64,000 bases of DNA from Closterium sp. NIES-65 (taxonomy: Eukaryota; Streptophyta; Zygnematophyceae; Desmidiales; Closteriaceae), in the NCBI GenBank assembly GCA_948144175.1, contig CANXME010000417.1:37643-101642 (forward strand), written 5' to 3'. Every line of letters starts with the position of its first letter. The first letter of the stretch is position 1. The translations under genes and the position numbers were made by a program. The notes below the pieces were generated by a model that saw only the letters and a list, made by a program, of their open reading frames with translations, ran no database searches and was not told where the DNA came from. Positions 1 through 64,000 of the stretch are shown here, one piece after another.

Positions 1-81
1 ATCGATTTTCAGGATCAGCTGCATGATCTGCGCCCACGTAGCTGTGAGGTTGAATGACGTCGTCGTCAGCGTGGAGTAGGA
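1..81 (-). pseudogene. Element 2 remnant: copia RNase H fragment
   Basis: This short left-edge piece belongs to the old minus-strand copia element (element 2) that resumes at 7851. Read on the minus strand across the junction, with element 1 and one TAGGA copy removed, the frame continues from the end of the reverse transcriptase (STPDIGLSYS). A second frame then reads HSYVGADHAADPENR, which resembles the copia RNase H motif around D-A-D-H-A-G-D-P-E-N-R. The switch of frame implies a small indel. The rest of the RNase H domain and the 3' LTR lie outside the window. Confidence 0.75.
77..81. repeat. Target site duplication of element 1, left copy
   Basis: TAGGA directly precedes the TG of the left LTR at 82. 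The identical TAGGA is at 7851-7855, directly after the CA that closes the right LTR. A perfect 5-bp duplication is what a Ty1/copia integrase leaves. Confidence 0.93.
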
Positions 82-1269
82 TGCGGAGATAACTGCAGCA
101 ACGGGAGCTAGGCTACGGGCTAGGCACGTGTGCTCGTGTGATATCTGCGTTCTCTGTTCCTTAGTCGTTTTCCTTGTGCACACACTACTTGCTAGTTCAC
201 GGGGAAAAATTGGCAAGAGTTTCTTTAAGAAAAGTTCAGAACAATGGTACAATGAAGTTGGCATAGCAAGACTACATCAGAGCTAGCATTCAGGTTGGTC
301 GACTGCCAGCACAGCATGGTCGACCGCGTTCCAGCAGTGCAAAGTCGACAGCTTGCCAACGCTGCAGGTTGACGGTGTGCCAGCATTGCTCACGCAGGAC
401 AGCAGTGCACCCGCTTTGCAGGTGCGCGCAGATGATTGGCATGCAAAGTTTCGTCATCTGCACAGCGCACACACCAGGTCAACCTCGGGCTAGCGACTGC
501 CTCTGATCCGCCACGACGACCTCGGGATACCACCATGGAGGTCGGTCTCGCCAACTTCGCCTGGGTGACCGTCGCACTCCTTCGCAGAACCTTGTCACCC
601 AGGTATCCTGGTCGACCGGGCAACTATGTCAACCAGCTGCTCCTGTATGTGCTCGTCGACCTCCCAAGTCGACAACCACACCAAGTCGACCTCACCAGGT
701 CGACCACTCCTCTGGTCGACCAGCTCCAGGTCAACGTCACTCCTGGTCGACCAGTGCAGTTGTCAGCCGACCACCCAAGTCGGCTACCCAAAGTCGGCGT
801 CACCAGGTCGACGCCCCTTCTACGTCGGCGCCGACTTCCAGGCTGACCTCTCGAAGTCGGCGTCCTCCCAAGTCGGCGCCGACTTGCAAGTCGGTGACCT
901 TGCAAGTCGGTGACCTTGCAAGTCGGTGACCTTGCAAGTCGGTGACCTTGCAAGTCGGTGACCTGGCAGGTCGGTGACCTTGCAAGTCGGTGACCTTGCA
1001 AGTCGGTGACCTGGCAAGTCGGTGACCTTGCAAGTCGGTGCCGACTTCCAGGTCGACGTGCCACATCGCCGACCACCAGTTGAAGTCGGCCGCCGGCTTC
1101 CCAAGTCGGCGGCATTGCAGTGGCGCCGTGCAAGTCGACCAACCCCGTCGACCAGCTCGTCCAAGTCGGCGTCCCCACTGCTGCAAGTCGGCTGTACCTT
1201 CCGTACACCCCACCACAAAGTCGGCTCCGCCCAAGCGTGGACGGGGCCAACACACAACTCCCGTTGACA
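82..1269 (-). repeat. 3' LTR of element 1
   Basis: 1,188 bp, TG...CA, nearly identical to 6663-7850 at a constant offset of 6,581. The LTR is dense in AAGTCGG and GTCGAC words and holds a 16-bp tandem array at 888-1044. Open frames inside it on both strands (for example 624-1253) are translations of this repeat and are not genes. Confidence 0.95.
888..1044 (-). repeat. 16-bp tandem array inside the element 1 LTR
   Basis: Nine complete units of the 16-mer AAGTCGGTGACCTTGC (with G or A variants) start at 888, 904, 920 and so on to 1016; a tenth merges into AAGTCGGTGCCGAC. On the element's sense strand every unit contains ACCGAC, which matches the RCCGAC core bound by DREB/CBF-type AP2 factors in plants. 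The same array is at 7469-7625 in the other LTR. A role as an enhancer is inference. Confidence 0.85.
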
Positions 1270-1279
1270 CTCCCCTGCC
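1270..1279 (-). other. Polypurine tract candidate of element 1
   Basis: On the minus strand GGCAGGGGAG directly precedes the TG of the 3' LTR, the expected place for the plus-strand primer. Confidence 0.6.
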
Positions 1280-1399
1280 GCGTTCACGCTTGGCCCCCCC
1301 AAGTCCACTCGGCAGTACTCCTCGGAGAATAGCTCGTCGACGTGCACCCAACACACAGCACGTCGTCCACCGCACCAGCCATGCAAGAGGGCATGGCAC

Positions 1400-4300
1400 C
1401 TATTGCTGCACGTTGTCATCTTCGTTGCCCACGTCGGCCAAGCGCACCTGGCCGATGGTGACGGAGCACCGGTTGAAGGCCGGATAGTGCAGCGCCTTTG
1501 TCAGGAAGTCGGCCGGCTGCTTAGTGGTCGGGATGTACCTCAGCGAGAACTTCCCGCGCTTCACCATGTGCTGCAGCCAGGCCTGTCGCCGCTCCATGTG
1601 CTTGAGGTTGCCCGTCAACCCCATGCCCTCGACGACTGTGATGGCCGACTTGTTGTCCACCCGAAGGACGGTCGGCTTCCCGGCATCCAGCTGCCGGAAC
1701 TCTGCAAGGAGGAAGCGAAGTCGGCGTCCTTCTTTGCCGGCTTCGGTGGCTGCCACGTACTCCGACTCAGTCGACGACAACGTCGCACACTTGATGCGCT
1801 GGCTCGACCAGGAGACTGCGGCCCCTCCATAGACGAACACGTAGCCACCCGTGCTCGTCCTGTTCTGCTTGTCACCGGCGTCGTCGGCGTCCACGTAGCC
1901 GACCAGCTCCAACGACTCAGGTCCACCGCCGAACTCCAGTGCGGTGTCGCGCGTATTGGCGAGGTAGGCGAGGCAGCGGTCGACCTCGCGCCAGTGCTGG
2001 TCGCTCCTCACCGTGAGGCCGCTCCCCAGCTTGCTGCAGGCGAAGGCGATGTCCGGCCTCGTCGTCGTCGCCGCGAATTGCAGCGAGCCGACCTTCTGCC
2101 GGTACTCCTCTTCCTGCCGCTCCTGTGCCTCCTCGTCATCGAACGTGAGCTCGGCGTAGGCATCGACCGAAACTGGCGTCTTCGGGGTGCGCCCGGTCTG
2201 CTCCTCGTCGATGAAGCGCCTACGGAGCTTGTCGGCGTAGCCCTGCTGGTGCAGCCACAGCTTCCCCGCCGACCTGTCGCGGACGATCTCCAGCCCGAGG
2301 TACTTCTGTACCGGCGAGATCTCACGCAGCTCGAAGGCGGCTTCCAGCAGCTCCTTCAGCTCCTTCAACATCGCGGCGCTACTGCTGGCGGCAAGTAGGT
2401 CGTCGACGTAGACCAGCACCCAGCAGGCCACTCCGTCCTTTCCGTCCTTGAAGTAGAGAGCCTCGTCGACCTGGCTCTTCTTCCACCCGGCGCCGACCAG
2501 CACGTCATTGAGCGCCAAGTACCATAGCAGCGGCGACTGCTTTAGCCCGTACAGGCTCTTCAGCAGCTTGCACACCCGGCCGGTCCCGTCGTTGAAGTAG
2601 TCCGGCTGGGACATGTAGAGCACCCTGTCGAGCTTGCTCTGCAAGAAGGCGTTCTTCATGTCGAGCTGCATCAGGTTGAGGTTGCGGACGGCGACGATGC
2701 TGAGGAAGATCCTCAGCGTGACGTAGCTGCCCACCGGCGCGAACGTCTCGTCGTAGTCGGCGCCGTACACCTGTGTGAAGCCCTTCACAACCAGCCTCGC
2801 CTTCTCGCGCTCGACGGTGTCGTCGACGTGGTACTTAGTCGTCAACACCCACCGGTTCTTCATGACATTCACTCCCGGCGGACGTTCGACCAACTCCCAC
2901 GTTCCCATGTTGAGGAGGCTGCGAATCTCCTCCTCCATGGCGGCCTTCACTGCCGGGCCCTTCCAGCTCGCCAATGCGTCCTTCACCGTCATCGTCGAGA
3001 TGTCCCAACGGTGCTCAGGGTCGGCTAGCATGTCGGGGTCGAGCTCTGGAAACTCCTCATCCTCCTCGGCATCGTCGTACAGCAGGTCGTCGGCCTCATC
3101 GTCCACGTCGTACACCGTGGTGAAGGCAGCGGGGACGAAGAAGTCAGGCGGCCTCCGAAGTCGGCCTGAACGCCGTGGTCCTGGCTGGACCTCCTCGGCG
3201 TCCCCTCCATCGTTGCTGTTGTCGCTGCCCTCGGCGTCCTGCTGCTCCTCAGCCGGCGTCCCAGCCGACTTCTCCCCTATGGTCGGCTCCCCTGCCGACT
3301 GCCCGGTCGCCGACTGCTCCTTGGTCGGCGTCACTGCTGCCTGCTTCTTTGTCGGCCGCTGGTCCTCGACCTTCTTCTCGACCTGCTCCTCCCCTGTCGG
3401 CGTCGACTGCAATCCCACGTCGACCTGCCGCTCGTCACGTCGGCCACCGGCGATGCACTTGGCCGAAGGCGACGTCCCACTACTCCCCTCATCGCCGGAG
3501 GCCGACACCGAGGTCACCCCACGTAGGTCGGCCACGAGGGGAGGGGCAGGGGTCGGAGGGCGAGGGGTAGGGGGGCGGACGTCCTCGACGTCCGTAATAG
3601 CAAGCTCACCGACCTCGGCAAGCAGTGGCAGCGTCGCCGACGAGGTGTTAGAGGGCGGGGTGGGCGACGAGCGGCCGGACACCGACCCGTACTCCGTCTT
3701 CCACTCGGCCAGCGACAGCTCCTCGTAGAACACCACATCCGACGTGGTGACCACCCGGTCGGCGTCGACGTCGAGGAGCTCCCAGCCCTTGCTCGCCGCC
3801 GACACGCCAAGGTGCACGCCCCACCTGGCCTTCGGCTGCAGCTTCCCACCACGCTGCTGCTCAGGGACAAGGAACTGCGCCATGCAGCCCCACACCCGCG
3901 CCAGCGACAAGTCGGGCTTCTTCCCGGTCAGCAGCTGGTATGGCGTCGTCCCCGGTGGCAGCGTCGACCTCTCAAGACAGTTGCGGACCCAGATGGCCTG
4001 TCGCAGAGCGAGGTGCCACCAGTGGTGCTGCACGCCCATGTGCAGCAGCATTGTCCGCACTGACTCCACCACCGTCCTCATCTCCCGCTCCGCCATGCCG
4101 TTCTGCTGCGGGGTGTATGGGCAGGTCAGGTCGTGGACGATCCCCTTGTCGTTCACGAAGTCGGTGAACTGCTTCCCGAGGAACTCCCCTCCCCGGTCTG
4201 AGCGCAGCATCAACACCGACTTCTTCGTCTGCCTCTCAGCCACCGCCAGCCACTGTACGAACGCCGGCAACGCATCTGACTTCTTGGTGACCGGCTTCAC

Positions 4301-6556
4301 CCACACGTAGCGGGTCTTGCGGTCCTTCAGCAACAAGAAGTACAGGCTGCCATCCTTGGCAGCCACGCGGAATGGCCCGCACAGGTCGATGTGCACGACG
4401 GCCAGCACATCGTTGGCGTCGGAGCCGTGGTCGGGGAAGGTGTGCCGCGCCAGCTTCCCGCCGACGCACGAGACACAAGGTGAGTCAGCGCCCGTCGCCG
4501 ACTTGAGGTCCAGCCCAATGGCGACCTCGTTCTTCGCCGAGCTCCGTATGGTGTCCATGCCGACATGTGCAAGCCGGGCATGCATACGGTCCGGCGTCGA
4601 CTTCGTCTTCGAGACTATCGCCCGCAGAGCCACAACCTCCGTCGTGGGCGACGTCGACCTCGTTGGGTAGGGACGCAGGTCGGTGCAGAGGACACGCCCG
4701 GAGTACGTCGCCCGACCGAGTACCTCTCCCGTTGCCGAGACGAGCAGCATCCCGTCACCGTCCTCTTGCAGTTTCACACCGTGCTCCTTCAGCTGGCCGG
4801 ACGACAGCAAGTTCGCCCGCACACCCGGGACGTACAGCACGTCGGGGATGAGCACCTGCTTCCCGGCCTCCCCTTGCAGGGCGACGGTGCCGCGGCCCTG
4901 GACATCCTGCAGCGCCCCATTGAAGCCGCGCACGTGCTTGATGAAGCCGCTCGGCTGCAGGTCGACGAAGACTTCCTTCGTCCCCATCAGGTGGTTGGAG
5001 CAACCGCTGTCAAGCAGGACCACCGCCGGGTTCGCCTGCACAGCCGCCGCCACCGCCTGGAAGTCCTCTCCAGCCTCCGGCGCCAGAGAGATGGTCGGCT
5101 CCACGACGCCGACCAGCGAGCACGACGCCGTCTTGTCGTCTCCCCCCTTGCCGCCTGCAACGGAGTCGGCGTCCTTCGCCGAAGTCGATGTCTTGGTCGA
5201 CTGCTTCTCCTTGCGCGGCTGGTTTCCTCCACGACGAGGACGACGGCTGCCAGACCTCCCGCGGCCACCCTTGTCGTCGTCGTCGGAGTCACTGCGGTCG
5301 GGACACTCGAAGGAGAGGTGATCGGGGCTGTGGCAGATCCAGCACTCCCGACGTCGACCTCCTCCTCCTCGACCGCCGTCCTTGGTCGACTTCCTCTTGT
5401 CGACCTCCTTGGCCGGCTTCCAGCCACTGCTACCACCACCGCCAGACTGCCCGCGTTGTCCCGGTCGGCCTCCTTGCTTCGCTGAGGTGACAAAGTTCGC
5501 CTGCGCCAAGAGCTCCTGCGACCGCTCAGCCTCCTGCATCGCCTCGTCCTGCAGGATATACGAGGTCAGGTTGTCCTCGTTGAGCGTCGCCCTTGTGCTC
5601 GGCGCCATAGACAGCCGCTTTAGCAGGTTGTAGCTGCTAGAGAGACCCTGCATGACATGGGTGATGTACGACGCCGTGGAGTACTGCGCGCCGGCCATCC
5701 TGATGGTGGCGAGAATTCGCCGTGCCCGGTTGCAGTAGTCGGTCGCTGTCTCCTCGTCGCCCATACGCAGGTGCGTCAGCTGTCCCTCCAGCTGGGCGAT
5801 GAACAGGTCGTCGGTGACCTGGTACGTCGACTCAATGAAGTGCCACGCCCGGTGGCCAGCGTCGATGTATTCCCGGCACCACTTCAACGCGATCTGCACG
5901 CCCGGCGAGCAGCACCGCGAGATGACCGTGAAGGTCAACAGCTGCACGGCGCGAAACTCCGCACGCAGGTCGGGGTGGTGCTCCCCCGGCGTCGCCACGG
6001 TCCCTCGGGCGAAGCCGATCAGCCCGGCCATCTCCAGCTGGGGCTCGATGGCTTCCTTCCAGGTGAGAATGTCGGGTCGACCGACCAGCGGAGGGGTGAC
6101 CGAGATCCTGTCCGGCGTAAACTTGAAGTAGCCGTAGCTCGGCGCAATTCCGCCCGCCGTCACCTGGGTCGCCGACATCGGTGACAGTCCACTTCGACGC
6201 CCACCAGTGTCGCCATGCAAGGAGCCTGCAGCCGCTGAAGACTGCATCCCTCGCGTCTGAACGCCGCCGACTTCACCGGCGTGTATCACACCTCTTTGCC
6301 TCGACGTGCCTCCAGCACTGCTGCCGACTTGACCGCCACCGGCGTTGACGCCCACGTCGACGCCGCCTTCGTTGTTCACAGGACGAGGAGAGGCGGGTCG
6401 AGACGGGTGCTCCGTCGCCCACGTTGAGCGGAGTCCAGCCTCGACGACCGCCCAGGGCAAGTCGCCATACTCGTTGGCCTCATGCTTCCTCCTCGCGTTC
6501 TCCAACCGTGCCTCCAGGGTGTCCACCACCCCCGCGTCACCTACGGCTCCTACCAT
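1400..6556 (-). CDS. Gag-Pol polyprotein of element 1 (Ty1/copia)
   Basis: A single uninterrupted 1,718-residue frame. In order it shows: an N-terminal linker; a UBN2/gag-like domain (about 140-330); a basic Gly-rich stretch; a CCHC zinc knuckle at about 404-418 (CWICHSPDHLSFEC); an aspartic protease with LLDSGCSNHLMG near 516; a GAG-pre-integrase segment with RLAH and CVSC; an integrase core with D in HIDLCGPF (about 720), D in SDRGGEF (about 787) and E in NGMAERE (about 820); a long acidic linker; reverse transcriptase with DMKNAF and YVDD (about 1383); and RNase H with DADDAG (about 1557) and TESEY (about 1596). The order protease-integrase-RT-RNase H is diagnostic of copia. Gag and Pol share one frame, so any Gag excess must arise without frameshifting. 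No inactivating change is visible. Confidence 0.95.
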   Translation of the reverse strand: MVGAVGDAGVVDTLEARLENARRKHEANEYGDLPWAVVEAGLRSTWATEHPSRPASPRPVNNEGGVDVGVNAGGGQVGSSAGGTSRQRGVIHAGEVGGVQTRGMQSSAAAGSLHGDTGGRRSGLSPMSATQVTAGGIAPSYGYFKFTPDRISVTPPLVGRPDILTWKEAIEPQLEMAGLIGFARGTVATPGEHHPDLRAEFRAVQLLTFTVISRCCSPGVQIALKWCREYIDAGHRAWHFIESTYQVTDDLFIAQLEGQLTHLRMGDEETATDYCNRARRILATIRMAGAQYSTASYITHVMQGLSSSYNLLKRLSMAPSTRATLNEDNLTSYILQDEAMQEAERSQELLAQANFVTSAKQGGRPGQRGQSGGGGSSGWKPAKEVDKRKSTKDGGRGGGGRRRECWICHSPDHLSFECPDRSDSDDDDKGGRGRSGSRRPRRGGNQPRKEKQSTKTSTSAKDADSVAGGKGGDDKTASCSLVGVVEPTISLAPEAGEDFQAVAAAVQANPAVVLLDSGCSNHLMGTKEVFVDLQPSGFIKHVRGFNGALQDVQGRGTVALQGEAGKQVLIPDVLYVPGVRANLLSSGQLKEHGVKLQEDGDGMLLVSATGEVLGRATYSGRVLCTDLRPYPTRSTSPTTEVVALRAIVSKTKSTPDRMHARLAHVGMDTIRSSAKNEVAIGLDLKSATGADSPCVSCVGGKLARHTFPDHGSDANDVLAVVHIDLCGPFRVAAKDGSLYFLLLKDRKTRYVWVKPVTKKSDALPAFVQWLAVAERQTKKSVLMLRSDRGGEFLGKQFTDFVNDKGIVHDLTCPYTPQQNGMAEREMRTVVESVRTMLLHMGVQHHWWHLALRQAIWVRNCLERSTLPPGTTPYQLLTGKKPDLSLARVWGCMAQFLVPEQQRGGKLQPKARWGVHLGVSAASKGWELLDVDADRVVTTSDVVFYEELSLAEWKTEYGSVSGRSSPTPPSNTSSATLPLLAEVGELAITDVEDVRPPTPRPPTPAPPLVADLRGVTSVSASGDEGSSGTSPSAKCIAGGRRDERQVDVGLQSTPTGEEQVEKKVEDQRPTKKQAAVTPTKEQSATGQSAGEPTIGEKSAGTPAEEQQDAEGSDNSNDGGDAEEVQPGPRRSGRLRRPPDFFVPAAFTTVYDVDDEADDLLYDDAEEDEEFPELDPDMLADPEHRWDISTMTVKDALASWKGPAVKAAMEEEIRSLLNMGTWELVERPPGVNVMKNRWVLTTKYHVDDTVEREKARLVVKGFTQVYGADYDETFAPVGSYVTLRIFLSIVAVRNLNLMQLDMKNAFLQSKLDRVLYMSQPDYFNDGTGRVCKLLKSLYGLKQSPLLWYLALNDVLVGAGWKKSQVDEALYFKDGKDGVACWVLVYVDDLLAASSSAAMLKELKELLEAAFELREISPVQKYLGLEIVRDRSAGKLWLHQQGYADKLRRRFIDEEQTGRTPKTPVSVDAYAELTFDDEEAQERQEEEYRQKVGSLQFAATTTRPDIAFACSKLGSGLTVRSDQHWREVDRCLAYLANTRDTALEFGGGPESLELVGYVDADDAGDKQNRTSTGGYVFVYGGAAVSWSSQRIKCATLSSTESEYVAATEAGKEGRRLRFLLAEFRQLDAGKPTVLRVDNKSAITVVEGMGLTGNLKHMERRQAWLQHMVKRGKFSLRYIPTTKQPADFLTKALHYPAFNRCSVTIGQVRLADVGNEDDNVQQ

Positions 6557-6648
6557 AGTGACTACTGCACAGTTGCCGGCCTGTAACTACGCAATAGGTA
6601 AGTGGTATCTACGTCGACCTGACTGAAAGGTAAGTCGTGTGCCGTCCA

Positions 6649-6662
6649 CGCTCACCGCACCA
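6649..6662 (-). other. Primer binding site candidate of element 1
   Basis: On the minus strand the 5' LTR ends ...CGCA and is followed at once by TGGTGCGGTGAGCG. A TGG start next to the LTR fits complementarity to a tRNA CCA end. It is not the usual plant iMet site (TGGTATCAGAGC), and I cannot name the tRNA without a search. Confidence 0.55.
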
Positions 6663-7850
6663 TGCGGAGATAACTGCAGCAACGGGAGCTAGGCTACGGG
6701 CTAGGCACGTGTGCTCGTGTGATATCTGCGTTCTCTGTTCCTTAGTCGTTTTCCTTGTGCACACACTACTTGCTAGTTCACGGGGAAAAATTGGCAAGAG
6801 TTTCACTAAGAAAAGTTCAGAACAATGGTACAATGAAGTTGGCATAGCAAGACTACATCAGAGCTAGCATTCAGGTTGGTCGACTGCCAGCACAGCATGG
6901 TCGACCGCGTTCCAGCAGTGCAAAGTCGACAGCTTGCCAACGCTGCAGGTTGACGGTGTGCCAGCATTGCTCACGCAGAACAGCAGTGCACCCGCTTTGC
7001 AGGTGCGCGCAGATGATTGGCATGCAAAGTTTCGTCATCTGCACAGCGCACACACCAGGTCAACCTCGGGCTAGCGACTGCCTCTGATCCGCCACGACGA
7101 CCTCGGGATACCACCATGGAGGTCGGTCTCGCCAACTTCGCCTGGGTGACCGTCGCACTCCTTCGCAGAACCTTGTCACCCAGGTATCCTGGTCGACCGG
7201 GCAACTATGTCGACCAGCTGCTCCTGTATGTGCTCGTCGACCTCCCAAGTCGACAACCACACCAAGTCGACCTCACCAGGTCGACCACTCCTCTGGTCGA
7301 CCAGCTCCAGGTCAACGTCACTCCTGGTCGACCAGTGCAGTTGTCAGCCGACCACCCAAGTCGGCTACCCAAAGTCGGCGTCACCAGGTCGACGCCCCTT
7401 CTACGTCGGCGCCGACTTCCAGGCTGACCTCTCGAAGTCGGCGTCCTCCCAAGTCGGCGCCGACTTGCAAGTCGGTGACCTTGCAAGTCGGTGACCTTGC
7501 AAGTCGGTGACCTTGCAAGTCGGTGACCTTGCAAGTCGGTGACCTGGCAAGTCGGTGACCTTGCAAGTCGGTGACCTTGCAAGTCGGTGACCTGGCAAGT
7601 CGGTGACCTTGCAAGTCGGTGCCGACTTCCAGGTCGACGTGCCACATCGCCGACCACCAGTTGAAGTCGGCCGCCGGCTTCCCAAGTCGGCGGCATTGCA
7701 GTGGCGCCGTGCAAGTCGACCAACCCCGTCGACCAGCTCGTCCAAGTCGGCGTCCCCACTGCTGCAAGTCGGCTGTACCTTCCGTACACCCCACCACAAA
7801 GTCGGCTCCGCCCAAGCGTGGACGGGGCCAACACACAACTCCCGTTGACA
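6663..7850 (-). repeat. 5' LTR of element 1
   Basis: 1,188 bp, the partner of 82-1269. It should carry the element's promoter, firing leftwards. It contains the same 16-bp ACCGAC array at 7469-7625. Confidence 0.95.
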
Positions 7851-7855
7851 TAGGA
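7851..7855. repeat. Target site duplication of element 1, right copy
   Basis: TAGGA, identical to 77-81. Element 2 sequence resumes here. Confidence 0.93.
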
Positions 7856-10800
7856 GAGCCCAATGTCAGGTGTGGAGATGAAGGACTGCAGGGCGCATTC
7901 CAGGTCCAGTTGGTTCTCAACTACTGGCTTGCGAGAATACTGTGCCAGTTGGCTAGCGATGTACGAAAGGTCGAGTCGGCAGGTGACAGAGGCGAACAGA
8001 AGGCAACCCAGTTGTTGCTGGTACAGTTGAAGTCATGCGGGTGACTGTGGTTTGTTGTCTGGTTTGTAGTTGGTGCTGGGGCTGCGGTAGGGAGTTGAGA
8101 GTGGTGCGGGAGAGATGTTGAAGCGTTCCTTCAGCTGCTCTGCGTAATTGGAGGCTGACAAGTGAATTGCATCTGGCGCGTAAGTGATGTTTAACCCCAA
8201 AAACTGCTTCACTTCCGAATTGATGGTGATGTCCACGCGCTGCGCCAGATTTTCGTGAAACTGGTCCAAGAGTTTGTTGTAGGTGCCCGTGTACAGCAGG
8301 TCATCGACGTAGACTGTCACGAGGATGTAGTCGCCGCTGAAGTGGAGACGATACATTCCCGGGTCGTGTGGGAGCTTTTTGAAGCCGATTTCGAGGAGGA
8401 TTTTGTGCAGGTGCTGCTGCCAGAGGCGAGGTGCCTGCTTGATCCCGTAGAGGGACTTCTTCAGTTGACAGACCCTGGGATCACCTTCCCCGTAGGTGTG
8501 CGGCTGCTCCACAAAGATAGTGGCGTCCACCAACGCGTACAAGAACACGTTCTTTACGTCGATCTGTCGCAGTGGCAGGTGCTTTGCGGCGGCAATGGCG
8601 AGTAGAATCCGGACTGAGGTGTGGCGGCTGACGGGAGCGAAGGTTTGGTCGAAGTCGATGCCATGACACTGATCGTACCCGCGTACGACCCAGCGTGCCT
8701 TGAAACGCTCGATAGTGCCGTCACCGTTGTTTCAGGCGAAAAACCCACTTCCCGCTGAGCACCCTCCTCCCCTTCACTGCTGCACGATCGACTAGGACCC
8801 AGGTGTCACGCGATTCCAGCGCCTTCAGTTCCGCATCCATCGCAGCACGCCACTCTTTGGCGTGAGGACCGGTTAGGGCCTGGCGAGGATTCTTTGGCTC
8901 CATGGCCCGTGTAAGAGTAGAGACGGATGTGTGCAGGCCTAGAAGTTGAAGGCCTGACACATTGGTGGTGTCTGTGTTGGAGGGGACTTCCACCACGTCG
9001 TCGTCTCCGCTCTCATAGCCGGGTGCTGCGGTGCTTGGCTCTGCTTGGCGTCGTGATGGTCCTGGTGCGGAGTCGTCATCGCTGTTATCGTCGTCGTCGC
9101 GCGGGCGAGGTGGGATGCTGGGATGGTCGTCGGTGTCATCACGGTCCAGTACTGCTGCTGCTGCTGCGTCTTCTGGAGTCGCGAAGCTGCGGCCGCTGTT
9201 GACATAGCCGCGTGCCTGGTTTCGGCGCTCATCCTCGATCCACTGCTTCAGGGTGAGTCGTTTGTAGAAGAGAATGTCACGCGCGGGAACGATCTCCTTG
9301 CTATCCATGTCAAGAATGAGCCAGCCTTTGTGCTTGTGACTGAGCCCCAAGTGAACTCCCCAGCGCGCACGATGAACGAACTTGCCGATTGTTGCCGAGG
9401 TCGGCCGGTATTGCACCATGCACCCCCAAACCCTCAGCATGGAGGGGTCTCCCCTTGAGCCGGTCCACTTCATGTGAGGGGACAGGTTATCCTTGTTGGC
9501 GGTGGTGGAGAGGAGGTTGTGCAGGCGTACCGCGTGGTTCATGGCGTACGGCCAGAACTTCTTTGGCAGGCCGGACTAACGGGGCGCTATAGTGCTCCTG
9601 GCGGAAAAACCTTTGCTCGGAGGCAGTTGGCAAGTGTTTGGCGCGAGGGGTGGCCCATCCGCTGGTGCCAGAGATCGTCCTCGGCGCGAAGGCCGGAGGT
9701 ACGCTTGTGGCGGGTGTGATGCTCTGCTGCCTCCTCCGCCGTGAGTTCCGGGATCTGGAGTGGAGGTTCTTCCTCTTCTTCTCCTGGTTCTGCTTCGTTG
9801 TCCAGCTCCTCTACTTCTGCTTCTGCCATTGCCTCCCCTTCTGCAGGTGCCGTTGTGAGGTAGAGCGCAAGAAATTCGCGGTCGGGGATGATCGTGAGCG
9901 GGGTCGTGGTGCCTTCGATGAAGCGAGCAAACGGATCTGGGCGGGAGATTGGACCAAGAGAGTCCCAAGGCAGAGTTGGTGGTACATTCCCCTCCTCAAT
10001 CTCCGACCAGGGATCGCTCCAGCGATGAGGTGAGCGAGGTGGTTCACGAGTGCGCGGGGGTCGTCCGAGAGGAATGACAATGCGGGGTGGTGCTTCTCCG
10101 CGTTCTGCTTGCATCTCTCGTTCAGCTTCCTCCAATTCTTCTTGCGTCAGCTCCCCTTCCTCAGGCTCTGTTGTTCCCCATCCCCCGGTTGTGATCGCGC
10201 CGCTGGCGCTGGCTCCCCATGCTCCAGTGGCGGATGCCCAGGTTGTACCGCCTTCTTGATTGTCATCAACGTCGCCCCATCCTCCGTGTCGTGCTGACTC
10301 TTCGTCCCATCCCGCCGCGATGCGCTCCTCATACAGCTTTTGCTTCTTTTCCGCCCGAGCCTTATCCTGTTCTTCCTTAACACTCAGCTCCTCTGGTGCA
10401 TCAGGATCTTTTCAAGCAGGATCGATGTGGCGGCGGTAAACTTTGCGGGTATATGGGCGCTCACGTCCTTCCTCGTCTTTGGTTGTGGTGGTGGCCTCCA
10501 GAACGAATTGAAGATTGTCCGAATAGGGCGTTGCCCTTTTCGTTCATTCTAGCTCGTAGGCCTTGTCTGCTTCACCGAAGACGCGGTAAGATGCAACGGC
10601 AAGTTCTTCTCTGGTCATGCCGGTAGGTTCCGCCTCGGCGCTTTCTGCTTCTTGAATTGCCGCTTGCTCTCTTTCAACTTGCTCCGTGCGACTCGCGGTG
10701 GGCGTGTGGGCGTGTGGCAGGTTGTGCAGAGACCGTTGACGTCCAGTTCGTGCAAGTTGATCTCGCGGGGGTGAGGGCTGCGGCGGATCCACGGTCGTCC

Positions 10801-11198
10801 GTCTGGATGCTCCCATGACTTCTGATTCATGAAGGCGAACTCGAGGGGGACAAGGTCCACAAGTTCATCCGACGATGCTTGACAGGAAGGTATGTCAAAG
10901 TCCAGGATGTAGATCCCGTTGATTGAGCGAGCTCGACCGAGGTATTTGAATGACTCGGGAGGTGTGTCTGGGGGAGCGTAGGTAAGGATGAGGTCGCGCG
11001 TGGTAAGATCCGTGTGAATGATGACGCCACAGTCGCGGAGCTGTCCAGCCGAGAGCAGATTGAAGCGGAGATTCGGGATGTAGAGCAAGTCGTTGAACGA
11101 GATGTGGGTGTTGCTATCTCGTGCTTGCAGGACGACAAGGCCCTGTGAGTTGGCGCGCAACTGCTCGTTGTTGGCGACGGTGACGTAGATTGCGGGGG

Positions 11199-11203
11199 CG
11201 CGA
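11199..11203. repeat. Target site duplication of element 3, left copy (imperfect)
   Basis: CGCGA here pairs with CCCGA at 18935-18939 (4 of 5 match). Removing element 3 and one copy restores element 2's minus-strand frame exactly: ...NLSR then APAIYVTVANNEQ. This supports the duplication despite the mismatch. Confidence 0.75.
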
Positions 11204-11335
11204 TGTCAGAACATTATAGCTTATGCATATTGTGTAGGCTATAGTGGGGTAGCCCATAAGGGGTACAACCCAATTAGGGTTAGTACTTGTACCCAACTCT
11301 TTCATAGTTCATTCATTCTCGTTCTAACTTTCTCA
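11204..11335 (+). repeat. 5' LTR of element 3
   Basis: 132 bp, from TGTCAGAACATTATAGC to CTTTCTCA. It is near-identical to 18803-18934 and related to the LTR of element 4 at 57561-57681. Confidence 0.92.
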
Positions 11336-11347
11336 TGGTATTGAGCA
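11336..11347 (+). other. Primer binding site of element 3
   Basis: TGGTATTGAGCA follows the LTR directly. It is a variant of the plant copia initiator-Met site TGGTATCAGAGC. Confidence 0.75.
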
Positions 11348-11547
11348 AGTTCCCTCGTGGGAACTGTGCCTAGGGCCCACCACATCGAAAGTTTTTTTTT
11401 TCCTGCCCGGAGCGCGCTCCCCGAGTCGCGCTCCCCTCTCGGCCTTCGTCGAGCCGCCCTAGTGGCCGCGTCGCGTCGCCCCTAACGGCCTCCCTGGCGC
11501 CGCCCTTACTCGGCCCGTCGCCGCCCTTCACGGCTCGTCGCCAACCT

Positions 11548-12170
11548 CAGCGGCCCGTTGCCGCCCTTACTTGCGGCCCCGCCGCCCTCACTTGCGGCCC
11601 CGCCGCCCTCAGTTGCGGCCCCGTCGCCGCCCTCAATTGCGGCCCCGTCGCCGCCCTTAGTTGCGGCCCCGTCGCCGCCCTCAGTTGCGGCCCGTCGCCG
11701 CCCTCACCTGCGGCCCCGCCGCCCTCACTTGCGGCCCCGCCGCCCTCACTTGCGGCCCCGCCGCCCTCAGTTGTGGCCCCGCCGCCGCCCTCAGTTGCGG
11801 CCCGTCGCCGCCCTCACCTGCGGCCCCGCCGCCCTCACTTGCGGCCCCGCCGCCCTCAGTTGCGGCCCCGTCGCCGTCCTCAGTTGTGGCCCCGTCGCCT
11901 CCCTCAGTTGCGGCCCCGTCGCCTCCCTCAGTTGCGACCCCGTCGCCTCCCTCGGTTGCGGCCCCGTCGCCGCCCTCACCTGCGACCCCGCCGCCCTCAC
12001 TTGCGGCCCCGCCGCCCTCAGTTGCGGCCCCGTCGCCCTCACTTGCGGCCCTGCCGCCCTCAGTTGCGGCCCCGCCGCCCTCACTTGCGGCCCCGCCACC
12101 CTCACTTGCGGCCCCGTCGCCCTCACCTGCGGCCCCGCCGCCCTCCCTTGCGGCCCCGTCAACTGCTGCA
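11548..12170 (+). repeat. Degenerate GC-rich tandem repeat in the element 3 leader
   Basis: Some 30 imperfect units of about 19-22 bp built on CCGCCCTCACTTGCGGCCC, alternating CCGCCG and CCGTCGCCG spacers. All three forward frames and several reverse frames stay open through much of it, giving Pro/Ala/Ser- or Arg/Pro-rich translations. One frame is continuous with gag at 12553. I treat it as leader sequence and not as protein, because the related element 4 starts gag at the same Met without such a repeat visible upstream in the window. Confidence 0.75.
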
Positions 12171-12552
12171 GCGCCGCCCGCCACCCAAGCCGCCCGAGCC
12201 GCCTCACCCAGCCGAGCCGCCGACCACCGCTCCGCCCTGCAGCAGCACTACCGAGCCGCCCAGCAGCAGAGCAGCCGAGCCGCCCTGCAGCCGAGCCGCC
12301 CAGCCGCCCACCAGCCGAGCCTGCGTGCAGCCGAGCCGCCCAGCAGTAGAGCTGCCGAGCCGCCCAGCACCCGAGCCGCCGGGCCGCCGAGCCGCCCTAC
12401 CCCCGAGCCGCCCTACCACCCAGCAGCCGAGCCGCCGAGCCGCCGAGCCGTCCTACCGCCGAGCCGCCCGAGCAGCCCTGTCCGGTGAGCACAACACCTC
12501 TCTCACTGCACTCCCCTTTCCCTACTGCTTGCACTGCTGGTCTACTGTTGTC

Positions 12553-14178
12553 ATGGCTACCCCCAGTGTCCTCGCTTTTGACGCTGAGGGTCGAGCCATT
12601 GACTTTGACGTCTGGGTCGCCGGCCTGCAGCTGTTCTTACAGTGCGATAGGGTAGACGGTCTCTCTCTCTTTGACCTCACCTCTGGCGCCTCTCCTACCC
12701 CTGCTGATGATGCTGACGCCACTGTTCGCTCCCAGTGGGCCACGCGCAACGCTGCTGCACGTCTTGCTGTGCGTCGCAACCTGCCTACCACTGAGCGCGC
12801 GCACTTTAGTCAGTACAAGAGTGCTCAGACCTTGTACGACGCTGTAGTTGCGCGCTACTCTTCCCCTGCCACTGCTGCACTGAGCCGCCTCATGCTACCG
12901 TACCTCTTCCCTGACCTTGCTGCCTTTCCCACAGTCGCTGACCTCATTACGTACCTCCGCACTAGTGACACTCGCTACCGCGCTGCACTTCCTGCTGACT
13001 TCTGCGCCAAGAACCCCCCCCCCATGTACATCACTCTCTACTACTTAGTCAGTCGCCTCCCTGACTCCCTTCGCGTAGTCAGGGACCACTTCCTCTCAGT
13101 CTGTCCCACCACTCTCACTGTTGACCTCCTTGAGAAGTCCCTCCTAGCGGCCGAGAAGAGCATAGTCGCTATAGGGGCCTCTCGTGGTGACCCGCGCACC
13201 CCCATCTTTGAGGGGTGTTCCCCCTCCCCGCTCCTGCCCTTTGTTGCCTCTGTTGCTGCGGCCGACCTCCTTGGTCTTGAGTCGGTCGGTGCGGCGTCTG
13301 CCCCTAGCGGGAGACGCCGCTCTGGCAAGGGCAAGGGGGGCAGGGGCACTAGAGGAGCGAGAGGGGGCGGTGGAGGTGGAGGTGGAGGCGGCGGGGGGAG
13401 TGGGGGTGGCGGTGGGAGTGGAGGTGGGGGTGGAGGTGTCGGTGGCGGCAGTGGAGGCGGAGGCGGCGGCGGCGGTGGCGGTGGTAGCGGAGGTGGCGGA
13501 GGTGGTGGCAGTGGAGGAGGCGGAGGAGGCGGCGGTAGTAGCGGAGGCGGCGGAGGCAGCGGAGGCGGCGGGGGTGGCGGTGGAGCTGGTCGCGGGTCTA
13601 CGCAGCGGAGTGGCTCCGGTGGTGGTCTGCGCCAGCAGCAGCAGCGCAGTCGTGAGACCTTGTCCCCTCAGCAGCTCCTTGAGTGGTACACTGCACGCCA
13701 GCGGGGTGGGGGCTTTGATCCGTGCACCTACGTCCTGCGCACCGGCGACCATGCGGGTGAGCAGTGTGGGGGTGCGCACCCCACCCAGCGCTGCTTTGGC
13801 CGCCTGACGGACGCGTGGCGTCACCAATTCCCCGAGGCCACAGAGATCCCTCGCCGGGGCGAGCTGTCAAGGGCGAGAGTTGCCATCTATGATCTTGATT
13901 TTGATGCTATCCTTTCTGCCATGTTTGCTGTGTCTATTAGTGATGAGGGTGACTGTTACCGGTGTTTCCCGCCCGACCCGGGCATTGAGACTGCTGCTCT
14001 AGGTACTGGTGAGGCTGCTGCTCTAGGTGCCAGTGAGGCTGTTGCTCTAGGTGCCAGTGCATTTGCGTCCTCAGGTGCTGGTGAGTCTGCGCTTGCAGGT
14101 ACTGCGTCGGCTTCGGCCTCCCTCACCTTCACACTTGACTCCCGGGCTTCTCGCTCCTTCTTTCGAGACCGCACCTAA
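12553..14178 (+). pseudogene. Element 3 gag and start of protease (truncated)
   Basis: From ATG 12553 the frame gives MATPSVLAFDAEGRAIDFDV, a copia gag domain of about 240 residues. An extreme Gly-rich tract (about 13360-13600) follows, then a Cys/His segment (FDPCTYVLRTGDHAGEQCGGAHPTQRCF) and the protease start FTLDSRASRSFF. The frame stops at 14176-14178. Element 4 reads LDSGASRSFF at the same place and continues, so element 3 has lost the DSG glycine and acquired a stop. The Met at 12553 is preferred over the upstream in-frame repeat because element 4 uses the matching Met. Confidence 0.85.
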
Positions 14179-17100
14179 CTCTCGCCGCTTGGTCGACCGT
14201 TTGCAGTCTCTCTGGCAGACCCCTCTGGGGGTCCAATCCTTTCTCACTTCTCCACTGTCCTCCCATGTCCGGCGGCCCCCTCTGGCACCTTGTCTGGTCT
14301 TTACCTCCCCTCGTTCTGAACGAACTTGGTGAGTGGTGCTGACCTACAGGATGCGGGGGTTCACCAGTTTACTCCTGCGAGTCAGCGGGTGACCCACTGC
14401 TCGGACGCTCGCACAGGCCGGCACCTGGCCACGTTTACGCGTCGGCCGGGGTCGAGCCTGTACACCCTGACCACTGAGTCTCCTCCTGTCCCTGCGTCTA
14501 GTCAGCTAGCTGCGTCGGGTCAGGTGTTTGCTGCAGTGTCCAGGTCTGGTCCTGAGTCTGCCCCCTGCTCGTGTCGCCTCCTGTCTCACGAGACTCTCCT
14601 TTGGCACCACCGCCTTGGTCACCCCTCCCTGCCTCGTCTCCGAGGCATGGCCTCTCGTGTCCTTGTCTCTGGTCTTCCCCGGTCCCTCCCTCCCCTTCCT
14701 CCGGGGCGTGGCCCCACCTGCGTCCCCTGTGTCGAGGGGCGGCTGCGGGCTGCCCCTCACTCCTCTCAGTTTCCCCCGACAAAGGCCCCGCTGCAGACGC
14801 TTCACATGGACGTGTGGGGCCCGGCCCGCGTCCGTGGACAGGGTCAAGAGCGCTACTTCCTGCTGGTGGTTGACGACTACTCGCGTTACACCACAGTCTT
14901 CCCCCTGCGCAGCAAGGGTGATGTCAGTAAGGTGTTGATCCACTGGATCCGCGCAGCTCGTCTCCAGCTCAGGAGGAGCTTCGGCTCGGACTTTCCTGTT
15001 CTGCGTCTGCACTCTGACCGAGGCGGAAGTTCTCCTCTGGCCTTCTGCGAGCCTACTGTCGTGCACTTGGCATCCGCCAGACCTTTACGCTTCCGGACTC
15101 TCCACAACAAAATGGGATTGCTGAGCGCCGCATTGGCATGGTCATGGACGTCGCCCGTACGTCCATGATCCATGCGGCTGCCCCCCAGTTTCTGTGGCCG
15201 TTTGCGGTTCGGTACGTGGCGCATCAGATCAACCTTCACCCCAGGGTCTCCATGCCGGAGACCTCCCCAGCTTTGCTGTGGACGGGGAAGGTTGGCGATG
15301 CGTCTTCGTTCCATGTCTGGGGATCTCGGGCGTTTGTCCGCGACTTGTCCGCGGACAAGCTGTCCCCTCGTGCTGCTCCTTGCGTCTTCCTTGGCTTCCC
15401 CCCTGACGCGCCAGGGTGGCAGTTCTACCACCCCACCTCTCGTCGTGTTCTGTCCTCCCAGGACGTCACGTTTGACGATTCGGTCCCCTACTACCGCCTC
15501 TTCCCCTACCGCACTCCTTCTCTCCCCCTGCCACCGCTCTTCCTTGTGCCAGGTCCCCCCCCGGTAGACCCCCTCCCCCCTCAGGGTCCTACCCCTTCAC
15601 GTGTGTCCCAGGTAGACACGTTCGAGCCTGTCGAGGTTACTGGTGACTCTGGTGCTGCTGCGGGTGCTGAGCCTGGGGGTGCTGCGACTGGGGGTGCTGA
15701 GCGTGTGGGTGCTATGCCTGGGGGTGCTGAGCTTGCGGGTGCTACGACTGGGGGTGCTGAGCCTGGGGGTGCTGAGTCTGGGGGTGCTTGGGGTGCTACG
15801 CCTGGGGGTGCTGAGCGTGGAGGTGCTGAGCCTGGGAGTGCTACGCCTGGAGGTGCTGAGCCAGGGGGTGCGGAGCCTGAGGGAGCTGGGCCTGCTGGTG
15901 CTGTGCCTGGCGGTTCTCCGGGTGCTTCGTCTCGCCGGGAGCCACTCTCTCCACAGGAGCTGCATGAGTGGTTTGCCCAGCGCTGGAGGCGAGCTGCTGG
16001 AGCTGGAGGTGCTGCGGGTACTGGAGGCTCTGTTGCTACTAAGGGAGCTGGTGCCACGGGTCCCGGAGGTGCTCGTACTGAGAGTACCGGATCTGCTGGG
16101 CCTGCGGGTACTTCTGGAGCTGGAGCTGCGGCGGGTGTTGGCGCGGAGGCTACTGCTGTAGGGCCTGGAGGCGGTCCTGCTGGGGGTACTACTGGTGCTA
16201 CTGGAGGTACTGGAGCTGGAGCTGCTACTGGTGCTGCTGGAGGTACAGGAGCTGGAGCTGCTACTGGTGCTGGTGCTGCCACTGGGGGTGCTGGTGCTGT
16301 CCCTGCTGTGTCTGGAGTCGCGGCGCGGCCTCGGCCGTACTTCGTTCCGCTTCTTCAGCTGGTTCTTGGTCTCCCGTCTTCTACTGGTCCTCCTCCTCCC
16401 TTAGAGTGTCCACAGCCTGTCCCGTCACAGTTGCAGTTATCGCCGGCCTCCCCACTACCTGCTCCCTCTCCCTACACTGGTCCTACTGGAGGTCTTTCTG
16501 AGCGTCGTGAGCCTGTGTCTCGCCCTGTGTCGCCTGTCCGTGCTGCTCGCACTAGTGGTCGCGGTTCGCGTCAACGTCCTCCTCCTGTCCCTGGCACGCA
16601 CCGGATGTCTCTGCGTCCGTCCATTGCTCCTCTGCGTGCCCCTTTGCCTTCTCCTCCTGAGTCTTCTCTTCCTGCTCTTGCCGACCCGGAATCGGACTCT
16701 CTTCATGCTGCCAGTCCTACTGTCAGGCGTCTCCTTGCTATTGTCGTCATTGACCCTTCTTTTGAGTCCACTGCTGCGTCTGCCCTAGTTGCTGAGCTCG
16801 CCGTTTTTGCTGCTCGCTGTCGTCTAGACTACGCTGCTAGTCTTGTCACTGAGTCTGATTCTGTCTGTCCTCCGTCCATCGGGGGTGAGTGTGCTCTTGG
16901 CACGGACGTCCTTGAGGATAGGCAGGATGAGTTCCAGTGTCTGGCTGCTGCTTCACCTCATCTCGTGTCCGTACTGCTCACCCCTGAGGGAGACCCGGAT
17001 GCACTTGACATCCCGACTCCGCGCTCTTACACGGAGGCCGTAGAGGGTCCTTACTCCTCTCACTGGAAGGCAGCTATGGATGAAGAGATGGCTTCATGGA

Positions 17101-18590
17101 AGTCCACAGGCACCTACGTTGACGCGGTTCCTCCACCTGGGGCGAACATCGTCAGTGGCATGTGGATCTTCAGGGTGAAGCGGCCGCCAGGTTCTCCACC
17201 TGTCTTTAACGCGTGGTATGTGGCTCGTGGCTTCTGTCAGCGGCAGGGAGTTGACTACTTTTAGACCTTCTCTCCCACCCTGAAGATGACCACTCTTCGG
17301 GTGCTGCTGCACATAGCCGCTCAGCGCAACTACGAGCTTCACTCTCTTGACTTCAGCACTGCTTTCTTGCAGGGTAGCCTGCACGAGGAGATCTGGCTGC
17401 GCCGTCCACCTGGCTTCACTGGGACTTTTCGTTTTGGCACCCAGTGGAGCCTCCGGCGGCCAGTCTACGGTCTCCGCCAGGCACCACGTGAGTGGCACGA
17501 CACATTGAGGACTACACTTGCGGCTCTTGGGTTTGCTCCCTCTATTGCCGACCCTTCACTATTTCTGCGCACCGACACCTCTTTGCCGCCGTTCTACATC
17601 CTCGTGTACGTCGACGACTTGGTCTTTGCCACTGCTGACACTGCTGGACTCGCCCACGTGAAGTCCGAGCTGCAGAAGAGACATACGTGCACAAACCTCG
17701 GTGAACTGCGCAGCTACCTTGGCTTGCAGATCACCCGGGACAGAGCACGCCGCACCATTACCCTGACTCAGTCACACATGGTGCAGCAGGTCCTTCAGCG
17801 CTTCGGCTTCACGTACTCCTCGCCTCAGGCCACTCCTCTACCTACTCGCCACTCGCTCTCAGCTCTGCCTTCGGATGAGTCCGTAGAGTCGAGTGGCCCG
17901 TACCCAGAGCTTGTTGGCTGCCTCATGTACCTGATGACCTGCACACCACCTGACCTCGCATACCCTCTTAGCATTCTCGCACGCTATGTTGCTCCTGGGA
18001 GACACAGACCGGAGCACATGGCTGCAGCGAAGAGGGTGTTGCGCTACTTGTGCAGTACGCCGGGCATGGGGCTTGTGCTTGGAGGGCAGAGTCCAGTGGT
18101 CCTCACTGGGCACGCAGACGCTTCTTGGGCTAACGACCCGGCTATGCAGCGGTCGTCATAGGGTTATACCTTCAGCCTTGGTTCCGGCTCTGTTTCGTGG
18201 CGGGCTACTTGCTCGTTTTCTGTTCTCGACTCTAGTTGAGAGGCTGAGATCTACGCAGGAGCCATGGCTGCTCAGGAGCTTTGCTGGCTCACCTACCTGC
18301 TGACTGACCTCGGAGAGCCGCCTCGTTCTCCTCCAGTGTTGTACGTAGACAACAAGGCCATGCTGGCCTTGTGTCGGGAGCAGAGACTAGAGCACAGAAC
18401 GAAGCATATTGCTCTCCGCTACTTTCTTGCTCGTGAGCTGCAGCAGCGTGGTCAGCTGCGTCTTGCGTACGTGGCCTCTGAGGCCAACACTGCTGATATC
18501 TTCACCAAGGCACTTGCGCCTTGTGACCATCAGCGCTTCTGTACTCAGCTGGGCCTTGTGCTTGTCTTGCCTCACTTGCTCACCTCTTGA
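14179..18590 (+). pseudogene. Element 3 pol: integrase, RT and RNase H with stops and frameshifts
   Basis: Broken copia pol. 14326-15168 holds the protease end, pre-integrase (LLWHHRLGHPSLPRL, CVPCVEG) and integrase (LHMDVWGP, LHSDRGG). The frame is lost after SDRGG, so the catalytic Glu segment is scrambled. 15138-17264 covers the integrase end, a Gly/Ala-rich linker of short repeats (about 15640-16330) and the RT start; it stops at TAG 17262-17264. 17286-18161 is the RT core with DFSTAFLQG and YILVYVDDL; it stops at TAG 18159-18161. 18264-18590 is the end of RNase H (VDNKAM, ANTADIFTKAL). Both TAG codons correspond to CAG in element 4. Confidence 0.9.
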
Positions 18591-18802
18591 CCTTGCTTGT
18601 ACTGTTACATATACATATACACCTGCTCTTGCTTGTCTAGCCTTATATATATATGTACTCCTGCATGTGAACTGGCCTTGTGGCCTTGAACTTGTGCTCG
18701 GAATGTGTGGTGACTTTGTGATCCACCCTGAGCTTGCTTTGCTTTGCTTTGCTTGACTGGTCTTGTGACCCCTTGTTCTCCCCCACTTTGCCTATGGGGG
18801 TG

Positions 18803-18934
18803 TGTGAGAACATTTTAGCTTATGCATATTGTGTAGGCTATAGTGGGGTAGCTCATAAGGGGTACAACCCAATTAGGGTTAGTACTTGTACCCAACTCTT
18901 TCATAGTTCATTCATTCTCGTTCTAACTTTCTCA
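18803..18934 (+). repeat. 3' LTR of element 3
   Basis: 132 bp, TGTGAGAACATTTTAGC...TTTCTCA. It follows a G-rich purine stretch (TATGGGGGTG, 18793-18802) that may be the polypurine tract. The target duplication CCCGA follows at 18935-18939. Confidence 0.92.
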
Positions 18935-20613
18935 CCCGACTCAGGTTGGAGACGTATCACGTGGATCCCACCATGTGCTGTCCGCAGCAGCTATCCAGGT
19001 ACCAGGTGTTGTAGTTGTCGGTGTTGTTTCGTCGCAGTAATAGCGCCAATTGCGGAGTTACCAGGGTGGCCTTGTAGCGCCTGTGGAAGGAAGGGTCTTC
19101 GTCCTCCTTCGAACCCACTAGTACGTAGTGTTGATTGTTGTGTGGCGGGCTTTCCCGAAATGTGATTGGTTGATTCCAATCCTGCTCGTCCTCGTCATAC
19201 AGATAATAGTGGTCTTCAGTGAGTGGATTATTCCACCCCTCTTCTGGTTCCAAAAGTCTTCCTTGCACCTCGTTCTCCTCATCAGGTTCAGTGGTGTGGC
19301 GGCGTCGCGTCGCCATGTGCGCGATGACGTTCCTAGGAGCTCCTGACTGAGGTCCTTGATTTTGTTGGTGTTGATGCTGTGCAGGGGAACAAACTTGTTG
19401 ATGCTGAGGTTGAGTATGACGAGCATCTTGTCGGCCGACCCAGTTGTTATGGTGAGTGGAATTTGGTGGCGGAAGTTGGATCGGGACTTGCATCGATCCG
19501 TTGAATGTCCGAAGACTTTGCATATTTTGCAATAACGGCGCCTTGGTTGTCGTCGTTCTTCTCGGTTGTCTGTGTAGAAGTCGAGGCGCTCTCGGCGCAG
19601 CGCGGAGCTTGTTCTGCTCGAGTCCATGTCATGCTGTTCGGACAGAAGTGCGGTGCATAGCGCGGCTTCGGAGATGATTCCTCGCAGTCGGAGTAGCGCT
19701 TTACAGGGCTTCCACTCTGGCCCGGGTCCTTGAAGGACTATATTAACGAATATCTCTTCTGAGATCGTACTCCCATGCTTCGTGATTTGGTCACGAATGT
19801 TGCGACAGCGGTTAATGTAAGGATTTGCCTTCTCCCCGTGCCCCATTTTTATCTCCAGGAGTTGCTGCAGAAGCCTGCTGGCGATGACCGAGTCCTTCGG
19901 CTGATAAACCTCAACGAGGTGCTTCCAAGCTTCCATGGCTGGAGCGTCGCTCTCTTTGTAGGAGCGAATGTTGAGTTGTTCCGCAGGCGTCATGTTTCGT
20001 AGCAGCACACTGTAGGCCATGAGGGACTCGCTGTAGTACTGAGCCCTGGCGACGTCGGTGTTTTCCACCGGTTTAGGGTAGGAGCCGTCGAAGTAATGGT
20101 AGATCTGCGCTGTTTGTAGAAGGAGCTCAAGCTCGAAACTCCATGTGTAAAAATCCTTGCCGTCAAACGCGGCAGTGGTCTTGATTTTTGAGACGCTAAG
20201 AAAGCGTGCTTGCGCAGAGTTGATAGCTTCATCACTTGGACGGGGGGCAGTTGTTGTTGATTTGTCTGTGTCGAGGGAGAAGGTATGCGCGGCGGTATCA
20301 CGGCTTTTCTCAGCCGGTTGTCTAGGTTGTGCTGGTTGGGAAGAGGTTCCCGCATCGCCTTTGCGCAGGTCTTGGAGTTCTTTCTCCATCAGTTGAAAGT
20401 CGGGCGAAGAGTTGCTCGAGAGCGGCAGTGCCGATCGTGGTTGTCGCCTCATTTGTCGCAGCCGGGTTGGATTGTCCTTCAGCCGTTAGATTTGCTTGGC
20501 CTCCGGATCCTCCGGCCATCTTGGTCTTGGAGGGTGTGCCGCTCGCCAAATCTTGGTTCGGCGATTTTCGCGGAAGTGAAGTTGCGAAGAATCCCTGAGT
20601 TGCTCTCATACCA
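18935..20613 (-). pseudogene. Element 2 gag and protease remnant with initiator-Met primer site
   Basis: Minus strand. The gag start is probably the Met of MAGGSGGQANLTAEGQ near 20520. One frame ends near 20400 and another carries the main gag domain (20452-19118): YTWSFELELLLQTAQIYHYF, the UBN2-like region, and the zinc knuckle CKICKVFGHSTDRC. A third frame (19532-18957) ends in the protease motif WYLDSCCGQHMVG and then a TGA where TGG is expected. At least two frameshifts and this stop inactivate it. GCTCTCATACCA at 20602-20613 is, on the minus strand, TGGTATGAGAGC, a near-perfect plant copia iMet primer-binding site that fixes the internal boundary. Confidence 0.88.
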
Positions 20614-20824
20614 TGTTACAATCCCAAGTGGGACTTAGCAAAGGATCGCTCAGGGTTGATCGCAGAGTAGTGTTTGCAGTGGAAGATTTGAATCTCAGGT
20701 CAGAGTGAATGTAAATGACTGAGTTGATAATAGCATGCATACATCGAGTTTATACAAGAGTACAGAGGAATACGAAAAGACCTAGACTAGCCATGTACTC
20801 TAAGGGGTACATTCCCTTATTACA
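20614..20824 (-). repeat. Putative 5' LTR of element 2
   Basis: On the minus strand the sequence before the primer-binding site ends ...GGGATTGTAACA, a proper LTR end in CA. The outer end is set provisionally at 20824, where the minus strand starts TGTAATAAGGG, giving about 211 bp. The partner LTR is outside the window, so the outer boundary and the target duplication cannot be verified. Confidence 0.55.
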
Positions 20825-21698
20825 GCAAATTCAAACCGTGCGGCGCGGGAACCCGTTTTGAACCTGTTCCCGCTCTTTTCATTTCAAATGTTTTCTGCCT
20901 GCATCGGTCTTGGTCTGACGGTTGCTACGTTGCTTCGACTCTTCTGACTCCTCGACTTCGTACTCGGTAGAGTCGGCTCCTGCAGCATACAGGAATGCCT
21001 TACTCATAAATCTTCATATCGTAACATTTTGTATGCACATGAACCCACTGAGATCAAGGTGTCTTGTGCTGGGTAGGTTGACAAGTTGGATGTTTCTTCC
21101 TTTACCACTCCGATTACAGTTTTTCGCATTCTATTCTGAACTTCATCGCTTGCAACGAATTGCCGATCGGATCCAACACGTCACGTTCTTATCGCGTACA
21201 GCTGCTTGTACCAAATTTATGATGCGCCACTCCCTCCGATAATCCCAACACATCATCGCTGCAAGGCATGGAGTCCGAACCAAGTCAGCACCAAAGCGTG
21301 AGCGTCAACCTAGTAAAAGCAGCATGCCGAGATTCCAGGTAGCAGACTGGCCCAGAGCAGCAGCCAGTTTTGTTTCCCTGGAGCAGACTGGCTTAGTGGT
21401 TCCTTGCTTACGGGTTATAGTAGTATTTTCAAGCTGGTTTTGGATGGTTTACTTTTTTTTTAGTTGCGCAGAATTCATTGGCTAGCAGGCGTTTGGTTGC
21501 GAGATGCCATTAGAACCACTGCCATTCGACGGGTGCTAGGTTCAGTATAACAGAGTTGATTGTCTCATGATCACGACGGGTACTAGGTTGTGCCTTAGGA
21601 AGACAGCAGTTAGGTACTGGATATTTACGTGAAAGGCATTCACGAGAGAGAAAGCCGATCAGAGAGGTGAGGAGTCGTCCGCTGAGAGATAAGACGCT
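20825..21698. other. Intergenic: upstream region and 5' leader of the sacsin-like gene
   Basis: 874 bp between element 2 and the ATG at 21699. I see no gene, tRNA or further element. A short direct repeat (GACGGGTGCTAGGTT near 21529 and GACGGGTACTAGGTT near 21579) is the only structure noticed. The promoter and transcription start of the sacsin-like gene should lie here but no diagnostic box can be defended. Confidence 0.5.
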
Positions 21699-24101
21699 AT
21701 GGATTCGGGGAGAGCTGATGTCAGCATGGGGTTTGTGGAGGCGGAGGATTTCGGGCAGCACGTGGACTTGACGCAGCGGATTCGCGAAGTGCTCGCGAAT
21801 TACCCCGAGGGTACCACGATTCTCAAGGAGCTGATTCAGAACGCCGACGACGCTGGCGCTTCCAAGGTTCGTTAGGATCCGAGTCATCTCTCTTTGAAAA
21901 AGCCAGATGGTTGATTCCTGATTCAATCTCGAGGGTTCCACGACTCTCAAGGAGCTGATCTGATTCAGAACGCCGACGATGCTGGCGCTTCCAAGGTTCG
22001 TTATGATTTCGTTGACGCCAGAACAATTCTGAGGTATTATGCTGATGGGTTAAATTAGATGCTTAAAGAGATTGACGGGCGGACTTAACCAGATGCCTGA
22101 TGGCGTTGACCTACTTGACCAGATGCCTGATGGCGTTGACCTACTTGATTAGATGCCTGATGGCGTTGACCGACTTGACCAGATGCCTGATGGCGTTGAC
22201 CGACTTGACCAGATGCCTGATGGCGTTGACCGACTTGACCAGATGCCTGATGGCGTTGACTGACTTGACCAGATGCCTGATGATGCCTCCTCTGCCCTGC
22301 ACTCTTCACCCAATCCATCCCCAATCCAACAGGTCTCCTTTCTGCCTGGACCATCGCACGCACGGCTCGGGATCGTCTCGTCTACGCGCCCCTCGCCCAG
22401 TTCCAGGGCGCTGCGCTGCTCGTTTCAGATGAGGATTTGGCTTGATGCGCCTTCATCCCTCTCGCATCCGCTCCGCACTCCACTCCCCAGTTCTCCAATC
22501 TCCCCAATTCCCAATAACCCCGATTCCCCAACTTCCGCCTCCAGGTGTCCTTCTGTCTGGACCATCCCACGCATGGATCGGCATCGCTCGCCTACGCGCC
22601 CCTCGCCCAGTGCCAGGGCCCTGCGCTGCTCGTGCACAACGACGCTGTCTTCTCGGATGAGGACTTTCCCTGATGCTCCTCAAGCATCCTCTCATCCCCT
22701 CTCCACTCCCCAATCCTCTATCTCCCAATTCCTTGATCCCCGATTCCCCCCAATCCATGGTACTCTAAACACCAATCCTCGTATCCCCAATCCCCGGTGT
22801 CTGACCGCCTCCAGGTGTCCTTCTGTCTGGACCATCGCACTCACGGCACGGCGTCGCTCGCCTCCACGCCTCTCGCCCAGTTCCAGGGCGCTGCGCTGCT
22901 CGTGCACAACGACGCTGTTTTTTCGGATGAGGATTTTGCAAGCATCTCACGGGTGGGAGACAGCGGCAAGCGCAAGCAGTCCTGGAAGACGGGCCGATTC
23001 GGGTGAGCGGGTTTCCATCCATAACATGTATCAAGTGTGACAAATGCGCTGCTGCTCGTGCACAACGCCGCCCGCCGCCTTCTCAGACGAGGACAGTGCG
23101 AGCATATCATCAAGAGTCGAGTCGGGGACAGCAGCAAGCGCAAGCAGTCCTGGAAGACGGGCCGTTTTGGGTGGGTTGGTGTCTATGACAACTATTCAGC
23201 GTGCCACATGCACTGCTGCTCTTGCACAACGATGCCGCCTTTCTAGATGAGGACTTTGCGAGGATCTCGCAGGGTGGGGGACAGCGGCAAACGCAAACAG
23301 GCTCGTTGGCTCGGGTGGGTAGGCTTATAATCAGGTAAAAAATGACGTTTCACGTTTGCTGCTGGTGCAAATTTCATTCATGCTGCTTCAGTGTGGCCTC
23401 TCACCCTCATTTCATCCCCGTGGAGTGGAGTGAAACTATATCACATCCTCATCTCACACACCTCCCTTGTCTCATCCCCTCTTCTTTTTTTCCAACTTCC
23501 CTTTCTGCGTTCCACTGCCTTCCTTCATTTTCCTCCCCACCCCACCCTTTTCCCTCCCCTCCCCTTCTGTCCCGTCCTCCACTCCCTCCCTCACTTCTCC
23601 CCAACTCAGTCTATTATCTCACGGACACAGACCTCCCTTCCTTCATCAGCCGTCAGTTTGTCACCTTCCCTCCCTCTCTCGTCCCACTTCCCATTGTTCC
23701 CCCTTCCTCTTCACCCCCCTCCCCACCCCTCATCCCTTCCCCCTCACAGCATCGGATTCAACTCAGTCTATCATCTCACGGACCTCCCCTCTTTTGTCAG
23801 CCGTCAGTTCGTCACTTTCTTCGACCCGCACTGCGCCTACCTGCCCCGTGTCTCCGCAGCCAATCCGGGCAAGAGAATAGATTTCGTCGCTGCCCGAGCG
23901 GTGATGGCAGCGCAGCGGGACCAGTTCTCCCCGTACTGTGCATTCGGGTGCGACATGCAGAGGCCGTTTGCGGGGACGCTGTTCCGGTTTCCGCTGCGGA
24001 CGGAGGAGCAGGCGGGGAAGAGCAAGCTGTCACGGCAGGCGTACAATGCAGCTGACATGGCGGCTCTGTTGAGGGAGTTTGAGGTGCGTTTGTGTGTGTG
24101 T

Positions 24102-24150
<49 letters not shown>

Positions 24151-27100
24151 TGCGTGCGTGTGATTAGTGGCAATTCTTTGCTCTGCTGGATAGGTAGATG
24201 ATTTTTGGGTGCGACATAGGGACGCTGTTTCAGTTCCCGCTCGCGGGAGGGACGGAGGAGGAGGCGCTCGCGGGTGAGCAAGCTGTCAAGGCAGGCGTAC
24301 GATGCCGCGAGGTGACTTTTGAGTCGATTCAAGAGTCACCTAGCAGGCGTTCGCGGGTGAGACGTCTCAAAGGAAGCTGTCAAGGCAGGCGTACGATGCC
24401 GCTAACATGGCTGCTCTGTTGAGGGTGTTCTTAATGCTTTCTTTCTTCCCTTCTCCTCCATACTCACGTTTAGGGATGAGCAAGGTGGCGAACACCTGTT
24501 GGGTTCGCCTCGAACACGTTCGAGGCGAACCGAACAGGCTTTGTTTTTTAGCTCAAATCGTTCGCCGAACAGTGTTCGATGTTCGCCCGAACACGTTCGT
24601 GTTCGGGCCGCTGCTGAAATTTGCCCGCGACGAACACGAACAGTGTTCGAGGTTCGCCCGAACACGCCTCCACAGGCGAACAGCGAACACCTGTTTTTTC
24701 CTAAACTGTTCGCCGAACCGAACAGTGTTCGGTTCGGCAAAAGAGGGTGTTCGACAAGGGGCGAAGACGAACATGTTCGTGTTCGCCCTTTGCTCATCCC
24801 TACTCACGTTCCCTGTCTTCCCAAGCCGATCACTGCTCTTCCTCAAGCACGTGGAGCGAGTGGACGTGTTGGAGTGGCATCAGGGAGCGTTTCGAGAACC
24901 CTGTTTCTTCCCTTCCTCCCGGTGCTCACCCCCCCGTCTTTCCAGGCTGAAGCAGTCTCCTCTTTGCTCTTCCTCAAGCACGTGGAGCGAGTGGACGTGT
25001 TGGAGTGGCATCAGGGCGCCACCGCCCCCGCACCTCTCTTCTCCTGCCGCATCTCCTCCCCCGACTCCCCCCTCCGCTTCCACCGCCAAGCCTTCTCCCG
25101 CCTCGCGCGCCCTGCTGCTGCTTCTGGTGCTACTGCTGGTGCTGCAGCGCCTGGGGCGTCAGGGGCTGGAGGGGGGGCAGGGTCAGGGGTGATTTTCAGT
25201 GAGAAGGACAGCACGGATTTTTATGAGATTGGGTTCGTTTGCGAGTCGTTTTCCCCGGGAAGTGCCCCTGAAACTGCTGGAGGGACTAAGGAGGCGGCTG
25301 GGGTGGGTGAGAAGGGGGGAGGGAGGAGGGAGGAGCGGTACTTTGTGTCTCAGAGGATGGGAGGGGCGTTGGGTGCGGTGGGGCGCATGGCAAGGCGAGC
25401 AGCGGAGGAGTATGATATTCACCTGGTGCCGTGGGCGTCTGTGGCTGCTAGAGTGGGCTGTGAAGGAGACACACCAGACGCACCGGACGCCTCTTTCCAG
25501 GTGAGATTGAAAATGGCATGGCGAAGCGAAAAGCAGCGGAGTATGATATTCGCCTGGTGCCGTTGGCGTCTGTGGCTAGGAGTGTGAGGGGGGCGTCTGT
25601 GGCTAGGAGTGTGAGGGGGGCACTGACGCACCAGATGCACCCGAGGCTCATTTCCAGTCCAGGTGAATGTCCGCTCGTTTTCTCTTCCGACCTCCGTTCC
25701 TTGCTTTCCGCCCGTCGTTCCCCACCTCCGTGCTTGTCCTTCGTTCTTCAGAGCCGCCCATCTGCGTCCTGCCTCTCCCAGTGCGTTCCAATCCAACCTT
25801 GCAATGCACATCAACAGCCGCGCTGCTCTCTTGTTCAGCATCCTATTTCCCCCTTGTTCCGCTCTCCCTGGTAACCTCCCCAGTCAATTGAATCCCAGGG
25901 CCGGGCCTTCTGCTTCCGCCTCTCCCAGTGCGCCCCAACCTCCCAGTGCATACCAACGACCACTTTCAGTTCTCCTCCAGCGTTCTTACCCATCGCCACC
26001 TCCCCATTCCCCCCCGCTCTGCCCTCTGTCTGTCTATCACCATCCCCATGCCAGGGCCGGGCCTTCTGCTTCCTGCCTCTCCCAGTGCGCCCCAACCTCC
26101 CAGTGCACATCAACGGCTACTTTGAGCTCTCCTCCAATCGCCGAGATATTTGGTTTGGCGAGGATATGGACAGAGCAGGCCGCCTTCGCTCCCAGTGGAA
26201 CGCCGCCCTGCTGCAGCTCGTTGCCGCCCCGGCGTACCTTGATCTGATTCTCGAAGCCGCCCAGCGAATCGGGCCGCGAGCGGAGTATTTTGGACTGTTT
26301 CCCGCGGGCCCCACCTCGGAGCCCTGGCTTGGGATGGTCGGGCAGCTGTACAAAAGTTTCGCAAAGCTGCCCGTTTTGTATCCCAGAGGCCCTCAGGAGT
26401 TGCTAGCTGGGGTTGGGGCAGCTGGAGCTGGTGCTGTTACTGGTTTGACTGGTCCTGCTGCCGGTGCTGCTGCTGCGGGTGGTGGTGCTGGTGGTATTGC
26501 TGGTTTAATGGTGAGGGTGGGAGGAGGATCAAAGGGCGAAGCAGCTTATAAAGGGGACGGAAGCTGGGTGTCTCCTGCCACTGCTGTGTTCAGCGATGAG
26601 GAATTCCGCGATCCAGATGGCTTGGAGCTAGCTCTGGTTCGGGAGGGCCTGCCGATCGTCCGCGTCTCGCCGAACCTCCGGGAGATGCTCTTCCGGTGGT
26701 CCGTTTCCGAGCCTAGAATCACCATTCCTAGCGTGGTTCGGGCAAGGTTGAAAACGCCAGGTGTCCACAGGGGATTGGAGAACAGAGAGGACGCGTTACT
26801 GCTGTTAGAGTATTGTTTAGGGGATGTGGTAGATGATGAAGCTGCAGAGGAGCTGGATGGGCTTTTGCTGGTTCCTCTGGCGAATCAGAGCCTGGGGAGG
26901 TTTGAGAGAGTGGGGGTAGTTGGGAGAGAAATAGTTGTAGCTGCGTGGGAGAGAGGAGGGGAGGGGGAGAGAGGAGGAGGAGGAGGAGGAGGAGGAGGAG
27001 GAGGAGGAGGAGGAGGAGGAGGAGGAGGAGGAGGAGGAGGAGGAGGAGGAGGAGGAGGTGGAGGAGGAGGAGGAGAGGGAGGGGAGAGGTGGAAGGGGAG

Positions 27101-30100
27101 GAGGAGTGTGGAGTATGAGTTACTAAAGGACAGGGCGGGAGGGAGAGTAGTGGACCTAATGGGTGTGAGGGAGGATGTGTATGAGCGTCTGAGGAACATC
27201 GCACTCTCTCCCTCTGCAGGCAATCTCTCCCCACTCACTCCCTCACTCCTCCTTCGCCTGCTCCAGTCCCTGCTTCCCCCCGACTGGTTCGGACAGGACG
27301 AGGTTCCCTGGTTCGGCAGCGTCTCCGAACCTGCTGGTTCGGGGAAGCGCGCACTTTCAGCGGCTGTGGCGCCGCCGTCTGTCCGATGGGTCGGGCTTCT
27401 TTGGCAGTATCTGGCTGCCAGCTGTAAGGATTTGACCGCGTTTTCCGGTTGGCCGCTGCTGCCGACGAAACAGAAGACACTGTGTGCGCTGGAGAAGGGA
27501 CGGTCTAGGGTGATTTTGGTTGAGGAGGAGGAGGGGGTGGAGGGGGTGGAGGGGGAGGGGAAGGAGAGAAAGGACGAGGGCGAGGGGAAGGAACGGGTTT
27601 TGTCGGCAGGTGGCGGTTTTCATGCAATTTCGGGGTTGCTGGTGAGGCTGGGCTGCCGTATTCTCTGGAGGAAACTCCCTTCTGGTGTGGCGGAGGTGGG
27701 GCATGTGGGCGAGGGTGGGGATGTGCAGGGGGAAGCTGTGAATGGGGAGGCTCTGCAGGTGGCGCATCCGCATCTGCACGAGTTTGTGCGGCCAGCCACA
27801 GGGGCAGGTGTGTTGGACGCTCTGCAGTCAGCAGCAGACTGGCATGGAGTGCCCTTTGCCATGCTCTTCCAGATGGCTGAGACCGCTCTTGATAAAGGTT
27901 CTCCTTCTGCTGCTGCTCCTCCTGGTGCTGCTGGTGCCCGTGGTGGTGGTGCTGCTGGTGTGGCTGCCCCAGCTGGTAGGACAGCTTCGGGTGGCTTGCT
28001 GTCCGAGGCTGCAGTCGAGGCTCGGCGGCAGCTTCGGGAGTTCCTGTGCTCGCCGCAGTGGTACGCTGGGAATGCAATGACGGAGGCTCGGCGCGTGCGG
28101 ATCTTCAAGTCTCTGCCCATCTTCGAGGTCTACAGCAACCACCCTTCCACCCCCCCCACCAGTAGCAGCAACAGCAACAGCACCAACACCACAACTACCA
28201 GCACCATCAGCAGCAGTAGCAGTGGAAGCACCACGGGCACCAACCCGACCGCCATCCATGCCTCCCTCCCTCTCTTTGTCGACCTGTCATCCCCATCCAT
28301 TCAGCGCTATCTGGCACCCTCAGGGGTGGAACCAGCCCTGCTAGGCGAGTCCTTCCTTTGCCCCTCAGACGACCGCGAGGCTGCAGTGCTCTCCCGCGCC
28401 CTCGCCATCCCCACGCTCCCCCGCCCGGCGTTTTTCAAGATGCAGGTGCTCGCTAGGGTCCAAACGCTGCCGCCCGGGCTGCGAAACAGGACGATGCTTG
28501 CCGTGCTGCAGGAGCTGCCGCAGCTGTGCACTGCGGATCCGGGGTTGCGGGATGTGGTGGCGAATCTGGCGTTTGTGCCAGCGTGGGATGGGAAAGGGGA
28601 TGGGCGACAGCAGCACAAGGTGCAGCAGCAGGAGGAGGTGGAGGGAGGGGAAGTAGCAGGCGCATCAGCAGTAGGAGCAGCAGGAGGGCCAGGTGCGGCA
28701 GGTGCACCTGAGATGGATTCAGATGTAGGAAATGAGACGCTTTGCCGCCCAGTGGATCTCTATGATTCTCGCAACCCCGAGCTCTGCCACCTGCTTCAAG
28801 GAATGGCTGGCAACTGGTTCCCCGCCGCCCCGTTTTCGTCCTCTTCTGCCCTTGAGATGCTACTCAGCGTGGGGCTCCGCAGTGCGGTTACCACCGAAAC
28901 CATTCTCAGCTGTGCTCGCGCTGTGGAGAGCATTGCCGCTACAGATGCGGCTGTAGCGCGGGTGCGCGGACGGGTTCTTTTGTCCTATCTGGACGTGAAC
29001 GCGGCAAGATGGGTGCCTGTGGCGCAGGGGGGAAGCGCAGGGGCAGGGGGGGTAGGGGGGAGAAGAGGCATGGGGGGCGGAGGCGGGGGAGGGGGAGGAG
29101 GGGGAGGGGCAGGAGGGGGTATGTTTGCACGTGTATCGAGCCTGTTCCAGAGCAGTGAAGCAGCGGAGGAGGCTCAGCGCGCAGCAGCTGAAATGGCCTC
29201 GTTTTGGAACGAGCTGACCTCGATCTCCTGGTGCCCTGTGCTCGTTCCCTCCCCTGCCCCGCCCTTCCTGCCTTGGCCAAGGGGAGGGGAGGCAAATGCA
29301 AGTAGCGAGGAAGAAAACGTATCAGGCGGGACAGGAGGTAAAGGGAGGGGAAGAGAGAGGGCAGACGAGTCTCGGCCTAGCCCCGTCGCTCCTCCTCGCA
29401 TCGTCCGCCCACAGATCGACACCTGGCTTGCGTCAGCCAGCCTCCGGATCCTGGACGGCGAGTGCCGCTCCACGCTGATGTGGCACCAGCTAGGATGGGC
29501 GCGGCCGCTGACGGGGAGTGTGCTGGCGGCGCAGCTGCTGGAGCTGGGGCGCGTGTGTGGCGCGGAGGTGGCGGATAGGGGCGCGGGGAAGGCCCTGGCG
29601 GGGGCAGTGCCGAGGATATACACGATGCTGTCGGACATGCTGGGGCAGGAGGAGATGGAGGTGGTCAAGGCGATTCTTGAGGTGAGTGCTTCGCAGGGCA
29701 AGGTTTCCAGGAGGTGGGTGGGTCTGTCAGAGTACGGGCCGATCTCCATGGTGCTGCTCGTTAGATATGCTGGGGCAGGAGGAGATGAAGGTGGTAAAAG
29801 CCGTAAAAGCCGTGATCCTTGAGGTGAGGATTTCTCAAGAAAAAGCCTATAGTTATCTCTTTCTATTCTTGAATGCAAGGAAGACTTCTGCCCGTTCCCT
29901 AGCTGCTGCGTGGATATGCTGGGACCTGGGTCAGCGCAGGAGGAGGAGATGAAGGTGGTGAGAGCCTTCTGTAGGTGATCCATTCGGTGGTGTCCATTCT
30001 CCAAGGACATCTTAACGAGAAAAGGGTGCACCTGAATTCTCCACCAACTTGCTTCTCTCCCTTTCCCTCTTTTTCCATTGCCTTTGCTCCCACCCCCCTC

Positions 30101-33100
30101 GTTCCCTGCTTACCTCTCATCATGCGATCCCAACCTTGCTGTCTTCCGAGACCTCCTGCTCGCCTGGGCGTGCACCGCTTAGGGGGAATGACCTGCTCAC
30201 CTGGGCGTGCACCGTGTAGGGGGAATGACCTGCTCGCCTGGGCGTGCACCGCTTAGGGGGAATGACCTGCTCGCCTGGGCGTGCACCGCGTAGGGGGAAT
30301 GACCTGCTCGCCTGGGCGTGCACCGCGTAGGGGGAATGACCTGCTCGCCTGGGCGTGCACCGCGTAGGGGGAATGACCTGCTCGCCTGGGCGTGCACCGC
30401 GTAGGGGGAATGACCTGCTCGCCTGGGCGTGCACCGCGTAGGGGGAATGACCTGCTCGCCTGGGCGTGCACCGCGTAGGGGGAATGACCTGCTCGCCTGG
30501 GGGTTGAGGATCCCTCACAGGCTCTTACAAAACAATCCAACCTGCTTTTTCCCCCATGTTTCTCTTCTTCCCCTGCCAACCCTCCAGGGCTGCAGGTGGG
30601 TGTGGGTGGGAGACGGTTTCTGCTCCACCACAGAATGCGCCTTCTCCGGTCCTATCCACCCACCTCTCGCCCCACCTCCGCATCATCCCGGCCAACTTCC
30701 GCCTTTCGAGGCCTCCTGCTCGCCCTGAGGGTGCACAGCTTTTGGGGGGAATGAGAATCCCTCACAGGCTCAGAGAAAATAATTGAGCCTGATTATTCCT
30801 CTGTGTCCCTCTTCTCCCCCTGCCCCCCCAACCCCAGGGCTGCAGGTGGGTGTGGGTGGGAGACGGTTTCTGCTCGACCACAGAGTGCGCCTTCTCCGGT
30901 CCCATCCACCTCGCCCCCTACCTGCGCATCATCCCCGCCGACCTTGCCGCCTTCCGAGACCTCCTGCTCGCCCTGGGGGTCCGCGAGTGCCTCTCGGGGA
31001 ATGAGTACGCCGCTGTGCTTGCGAGCATCGCTAAAGACGCGCAAGGCCGCCCGCTCGCGCCGCGCCAGCTGGCGGCTGCTGTCTGGCTGGTGCAGCATCT
31101 GGCGGATCTGCAGTTTGATTCCGGGGCGGCGGGCGGGGGAGGCGGGGTAGGAGCGGGCGGAGTGGGGGGTGGGGGAGGGGGAGGAGAAGGAGTGGGGGTT
31201 GTTGCGAGGGGAGGAGGGGGAGGGAGAGGAGGAGGCATGGTGTATGTGCCAGACGCACAGGGAATTCTAGTGCATGCCTGTGAGCTTGTGTATAACGATG
31301 CTCCCTGGTTACCCCAGTTCATGCGCTCGACTCCCCACTCTCCTCCCTCCTCTCCTTCCGCCGCTCCTTCCGACGCTCCCTCCCCTCCCACTTCCACTCC
31401 CTCCTCTCACCATGCCTCTGCGGCAAACCCAGGCTTCCCAAGCAGCCACGCAGGCTCGGCGGCACCGCCCGAACCTACCCTCCAGGTTCGGTTCGTCCAC
31501 GCCAAGATCTCCAACGACGTGGCAGACAGGCTCGGCGTCCGATCCTTGCGTCGCCAGCTCCTATTGGACAGCGGAGCAGCATCCATGGCTCTCTCCCTCC
31601 ACGCCTCTGCCTCCTCCCTCTTCTCCCCCACATCCCTAGCTGCTTCTACCGGGGCTGCTTCTAACGGGGATGGGGTGGAGGCGTTCGGGCAGCACGAGGC
31701 TCTGACTACTCGTTTGAAGCACATAGTGGAGATGTATCCGGAGGGGCCGGGGGTGCTCTGTGAGTTGGTGCAAAATGCGGATGACGCCGGCGCGAGGGAA
31801 GCGGCGTTTCTTCTGGATCACTCCCGATTCGGCGCTTCTTCAGTGCTCAGCCCGCGAATGGCTGACTGGCAGGGGCCGTCTCTGTATGCTTACAACGATG
31901 CTGTGTTCTCGGATCGCGATTTGATTGCGATCTCGCGCATCGGGCAGGATAGCAAGCTGGAGAAGCCGAGTGCTATTGGTCGGTTCGGGCTCGGTTTCAA
32001 CTCAGTCTACCATTTCACCGACGTCCCGGGGTTTGTTTCCGGGCAGAATCTGGTGATTTTTGACCCGCACGCATCGAACCTGCCCGGAATCACGCCCTCC
32101 CACCCGGGCCTGAAGATCAGCTTCGTCGGCCGCGGCCTCCCGGACCAGTTCCCGGACCAGTTCCGCCCGTTCCTCCTGTTCGGGTGCGACCTGCAGTCCC
32201 CGTACCACGGCACTCTGTTCCGTTTTCCGCTTCGGTCCGAAGCTGCGGCGAGTCGGAGCGAGATCAAGCACGAGCCGTGCTCTCCAGAGGACATCCGGCA
32301 TCTGTTTAAATCCTTCCAGCGCTCGGCGACAGAAGCGCTGCTGTTTCTGAGAAACGTGGGACGGATTTCGGTTTTCGAGAGGATAGATGCCGGGAGTGAG
32401 CCGAAGCTGCTGTTTTGTGCACAGAGAGTAGTTGCTGGTGAGGGGGGGGCGTCAGGAATGCCTTTTGTTTCAGCACTTCCGTCGCCAGGAATGGGTCTGA
32501 GGGCCCTGGGGGATTCGGCTGATGGGGGCAGTTTGCAGCGAGCTATTTTCGATTTTGTTCGGGGCAGCCCGCAAAATCCTCTGAATAAGGACCAGTTTTA
32601 CCACAAGCTGCAGCGGGCAGCTGAAGGGCAGCTGCCGAGGCAATGCGGGCGGATCTCGATTTTAGTGACTGATGGGACGGGACACGTGGCGGCTTCTGAT
32701 TGGCTCGTGTCGAATGCGCTGGGCGGGGGGCGGGCGAGGGAGTGGGCTGTTGCAGTGGAGAACCGTCCGAGAGGGTTCTTGCCATGGGCCGGCGTTGCTT
32801 GTCTTATTCAGTGGGAAGAGGAGGGGAACACCGGGCTGTTGAATCTGATGGGAGTGGGGGAAGAATCAGAGGAAAGCAGAGAAGGGAAAGAGGAGGGTGG
32901 TAACCCACAAGAAGAGAAGCGCGGATCAGGTGGGCTAGGAGGCAGCTCCGAGGATACAGGTAAGGAAAGAACGAGGCTGCAAGGAAGGGCCTTTTGCTTC
33001 CTGCCCCTGCCCGTGAAAACGAACCTCCCGGTGCACGTCAACGGCTACTTTGAGCTCTCCTCCAATCGCCGAGACATCTGGTTCGGCGACGACCTGGCAG

Positions 33101-36100
33101 GTGCGGGCAAGGTTCGGTCCGAGTGGAACCGGCGGCTCCTGGAGGACGTGGCAGCTCCGGCGTACGCTCGGATGCTTGCCGAAGCTACCAAGCAGCTTGG
33201 GCACGGGCCTGCGTACCATGCTCTCTGGCCTGGGGCAGGCGCAGGCTCGGGGTTGCGTTCGGGCGTGGATTCTGGCTCGGGTGCGGCTCGGAGGCAGGTT
33301 CGGGGAGAGCTGGTGGAGCCTTGGGAATCGCTGGCGAATCGGGTGTATGTGTGTGTGACTGAGCTCGATCTGGGTGTTATCTGGACAGGGGCAGCTGGGG
33401 GGAGGTGGATTTCTCCAAAACGGGCAGTTTTTGCAGACACAGGCTACCCAAAAATGGAAGATCTCACAAATATTCTGGTCCGCGCAGGCCTTCCTTTGGC
33501 AGATGCTCCGTACCCAGTGGTGGAAAGATTTCGCTCGGCCTGCCCGCAGCTCAGGTTCCTGACTCCAGCGCTCCTCAGAAAGACTCTGATTGGCTCGGGC
33601 AGGCAGATTCTTTCGAGCTGCCCGGACGTGGGCCTGGCACTGAACTACTGCCTGAGTGACGTGGACGTGGAAGAAGCTGCTGAGAAGCTTCCAGGCCTCC
33701 CACTCATTCCTCTGGCCAATGGTACTGTAGGCGCGTTTTCCAGGATTGACAGTGGCAGCAGCAGCGGCGGCGGCAGCAGGAGGGGTGGGTTGATGAGTGG
33801 TGGTGTGATGGGTGGGCGTTGGAGCGCTGGGATGATGAAACAGTGGGACTCACGAGCCAAGGCCACAGCCAGCAGCAGCAGGGGGGCCTTTGGAACAGCA
33901 GGCAGTGGCAGCAGCGGGGGTGCCGGCAGCTTTGGGGGAGGAGGGGCGGTGAGGCTGATAGTGACTCGGAATGAGGCGGAGTTTTCGCTGCTGCTGCCCA
34001 GTGCCGCCCACCTACTGGTGCACCGACAGCTGGCAGCAGAGCAGGGCGAGGCATGGGGGAAGCTGCAGGCCATGGCCGGGTGGTGGGAGGAGGGCGAGGG
34101 GGACAGGGAGGGGGGTGGTGCGGGGGGAAATGCAGGTGGGGCTGGTGCTGAAGGGGGCATGGACGTTGGAGAGGTGCTAGGGTTTCTGAACGAGACTCAG
34201 CAGCAGCAGCAGCAGCAGAGGCGTAGGGAAAGGGCGAATGCAGGGGTGAATCTGGCGGTGGTGTCTGTGCCTGTGCTGGCTGAGCTCATGCCTCTGCTGC
34301 TGCCAGAGTCCTGGCGCGGTCAGGCGTTTGTTGCATGGCGTGGTGGTGCGGGCGAGGGGGAGAGATGGAGAGGGTCAAGGGGAGAGGGAGAAGGAGAGGG
34401 GGAGGGGGAGGGGGAGGGAGAGGGAGAGGGAGCAGGTGGGTTGCTGATTCAGGCAGACATGAGCGCTGCAGCAGCAGCAGGGGGAGCAGCAGGAGGAGGA
34501 GGAGGAGCAGCAGCAGCAGCAGCAGGAGGAGGAGGAGGAGGAGCACGAGGATTCGGTCCTGAAGTGGAAGGGATTGAGTTCTTGGAGTCCGAGGGACCGT
34601 CCCTGGAGTGGATTCAGCAGTTCTGGAGCTACCTCTCCTCCTCCGCCTCCGCCTCTCCCACTACCACCGATTCCCACATCCCCACCACCGCCATCACCAC
34701 CTCCTCCTCGTCCTCCTCTCCCTCTCTTCCCTCTCCACCTCATGCCAGCCTGTCGCTCATCGCTGATTGGCCACTCGTCCCAACCACCAATGGGCAGCTG
34801 CGGCAGTTGCAGGCAGGGGGCCCGCTGCTGCGACCGGGGGGAGGGGACGGGTGGAGTGAGAACATGCTGTGTGTCTTTGCACGCGTGGGCGTGTATGTGG
34901 TGCGCAGCGATGTGAATCTGGATCACCCGGGCTTGAGGGAGTATCTTCACGAGGCCTCGGCTGCTGGGATTCTCGACGCCATTGCTGCTGCCGCCGCGAA
35001 CCATGCTGCTGCTGCTGCGGCTTCTGCCGCCGCCTCTTCTGCTGCTGCAGCGAATAGACGAGCAGTGGGAGTAGGCCTGGCATCGTCAGATGTTAGAAGA
35101 GCAGGAGCAGGAGGAGGAGCAAGAGTAGGGGCGAGAGCAGGAGCAGGTTCATATGGGGTAGGTCTAGCTGTGTCAGTTGACCTTGCTGAGTCAGCAGCAG
35201 CCAACCCGTCAGCAGCCTCTGTTGCTGCAGCAGCAGCACTAGTGCCGCATCTAGATGCGCTCCTCTCGCTCTTCCAGGGAGCAACGGACGGGGAGAGGAG
35301 AGAGCTGCGCAGCATCTTGTGCCAGTCCAAGTGGTTCCCCCCGACAGATGGCCCTTCCGACTCATCTGCTGCTGCTGCTGCTGGTACGGTTGTTGCACAT
35401 GCCTTTGGCCTGTCCAGAGGTCTCAAGCATGTTTCAGAACCTGCCCCGTCGCATCCAGGTGGCGTTCTCTCAGAGCGCCACATCAGCATGCTGCGAGCTC
35501 TGCCGATCTTCGAGTCTTACGGCACCTGGTCGGCCCCTGAAACCCGGTCAGATGCAGATAAGAAACAGCAAGGGGGTGGTGCTGGCCTCTCCGCTGGCCC
35601 CTCCGCTGGCCTCTCCACTGGTCTCTCCGCTGGGCGTGTGTTTGTGGATCTGCTCACAGCTCCCCGCTTCTTCGCCCCGCCATCCATCGACGAGTCGCTT
35701 CTCGACGCCTCATTCGTCCGCGTCGACTCCGACAAGGACCACCGAATCCTGCGCTGCCACCTGGCGGTCTCCCCGATCTCCCGCACTGCGTTCTACCTCA
35801 ACCACCTCTTTCCTCGCATCCGTGCCGCTGCTGCCGCCGCCGCCACCACTGCTACTGCTGCTGCTGCTGCCACTGCCACTCCTGCTGCTGCTGGCGGTGG
35901 TGCCGCCGCCGCAGCAGCAAAGGCAACAGCAGCTGCAGCGGCAGCAAGGGGAGGGGTGAAGGGATCAGCGGTGGTGCCGTTGAGTGGAGAGGCGGGGGTG
36001 GCAGCGATGGTGGCAGTGGTGAGGGACCTGCCGCGGCTGGCAGAGGAGGACGAGCGGATAGTGAAGGAGCTCAGCAGGCTGCCGTTCCTGCCCACTCCCT

Positions 36101-39100
36101 CCGGCCTGCTCAAGGCGCCCTGCAGGTATGTTTGGTTCGAGTAGAGTAGAAGCACCAGAGTGAGTCAAAGAGGGATGCTGGAGAGGGGGTAAGATCATGC
36201 CCCGGTCGGGGGAGAGGTGGGCAGGGATCAGCAGGGACCTGCCGCGGGATCAGAGGAGGATGAGCGGGTGGTGAAGGAATTCAGCAGGCTGCCATTCCTG
36301 CCCACCCCCTCCAGCCTGCTCAAGGCGCCCTGCAGGTATGTTTGGTACGGGTGGAGACACCGGGGGGGTGAGTCAGACAGGAATGCTGGAAGGATAAGTT
36401 CACGCCCCAGTGGGGCTGGGGAAGGAGATCAGCAGGCTGGGCCCTTCTTGCCGCCACTGGGGCAACTCAAGAGGCTTGCCACCGTGCGGGTGAGCAGAGG
36501 GTCATGGTTGAGCCAAACCTTTCTCTCCGCTCCTTTCTTTCCTCTACTTTTTTTTCCTCCTCCCCCCCACCCACTCGTCCCCGCCCTCCCCTCTTTTTCC
36601 CCCTCCTCGCCCCACCCCACCCCTCTGCAGTCTCTACGACCCGCGGGTCGCTGATCTCACATCTCTCCTCCACGCTTCTCTCTTCTTCCCAGCACCGCCC
36701 TTCTCCTCCCCCGCCCTCCTCCCCACACTCCTCTCCCTCGGCCTCCGCACCACCATCGACCGCCGCGCACTGCTCGCCTCTGCCCGGTCTATCCAAGAGG
36801 CTTGCCGAGCAGGGGGCGAGGGACAGGGTGCAGCAGCAAGGCAGGGTGTGGCAGTAGGAAGGGGTGGTTCTGATTTTGATTGGTCAGCTAGTCATCGCGG
36901 TGAGATCTTGGCTCGAGCGCGTGCCTTGCTGGCACATCTGGATGCCCGCCAGGTGGCGGAAGATCAGTGGAGGAGCCTTGGCGGAGGGAGGGCAGGGGCC
37001 GAGGAGGAGCAGGAGGGTCAGGATGGGCTGGGAAGGAGGAGTGGTAGTGGTGGTGGTGGTGGGTTTGATGATGGGTTTCTGGAAGGTGGTGGTGATTGGT
37101 CGAGATTGGGTGCGCTGGGTGGCTTTGCCGCCCAGGGATTCAGTGGAGAGGATGGGTATGCGGCTGTGGTGGGGAGGCATAGGGGGAGCGAGGCAGAGTG
37201 GGGTGTGGGTGCTGGTGGTAGCATTGCTACTAGTACTGCCGGCAGCAGCAGCACCAGCAGCAGTGGCGGTGGTGGCAGGAGCAGTAGCAGCAGTGGCGGC
37301 CGCATTGGTGAAGTTGTGGAGGAGGATATTCCCGAGGATGCTTTTTGGGAGGAGCTGAAGGGGATCTCGTGGTGTCCTGTGCTGCAGAGACCACCGGATT
37401 CCGCCCTTGCTACTCCCGGCAGTGGCGGCGGTGGTGTTGTGGTCACTGGGTCTACCTCCAATGACCACAGCAGCACCACTGCCACTCGTGGTACCACTGG
37501 CAGCACCACCAACAGCAGAAGTACCGACAACAGGAACAGCAGCAGCAGCGGCAGCAGCAGCAACAGCAGAAGTACCGACAACAGGAACAGCAGCAGCGGT
37601 GCCATCCAGCCGCCCTGGAAAGGCAGTCCATCCGGGTTCATGCCGCCCTGCGCCGTCCGGCTGCAGGACGACGTGTGGGTGGTGGGCGGCAGCATGTGCA
37701 TTCTGGGCGGCGAGGTGCGGTCGGACAGCCTGGCGCGCAAGCTGGGGTGGCGGGACCCCCCGCCTGTGGAGGCTCTGGTGTCTCAGTTGCTTGCTCTGGC
37801 TGCTTTGCATGGGTGTGCTGTGGCTGAGAGGAGGGGGCGGGAGGAGAGAGGGGATAGGAGCGGGGAGAGGAGGAGGGAGAAGCGAGGGGTGAGGAGAGGG
37901 GAGAGGAGGGGCGGGAGGAGTGAGGGTGAGATTGATGGGGAGAGGAGGGACGAACATGGAGAGGAAATGGAAGGAATAGGAGAGGGGAGAGAGGAGGGAG
38001 AGGAGGGTGAGGAGGAGCAGGAGGAGGAGAATGAGGAGGAAGAGGAGGATGAAGTGACAGTGCTGGAACGAATCTTATCAAAAGAAGTCCCGAGAATCTA
38101 TGCGTATCTGGAACAGCACATGGGCTCTCCGTCCTTTTCTGCCGCCCGGACGTCCTTCCAATCAGTGGCCTGCATTTGGGTCGGCGACACATTCATCGCA
38201 CCTTCCTCCCTCGCCTTTGACTCGCCCACCCACTTCCACCCCTACCTCCATGTCGTGCCGACAGAAGCCGCCCGCTTCCGCACCCTGCTGACGTCGCTAG
38301 GCGTCAGAGAGACATTCAAGGTGGGGGATTACGCCCAGGCGCTAGCCCACCTGAAAAGAGACCTGGAGTGGCGAGACCTGAGGCTTGGGGGAGGCTCGGG
38401 AGAGGTTCGGGGAGCTGGAGGAGCAAGAGGAGGTTCGGGGGGAGGGGGAGCAGGAGGAGGGGAAGGAGGGGGAGGCAGATCTGGGGCTTTATCTCCAGAC
38501 CAGTTCTCGTTTGTGTTGAGGGTTTTGGAGGCTATAGTGGATGCCCTACCGCCAAGTGGCGAGCCGCCATTGGCCGGCACGGTCCTGGTACCTGAGGCTT
38601 CAGGAGGGCTGGTGGCGGCTCGGGAGCTGATTTTCAACGATGCTGCGTGGCTCGGTAAAGGTAGGCATGGGCGGTACATGAGGGTGGCACTTAAAAGTGA
38701 AGTTCGGTGGCACTTGGTTGAAGTATTGTGGCACTTACTTGAGGTATTGTGGCACTTAGTTGAGAGTTTTTTGGCACCTAGCTGAAAGTGGGGTGTCACT
38801 CTTCTGGCAGTGAATGGCACATTCAGCAAAAGATAGGTGGTTTTCCGCATTGTGTAAATGTCTGCTTTCCGCCGATTGTGTGTGTGGCCCAAGCAAACAG
38901 AAGGCGAGGCCGAACACTTTCCTCACACGTGTTTTGCCTTTTCTGTTCTAACAAACGCTCCCTCCTTGCAGCAACGGTGGACGGGCGGAGTCGCTTTGTG
39001 CATCCCGACGTGCCCCACGCCATAGCGGAGCGCCTTGGCTCGCGCTCCCTGCGAGGGCTGTCGCTGGACGGCCCCTCTGCTGCCACCTCGCTGCCTTGCC

Positions 39101-42100
39101 TCCCAGGTGAGTCTCGTGCTCCAACTCCTGCACAGCTGACGAATCGAGGTGGGTACTCTGTGCACAACACACACGTGCCTCACGCTGTAGCGGAGCGCCG
39201 CCTAGGCTCGCGGCAGGTGCTCTGTGCCCCACGCCCTGCCAGGTGAGTCTCGTGCTCCAACTCCTGCACAGCTGACGAATCGAGGTGCGCACCGTGTGCT
39301 CAAAACATGTGCCCCACGCCATAGCACCGTGGCGTGCCTTGTCTCGCCCTCCGTCCAGCACGCGTTGTTGCTGGACGGCCCTTCTGCCGCCACCTCGCTT
39401 CCGTGCCTGCCAGGTGGGTCTTGGTCTTGTGCCCCAGCGCCCATGCACCTAGTATCGCAATCAAGTCACGTCATTGCGCCTCCTCCTTCTCTCGAACCAT
39501 CCTTATCGTTCAATAGAGTGAACAGTACGGCAGTGAACCGCTCTTGTCCTCTTTCTCTCCGTCCTTCTCTTCGCTTCTCTTCTTTACCTGCCTAACTTGT
39601 ATTCTCTCTCCAACCTACCCCTCCAGCGGTGGTGATATCGGAGCTGCTAGAAGGCTGGGCAGCGGACGCGCACCTCCTCCTCTTTGATCTGCTGGAGGTG
39701 GCGGATGCATGTGGTGCCCGGGGAGTGGAGTTTGTGTGGGACCAGCGGCACCACCCGGAGATCTCCCTTCTGCAACCCAACCTGGGTAAGTGCTGATCAA
39801 GCAGGGAGTGTTTAGAAACGTGTCCAACCTAGGTCCGTGCCGGTTTTAGCAAGGGTGCCTTGTGTTTATGAAATCAGCTGCCTTATATTTATGAGATCAG
39901 CTGCCTTGTAGTTATGAGATCACCAGCACCACCCGGAGATCTTCCTGTTCCAGCCCAACCAACCCTGGGTGGGTGAGGATTGCATGCGTCAGACAATCTC
40001 TCTGTGCTCTTTCAGGGATCTCATTGTTGCTGCCCATTCTGGGTACTTGGGGATCCGGAATTCACGAGTTGAGGGAAGGCTGGCCCTGCCATTGGATGCG
40101 TGTGGTGTGGTGCCCACAGGGTGGTGCAGGTCAACTCCAGAGTGGTGCCCCTCACTCACCGTTCCCTTCCACGGAGCTCAGCTCACATCAGAACACATCT
40201 CCCACCCGTACATGCACGCCTCTCCTCGCCCACTCTTCCATTCCCTGCTCTCTTGCTCCGTCCCCTTCCATTCCCCCTCACCCACATCTGCAGGTCAGTT
40301 CCAAGGTCCATCCCTCACAATCTTGTTCCAAGGAGCCCAGCTCACATCAGGGGACATTTGCCACCTGCACACGCCTCCCCTCATGCACTTTTCCGGCCCC
40401 CGCCCTACTTGCTCCATCTCACCCCCTCTCTCACTCACTCCCCTGCAGGTCAATTCCAGGGTCCTTCTTTCACCATCCTTTTCCACGGAGCCCAGCTCAC
40501 CTCAGAGGACATTTGCCATCTGCACACGCCTCCCCCCATCCGTCTCCGCGACGCCACGTGTCGCTACGGCACTGGTCTGCTGGGCGCATACCACCTCTCC
40601 GACCTCCCCCTCATAGTCTCAGGAAGCTTCCTCTACGCCTTCGACCCCTCGGGTCATCATCTTTTCTCTGGTTCGGCTGGTGGTGCTGCTGGTGCTGGTG
40701 GTAGTAGTGGTGGCTTGTCTGGTGCTCGTGGCTCATTAGGGTCACCTGGTGGATCGAGGAGGAGAGGAGGAGGGGGGAACGACATGGCTGCTCCTGTTGC
40801 TCGAGCCTTTTCCCTCAAAGGTACCACCGCTCCTGTTGCTTGAGCGTCTGATCAAGGTTCTCGGTCTTTGTCTGGTTCATTATCCTTTTGAGGCGCCTCA
40901 AAAGGTTCTCGGTCTTTGTCTGGTTCATTATCCTTTTGAGGCGCCTCAAAAGGTTCTCGGTCTTTGTCTGGTTCATCATCCTTTTGAGGCGCCTCAAAAG
41001 GTTCTCGGTCTTTGTCTGGTTCATTATCCTTTTGAGGCGCCTCCAAAGGTTCTCGGTCTTTGTCTGGTTCATTATCCTTTCTGTGTGCATCCCATCCCAG
41101 GTGGTCAGTGTTGCCCAGTTCCTATCGAATCAACATTTCTTCCGTTACCCACTTCTGTTGCCCCCCTCGCTCATCCAGGCTCAGGCTCCTCAAGCTTCAT
41201 CAATCGATTCCCTGACCAGTTCCGGCCCCTCACCTTCGCCCCTTCCTCCTCCTCCTCCTCTCACTCTTCTCACTCCTCTCACTCCTCTCACTCTTCCCAC
41301 TCCTCTCACACCTCCACCACCGCCACCTCTTTCTGGGACGAAAACACGGTACTGCGCTTGCCCCTTCGCACGCAGCAGCAGGCAGACTCTAGTCCAATCA
41401 GGAGAGGCCACGTGGCAGGGCCGTGGGATATTGTTCTGATGGCGCAGCTGCTGCAGCAGCACGGGGCGGCGTCGCTTGCCTTTTTAAACTCTGTGGAGAC
41501 GGTGAGTGTGCTGTCATGCCATGTAGGCTTCAGAAAAAAATCAAAAACCTGTTTGGTTCGACCCAAACATGTGTTTCCACACCTCGTGACTCACACCTTC
41601 TTTTTGAAAGTTACCCCTGTCTTGAAATCTGTTTCTTTCTCCCAGCTTCCTCTTACTACAACTTCTCCTCTCCCCCTTCTTAATCCGTTCACCCTATCCC
41701 TTGCACGCCAGGTGTCGTTCTCTGTGTGGCCGGCTGACGCTGTCCAACCAGAAGAGTTTTTCCATGCCCAGGTCAGTCTCTCCCACCCAAACCGTGTTCT
41801 GAGTCGACTCAAAACACTACTTTTTCCATGCTCAGGTCAGTCCCTCCTCTTAGAACTTAGGCTTAGAAGCGATGCATTAGTAATGAGCTTGAAGCTCTTT
41901 AAATACATCCAAGAAGGGGAGGGAATGGATGGGGAAGGGAATCGGGGGCAATCCTAGGGATTAGGGGTAATCCCAAGGCAATCTCCAATTGGTGGGTTGG
42001 AGATTGCTTGGAGATTACATTTGGGTTTGGTTGGGATGGAGGTGTACACCCAACCAAACACAATGTGCAAACTACACTACTCTAGGATATAGAAAATACA

Positions 42101-45100
42101 AAGTACAAAGTGTGAGATTGAAGGCTAACACTAACACCTCCCACCCGAACCCGTGAATCATATTCGAGAATTCTTAAAAGTTGTTGTCTTCTCATGTTTT
42201 AATATGCGGGGACTGGTGCTGCTTGCTTGCACACACAGACACATCATCCCGAGCCTTTGTGTTCCTTTGCCCCTCCTCCCTCTCTCTTCAGGTCCGAGCA
42301 GGCATGGGGTCACTGAGAGCGCCCTTTCAGGACCGCAAGGTTTGCAAGCAAGGCTTCCTCTCCATCCTCTTCGCCCGAGGTGGGGGAATTAGCAGAGGCA
42401 CCAGCAGCAGCAGCATTGAACACTCACTCTTTCCCTCCCTCCCCTCCCCTCCCCACGGGTCCGAGCGGGCATGGGCTCTCTCAGGGCGCCCTTTCAGGAC
42501 CGCAAGGTGCGCAAGCAGGGATTCCTCTCCAGCTCCTGGAGGGAGGGAGCAATAGCGGCAGCAGCAGCAGCAGCATGCAGCAAAACTTGGCTGTTTTCCC
42601 TCTCCCTCCCCCTCCCCCTCCCCACAGGTCCGAGCAGGCATGGGGTCACTCAGAGCGCCCTTTCAGGACCGCAAGGTGCGGAAGCAAGGCTTCCTCTCCA
42701 GCCTCTTCGCCCCGGGAGGTGGGGGCAGCAGTGGCACCAGCAGCAGCAGCAGCGGCGGCAGCCTGAAAGCGTTCACTCTTGACGTTCTCACCAAGTCGCA
42801 GTCCCTTGCCCCACTGCTGCCGCTGCTGGGGGGTAGTGGTGGAGGGGAGGGAGGAGAGGGTGTGGAAGGAGATGAGGGGCTGGGGCGTGGGGAGGGTGGA
42901 AGGGAAGGAGAAGGGGAGCAGAGGCTGGAGAAAGGGAAAGGGACAGAGGACGTGGGAGGGGAGAAGGGGACACTGCAGAAGCAGCAGCAGGAAGAGGAAA
43001 GGAGGAGTGGAGAGAGGTTGGGGAAGGTTGCGGGCCACGCGGGAGGTGGTGGAAAGAAGGCTGGAGTCTCTGACGTGGCGATTGATCGTTGGCTTGTGGT
43101 GCAGACGTTTGGAGCTGGGAGTTCCCTGGATATGGCAAGAAGCAAGTGAGTTTGAAGCTAGTTCTCAGTTACTAAATCTGCCCCACACAAGGTACCTCTC
43201 CTTCAATCAACCTCTCTCCTGTGACCGGCGCCACCACCAGAATCCCCCACAATGGTCTTTGATTTTCCCAGGATATGCTCCGTCTACTGATGGTCTATCT
43301 ATATTAAGTGCCTCGATTTTTTGTTTCCCCGCTTCCCCTCCCCTCTATCCCATCCCACAGGAGGTATCTCTCCTTCAACCTCTCACCAGTGGCCGGCGCC
43401 GCCACCCGAATCCTCCGGAACGGCGAGATCATCCCCTTCGCCACCATCCACCCCTTTGCCCCACAACCAGAAGCATTACCACCCCTCTCAACCGTCTCCT
43501 CTTCCTCCTCCAACCTCTCCGCCCTCCGCCCGCTCCTCCCGCCCTCGGTTGTTCTCGCGCCGCTGCCCGTGCCTCTCAACCTGCCCTTCCCAGTGGCTCT
43601 TTTCGGCCACTTCCTCCTCCTCCGCAACCCCGGATCCCCTCGCTCCCTCTTCCTCCCTTCCCCCTCTTCCTCTCCCGCGTCCTCCTCCCTCTCCTCCACT
43701 CCTTTGCCGCCGTCTGCTGACGTGGCACCGGACGCCACGTCAGCAGCTGCCACGTCACCGATGGACGCGCTGATGCAGGCGTGGAACGAGGAGCTGCTGA
43801 CAGGTGTCCGCGAGGCGTACATCGGCCTCCTGCTGGAGATGCAGCGGATCAGAATCGGCGAATCACGGCTCGTATCGGGCATATCTGGCGTTTCAGGAGT
43901 GTCCGCAGCAATGTCGAGTAGTATGTCCCAGCAGTCTCAGGGGTTCAGAGGCAGCAACCGGCAGCATCAGCAGTATCACCATCAGCAGCAGCAGCAGCAG
44001 TTGAGGGGGGCGTTGTTTCCAGCAGACCAGTTCTACTCCCTCTTCCCTCGCTCCTCCGGTCCTGCTCGTGCTGCTCTTCCCGCTATCCCCACTGCTTCCT
44101 CGTCCCCGCATCCCACCTCTTCTCAGCCTGCTTTCCCTGAGAATGAGCCGAAAAGACAGCCAATAGCAGCAGCAGGCGCTGCTACAACAGGCGATGAGGT
44201 GGCGCTGCGTGATTGGATGGTGCGGCCGATGTACGTCCGGCTGGCAGAGCTGCCCGTGTGGCAGCTCCACAGTGGAGCAGCCGTGCAAGTCAGCCAAGGA
44301 ATGTTCCTCGTCCCGCCCCCGGGATCTTCAACCACCCTGTCTATAAGCACCCCTTCGACCAGCACTCCTGCCAGCAGCAGCTCCGTTATAAGCACATTAA
44401 GCACATCTGCTAATAGTGGAGCGCCGCCAGAAGCGGTGTGTGAGTTTCTGCGGGCGCACTACCGCGTGTTCAGCGTGCCGTGGGACCTGGTGGGGGAGCT
44501 GCATGCGGCCGGCGTGGCCACTCAGGCGCTGACACCTGGCATGCTGCGGTCCCTGCTGCGCGGGCCGAATGCCACCACGAGCTCTGTCCCCGTGACGACA
44601 CAGGTATGTTTTTTCTTCAGCCAGGTGATCACACAGGTATGTTTTCTCGTCCTGATGAAATGTCAAGAGCAGGTACTTTCTGTTGTGGTTCGGGTTTCCG
44701 TCCTGATGAGTGCGTTCTGATGAGTGCGTCCTGATGAGTGCGTTCTGAAGGAAAAAACGAATGGAGATTGAAGAGAAGTTATGGTATTTTGGAACGAAAC
44801 CAAGTGAACTCTCTCCTTTTATTTATTCCCAGATAAGCCAATCTCTCTGTGATGCTGTGCGTACCTCATGGAATGCTGCTGTGATGATTTGCACTCTCGT
44901 ACACAAAAGCTCCAACAAACCGGTGAAGATTTTGACACTACCCTTTCCCCCTCCTACACTGTAATCACCACCTCTTCCCTTGAACCCCTTTCCTTGTCCC
45001 CCCTTTCCTCTTCCCCTCTCCTCCCTTCCCCCTCCCGCTCTTTTCCCCTTGGTTTCCTTCGCCCAGGTCGATTTGCTGGAGTATTGCTGTGCCGACATTC

Positions 45101-48100
45101 AACTGCCCGACCCGGCCTCTTATCCCGTGCTGCCACCTGGCAGCTCATCATCTGCCAGCCAGGCTGGCAGCGCTGCCACGTCAGCCGCACCACGTGGCGC
45201 TGCAGGAGCGTTTAGCATGATTCCACTGCCCAGAGAGGTGCGGGCACTGCTGAGGGGCGGAGGAGGGGAAGGGGGAAGCAGAGGGGGAGGGGGAGGGGGG
45301 GGCGGGGGAAAGCAGAGGGTTAGGGGTGGGAGCAGCAGAAGCGTTGCTGCGGAGGCTGGAAGGGGCGAGGATGGGGGGGCTGGGCGGCGCAGCAGCAGCA
45401 AGGGGAGGGGGAGGAGGAGCAGGGGGCGGTGGCGGCAGTGGTGGAAGCAGTGGGTTTGGCTCGCGGGGTGGGTATGCTGGGTACGGTGGCGCTGCTGCTG
45501 TTGCTGCTGGTGGTGCTGGTAGTGGTACTAGCACAGCAGGGCATGGGCATGGGCATGGGCAGGGCTATGGGCATGGTGGGCAAGGGCAAGGGGATGGCAT
45601 GCGCAGTGATGCAGATGCCCTGGCGGATCTTATGGCTCAGTTCGGCCGCTCCGTGTTCGATTTCGGGCAGAATGTTCTCGACGAGCTTGATGCTGCCCGG
45701 GCAGGTGCGACGGGCAGCGAACAAATAAACTCGGGAGAAGGAAGGGGAAGAGGGGGAGGAGGGAGAGGAGGAGGTGGGGGAGGAGGGGAGGGAGAGGAGA
45801 GGCCTGCACTGACAGAGGAGGAAAGGGAGAGACTTGCAGCAGAGGAAGCTTTCAGGAAGGCAGCAGAAACCAAGGTTGCAGAAATGAAGGGCGTTCCCAT
45901 ACCTACTGGTACGGTGTCCGACCCTGCGTTCCGAGCCTTCCAATCCGAGCCTCAGAGGCACGGTGGGGCCGGCGGGGGTCTGGCTAGGCTCGGGAAAGAC
46001 CTCCTCATAGTCGCCACATGGGACCAGCAGCGGCTGTTGCCGAACCTAGCGCACAGGTTCGTTCACCGAACCTGCCTGGCTCGCCAGCTTCTGAAAGCCC
46101 TCTTCCTGCACCCGAGGTTCTGCGAGCTGCTGACGATGCAGCCATTCACGTTGCGCCACCTGGCAGACGGGCTGGCTACAGTGTTTTCTCGGCAGCAGAG
46201 GGCGGAGGCGGAAGGAGAGATGCTGATTGTGTGGGGCGAGGGAGAGGGGGCGGATGTGTGTGGGGAGGAGGAGGGAGAGCAGGGAGAGAACCAACAGCAG
46301 CAGCAGCCACAGCAGCAGCAGCAGCAGCAGCAGCAGGAAGCAAATCGTCCAGTCACTGCCACCACAGCCATTGCAAGCAGCAGCAGTCTGCAGCAGAGCA
46401 CCTCTAGGGACTCGCCCTTGGGCCCTCTCTCTCCTGCCTGGCTCAGGGCCTTCTGGGCTCTGCTGAAACGCTCCTCCCTTTCTACGGCAACTGCTACCCA
46501 GGCACTTGGCAGCAGCATAGGGCAGCAGGAGTGGGTGGAGATCTTTGAATCATGGCCGTTGATTCCCGCCGTGACACGTGGCGGCAGTGTACTAGTCAAG
46601 GTTGCTTTCCGGGCAGCTGTTTTCGTCCCTCCAGATGCAGGTGCGGCTCCTGCCGAGCCTCCTGCTCAGCCTCCTGCCGAGCCTCCTGCTGAGCCTCCTG
46701 CCGTGCCACCTGCCGAGCCTGCAGTGCCTGTGTCAGGATTAGGAACTAGTGGGGAAGGTAGTTCAGGGGGAGGTGGCATTCAGGGCTGGGAATCTGCTGC
46801 AGTGGCAGCTGTAGGGTGGGCTGATTTTGGAGATTCAGCTACTGCTGGCACCTCTGCTGCCTCTGATGTATCTTCTCCTGTTGAGAGCTCTGAAGCTGGA
46901 GCAGCCAATGACAGGCTGCCACGTGGCACCACAGCAGAGTCTGAAACCAGAGGGACCACTACTCAGTACTCGCAGAAGCACCTGAGCTCTGAGGTTCGGC
47001 GGCTGCTGTGGAGATTCGGAGCGCTGGACCGGGACCACCCGTGGCTGCTCCCGGTCCTGCGGGACAGGCTCGGCATCCCGATCTTCGACCGGAGGTTCGT
47101 CGCTTGCTCCGAAGCACTCCGGTGCTGCGAGGAGGCTCGGATAGGAGGCTCGGACAACACCCATCACACCCAGCAGCAGCAGCAGCCGCAGCTGTCTCTG
47201 CAGCAGCTGGTGCTGGCTCGGCTGCTAGCAGTTAAATCATTTGATCAACTTCCTCCCCCTGCTGCTCTCGCTCTAGCTCTCTCTCCTCAGGACTGTGACC
47301 ACTTAGTCTCGTTCTTCGCCTCTCACGTCCGCTCGCCCTCCTCCTTTCTCCAGTCCCTCGCCAGCACCATCTCCTCTTCTTCCTCCTCTCCCTCGCCCTA
47401 CACCCCTCAAGAGCTCGCGCTTATCCGCTTGCTCCCAATCTTCAAAACCACCCTCGGGAATTTCACAGCCATTGACCCTGACTTGCACTGCGTCGCGCCA
47501 CCTGTCGCATTCTACCAACCAAAAGATGCCACGTGTCTGCAGGACAGGGATTCTCCCGGGGAGAAAGCCCTGCTGAGCTGTCTCGGCGTGAGGGTCATCG
47601 ACGAGGCGGATGTTCTCGCGAAATTTGCGCTGCCCGGATTTGACGGGCAGGGCGAGGAGGAGAGGGAGAGGGTGCTGCAATACGTGGTGCAGCATTGGCA
47701 GCAGCTGAAGCAGAAGCCAGCCGTTGTGGACGCGCTGAAAGAGACAAAGTTTGTGATACCAGCGCCGCCCGCCGCCGATGCTGCCTCTCTCTTCCCTCCT
47801 CCTGATTCCTTCCCTGCAATCGCTCTCTCTGTTGCCGCTGCCACCTCAGCACCTCTCACCACCTCCTCCTCCCCCCACCCTTCCCACCCTCTCGACTCTT
47901 TCCCCTCCGCTTCAATTTCTTCTGCCCGAGTTCGCCCGTGTGATCTCCTCGACCCAGCCAACGACCTCCTCCGGCAAGTTTTCGTGCACTGCCCAGAAAG
48001 GTTCCCGGGCGGGCAGTTTGAAACTTCGCGGTGGCTGCCCGTGCTGCGGGACTGTGGCCTCCAATCCGCCTTCACTCCTGACCTCTTCCTCCAATGCGCT

Positions 48101-51100
48101 TCCGCCGTGGAAGCGCGGTACGTCTCCTTCCTGGAATCTTCCTCTGCTGCTGCAGCAGCAGCTGCTGCAAACACTGCTGGTGGCGCAGCCGGTGTTGCTG
48201 CTGCTGGTGGCAACTCTGCATCGGATTCGTTTCTGCTGTTTGGGGGAGAGGACCCCTCTCAGGAGAGCGACACAGGGGACTTTGAGAATGTGGATTTGTT
48301 TTCGGGAGGCCGCACCACCGGTGGCAGCAGCAGCAGTGGTGGCCTGTCGATTGCTGCTGGAGCAGCAACAGGAGGAGGGGGGGTGGTGGGAGGGGGCCCA
48401 GTGGTGGGGGTGGAGGAGGAGCTGTGGGTGGTGGCAGGGCGGCTGACAGAGGCGCTGCTTGCAAATGTGGCGGTGGTGTTTGGCAGCAGTGCCATGGAGT
48501 CACTGGGGCAGATCAGGTGAGTCACCGTTGTTTCTGGATTCCAGCCTCCTCAGCGAGTGTCACTTTACATGGTTTCCGCGCCTCCCCTAGTGGTGGTGGG
48601 GGTGGAGGTCCTGTGGGTGGTGGTGGGGGTGGAGGTCCTGTGGGTGGTGGTGGGGGTGGAGGTCCTGTGGGTGGTGGTGGGGGTGGAGGTCCTGTGGGTG
48701 GTGGTGGGGGTGGAGGTCCTGTGGGTGGTGGTGGGGGTGGAGGTCCTGTGGGTGGTGGTGGGGGTGGAGGTCCTGTGGGTGGTGGTGGGGGTGGAGGTCC
48801 TGTGGGTGGTGGTGGGGCCGCTGACAAAACCGCTGCTTGCCATTGTGGCCGTGGTGTTTGGGAGCAGCGCTATGGAGTCGCTGGGGCAGATCAGGCGCGT
48901 TGGCGTTGGTGAGGGAGGTGGGCTGTTGGTGGAATAGGATGTATGTCCGAGGTTGAGGGTTTATGGTTCGGGGTTTGGGGTTTAGCTGACAGATGTGCTG
49001 CTGTGAATGTGGCTCAAGTGTTTGGGAGCAGTGCTATGGATTCGCTGGGGCAGATCAGATCAGGTGTGGTTTTATACAGGTGTGTTTGATACAGGAAGCG
49101 TGCCAAAGGTTGAGGGTCCATGGTTCAGGGTTTAACCTGACAGAGGCGCTTCTGGTGCATGTGGCGGCGGTGTTCGGCAGCAGTAACATGCAACTCCTTT
49201 CTTTATAGGCGCCTCAGAAGCGGTCTAGCCCCCCCCTCCTCCCATGTCCCTCCCCCAGGTTCATTCCAGCAGAGTGGGATATGCCAGCAAGCTGGGCGGC
49301 AGTGGACAGGCATAGTCTCACCAGCTTCTTTCTGTGCTACCCTCTCCTTCCCACACTTGCACTCCCATTACCCCACTTTCCTCTCCTTTCCTCCCCCCCT
49401 CTCCCTTCCGCCACCCCCCATCTCAGGTTCATCCCAGCAGAGCGAGGAATACCTACAGGCGGGGCAGCGGTGGACCGGCGATTTAGGGTTTAGGGTCTAT
49501 GCTGCCTGCCTGTGTGGCGCCTCTCCTGGTCCTCGCTTCCTCCCTCCCATGGCCCCATGCATGCACCCACCACCCCTCTCTCTGACCTTCCTCCACGTTC
49601 ATCCCAGCAGAGCGGGGAATACCGACAGGGGGGGCAGCAGGGGATAGGCATAGCCTTACCAGGTACTCTTGCTGTGATTGCTACCCTCTCCGTCCCGCAC
49701 TCGCACTCCCATTACCCCACTTGCCCCACTTCTCCCCCTTCCCGACTTTCTCCTCCCCCCTGCTCTCTCCCACCTCAGGTTCATCCCAGCAGAGCGCGGA
49801 ATACCGACAGGCGGGGCAGCGGTGGACCGGCGGTGCCTCGCCAGCTATGCTGCCTGCTGTTTGCGGAATGCCGAAAGAGCTCCCTCCTCTTGCCGCACTT
49901 CAACCCCTCTTCCCCACCCACCACCAGGTTCATTCCAGCAGAGCGGGGAATACCAACAGGCGGGGCAGCGGTGGATAGGTGGTGCCTCGCCAGCTATGCT
50001 GCCTGCGTGGCGCCGTCTGATTGGCCGCTCGCGTGGACGGCGGTGCCTGTGCTGGTGAGGGAGGCGTTTGTGCCGCCGCAGTTCACGTGGCTGAAGCTCA
50101 GCCTCAAGTCCCCGCCGCCTCTCTCCCTCGTTCTCACTCACCTCAAGGTACGCTCTCCCACACCCATGTACGGTAGTCTCATCTCATGTCATGTGCACTC
50201 GCTCGCATGTACTAGCAGCGCCTTTTTTGGGCCTTGGTCCTGCTGCAGTTCACGTGGTTCAAGTCACGCACTTATTCCGAAAACACTCATGCGTGCGTCG
50301 TCGCATTGTCCCGTCGTCCCATTCATGTAGTCCTCTTCACCCTAGTCCCTCTACCCACCCGTTCTCGCTTTTTTCTCCCTTACAACATTCCTCTTCTTGC
50401 CCTTCTCTTCGTCCCATCCCTACACACACAGGTCTTGGGTCGAGGGGGGGGAGAGGAGACCCTCGCCCGTTGGCCAAACATCGTAGGAGGCAAGTCAGTG
50501 GAAGAAGCGTTTGAGCAGATTTTCAAGTTCCTCGCCTCCCATTGGTCCTCCCTCGACCCGCCCGACATCCGCTCCTTAAAGCCCGTCTCGCTTGTCCCCG
50601 TCGCCAACGGCACCCGCCTCGTCCCAGCCTCGGCGCTCTTTGCCAGGCTCGGCCCGGACCTCGCGCCGTACCTGTTCGAGCTGCCTCGGCGGTTCCTGCC
50701 ATTCTCCCAGCTGCTGGTGGACCTTGGGATGCACGACTCCCCCTCGCCCTCTGCCCTCTCCTCCTTCCTCTCTGCCTTGCACCGCTCTTCCGGAGGGCAG
50801 AGGCTCAACCCGAACGAGCTACGAGCTGTGCTCAGAATCTTGAGACTCGTGTGTGAGGGAGAGGAGGAGAATGGGGGAGGTGGAGGAAGAGGAGGAGCAG
50901 CAGGAACGCTGCCTTGTCGCTCTGCAGCGCTCTCTCCTCTCCTGGCTCACGCCGTGGTTCCGGACGATTCGTGCCGGCTCGTCCCGGCCCATTCCTGTGT
51001 GGTGGTAGACCCAGCTGCCGTTTTCCTAGCCAATGAAATCGACCCACGCTGCCTTCGTCTCGTGCACCCGCTCCTGCCGCCGAGCCACGCGGCCAGGCTC

Positions 51101-53330
51101 GGCATCCCGAGCCTGTCGCAGGTGGTCGAGCAGGAGCTGGATCCGAACCTGCTGATGCAGCAGGTTGGCTCGGTCGGGGGTGTTTCTCTTAGGAATGTTG
51201 CAGAGAGGATCAGCAGCAGAGAGTTTGCTGCTGCTGCTTGGTCTATCTTGCACCAATTTGCAGCAGCAGCGGCAGCATCAACTCCCTCCTCTCTCTTCTC
51301 ATCGTCCTCCTCTACCACTCTCAGTTCATCACCCCACTCCTCTTCCTCCTCATCCTCCACCTCCTCCTCCTCTCCCTTCTCTTTTCGAACAAGGGATGTT
51401 ACCCCTCCCTCCTCCCGCGCCCCTCCATCCTTCTCCCCCATCCAATCACGTGACGACGTGTGGCGAGCGCTCACGCGAGCAGCGCAGGGCCTGCGATTTG
51501 TATCGGGCCTCCACACGCGATTCGTGATCCTGCCGTCCCGTAAGGTGGTGCCACGCAGGACGACATGTCAGCACCACCATCAGAATCAGCATCCTCGTCC
51601 CAGCAGCAGTACCGTAAGTAGTAACTCACCTTTAGGAGGCTCGCATAGTGGTTTGAGGGACCCAGATATAGGGTCGGTGGGGAGTGCAGTAGCAGCAGCA
51701 GTGGCAGCAGCAGCAGCTGCTGAAGCGAGAAAAACAGACAAAGCCAGTGGCAGCAGAGAAGCAGGAGGAGGAGAAGGATCAACCACAGCACCAACAGCAA
51801 CCACAGCAGCAGCAGGAGGGGTAATTCCAGGGGAACTTTTCTTTGTGGATGGGCGGCAAGGTCTTGTCTTTATCTCAGCAGCATCTGCTACAGTAGCGTC
51901 TCTCCCGCACGTACTATCTGCCGCCCTCAGCCAATTCCTGGGCTCTCCCGTATGCTTGCCTCTTGCCGCCCTGCTTGACTGCCCACCGAGCCTCCAACCG
52001 GGCCTCCGCCGAGCCTTGGCGCTCGGTTCTCCAGCAGCCCTGGTTTCTGCCACCTCTGGCAGCTCTAGATCAGGTTCGGAAGCCGAAGGCGAAGAGGAGG
52101 GGCGTTTGGGTGCAGAACTAGCAACCTCAGGCTCGGAAGGGCAGGCTCGGATGCCAAGCCTGTGGCAGCAGCGGGTGGCGGCGGAAAGGGGAGGCATGCC
52201 TGGGGAGGTTGTAGCAGCTGCTGACGTGGCACTGCTACAGTGCCACCCACTGAGGCCGTTCCACGCAGGGGAGGTTGTAGCGTGGAGAGAGGAGCGAGGG
52301 GGAGGAGGCGGGGGGTTGCTAGCAGGCAAATGGTTTGGGCAGGGGCAGGGGGCAGGAGGAGGAGGGGGAAGCAGTAGAGCAGCAGGGAGCACACTCGATC
52401 CTGCCTCATCCTCGCCCGCAGCACCCGCATCCACGCTGCGCTATGGCCGCGTGGTGGCGGATGTGAGGGCGACAGCAGGCCAGGCGCTGTGCCGCGTGCA
52501 GGTGGAGACCTTCCCCAACGAGATGCGCCTGCTGCTCTCCTCCTCCATCCTCTCCTTCAAATCCTCCACCTCCTCCTCTGCCTCTGCTGCAGCTGCTGCA
52601 GCAACGGCAGGGGCAGCAGGGGAAGATGCAGCTCCCCCTGCCGCTGTTGCTGCCTCTCCAGGCTCGTTGGCTCTTCCTCCCACTTCTCTTGGTGAAGCTG
52701 CCAGCTCAGCAGCGACGTCGCCGCCAGCTGGCGCCATGTCAGCGCCGTCGGTGGTCCCGCCTGGCGAGGTGGTGCGGGCTGTGAACGACATGCTGGCGGC
52801 GGCAGGGATCCCGCTGGGCGGCGGGCAGCAGCGGCTGCTGACTCAGCTGCTGACGATGCAGGAACAGGTGGCGGCGGTGGAGGCCACGCTGGCACATGAA
52901 CAGGTGCGTGATCCTGAGTGGCTGCTTTGTTGGTCTTGTTCACAGCCTTCATTGATGTTCTGTATGGTAATTATTACTCTGTAGAATATCCTTTTTTTTC
53001 AACCTGTTCTGTTATTCACTTTCCTCTCTCACAGTTTTGTTCCCAGTTGCTTTATTTCGAACTTTTGGATCCTTGCTTTCTCCTCCCTTTGCACCGCTTC
53101 GATGTGACGGAATCTACTCCCTCGCACTCCAGGCACGGGCCGAGCAGGCGGAGAAGGAAGCGGAGTCGGCCAAGGCGGCCTGGACGTGCCGCATCTGCCT
53201 CGCTGCTGACGTCAGCGCGGTGCTGGTGCCATGCGGGCACGTGCTGTGCGCCAGCTGTATTGCCAGCGTGCACCGCTGCCCCTTCTGCCGCTCCCACGTG
53301 GTGCAGACAGTGCGCCTCTTCAGACCATAG
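21699..53330 (+). CDS. Giant sacsin-like protein with HSP90-type ATPase modules and C-terminal RING (18 exons)
   Basis: The predicted gene joins exons 21699-21866, 22815-23002, 23750-24083, 24946-25500, 26055-29681, 30838-36125, 36631-38660, 38972-39106, 39627-39785, 40449-40820, 41179-41501, 41712-41771, 42628-43145, 43361-44603, 45067-48516, 49928-50147, 50432-52903 and 53133-53330. All introns are GT-AG and all phases fit, with one apparent frameshift in a poly-G tract near 45300. The product is about 7,110 residues, against about 4,700 for the Arabidopsis homologue (At5g23110) and about 4,600 for human sacsin. Layout: two GHKL ATPase modules, a third degenerate one, a C-terminal conserved region, a coiled coil and a RING. 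Known sacsins act as HSP70/HSP90-like co-chaperones; the RING suggests E3 ubiquitin ligase activity. Much of the extra length is simple-sequence insertions (Gly, Ser, Ala, Gln, Glu). The exon 7 donor could instead be 38655. Start: the first Met before the conserved EDFGQHVDLTQRIREVL. Confidence 0.92.
21927..22005 (+). repeat. Exon 1 3'-end echo in intron 1
   Basis: A diverged copy of the last about 70 nt of exon 1 plus its donor (CCAAGGTTCGTTA), with a 5-nt insertion (GAGCTGATCTGATTCAG) that shifts its frame. The real donor is at 21867. Confidence 0.88.
22090..22283 (+). repeat. 30-bp minisatellite in intron 1
   Basis: About six and a half units built on AGATGCCTGATGGCGTTGAC followed by a 10-nt spacer ending TTGACC. 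I see no clear resemblance to an exon. Confidence 0.85.
22331..22672 (+). repeat. Two echoes of the exon 2 5' end in intron 1
   Basis: Copies starting near 22331 and 22545 repeat the exon 2 acceptor and its first about 110-130 nt (CAGGTSTCCTTCTG..., then GGGCGCTGCGCTGCTCG). The first lacks the HNDAVF stretch; the second breaks after GATGAGGACTTT. The real exon starts at 22815. Confidence 0.88.
23040..23310 (+). repeat. Two echoes of the exon 2 3' end in intron 2
   Basis: Copies at about 23040-23170 and 23205-23310 repeat CTGCTGCTCGTGCACAACG through GGCAAGCGCAAGCAG. The first extends to GGCCGTTTTGGGTGGGT, so it keeps a donor-like site. Confidence 0.88.
23597..23672 (+). repeat. Echo of the exon 3 5' end in intron 2
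   Basis: CAACTCAGTCTATTATCTCACGG...CAGCCGTCAGTTTGTCACCTT copies the sequence after the real exon 3 start at 23750. Confidence 0.85.
24085..24163 (+). repeat. (TG)n/(TGCG)n microsatellite next to the exon 3 donor
   Basis: A run of TG with one GA interruption, passing into TGCG units, directly downstream of GAG|GTGCGT. Confidence 0.9.
24195..24430 (+). repeat. Two echoes of the exon 3 3' end in intron 3
   Basis: 24195-24315 repeats GGGTGCGACAT...GGGACGCTGTTTC and AGCTGTCAAGGCAGGCGTAC. 24375-24430 repeats AGCTGTCAAGGCAGGCGTAC through CATGGCTGCTCTGTTGAGGG. Confidence 0.85.
24471..24802. mobile_element. hAT-type MITE in intron 3 of the sacsin-like gene
   Basis: A 332-bp element with terminal inverted repeats TAGGGATGAGCAA and TTGCTCATCCCTA, flanked by a perfect 8-bp duplication CTCACGTT (24463-24470 and 24803-24810). 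An 8-bp duplication and a YAGGGATG terminus are hallmarks of the hAT superfamily. It has no transposase, so it is non-autonomous. Its body is dense in GTTCG/CGAAC on both strands, giving much internal self-complementarity; open frames across it on both strands are artefacts of this. Confidence 0.93.
24829..24896 (+). repeat. Echo of the exon 4 5' end in intron 3
   Basis: CTGCTCTTCCTCAAGCACGTGGAGCGAGTGG... through TGGCATCAGGGAGCG is nearly identical to the exon 4 start (real exon from 24946). The MITE landed just upstream. Confidence 0.88.
25513..25652 (+). repeat. Echo of the exon 4 3' end in intron 4
   Basis: A copy of the last about 120 nt of exon 4 (GGCATGGCGAAGCGAAAAGC... GCCGTTGGCGTCTGTGGCTA), containing an internal 28-bp tandem duplication. 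Confidence 0.85.
25745..25985 (+). repeat. Two echoes of the exon 5 5' end in intron 4
   Basis: Near 25745-25830 and 25888-25985: GCCTCTCCCAGTGCGYYCCAA and CACATCAACRRC-like sequence, each diverged from the real exon 5 start at 26055 (GGCCGGGCCTTCTGCTTCCT). Confidence 0.85.
26973..27077 (+). repeat. (GGA)n coding microsatellite in exon 5
   Basis: An almost pure GGA run encoding about 35 consecutive Gly residues inside the sacsin-like protein. It is likely to vary in length between individuals. Confidence 0.9.
29765..29965 (+). repeat. Two echoes of the exon 5 3' end in intron 5
   Basis: 29765-29825 repeats ATGCTGGGGCAGGAGGAGAT...GTGATCCTTGAGGTGAG, keeping the donor. 29912-29965 repeats GCTGGGACCTGGG...GGAGGAGATGAAGGTGGTGA. 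The real donor is at 29682. Confidence 0.88.
30150..30502 (+). repeat. 37-bp minisatellite in intron 5, apparently derived from exon 6
   Basis: Nine units with exact 37-bp spacing (30189, 30226 ... 30485), each running GACCTGCTCGCCTGGGCGTG...TAGGGGGAAT, preceded by one longer unit (GACCTCCTGCTCGCCTGGG, 30150). The unit matches exon 6 at 30958-31004 (GACCTCCTGCTCGCCCTGGG ... CTCGGGGAATGA), and 30716-30752 is an intermediate. Confidence 0.88.
30585..30755 (+). repeat. Long echo of the exon 6 5' end in intron 5
   Basis: It repeats the acceptor and first about 160 nt of exon 6 (CCAGGGCTGCAGGTGGGTGT...GGAGACGGTTTCTGCTC...) at roughly 85-90% identity by eye. It keeps an intact CAG acceptor. The real exon starts at 30838. 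Confidence 0.92.
31680..32400 (+). other. Sacsin repeat 2: HSP90-type ATPase module (inside exon 6)
   Basis: It starts EAFGQHEALTTRLKHIVEMY, with N-box ELVQNADDAGAREA near residue 1933 and second glycine box GRFGLGFNSVYHFTD near residue 2005. FDPHASNLPG and FGCDLQSPYHGTLFRFPLR follow. ATP-binding residues are conserved. Unlike module 1, which is spread over three exons, it sits in one uninterrupted 5.3-kb exon. Confidence 0.9.
36212..36490 (+). repeat. Two echoes of the exon 6 3' end in intron 6
   Basis: 36212-36350 repeats the last about 110 nt plus donor (CTCAAGGCGCCCTGCAGGTA) almost perfectly. 36412-36490 is a poorer copy (GAGATCAGCAGGCTGGGCCC ... CACCGTGCGGGTGAGC). The real donor is at 36126. 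Confidence 0.88.
38690..38770 (+). repeat. Short direct repeats in intron 7
   Basis: Three to four imperfect copies of about 23 nt built on GTATTGTGGCACTTA. The origin is not evident. The rest of intron 7 (38661-38971) shows nothing else. Confidence 0.7.
39150..39425 (+). repeat. Two echoes of exon 8 in intron 8
   Basis: 39150-39270 and 39285-39425 repeat parts of exon 8 (CCCCACGCCATAGC, CTGGACGGCCCTTCTGCCGC) and the post-donor sequence GTGAGTCTCGTGCTCCAACTCCTGCACAGCTGACGA (shown in part). The duplicated unit straddles the donor at 39107. Confidence 0.88.
39913..39975 (+). repeat. Echo of the exon 9 3' end in intron 9
   Basis: CACCACCCGGAGATCTTCCT...CCCAACCAACCCTGGGTGGGT copies the exon 9 end (real donor at 39786). 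Confidence 0.85.
40128..40390 (+). repeat. Two echoes of the exon 10 5' end in intron 9
   Basis: Copies from about 40128 (GTGCAGGTCAACTCCAGAG) and 40288 (CTGCAGGTCAGTTCCAAGG) each repeat the acceptor and about 90 nt of exon 10, including GGAGCYCAGCTCACATCA. The real exon begins at 40449 after CTGCAG. Confidence 0.9.
40857..41080. repeat. 48-bp tandem repeat with a 22-nt palindrome in intron 10
   Basis: About four and a half near-identical 48-bp units (GGTTCTCGGTCTTTGTCTGG then TTCATTATCCTTTTGAGG...). Each unit boundary carries CCTTTTGAGG-CG-CCTCAAAAGG, a perfect palindrome, except the last, which has one substitution. Open frames on both strands are products of the repeat. Confidence 0.9.
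41821..41849 (+). repeat. Echo of the exon 12 3' end in intron 12
   Basis: TTTTTCCATGCTCAGGTCAG copies TTTTTCCATGCCCAGGTCAG at the real donor (41772). Confidence 0.85.
41957..42059. other. Cluster of three stem-loops in intron 12
   Basis: Adjacent inverted repeats: GGGATTA/TAATCCC (41957-41974); a stem of about 20 bp from GTAATCCCAAGGCAATCTCC to its complement ending GGAGATTAC (41967-42018, overlapping the first); and GTTTGGTTGGG/CCCAACCAAAC (42025-42059). This could be a decayed foldback or MITE, or a structured RNA. Confidence 0.6.
42286..42545 (+). repeat. Two echoes of the exon 13 5' end in intron 12
   Basis: 42286-42412 and 42455-42545 repeat GTCCGAGCAGGCATGGGGTC, GCGCCCTTTCAGGACCGCAA and the Ser-coding AGC run. 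The first keeps a CAG acceptor; in the second it has become ACG. The real exon begins at 42628. Confidence 0.9.
43190..43258 (+). repeat. Echo of the exon 14 5' end in intron 13
   Basis: GGTACCTCTCCTTCAATCAACC...GACCGGCGCCACCACCAGAAT copies the start of exon 14 (GGTATCTCTCCTTCAACC), real start 43361. Confidence 0.85.
44604..45066. other. Intron 14: small donor echo and short tandem repeat
   Basis: 44630-44648 repeats the donor context CACAGGTATGTTTTC of exon 14. 44701-44750 has three tandem CTGATGAGTGCGTT-type units. The remaining sequence, a pyrimidine-rich tract before the exon 15 acceptor, shows nothing further. Confidence 0.7.
45067..48516 (+). other. Exon 15 of the sacsin-like gene, with apparent frameshift near 45300
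   Basis: From 45067 the frame reads VDLLEYCCADIQLPD and continues to about 45285. From about 45308 the coding frame is shifted by one (ESRGLG...EALLRRLEGARMGG, then SVFDFGQNVLDELD and the rest of the conserved region to ESLGQIR at 48516). The break lies in GGGGGAGGGGGAGGGGGGGG, so an assembly homopolymer error is the simplest reading. A very short intron or a real frameshift are alternatives. The exon also carries poly-Gln (46290-46335) and Pro-Ala-Glu repeats (46641-46735). Confidence 0.7.
48590..48815 (+). repeat. 27-bp G-rich minisatellite in intron 15
   Basis: About eight units of GTGGTGGTGGGGGTGGAGGT + CCTGTGG. The sequence resembles the end of exon 15 around 48395-48435 (GGCCCAGTGGTGGGGGTGGA then GGAGGAGCTGTGGGTGGTGG), so it is likely expanded from an exon echo. 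The G-rich strand could form quadruplexes. Confidence 0.88.
48817..49197 (+). repeat. Three echoes of the exon 15 3' end in intron 15
   Basis: 48817-48895, 48985-49064 and 49136-49197 each repeat CTGACAGAGGCGCTGCTTGC-like sequence through GGGCAGATCAG (the first two reach the exon end). The spacers between them are also similar (GGTTGAGGGT, ATGGTTC, GGGTTTA), so the duplicated unit includes intron sequence. Confidence 0.9.
49259..49870 (+). repeat. Four echoes of the exon 16 5' end in intron 15
   Basis: Copies start at 49259, 49427, 49597 and 49779, spaced about 170-180 nt. All repeat GTTCATYCCAGCAGAGYG and GGCGGGGCAGCGGTGGA-like sequence; three follow a CAG acceptor and one has ACG. The fourth (49779) extends to GCCAGCTATGCTGCCTGCTG. 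The real exon starts at 49928. Confidence 0.93.
50240..50272 (+). repeat. Internal exon 16 echo in intron 16
   Basis: CTGCTGCAGTTCACGTGGTT repeats GCCGCAGTTCACGTGGCTGA of exon 16 (about 50075-50095). Confidence 0.7.
53133..53330 (+). other. Exon 18: coiled coil and C3HC4 RING finger
   Basis: 65 codons and TAG. ARAEQAEKEAESAKAAW continues the coiled coil begun at the end of exon 17 (QLLTMQEQVAAVEATLAHEQ). The RING follows as C-x2-C-x11-C-x-H-x2-C-x2-C-x6-C-x2-C (from TCRICL to CPFCRS), ending VRLFRP. This arrangement is typical of RING E3 ligases and of plant sacsin homologues; animal sacsin has J and HEPN domains at this end instead. Confidence 0.9.
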
Positions 53331-53890
53331 GATTCAAATAGTGCGTTCATGTAGACCATAGGATCTAATCTGTGCCTGCCCAGGCCGTTGTCAAACCGTA
53401 TTATACATATCGTAGCAGAGTCAAGTGTTTTACGTATTTTTACGCAAGGCTACGGTATTATTCATTTACCCAGTGTAACATTTGAGCTTCGCGTTTACGA
53501 CTCCTGCTAATTTATGGAGTAGGCATCACAATTGACTGACCTGCTGGTGTATAATGGAGATGTGCCCTTGTGTCGATGCACCCTCACCCTCACACCGTTC
53601 AGTCAGTACAGATGACAGCCCATGTACAGCAAGCGTATCAGCGCCTTGTAGCAGGATAGAATTCTGCTTTGCAGAGCTCTGGCACTGGCCCGTGCATATG
53701 AACATCTCTGTTAAATTCACAGCCCATGGAACAGACATGTATTTCAGAGAATGATACGGTACAAGCCTTTGCCACAATCCAACATCAAACAACCACCCGA
53801 ACTTCCTTGACTTCTGGCCTGTACCAACCATCCAACTTCCATCCTCACCTCTCAACTCCTCCACGAAATCCACCACACCATGGCCACTGC
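53331..53890. other. Convergent 3' flanks between the sacsin-like gene and bL31c
   Basis: The two host genes end tail to tail 560 bp apart. AGACCATAGGAT, which includes the sacsin-like stop codon, is repeated at 53353-53364. No other gene is seen. Both 3' UTRs must lie here and could overlap. Confidence 0.6.
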
Positions 53891-56471
53891 TCATCTCCTG
53901 CCGCCCTTCTTGGCCGGCGCCTTGGACTTCTTAACAATAACGATTTCGCCCTTATCGAGGACGGGGATCTTGGACATGGTGCCGAGGGCGCCGTACCGCT
54001 GGTTGAACTTGTCCACTCGTCCCGCCTCCGTCAGCAGCGTGTTCTTGCTGCCCTGGAACAGCGGGTGGTTGCCTGCAGGCAGAGAGGAGGGGATTGAGAG
54101 GTGGGGGGGAGGGGGAAGAGGGGTCAAGAGGCGGGAAGGGGATTTCAGTATACAGGGACAGGTCAAGTGTAGATTCGCCCTGCCTCTGTCAGCAGCGTGC
54201 TCTTGCTGCCCTGGAACAGCGGGTGGTTGCCTGCAGGCAGAGAGGAGGGGATTGAGAGGTGGGGGGGAGGGGGAAGAGGGGTCAAGAGGCAGGAAGGGGA
54301 TTTCAGTATACAGGGACAGGTCAAGTGTAGATTCGCCCTGCCTCTGTCAGCAGCGTGCTCTTGCTGCCCTGGAACAGCGGGTGGTTGCCTGCAGGCAGAG
54401 AGGAGGGGATTGAGAGGTGGGGGGGAGGGGGAAGAGGGGTCAAGAGGCGGGAAGGGGATTTCAGTATACAGGGACAGGTCAAGTGTAGATTCGCCCTGCC
54501 TCTGTCAGCAGCGTGCTCTTGCTGCCCTGGAACAGCGGGTGGTTTCTCAGAGGGAAGGAGGGAGGGATGGGCATGACGGGGAGATGAGAGAAACTTGGTA
54601 CACAGGCACATGAGTAATCAATAACCGAGTGTCCACTCGCCCTGCCTCCGCCAGCAGCGTGCTTTGCTGCTCAGAGCCAGCGGGTAGTTGCCTGCAGGAG
54701 AAAAGAAAGCAGCGGAAAGGGAGCACAAAGGGCTTGTCAGGACTCCATTCGCCCTCTAGTTCAGATTGCCTGTGTCAGGATCGTGTGTTCTTACTGCCCC
54801 AAAATGCGGGAACAGAGGGGCGTTAGAGATGTCCAAGAACCCATTAGCGCGCGCGGGGGGGGGGGGGGGGGGGGGGGGGGAAGAGGGGGGGGAGGGAGGG
54901 GAAGGGGGGGGGGATCAAAGAGTGAGCTTGTCTGTGGGCCTGTCTCATGGCTTGCGGGTTGCTGTCATGGAACAAGGAGCAGTAGTCTGATGCGCAGGAG
55001 TGCTGGGGAGAGTGAAGAATGCCAGGCTAAGTAGAAGCGAGCTATCAATGCAATTCCCCCTCGAGAGACGCGCGATTACATAAGTCCAGACAATTGATGC
55101 ACCGCTTTCCCGCTTCTTTGGGAACATTGCTTCCATATTCTATACAACCGGACAGCGCGTCGAACGTCTCTCGGCTCTTCAACCGGACGCACTGCATGAA
55201 ACACTGATTCGAGGACGCGTAATAGCTGCATCCCGCGACTACCACTTGTTGCATTACAATAACTACCACGCGTAATAACTCCATCCTTATCGTCGCCATT
55301 TGATGCTCGACCGTAACTGAGCTTCCTAAGTCGTGAAACCCGGAGTCTTCTCATCAGCTCTCACGATCAACATTTCAAATGCCAGCACACGGAAGCTACT
55401 CTAGAAGCAAACCGAGCCTGACAGAACGTCAGTCTAGGCGACTAAACGTCATAAGATGTGACGACCCGTCTGCCTAGACCGAACGGCAGCGTATCGACGA
55501 CCCGTCAGCCTAACCTGTGCATTCAAAGACGGCGCTAACTGACGACGTATTCCTGTACGTGCCCAACTCGACATTGCAAAACACTTTATACTCATTGTAA
55601 GACTTCGGGTGAATGCCCTTGCACGACAGCCCTACCTGACCAGACGTCGACGACGTATTTCTCCTGCGTGCCCATGGTGGTCATCACCTCCTCGCCATTG
55701 CAGAACACTTTATCCTCGTTATATAAATGAATGCTGTCCGAGAACCCTACCTGACCAGACGTCGACGACGTATTTCTCCTGCGTGCCCATGGTGGTCATC
55801 ACCTCCTCGCCATTGCAGAACACTTTCGACTCCTTATAGAACTTGGGGTGGATGCCCTCCTTCTTGCACACCACGCGCGCCTCGCCGCGTCGCGCCTGAG
55901 AGATGGAAATTCGCGAAATGAGAATAATGAGATACACTAGAGCATCATTTACGGGTCCATCGTAAGTGAAGATCGGAGAAAAGTGTCTCCTTCTTGCACA
56001 CCATGCGCGCCTCGCCGCGTTGCGCCTGAAAAGGTGTAAAGAGTCATGAAATAACACGAGAGCACAAAATTGGCTCCTATTCAGCTCTAACTGGAAAATG
56101 GAGTCAATTCTCTTTCTTGCACTCCCCGCGTGACTCGCCGCGTTACGCGTGCTTATCCCAGGGTGACTCGAGGCGGAAATAAGAGGGGCCGCTGAAAGCC
56201 TGACCGAGTGAGAGATGCGTCGACTAAAAGGGTACCTCGCCGCACTGTCCGGATATACGAATGCACATAAACGCAATACGGATAATAGCTAATCTGGCTA
56301 AATACAGTCAAACATAGCCTTTTGCATCCATACCGTCGCTGGCAACCATATACCACTGTCTTGGCTTATACTGGAAGCTAAAAAAGCGCTAACCTGAAGG
56401 TTTTGACGGCCAGCAAAAGCAGCGGAAGACACGGCGCCGAGGACGGACGCGTCGCAGCGGAGGGTGGCCAT
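53891..56471 (-). CDS. RPL31: Plastid ribosomal protein bL31c, nuclear-encoded (3 exons)
   Basis: Exons on the minus strand: 56471-56394, 55895-55751 and 54072-53891, all with GT-AG introns and compatible phases (0, then 1), giving 134 residues. Exon 1 encodes the start of a chloroplast transit peptide (MATLRCDASVLGAVSSAAFA), rich in Ala and Ser. Exon 2 gives the bL31 core CKKEGIHPKFYKESKVFCNG and KYVVDVWSG; exon 3 gives NHPLFQGSKNTLLTEAGRVD and IPVLDKGEIVIVKKSKAPAK. bL31 is part of the large subunit near the central protuberance. The single Cys near the N-terminus is not part of a CxxC zinc site, matching the non-zinc plastid form. Both introns hold multiple echoes of the neighbouring exon ends. 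Nuclear coding is expected in the green lineage. The transit peptide length is uncertain. Confidence 0.93.
54183..54820 (-). repeat. Five echoes of the bL31c exon 3 5' end in intron 2
   Basis: Units repeat with an exact 158-bp period: the real exon word GTCAGCAGCGTG (plus strand) at 54030 recurs at 54188, 54346 and 54504, then diverged at about 54650 and 54775. On the minus strand the 54188 and 54346 copies keep the CTGCAG acceptor and a frame for GNHPLFQGSK.TLLTEAGRI, ending in an early stop. Confidence 0.93.
54855..54915. repeat. Long poly-G tract in bL31c intron 2
   Basis: GCGCGC, then about 24 consecutive G, then further G runs. The exact length is unreliable in an assembly. From 54916 to 55535 the intron shows no gene. 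Confidence 0.8.
55536..55712 (-). repeat. Two echoes of bL31c exon 2 in intron 2
   Basis: 55629-55712 repeats the donor region and about 70 nt of exon 2 almost perfectly (ACCTGACCAGACGTCGACGA on the plus strand). 55536-55620 is an older copy (GACGACGTATTCCTG ... ACTTCGGGTGAATGCCCTTG). Confidence 0.9.
55983..56155 (-). repeat. Two echoes of the bL31c exon 2 5' end in intron 1
   Basis: Plus-strand CTCCTTCTTGCACACCATGC...CGCGTTGCGCCTGAAA (about 55986-56032) and TCTTTCTTGCACTCCCCGCG...TTACGCGTGC (about 56108-56150). The first keeps a minus-strand CAG acceptor. Confidence 0.88.
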
Positions 56472-57246
56472 GGCTGAAGACTAAGCGGCTTCAAACAGGC
56501 AGCGATATCACGACCTAGCAACCTTGAAGTCCGAAGCCCGAAACCTCGAGTTAGGAGGCCAAACGAGGTGCTATGGATGTATCCTGTGAAACTTGGGCTC
56601 AGATGGAATTACGGGTGGAAAACGTGCTTTGGTGGAAATTAGGGTTTCGAGTATGAAAAAGAGCAAGTTGTTGCGAGAGAGGGACGCTGGAAGGCAGTTA
56701 CTTACGTAAGTCTCGGTAAGTCCTGTTAAGTGATACTTACGCAAGAGTAGGGGCGGGGTGGTGCGGGGCTGGCGGTTGGAATGGCGGAGGTTGGGTGGAG
56801 GATGCAGCTGCGGGAACCGAGCAGTGGGGGGGCCCGTAGCGGAAGCGGGGCGCTCTGGTTGGGGGAAGTTCGACGGCTTGGATGCAAGGTTGCGACTTCA
56901 ACATATGGCTGACGTACGACGACGTGGCGCCATCGCCACGTCATCCCAGTACCAACTTCCAAATTTTCTTCTCGAGATAGGATGACAGCGTGGTATGAAA
57001 CAGTTGTTTCATCTCTCCCTAATATCAAAATATCAAAAGCTTTATACACGAAGAACAATGGAAGAAACAACAAACTAGTCACAATAACTTAGTTGCAAAC
57101 ATCACATCGGCAGCTTCACAATAGTAAGCAGCCTGTTGGTTCTGACACATGAATCGTAACCCTCTTGAATGTACATGTAAGCTTGGATTTTTTCGCACAT
57201 TATAAGGCCTGCCTACCTCTCTTGAATGTGGCAAATGCTTAAAGCC
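56472..57246. other. Upstream region of bL31c
   Basis: No further gene seen. Three donor-like words (TTACGTAAGT, CGGTAAGT, and ACTTACG on the other strand) cluster at 56700-56745. The bL31c promoter should lie here. Confidence 0.4.
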
Positions 57247-57491
57247 CGAGTCTAGAATGGCAAGGGTTCAAGTTCAAGATTCTTGAACATGATTTCGCCA
57301 AAGAACATGGTAACCCGCCTTTTTGTGGTGTTCTCTCGCGATCCACTGTGAAGGGGTTTGAAGCGCATGAATGTGATTGGCCAAAAGCACCACAGCAAAA
57401 CCACAGACGACCCTCGCCAGAACGAACAAAAATCGTGACTGCTGTTCATACTTCTGGAAACTTGAAACATGAAGCTACCGTTCTAGACTCG
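57247..57491. mobile_element. Possible MITE with 14-bp terminal inverted repeats
   Basis: CGAGTCTAGAATGG at the left and CCGTTCTAGACTCG at the right are inverted repeats (13 of 14 match) enclosing 245 bp. No convincing target duplication is visible, so this is tentative. Confidence 0.4.
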
Positions 57492-57560
57492 TATTATCTA
57501 GCTCCGTAGCCCGCAATATCGTCAGCAGCCGATAACTAGTACCCGCCTTTCCCAGGACAA

Positions 57561-57681
57561 TGAGGAAAGTAGAACGAGAATGATGGACTAAGGAATGGGA
57601 GTGATACAAATATGCAACCCTAGAAATGTGTACCCCATATGGGCTACCCCACTATAGCCTACACAATATTATAATTTGACA
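57561..57681 (-). repeat. 3' LTR of element 4
   Basis: On the minus strand it begins TGTCAAATTATAATATTGTG and ends ...CTACTTTCCTCA, 121 bp, preceded by TATGGGGGTG as in element 3. It is more diverged than the element 3 LTRs. Confidence 0.8.
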
Positions 57682-57888
57682 CACCCCCATAGGCAAAGTG
57701 GGGGAGAACAAGGGGTCACAAGACAAGTCAAGCAAAGCAGACAAAGCTCAGGGTGGATCACAACGTCACCACACAGTCCTAGCACAAGGTCAAGGCCACA
57801 AGGCCAGTTCGCATGTAGGAGTACACACATATAAATAAGGCTAAACAAGAAAGAGCAGGTATATATATATGTAAGAGTACAAGCAAGG

Positions 57889-60800
57889 TCAAGGGGTGAG
57901 CAAGTGAGGCAAGACAGGCACAAGACCCAGCTGAGTGCAGAAGCGCTGATGATCACAAGGCGGAAGTGCCTTGGTGAAAACATCAGCAGTGTTGGCCTCA
58001 GAGGCCACGTACGCAAGTCGCAACTGACCACGCTGCTGCAACTCACGAGCAAGAAAGTAGCGGAGAGCAATGTGCTTCGTTCTGTGCTCCAGGCGCTGCT
58101 CCCGACACAAGGCCAGCATGGCCTTGTTGTCTACGTACAGCACTGGAGGAGAACGAGGCGGCTCTCCGAGGTCAGTCAGCAGGTAGGTGAGCCAGCGAAG
58201 CTCCTGTGCAGCCATGGCCCCGGCGTAGATCTCAGCCTCACAACTGGAGCTGAGAACAGAAGACGAGCGAGTAGCCCGCCACGAAATAGAGCCGGAACCA
58301 AGACTGAAGGTGTAACCCTGTGACGACCGCTGCGTAGCCTGGTCGTCAGCCCAAGAAGCGTCCGCGTGCCCAGTGAGGACCACTGGACTCCGCCCTCAAA
58401 GCACTAGCCCCATGTCCGACGTACTGCACAAGTAGCGCAACACCCTCTTCGCTGCAGCCATGTGCTCTGGTCTGTGTCTCCCATGAGCAACATAGCGTGC
58501 AAGAATGCTAAGAGGGTATGCAAGGTCAGGTCGCGTGCAGGTCATCAGGTACATGAGGCAGCCAACAAGCTCTGGGTACGGGCCACTCGGCTCTACGGAC
58601 TCATCCGAAGGCAGAGCTGAGAGCGAGTGGCGAGTAGACAGAGGAGTGGCCTGAGGCGAGGAGTACGTGAAGCCGAAGCGCTGAAGGACCTGCTACACCA
58701 TGTGTGACTGAGTCAAGGTAATGGTGCGGCGTGCTCTGTCCCGGGTAATCTGCAAGCCAAGGTAGCTGCGCAGTTCACCCAGGTCTGTGCACGTGTGTCT
58801 CTTCTGCAGCTCGGACTTCACGTGGGCGAGTCCAGTAGTATCAGCTGTGGCAAAGACCAAGTCGTCGACGTACACGAGGATGTAGAACGGCAGCAGAGAG
58901 GTGTCCGGTGCGCAGAAACAACGACGGGTCAGCAGTAGAGGGAGCAAACCCAAGAGCCGCAAGCGTAGTCCTCAGTGTGTCGTGCCACTCGCGCGGTGCC
59001 TGGCGGAGACCGTAGACTGGCCGTCGGAGGCTCCACTGGGTGCTAGGAGGGAAAGTCCCAGTGAAACCAGGTGGACGGCGCAGCCAGATCTCCTCGTGCA
59101 GGCTACCCTGCAGGAAAGCAGTGCTGAAGTCAAGGGAGTGAAGCTCGTAGTCACGCTGAGCGGCTATGTGTAGCAGCACCCAAAGAGTGGTCATCTTCGG
59201 GGTGGGAGAGAAGGTCTGAAAGTAGTCAACTCCCTGTTGCTGACTGAAGCCACGAGCCACGTACCGCGCCTTGAAGACAGGTGGAGAGCCTGGCGGCCGC
59301 TTCACCCTTAAGATCCACATGCCACTGACGATGTTCGCCCCAGGAGGAGGAACCGCGTCAACGTAGGTGCCTGTGGACTTCCAGGAAGCCATCTCTGCAT
59401 CCATAGTTGCCTGCCACTGAGAGGAGTAGGGACCCTCTACGGCCTCCGCGTAAGAGCGCGGAGTCGGGATGTCTAGTGCATCCGGGTCTCCCTCAGGGGT
59501 AAGCAGTACGGACGCGAGATGAGGTGAAGCAGCAGCCACACACTGGAACTCCTCCTGCCTGTCCTCAAGGACGTCTGTGCCAAGAGCACACTCACCCTCG
59601 ACGGACGGAGGACAGACAGACGCAGACTCAGCAACAAGACTAGCAGCGTAGTCTAGACGACAGCGAGCAGCAAAGTCGACGAGCTCAGCAACAAGAGCAG
59701 ACGCAGCAGTGGACTCAAAAGAGGGGTCACTGACGACACTAGCAAGGAGACGTGTGACGGTAGGACTGGCAGCACGAAGAGAGTCCGACTCCGGGTCGGC
59801 AAGCGCAGGAAGAGAGGACTCAGGAGGAGAAGGCAAAGGGACACGCAGAGGAGCAGTGGACGGACGCAGAGACATCCGGTGCGTGCCAGGGACAGGAGGA
59901 GGACGCTGACGCGAATCGCGACCACTAGCGCAAGCAGCACGAACAGGCGACGCGGGACGAGACGAAGGCTCACGACGCTCAGCAAGACCTCCAGTAGGAC
60001 CAGTGTAAGGTGAGGGAGCAGGCAGTGGGGAGGCGGGCGGTAACTGTGACTCTGACTGGACAGGCGGTGGACACTCTATAGGAGGAGAAGGACCAAGAAC
60101 CTGCTGAAGGAGCGGAACGAAGTACGGCCGAGGCCGCGCGGCGACTCCAGACACAGCAAGGACAGCACCAGCACCCTCAGCGGCAGCACCAGCGCCAACA
60201 GCACCTGCAGCTGCAGGACCTCCAGCAGTACTAGCAGCACCCGCAGCAGGACCACCGCCAGGACTGACAGTAGTAGCCTCAGCGCCAACACCCTCAACAG
60301 CTCCACCTCCAGTCGTACCCGCAGGCCCAGCTGCTCCAGCACTCCCAGGACGAGCACCTCCGGGACCGGCGGCACCAGCATCCTCAGCGGCCGAAGAAGC
60401 TCCAGCTCCAGCAGTAAGCCTCCAGCGCCGGACAAACCACTCGCGCAGCTCCTGTGGAGAGAGTGGCTCCCGCCGAGACAAAGCACCTTGAGAACCTCCA
60501 GGCCCAACACCGCCAGACGCCACACGAGCAGGTCCAGCGGCCGCTGGCTCCGCACCACCAGGCTCAGTAGCTCCTGACGCAGCAACCCCAGGCTCAGCAC
60601 CCCCAGTCGTAGCACCCCCGGGCTCAGCACCCCCAGTCGCAGTACCCCCAAGCCCAGCACCCCTAGTCGTAGCACCCCCAGGCTCAGCATCCCCAGCCGC
60701 AGCACCCCCAGCCTCAGCACCCCCAGGCTCAGCACCCACGCGCGCAACACCCTCAGAGTCAGCACCCCCAGGCTGAGCACCCGCAGCAGTACCAGAGTCA

Positions 60801-62484
60801 CCAGCAACCTTGACCGGCTCGACTGCGTCTACCTGGGACAACACCTGAAGGGGCAGGACCCTGAGGGGGGAGGGGGTCTACCGGGGGGGGACCTGGCACA
60901 AGGAAGTGCGGTGGTGGGGGGAGGGAAGGAGTGCGGTAGGGGAAGAGGCGGTATTAGGGGACTGACTCGTCGAACGTGACGTCCTGGGAGGACAGAACAC
61001 GATGAGAGGTGGGGTGGTAGAACTGCCACCCAGGGGCGTCAGGGGGGAAGCCAAGGAAGACACAGGGAGCAGCACGAGGGGACAGCTTGTCCGCAGACAA
61101 GTCGCGGACAAACGCCCGAGATCCCCAGACACGGAACGTAGACGCATCGCCGACCTTCCCCGTCCACAGCAAGGCTGGGGAGGTCTCCGGCCTGGAGACC
61201 CTGGGGTGAAGGTTGATCTGATGCGCCGCGTACCGAACCACAAACGGCCACAGAAAAATGGGGGGCAGCCGCATGCATCATGGACGTACGAGCGACGTCC
61301 ATGACCATGCCAATGCGGCGCTCAGCAATCCCATTTTGCTGTGGAGAGTCCGGAAGCGTAAAGGTCTGGCGGATGCCTCGCGCACGACAGTAGGCTCGCA
61401 GAAGGCCAGAGGAGATCTCTCCGCCACGGTCAGACTGCAGACGCAGAACAGGAAAGTCCGAGCCGAAGCTCTTCCTGAGCCGGAGACGAGCTGCGCGGAT
61501 CCAGTCGATCAACACCTCAGTGACATCACCCTTGCTGCGCAAGGGGAAGACTGTGGTGTAACGCGAGTAGTCGTCAACCACCTGCAGGAAGTAGCGCTCG
61601 TGACCCTGTCCACGGACGCGGGCTGGGCCCCACACGTCCATGTGAAGCGTCTGCAGCGGGGCCTCTATCGGGGGAAACTGAGAGGAGTGAGGGGCAGCCC
61701 GGAGCCGCCCCTCGACACAGGGGACTCAGGAAGGACCAGGCCCCGGAGGAAGGGGAGGGAGGGACCGGGGAAGACCAGAGACAAGGACACGGGAAGCCAT
61801 GCCTCGGAGACGAGGCAGGGAGGGGTGACCAAGACGGTGGTGCCTGAGGAGAGTCTCGTGAGACAGGAGGCGACACGAGCAGGGGGCAGAGTCAGGACCA
61901 GACCTAGACGCTGCAGCAAACACCTGACCCGACGCAGCTACCTGGCCAGAAGCAGGGACAGGAGGGGACCCAGTGGTCAGGGTGTAGAGGCTCGACCCCG
62001 GCCGACGCGCAAACGTGGCCAGGTGCCGGCCCGTGCGAGGGTCTGAGCAGTGGGTCACACCGCTGACTCGCAGGAGTAAACTGGTGAACCCCCGTATCCT
62101 GCAGGTCAGCACCACTCACCAAGTTGGTAGAGAACGAGGGGATGTAAAGACCAGACAAGGTGCCAGAGGGGGCAGCCGGACACGGGAGGACAGTGGAGAA
62201 GTGAGAGGGGACAGGACCCCCAGAGGGTCTGCCAGGGAGACTGCAACCGGCCGACCAAGCGGCGTGAGTGTGGTGCGGTCTCGAAAGAAGGAGCGAGAAG
62301 CCCCCGAGTCAAGTGTGAAGGTGAGGGAGGCCGAAGCCGACGCGGTACCTGAGAGCGCAGCCTCACCAGTACCTGAGGGCGCAGACGCGCTGGCACCTAG
62401 AGCAGCAGCCTCACTAGCACCTAGCGCAACAGTACCAATGCCCGGGTCGGGCGGGAAACACCGGTAACAGTCACCCTCCATCAC
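57889..62484 (-). pseudogene. Element 4 pol (broken)
   Basis: Frames from right to left: 62484-62116, protease with intact LDSGASRSFF; 62115-61726, pre-integrase (LLRHHRLGHPSLPRL); 61641-61039, integrase with MDVWGP, SDRGGEIS and QQNGIAERRIG, so all three catalytic acidic residues survive; 60844-58841, the Gly/Ala linker, the RT start and DFSTAFLQG; 58962-58693, YILVYVDDL, ending at a TAG where element 3 has CAG; 58383-57889, RNase H (SCEAEIYAGAMAAQEL, VDNKAM, ADVFTKAL). At least four frame breaks are present. The linker at 60160-60790 is built of short repeats with consensus GGGGGTGCTGAGCCTG on the minus strand. Confidence 0.88.
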
Positions 62485-63844
62485 TAATAGTCACATCATA
62501 CATGGCAGCAAGGATAGCATCAAAGTCAAGATCATAGATAGCGACACCTGCCCTAGACAGCTCTCCCCAGCGGGGATCTCACTAGCCTCCGGGAACTGCT
62601 GACGCCAAGCGTCCGTCACGAGGCCAAAGCAGCACTGGGTGGGGTGGGCACCCCCACACTTCTCACCCGCGCGGGTCGCCGGAGCGAAGGACGTAGGTGC
62701 ACGGGCCAAAACCCCCACCACGCTGACGCTGCGTGTACCACTCACGGAAGCTGCTGAGGAGGAGGGATGTCCCGAGAACGCTGCTGCTGCTGCTGCTGGC
62801 GCTTGACCACCACCGGAGCTGCTCCGCTGCGAAGCACCACCCCGACCAGCTCCACCTCCTCCACCACCGCCGCCTCCACCTCCGCCACCACCGCCGCCTC
62901 CGCTCCCACCGCTACCGCCTTCCGCCTCCGCTGCTGCCACTGACACCTCCAACCCCGCCACCACTCCCACCGCCACCCACACTCCCTCCGCCGCCTCCAC
63001 CAGCCACCTCCACCACCACCCCGCTAGCTCCACCCGCGCCCTTGCCCCCCTTGCCCTTGCCAGAGCGGCGTCTCCCCGCTAGGGGCAGACGCCGCACCGA
63101 CCGATTCAAGACCAACGAGGTCGGCCGCGGCAGCAGAGGCGACAGAGGGCAACAGGGGGGAAGGGGAACACCCCTCAAAGATGGGGGGTGCGAGGGTCAC
63201 CACGAGGAGGCTCCTACAGTGACTATGCTCTTCTCCGGCTGCTAGGAGGTGCCTTCTCTAGGAGGTCAACAGTGAGAGTGGTGGGACAGACTGAGAGAAA
63301 GTGGTCCCTGACTACGCGAAGGGATCACGGAGACGGGGTGACTATATAATAGAGAGTGATGTACAATGGGGGGGGGGGTTCTTGGCGCAGAACTCAGCAG
63401 GAAGCGCGGCGCGGTAGCGAGTGTCACTAGTGCGGAGGTGCGTATGAGGTCAGGCGCTGTGGGAAAGGCAGCAAGGTCAGGAAAGAGGTACGGTAGCATG
63501 AGGCGGCTCAGTGCAGCAGTGGCAGGGGAAAGAATTAGCGTGCAACTACAGCGTCGTACAGGTCTGAGCACTCTTGTACTGACTAAAGTGCCGCGCTCAG
63601 TGGTAGGTCATGTGGCGACGCACAGCAAGACGTGCAATAGCATCGGCGAGTGGCCCACTGTGAGCGAACAGTGGCGTCGGCATCGGCAGCAGGGGCAGGG
63701 GAAAGCACCAGAGGTGATGTCAAAGAGGGAGAGACCGTCTGCCCTAAATCGCACTGTAGGAAAAGGTGGCAGGTCATCTACCCAAACCTCAAAGTCAATA
63801 GCTTGACCCTCAGTGTCAAAAGCGAGAACATTGGGGGTAGCCAT
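62485..63844 (-). pseudogene. Element 4 gag (broken)
   Basis: The Met at 63844 starts MATPNVLAFDTEGQAIDFEV, matching element 3 gag. The frame breaks soon after (SGAFPCPCC...), the middle survives in pieces (63571-63266: PATAALSRLMLPYLFPDLAAFP) and the tail (63178-62491) encodes the Gly-rich tract. Several frameshifts separate them. From 63845 to 64000 is leader sequence with CAGCAG-type repeats. Confidence 0.85.
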
Positions 63845-64000
63845 GACAGCATAGACTAGCAGTACCAAACTGTAGTACAGGCAGGCAGTGCAGTGACAGA
63901 AGCGCTGCTCTCACCAGACAGGGCGTGACGGGCGGGTCAGCTCAGCAGTACAGCAGCACGGCAACACGGCTGCTCAGACGGCACAGCACAGCAGCAACTG

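Follow-up and report, generated by a model that had tools for sequence, protein, structure and literature searches.

A potato RdRp gene gained an intron through a duplication crossing an intron-exon boundary, in which the exon portion of the upstream copy becomes intron, with splice signals supplied by the parental junction (PMC4974935). Under the AGGT model, a new intron arises when an AGGT segment lying inside an exon undergoes tandem genomic duplication (PMC3443670, PMC2891723). Tandem duplication has also been traced to failed annealing in SDSA in C. elegans helq-1 (PMC8654963), and CST-guided action of Pol alpha at breaks gives small tandem duplications (PMC8355091). Here we describe duplications in Closterium sp. 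NIES-65 that leave same-strand partial copies of exon ends, which we call echoes, in the introns those exons adjoin. As in the potato gene, they are boundary-crossing tandem duplications on the same strand and nearby, and exon sequence in the upstream copy has turned into intron with splice signals from the parental junction (PMC4974935); the intron part of the duplicated segment aligns in only a minority of pairs. The potato case is one event in one gene, whereas in Closterium about half of the junctions examined across three genes have echoes, frequently in several copies, at donors as well as acceptors, and with divergence biased towards synonymous sites. The AGGT model likewise has a same-orientation tandem exon duplication adding intron sequence, but in Closterium it is junctions already present that are duplicated, which lengthens an intron already in place. 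Single junction-crossing cases such as potato RdRp were already known. The initial annotation of this DNA was aware of no described genome-wide process with such a signature, and we found no description of one in the titles and abstract openings examined from the open-access literature.

The window, a stretch of 64,000 nucleotides, carries a sacsin-type gene on its forward strand (21699-53330). The gene model, rebuilt with splice sites inferred from sequence, has 18 exons and 17 introns, and exons 1-14 give 5000 stop-free codons. Its identity is indicated by two matches to the Pfam family SACS (PF25794; 3.8e-33 and 1.4e-76), a third match being below the Pfam cut-off, by a match of the product to PDB sacsin 5v45 (1.2e-45), and by a RING domain (PF13920, 9e-12) at the C-terminal end.

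When 150-bp exon ends of this gene were compared with its introns (Smith-Waterman, low-complexity sequence masked, score of at least 50), 17 of the 34 ends had a same-strand echo in the adjoining intron. At the same threshold, no reverse-strand copy was found in adjoining introns for any of the 34 ends, and none of 194 exon-interior segments matched the flanking introns. Echoes of exon ends beside splice junctions are therefore real, as the initial annotation had claimed, and its report that exon interiors are not echoed also stands. It had further seen no echo of a distant exon. This needs a small qualification: 3 of 544 comparisons with non-adjacent introns did score, yet all three fall in the intron on the opposite side of exon 2 or exon 8, both of them short; such exons can be copied nearly whole, so that their copies match from the other end too. 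Neither reverse-orientation nor distant-exon matches approach the frequency of same-strand matches in adjoining introns. Copies of 3' ends lie in the downstream intron and copies of 5' ends in the upstream intron, as had been proposed for this gene; the rule is largely forced, since a tandem duplication straddling an acceptor or donor leaves the exon whole and the surplus copy in the intron. Thirteen introns had been named as echo-bearing, and eleven of them (1-6, 8, 9, 12, 13 and 15) have at least one echo above threshold. The candidates in introns 14 and 16 scored only 18 and 33, with best non-adjacent scores of 22 and 27, respectively, and introns 7, 10, 11 and 17 gave no echo above threshold.

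All exons of the gene, predicted from sequence, and their echoes are on the forward strand. Exon 1 (21699-21866) is followed by an echo of its 3' end with the donor GT (21930-22007), repeating the exon end with a period of 124 bp. Exon 2 (22815-23002) has a distal (22330-22423) and a proximal (22542-22667) echo of its 5' end and two of its 3' end (23046-23300, the second at 23215-23300). Exon 3 (23750-24083) is echoed once at the 5' end (23602-23668) and twice at the 3' end (24219-24429: 24219-24308 and 24371-24429), and exon 4 (24946-25500) once on each side, in its 5' part (24834-24888; 98% identity over 55 bp) and its 3' part (25516-25577). Two echoes of the 5' end of exon 5 (26055-29681) span 25749-25979 (25749-25818 and 25892-25979, the second with the acceptor AG), and an echo of its 3' part is at 29764-29801. 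Exon 6 (30838-36125) is flanked by full classical tandem units whose intron part is homologous as well: a 5' end echo with the acceptor and intron tail (30499-30732, 247-bp unit) and a 3' end echo with the donor (36233-36436, 211-bp unit). Exon 7 (36631-38660) precedes exon 8 (38972-39106), whose donor has two echoes within 39235-39421, one mostly intron (39235-39325) and one comprising the exon 3' end and donor (39309-39421). A weak echo of the 3' end of exon 9 (39627-39785) lies at 39915-39960; its score of 47 is below threshold, with a best non-adjacent score of 27. Exon 10 (40449-40820), the other exon with full classical units, has two 5' end echoes with the acceptor AG (40125-40384), and its 3' end scored 29, below threshold. 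Beyond exon 11 (41179-41501), the 3' end of exon 12 (41712-41771) has a weak, likewise subthreshold echo (41821-41847, score 25). Two echoes of the 5' end of exon 13 (42628-43145) occupy 42272-42575 in units of about 168 bp, compared with six in the other haplotype, and exon 14 (43361-44603) has one 5' end echo (43182-43248). The 3' end of exon 15 (45067-48516) is echoed three times within 48782-49190 (48782-48908, 48985-49058 and 49137-49190), and the 5' end of exon 16 (49928-50147) four times within 49230-49857 (near 49248, 49431, 49586 and 49768). The subthreshold intron 16 candidate, a possible echo of the 3' part of exon 16 picked out by eye, is at 50245-50272; exons 17 (50432-52903) and 18 (53133-53330) complete the gene. 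A neighbouring ribosomal L31 gene has its own echo array on the reverse strand (54175-54698), upstream of its last exon, with units of about 145-160 bp.

The phenomenon extends beyond this gene, as had been supposed. Two chaperonin genes (L018 and L019), selected for the absence of doubled family matches, have echoes at 16 of 25 exon ends, and further examples occur in myosin, P-type ATPase and L31 genes. Ten other loci (L012-L017, L022, L023, L026 and L027) were chosen for doubled matches already seen and are therefore left out of the junction frequencies. After filtering of minisatellite-like matches, the sacsin-type and two chaperonin genes contained 37 clusters of duplications with a period of 100-400 bp in 43.0 kb, rising to 60 in 55.9 kb with the L31 gene and two selected myosin stretches (L026 and L027); 3 were seen in the 65.5 kb of non-genic DNA examined. 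By eye, five family tables (93, 85, 56, 77 and 135 rows, 446 in all) held about 11 loci at which a partial second copy lies on the same strand, together with 2 inverted pairs, and PF00664 had no doubled matches among its 77 rows. Splice junctions are thus recurrent sites of same-orientation partial tandem duplication, with echo arrays at about half of those tested.

Several known classes were considered and rejected. Tandem or mutually exclusive exons are neighbouring copies of one exon, and echoes resemble them in this; unlike them, echoes are mostly partial and have frame-breaking gaps (37 of 47 gaps are not multiples of three), the exceptions being whole-exon copies at a myosin locus on contigs C212 and C2079. 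Intron gain by AGGT duplication does not apply, because each echo sits on the side of the exon that it copies and not next to the opposite splice site. Introners or another dispersed family are rejected, as the matches of an exon end are confined to introns beside that exon, and a 241-bp query of echo plus spacer from another gene, 100% identical on two contigs, matched only its own locus there among the best-scoring candidates. The same query, together with one from a diverged allele, argues against a surviving paralog as the source of echoes: the latter had C212 as its best long match, and among the best-scoring candidates other myosin loci gave only 61-138 bp at 73-89% identity.

An assembly or collapsed-repeat artefact might be suspected from the tandem copies and from array lengths that differ between contigs. 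We find it scarcely credible, since the divergence of echoes from their exons reaches about 29%, the same echoes appear on two contigs, and several gene families are affected.

One alternative source would be ordinary recurrent local tandem duplication acting everywhere, of which only copies straddling junctions or inside introns survive selection; the constrained exon arm would stay recognisable while the intron arms fade twice as fast, with no junction-specific process and no second homolog. This explains the echo topology in full, and it is favoured by the frame-breaking gaps, which dead copies should show, and by the neutral codon-position pattern more than 40 bp from the junction. Full classical units exist not only at exons 6 and 10 but also at L022 (342 bp, 98.5% identical). 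The divergence pattern fits less well. With the best echo taken at each of 32 junctions, third positions account for 0.611 of exon-echo differences against 0.455 expected for a neutral echo (z 5.5). The excess is concentrated near the junction: within 40 bp, 95 of 124 differences (77%) are at third positions, compared with 93 of 194 (48%) further in, where the neutral expectation of about 45.5% is matched (Fisher 4e-7; 4.7e-5, 1.5e-6 and 7.7e-5 with cuts at 30, 50 and 60 bp). Near the junction, 95 of 381 third positions (25%) have diverged as against 29 of 763 first and second positions (4%); further in, the latter figure is 101 of 1187. This distance gradient in share is seen in both the chaperonin and sacsin-type genes, whereas third-position divergence as a plain rate falls with distance in the chaperonins and is flat in sacsin. 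Hypermutability of third positions is rejected as the cause of the excess, given haplotype SNPs at 23 of 7017 third positions and 30 of 9816 intron sites, as is GC-to-AT decay, the changes being symmetric (107 versus 107). The adjoining intron flanks are almost unalignable: identity over 40 bp is 0.59, where unrelated splice flanks give 0.53, and only 6 of 36 pairs exceed the null's 95th percentile (17 of 53 pairs, in which the junction was poorly mappable, were dropped; the gap, GC/AT and distance-rate counts omit 3 near-duplicate pairs of 53). They align worse than twice the exon divergence predicts and, minisatellites aside, intron-internal duplications of echo size are rare. Therefore, while the topology agrees with the duplication straddling splice junctions that the initial annotation proposed, a plain local copy decaying neutrally in the intron does not account for the third-position excess or the lost flanks, and we regard local duplication alone as somewhat unlikely.

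Selection at the junction offers another account of the excess: the true site must outcompete its twin, through adaptive synonymous and intron-tail changes, or else echoes retain a splicing role. Exonic enhancers act within about the distance over which the excess is seen, some 40 bp from the splice site, and echoes reaching the junction mostly keep their dinucleotides (AG in 12 of 13, GT in 11 of 12), so that selective loss of echo splice sites is rejected. However, this retention is close to the neutral expectation, the third-position changes show the GC/AT symmetry already noted, and the intron tails seem to have been replaced, not mutated. We consider such selection quite improbable.

Comparison of haplotypes bears on a third possibility, that an exon and its echoes form a pool that trades sequence through gene conversion and unequal crossing-over, both within and between haplotypes, with copies alternating between functional and spare; the synonymous bias would then reflect time spent as the functional exon. 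The other sacsin haplotype (C1789) aligns through the echoes, and the haplotypes differ in the intron 12 array, which, counting the exon, comprises 3 units in one and 7 in the other, in line with the variable copy number first remarked on. At the myosin locus, C212 and C2079 share a stretch of 2404 bp at 99.3% identity, but upstream of one echo-bearing exon they keep only short exon-like matches; six differences, all synonymous, fall within the first approximately 85 bp of that exon, followed by identity. Intron-diverged homologs thus occur in this individual. The probe chosen to locate the upstream re-joining of the C212 haplotypes is a dispersed repeat. The copies in these arrays are mosaics, and some are whole exons with both splice sites, as an exchanging pool would produce. 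Two-way conversion should, by our reasoning, give at most about a two-fold third-position excess, far less than that seen near the junction, and homogenisation should also keep the intron flanks alike. An exchange pool of this kind is, in our judgement, unlikely.

The reading that we tentatively favour, although it may well be wrong, is that echoes record aborted exchange between homologs with common exons and differing introns. A break or exchange inside an exon would be repaired from a homologous copy, an allele or homeolog, with similar exons and diverged introns. Synthesis would cross the splice site into the foreign intron, and the extended end, failing to re-anneal, would be end-joined. 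The product would be a chimeric duplication, in which the old exon end is stranded as an echo and the functional exon takes the stretch next to the junction, as well as its intron tail, from the other homolog. Such an echo would decay afterwards, and array size would shift by unequal exchange because echo and exon can mispair. The end-joining of an extended end that fails to anneal is the route described for helq-1, where helicase loss is the cause, unlike the intron heterology between homologs proposed here (PMC8654963). Break-induced small tandem duplication would also be shared with the CST/Pol alpha system, which gives no reason for an association with junctions or for synonymous-biased differences (PMC8355091).

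Several observations count for aborted exchange: the frequency of echoes at the junctions tested, the density of duplications in genes, the unequal unit numbers of the two haplotypes, the coding-like divergence beside the splice site with mostly unalignable intron flanks, the precedent of failed SDSA annealing, and the switch from diverged to nearly identical sequence inside the echo-bearing exon of C212 and C2079. Others count against it. No echo was found to be closer to the exon of the other homolog than to its own exon. Copies A1 and B1 at the myosin locus have an identical upstream intron flank, yet 11 of 98 exon sites differ between them, contrary to what the simple model predicts. The lower divergence of first and second positions near the junction is unexpected unless it reflects alignment trimming, and the sacsin haplotypes are 98.3-99.7% identical by aligned segment, so that no diverged partner is seen at that locus. 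The flat third-position rate in sacsin and the full classical units at exons 6 and 10 and in L022 also weigh against it. A wider form of aborted exchange is possible, but we hold it with considerable doubt: where the homologs of a lineage have diverged deeply, exons would be the sole islands of homology, and recombination reaching any splice junction would therefore lose its homologous partner and end in a chimeric tandem duplication. Echoes would be the scars of this failure, which would be a main engine of intron growth and of a synonymous patchwork at exon ends genome-wide.

The echoes are probably traces of repeated duplication in faulty DNA exchange or repair, and introns may thus be growing by a route that, to our knowledge, has been seen only in isolated cases. 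Intron lengthening and sequence gain are still poorly understood, with few recent events proven. One genome with many structurally clear junction events, at least one of them polymorphic, makes their rate, size, template and splicing outcome countable. Decoy AG and GT sites in authentic exon context lie 120-350 bp from the true sites, which are presumably chosen over them, and how they are chosen becomes a question for splicing. If the exchange model is true, heterology at intron borders would itself be mutagenic, linking population divergence to gene structure.

The sacsin-like gene occupies positions 21699-53330 of the window, itself part of a 101,642-base contig (C417) in an assembly totalling 874 Mb, and was modelled with 18 exons; all gene models described here were built from sequence and family matches. 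Exons 1-14 comprise 5000 stop-free codons. A SACS domain was found in the product, which also matched solved sacsin structures and ends C-terminally in a RING finger, an arrangement known for sacsin-like proteins from land plants. A second copy on contig C1789, 98.3-99.7% identical by aligned segment, is taken as the other haplotype of the locus. The reading frame of exon 15 shifts in a G-rich stretch (45253-45520), and because nearby haplotype indels are multiples of three, a base error seems less likely than a short intron that escaped recognition. An insert in intron 3 (24480-24800), at which haplotype alignments break off, carries several short palindromes and is perhaps a mobile element. 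Judging from the list of open reading frames, Copia-like retroelements (1400-6586, minus strand; 11374-18161, plus strand; 57835-63245) flank the gene on both sides.

The initial annotation had claimed that most junctions of this gene are accompanied by echoes, that is, diverged same-strand partial copies of exon ends within the adjoining introns. When 150-bp exon ends were aligned formally, 17/34 had a same-strand match in the adjoining intron, as against 0/34 on the reverse strand, and interior exon segments gave none (0/194). Among non-adjacent pairs of exon ends and introns only 3/544 matched, and in all three the intron lay on the opposite side of a short exon (2 or 8). Thus the comparison of both strands and of distant introns, set beforehand as the test, revealed no equal number of reverse or distant matches, and echoes in the sacsin gene are real, although the weak ones proposed for introns 14 and 16 failed. 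When positions 21000-54000 were compared with themselves, 60 matches were direct and 16 inverted; most of the inverted ones were palindromes and simple repeats. Four intronic minisatellites (22082-22282, 30155-30501, 40854-41080 and 48590-48817, with units of 30, 37, 48 and 27 bp) form a class apart from echoes.

Echoes also extend beyond this one gene. Two chaperonin genes (L018 and L019), fetched for their absence of doubled family matches, had them at 16/25 junctions, with 0/25 on the reverse strand; all of the non-adjacent matches (12/153) fell in the intron on the opposite side of the short exon concerned. These two genes and sacsin are the basis for our junction frequencies. An echo array is also present in the ribosomal L31 gene, which neighbours sacsin on the minus strand. 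Counted by eye, five family tables (446 rows) contained roughly 11 exons doubled on the same strand and two pairs in inverted orientation, with one table containing no doubled exons, and all six stretches fetched at doubled-exon places showed by eye an echo whose corresponding position carries AG or GT. In contrast to the direct echoes, kinesin exon fragments at C511:712945-713361 (also on C1725) and C1052:556971-557362 are paired in inverted orientation, the two members lying on opposite strands no more than a few hundred bases apart.

Non-minisatellite duplications with a period of 100-400 bp formed 37 clusters in 43.0 kb of the sacsin and chaperonin genes, or 60 in 55.9 kb once the L31 gene and two selected myosin stretches were included, versus 3 in 65.5 kb outside genes. 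The higher genic density is suggestive, the contrast not being clean since the outside DNA, as we read its open reading frames, is largely retroelements; young events were not numerous enough to establish that junctions are favoured over intron interiors.

The initial annotation attributed echoes to recurrent tandem duplication straddling splice junctions. The side on which echoes lie does follow from that topology, because such a duplication must spare the exon and put the extra copy in the intron. A plain copy decaying neutrally, however, does not fit. Simulated neutral echo decay with synonymous exon change placed about 45.5% of differences at third codon positions, whereas we observed 61% (185/303, z 5.5) with a single echo taken from each of 32 junctions. 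The excess lay in the 40 bp adjoining the splice junction (95/124), the share further in being near neutral (93/194); near and far shares were 0.78 and 0.44 in sacsin and 0.76 and 0.54 in the chaperonins. Over the four cuts tried (30, 40, 50 and 60 bp), pooled Fisher p values ranged from 4e-7 to 7.7e-5, although some excess (0.59) persisted beyond the 30-bp cut in the chaperonins. Present haplotypes gave no sign of faster mutation at third positions (23/7017) than in introns (30/9816). Just past the junction, the intron flanks, which a plain duplication would have copied as well, were only 59% identical over 40 bp, compared with 53% for unrelated splice flanks, and 6/36 mapped pairs exceeded the null's 95th percentile. 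The echoes of exons 6 and 10 are among the few complete classical units, in which the intron is homologous as well. Yet many echoes are dead as coding sequence, 37/47 gaps in exon-echo pairs being frame-breaking.

A natural example of the likely echo source is found at a myosin locus (L026, C212:960501-965900; L027, C2079:880301-885300). The two contigs match at 99.3% over 2404 bp, but upstream of one exon their introns are unalignable, with short matches only, on exon or echo copies as far as examined. Within that exon six differences, all synonymous, occupy the first ~85 bp, and identity follows. Comparing exon with echo gives the same pattern: foreign intron, synonymous difference on the junction side and identity further in. 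We read the contigs as diverged alleles of one locus because the diverged part, probed with 401 bp of its sequence, had its sole long match (75%) on the other contig. Heterozygosity looks patchy, the switch from 99.3% identity to diverged alleles occurring here within an exon, whereas identity across the sacsin region remains at 98.3-99.7%.

Single junction-crossing duplications are already known, one having been described across an intron-exon boundary in a potato gene (PMC4974935), and it is accepted that introns can also be gained through AGGT duplications (PMC3443670; PMC2891723). Among the open-access papers surveyed, we found none that describes a genome-wide form.

Our data directly support junction duplication, its recurrence across genes, genic density, a copy-number polymorphism, an excess of synonymous differences at the junction and, at one locus in this individual, homologs whose introns have diverged. 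We suggest that repair or exchange would start inside an exon, with a diverged homolog as template, and copying would run past the splice site; re-annealing would then fail in the heterologous intron, and end-joining would leave a chimeric tandem duplication behind. Failed annealing of an extended end has been proposed to explain duplications in C. elegans lacking HELQ-1 (PMC8654963). Both myosin contigs carry echo arrays, one with a recent 342-bp unit (98.5%). Against such an aborted exchange, the copies in these arrays are mosaics that do not sort simply by contig, and copies A1 and B1 have an identical intron flank in common; at the sacsin locus no diverged partner is visible and the rate gradient is flat.

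The arrays vary between haplotypes: that of intron 12, with ~168-bp units including exon, has 3 units in the window, whereas the other haplotype carries 7, which makes a difference of 672 bp. In sacsin and the chaperonins 28/53 exon-echo pairs have periods below 280 bp, 13 of these 28 falling at 147-172 bp, close to the nucleosome repeat size. Once an aborted exchange had left an echo behind, unequal pairing between echo and exon would drive such changes in the arrays.
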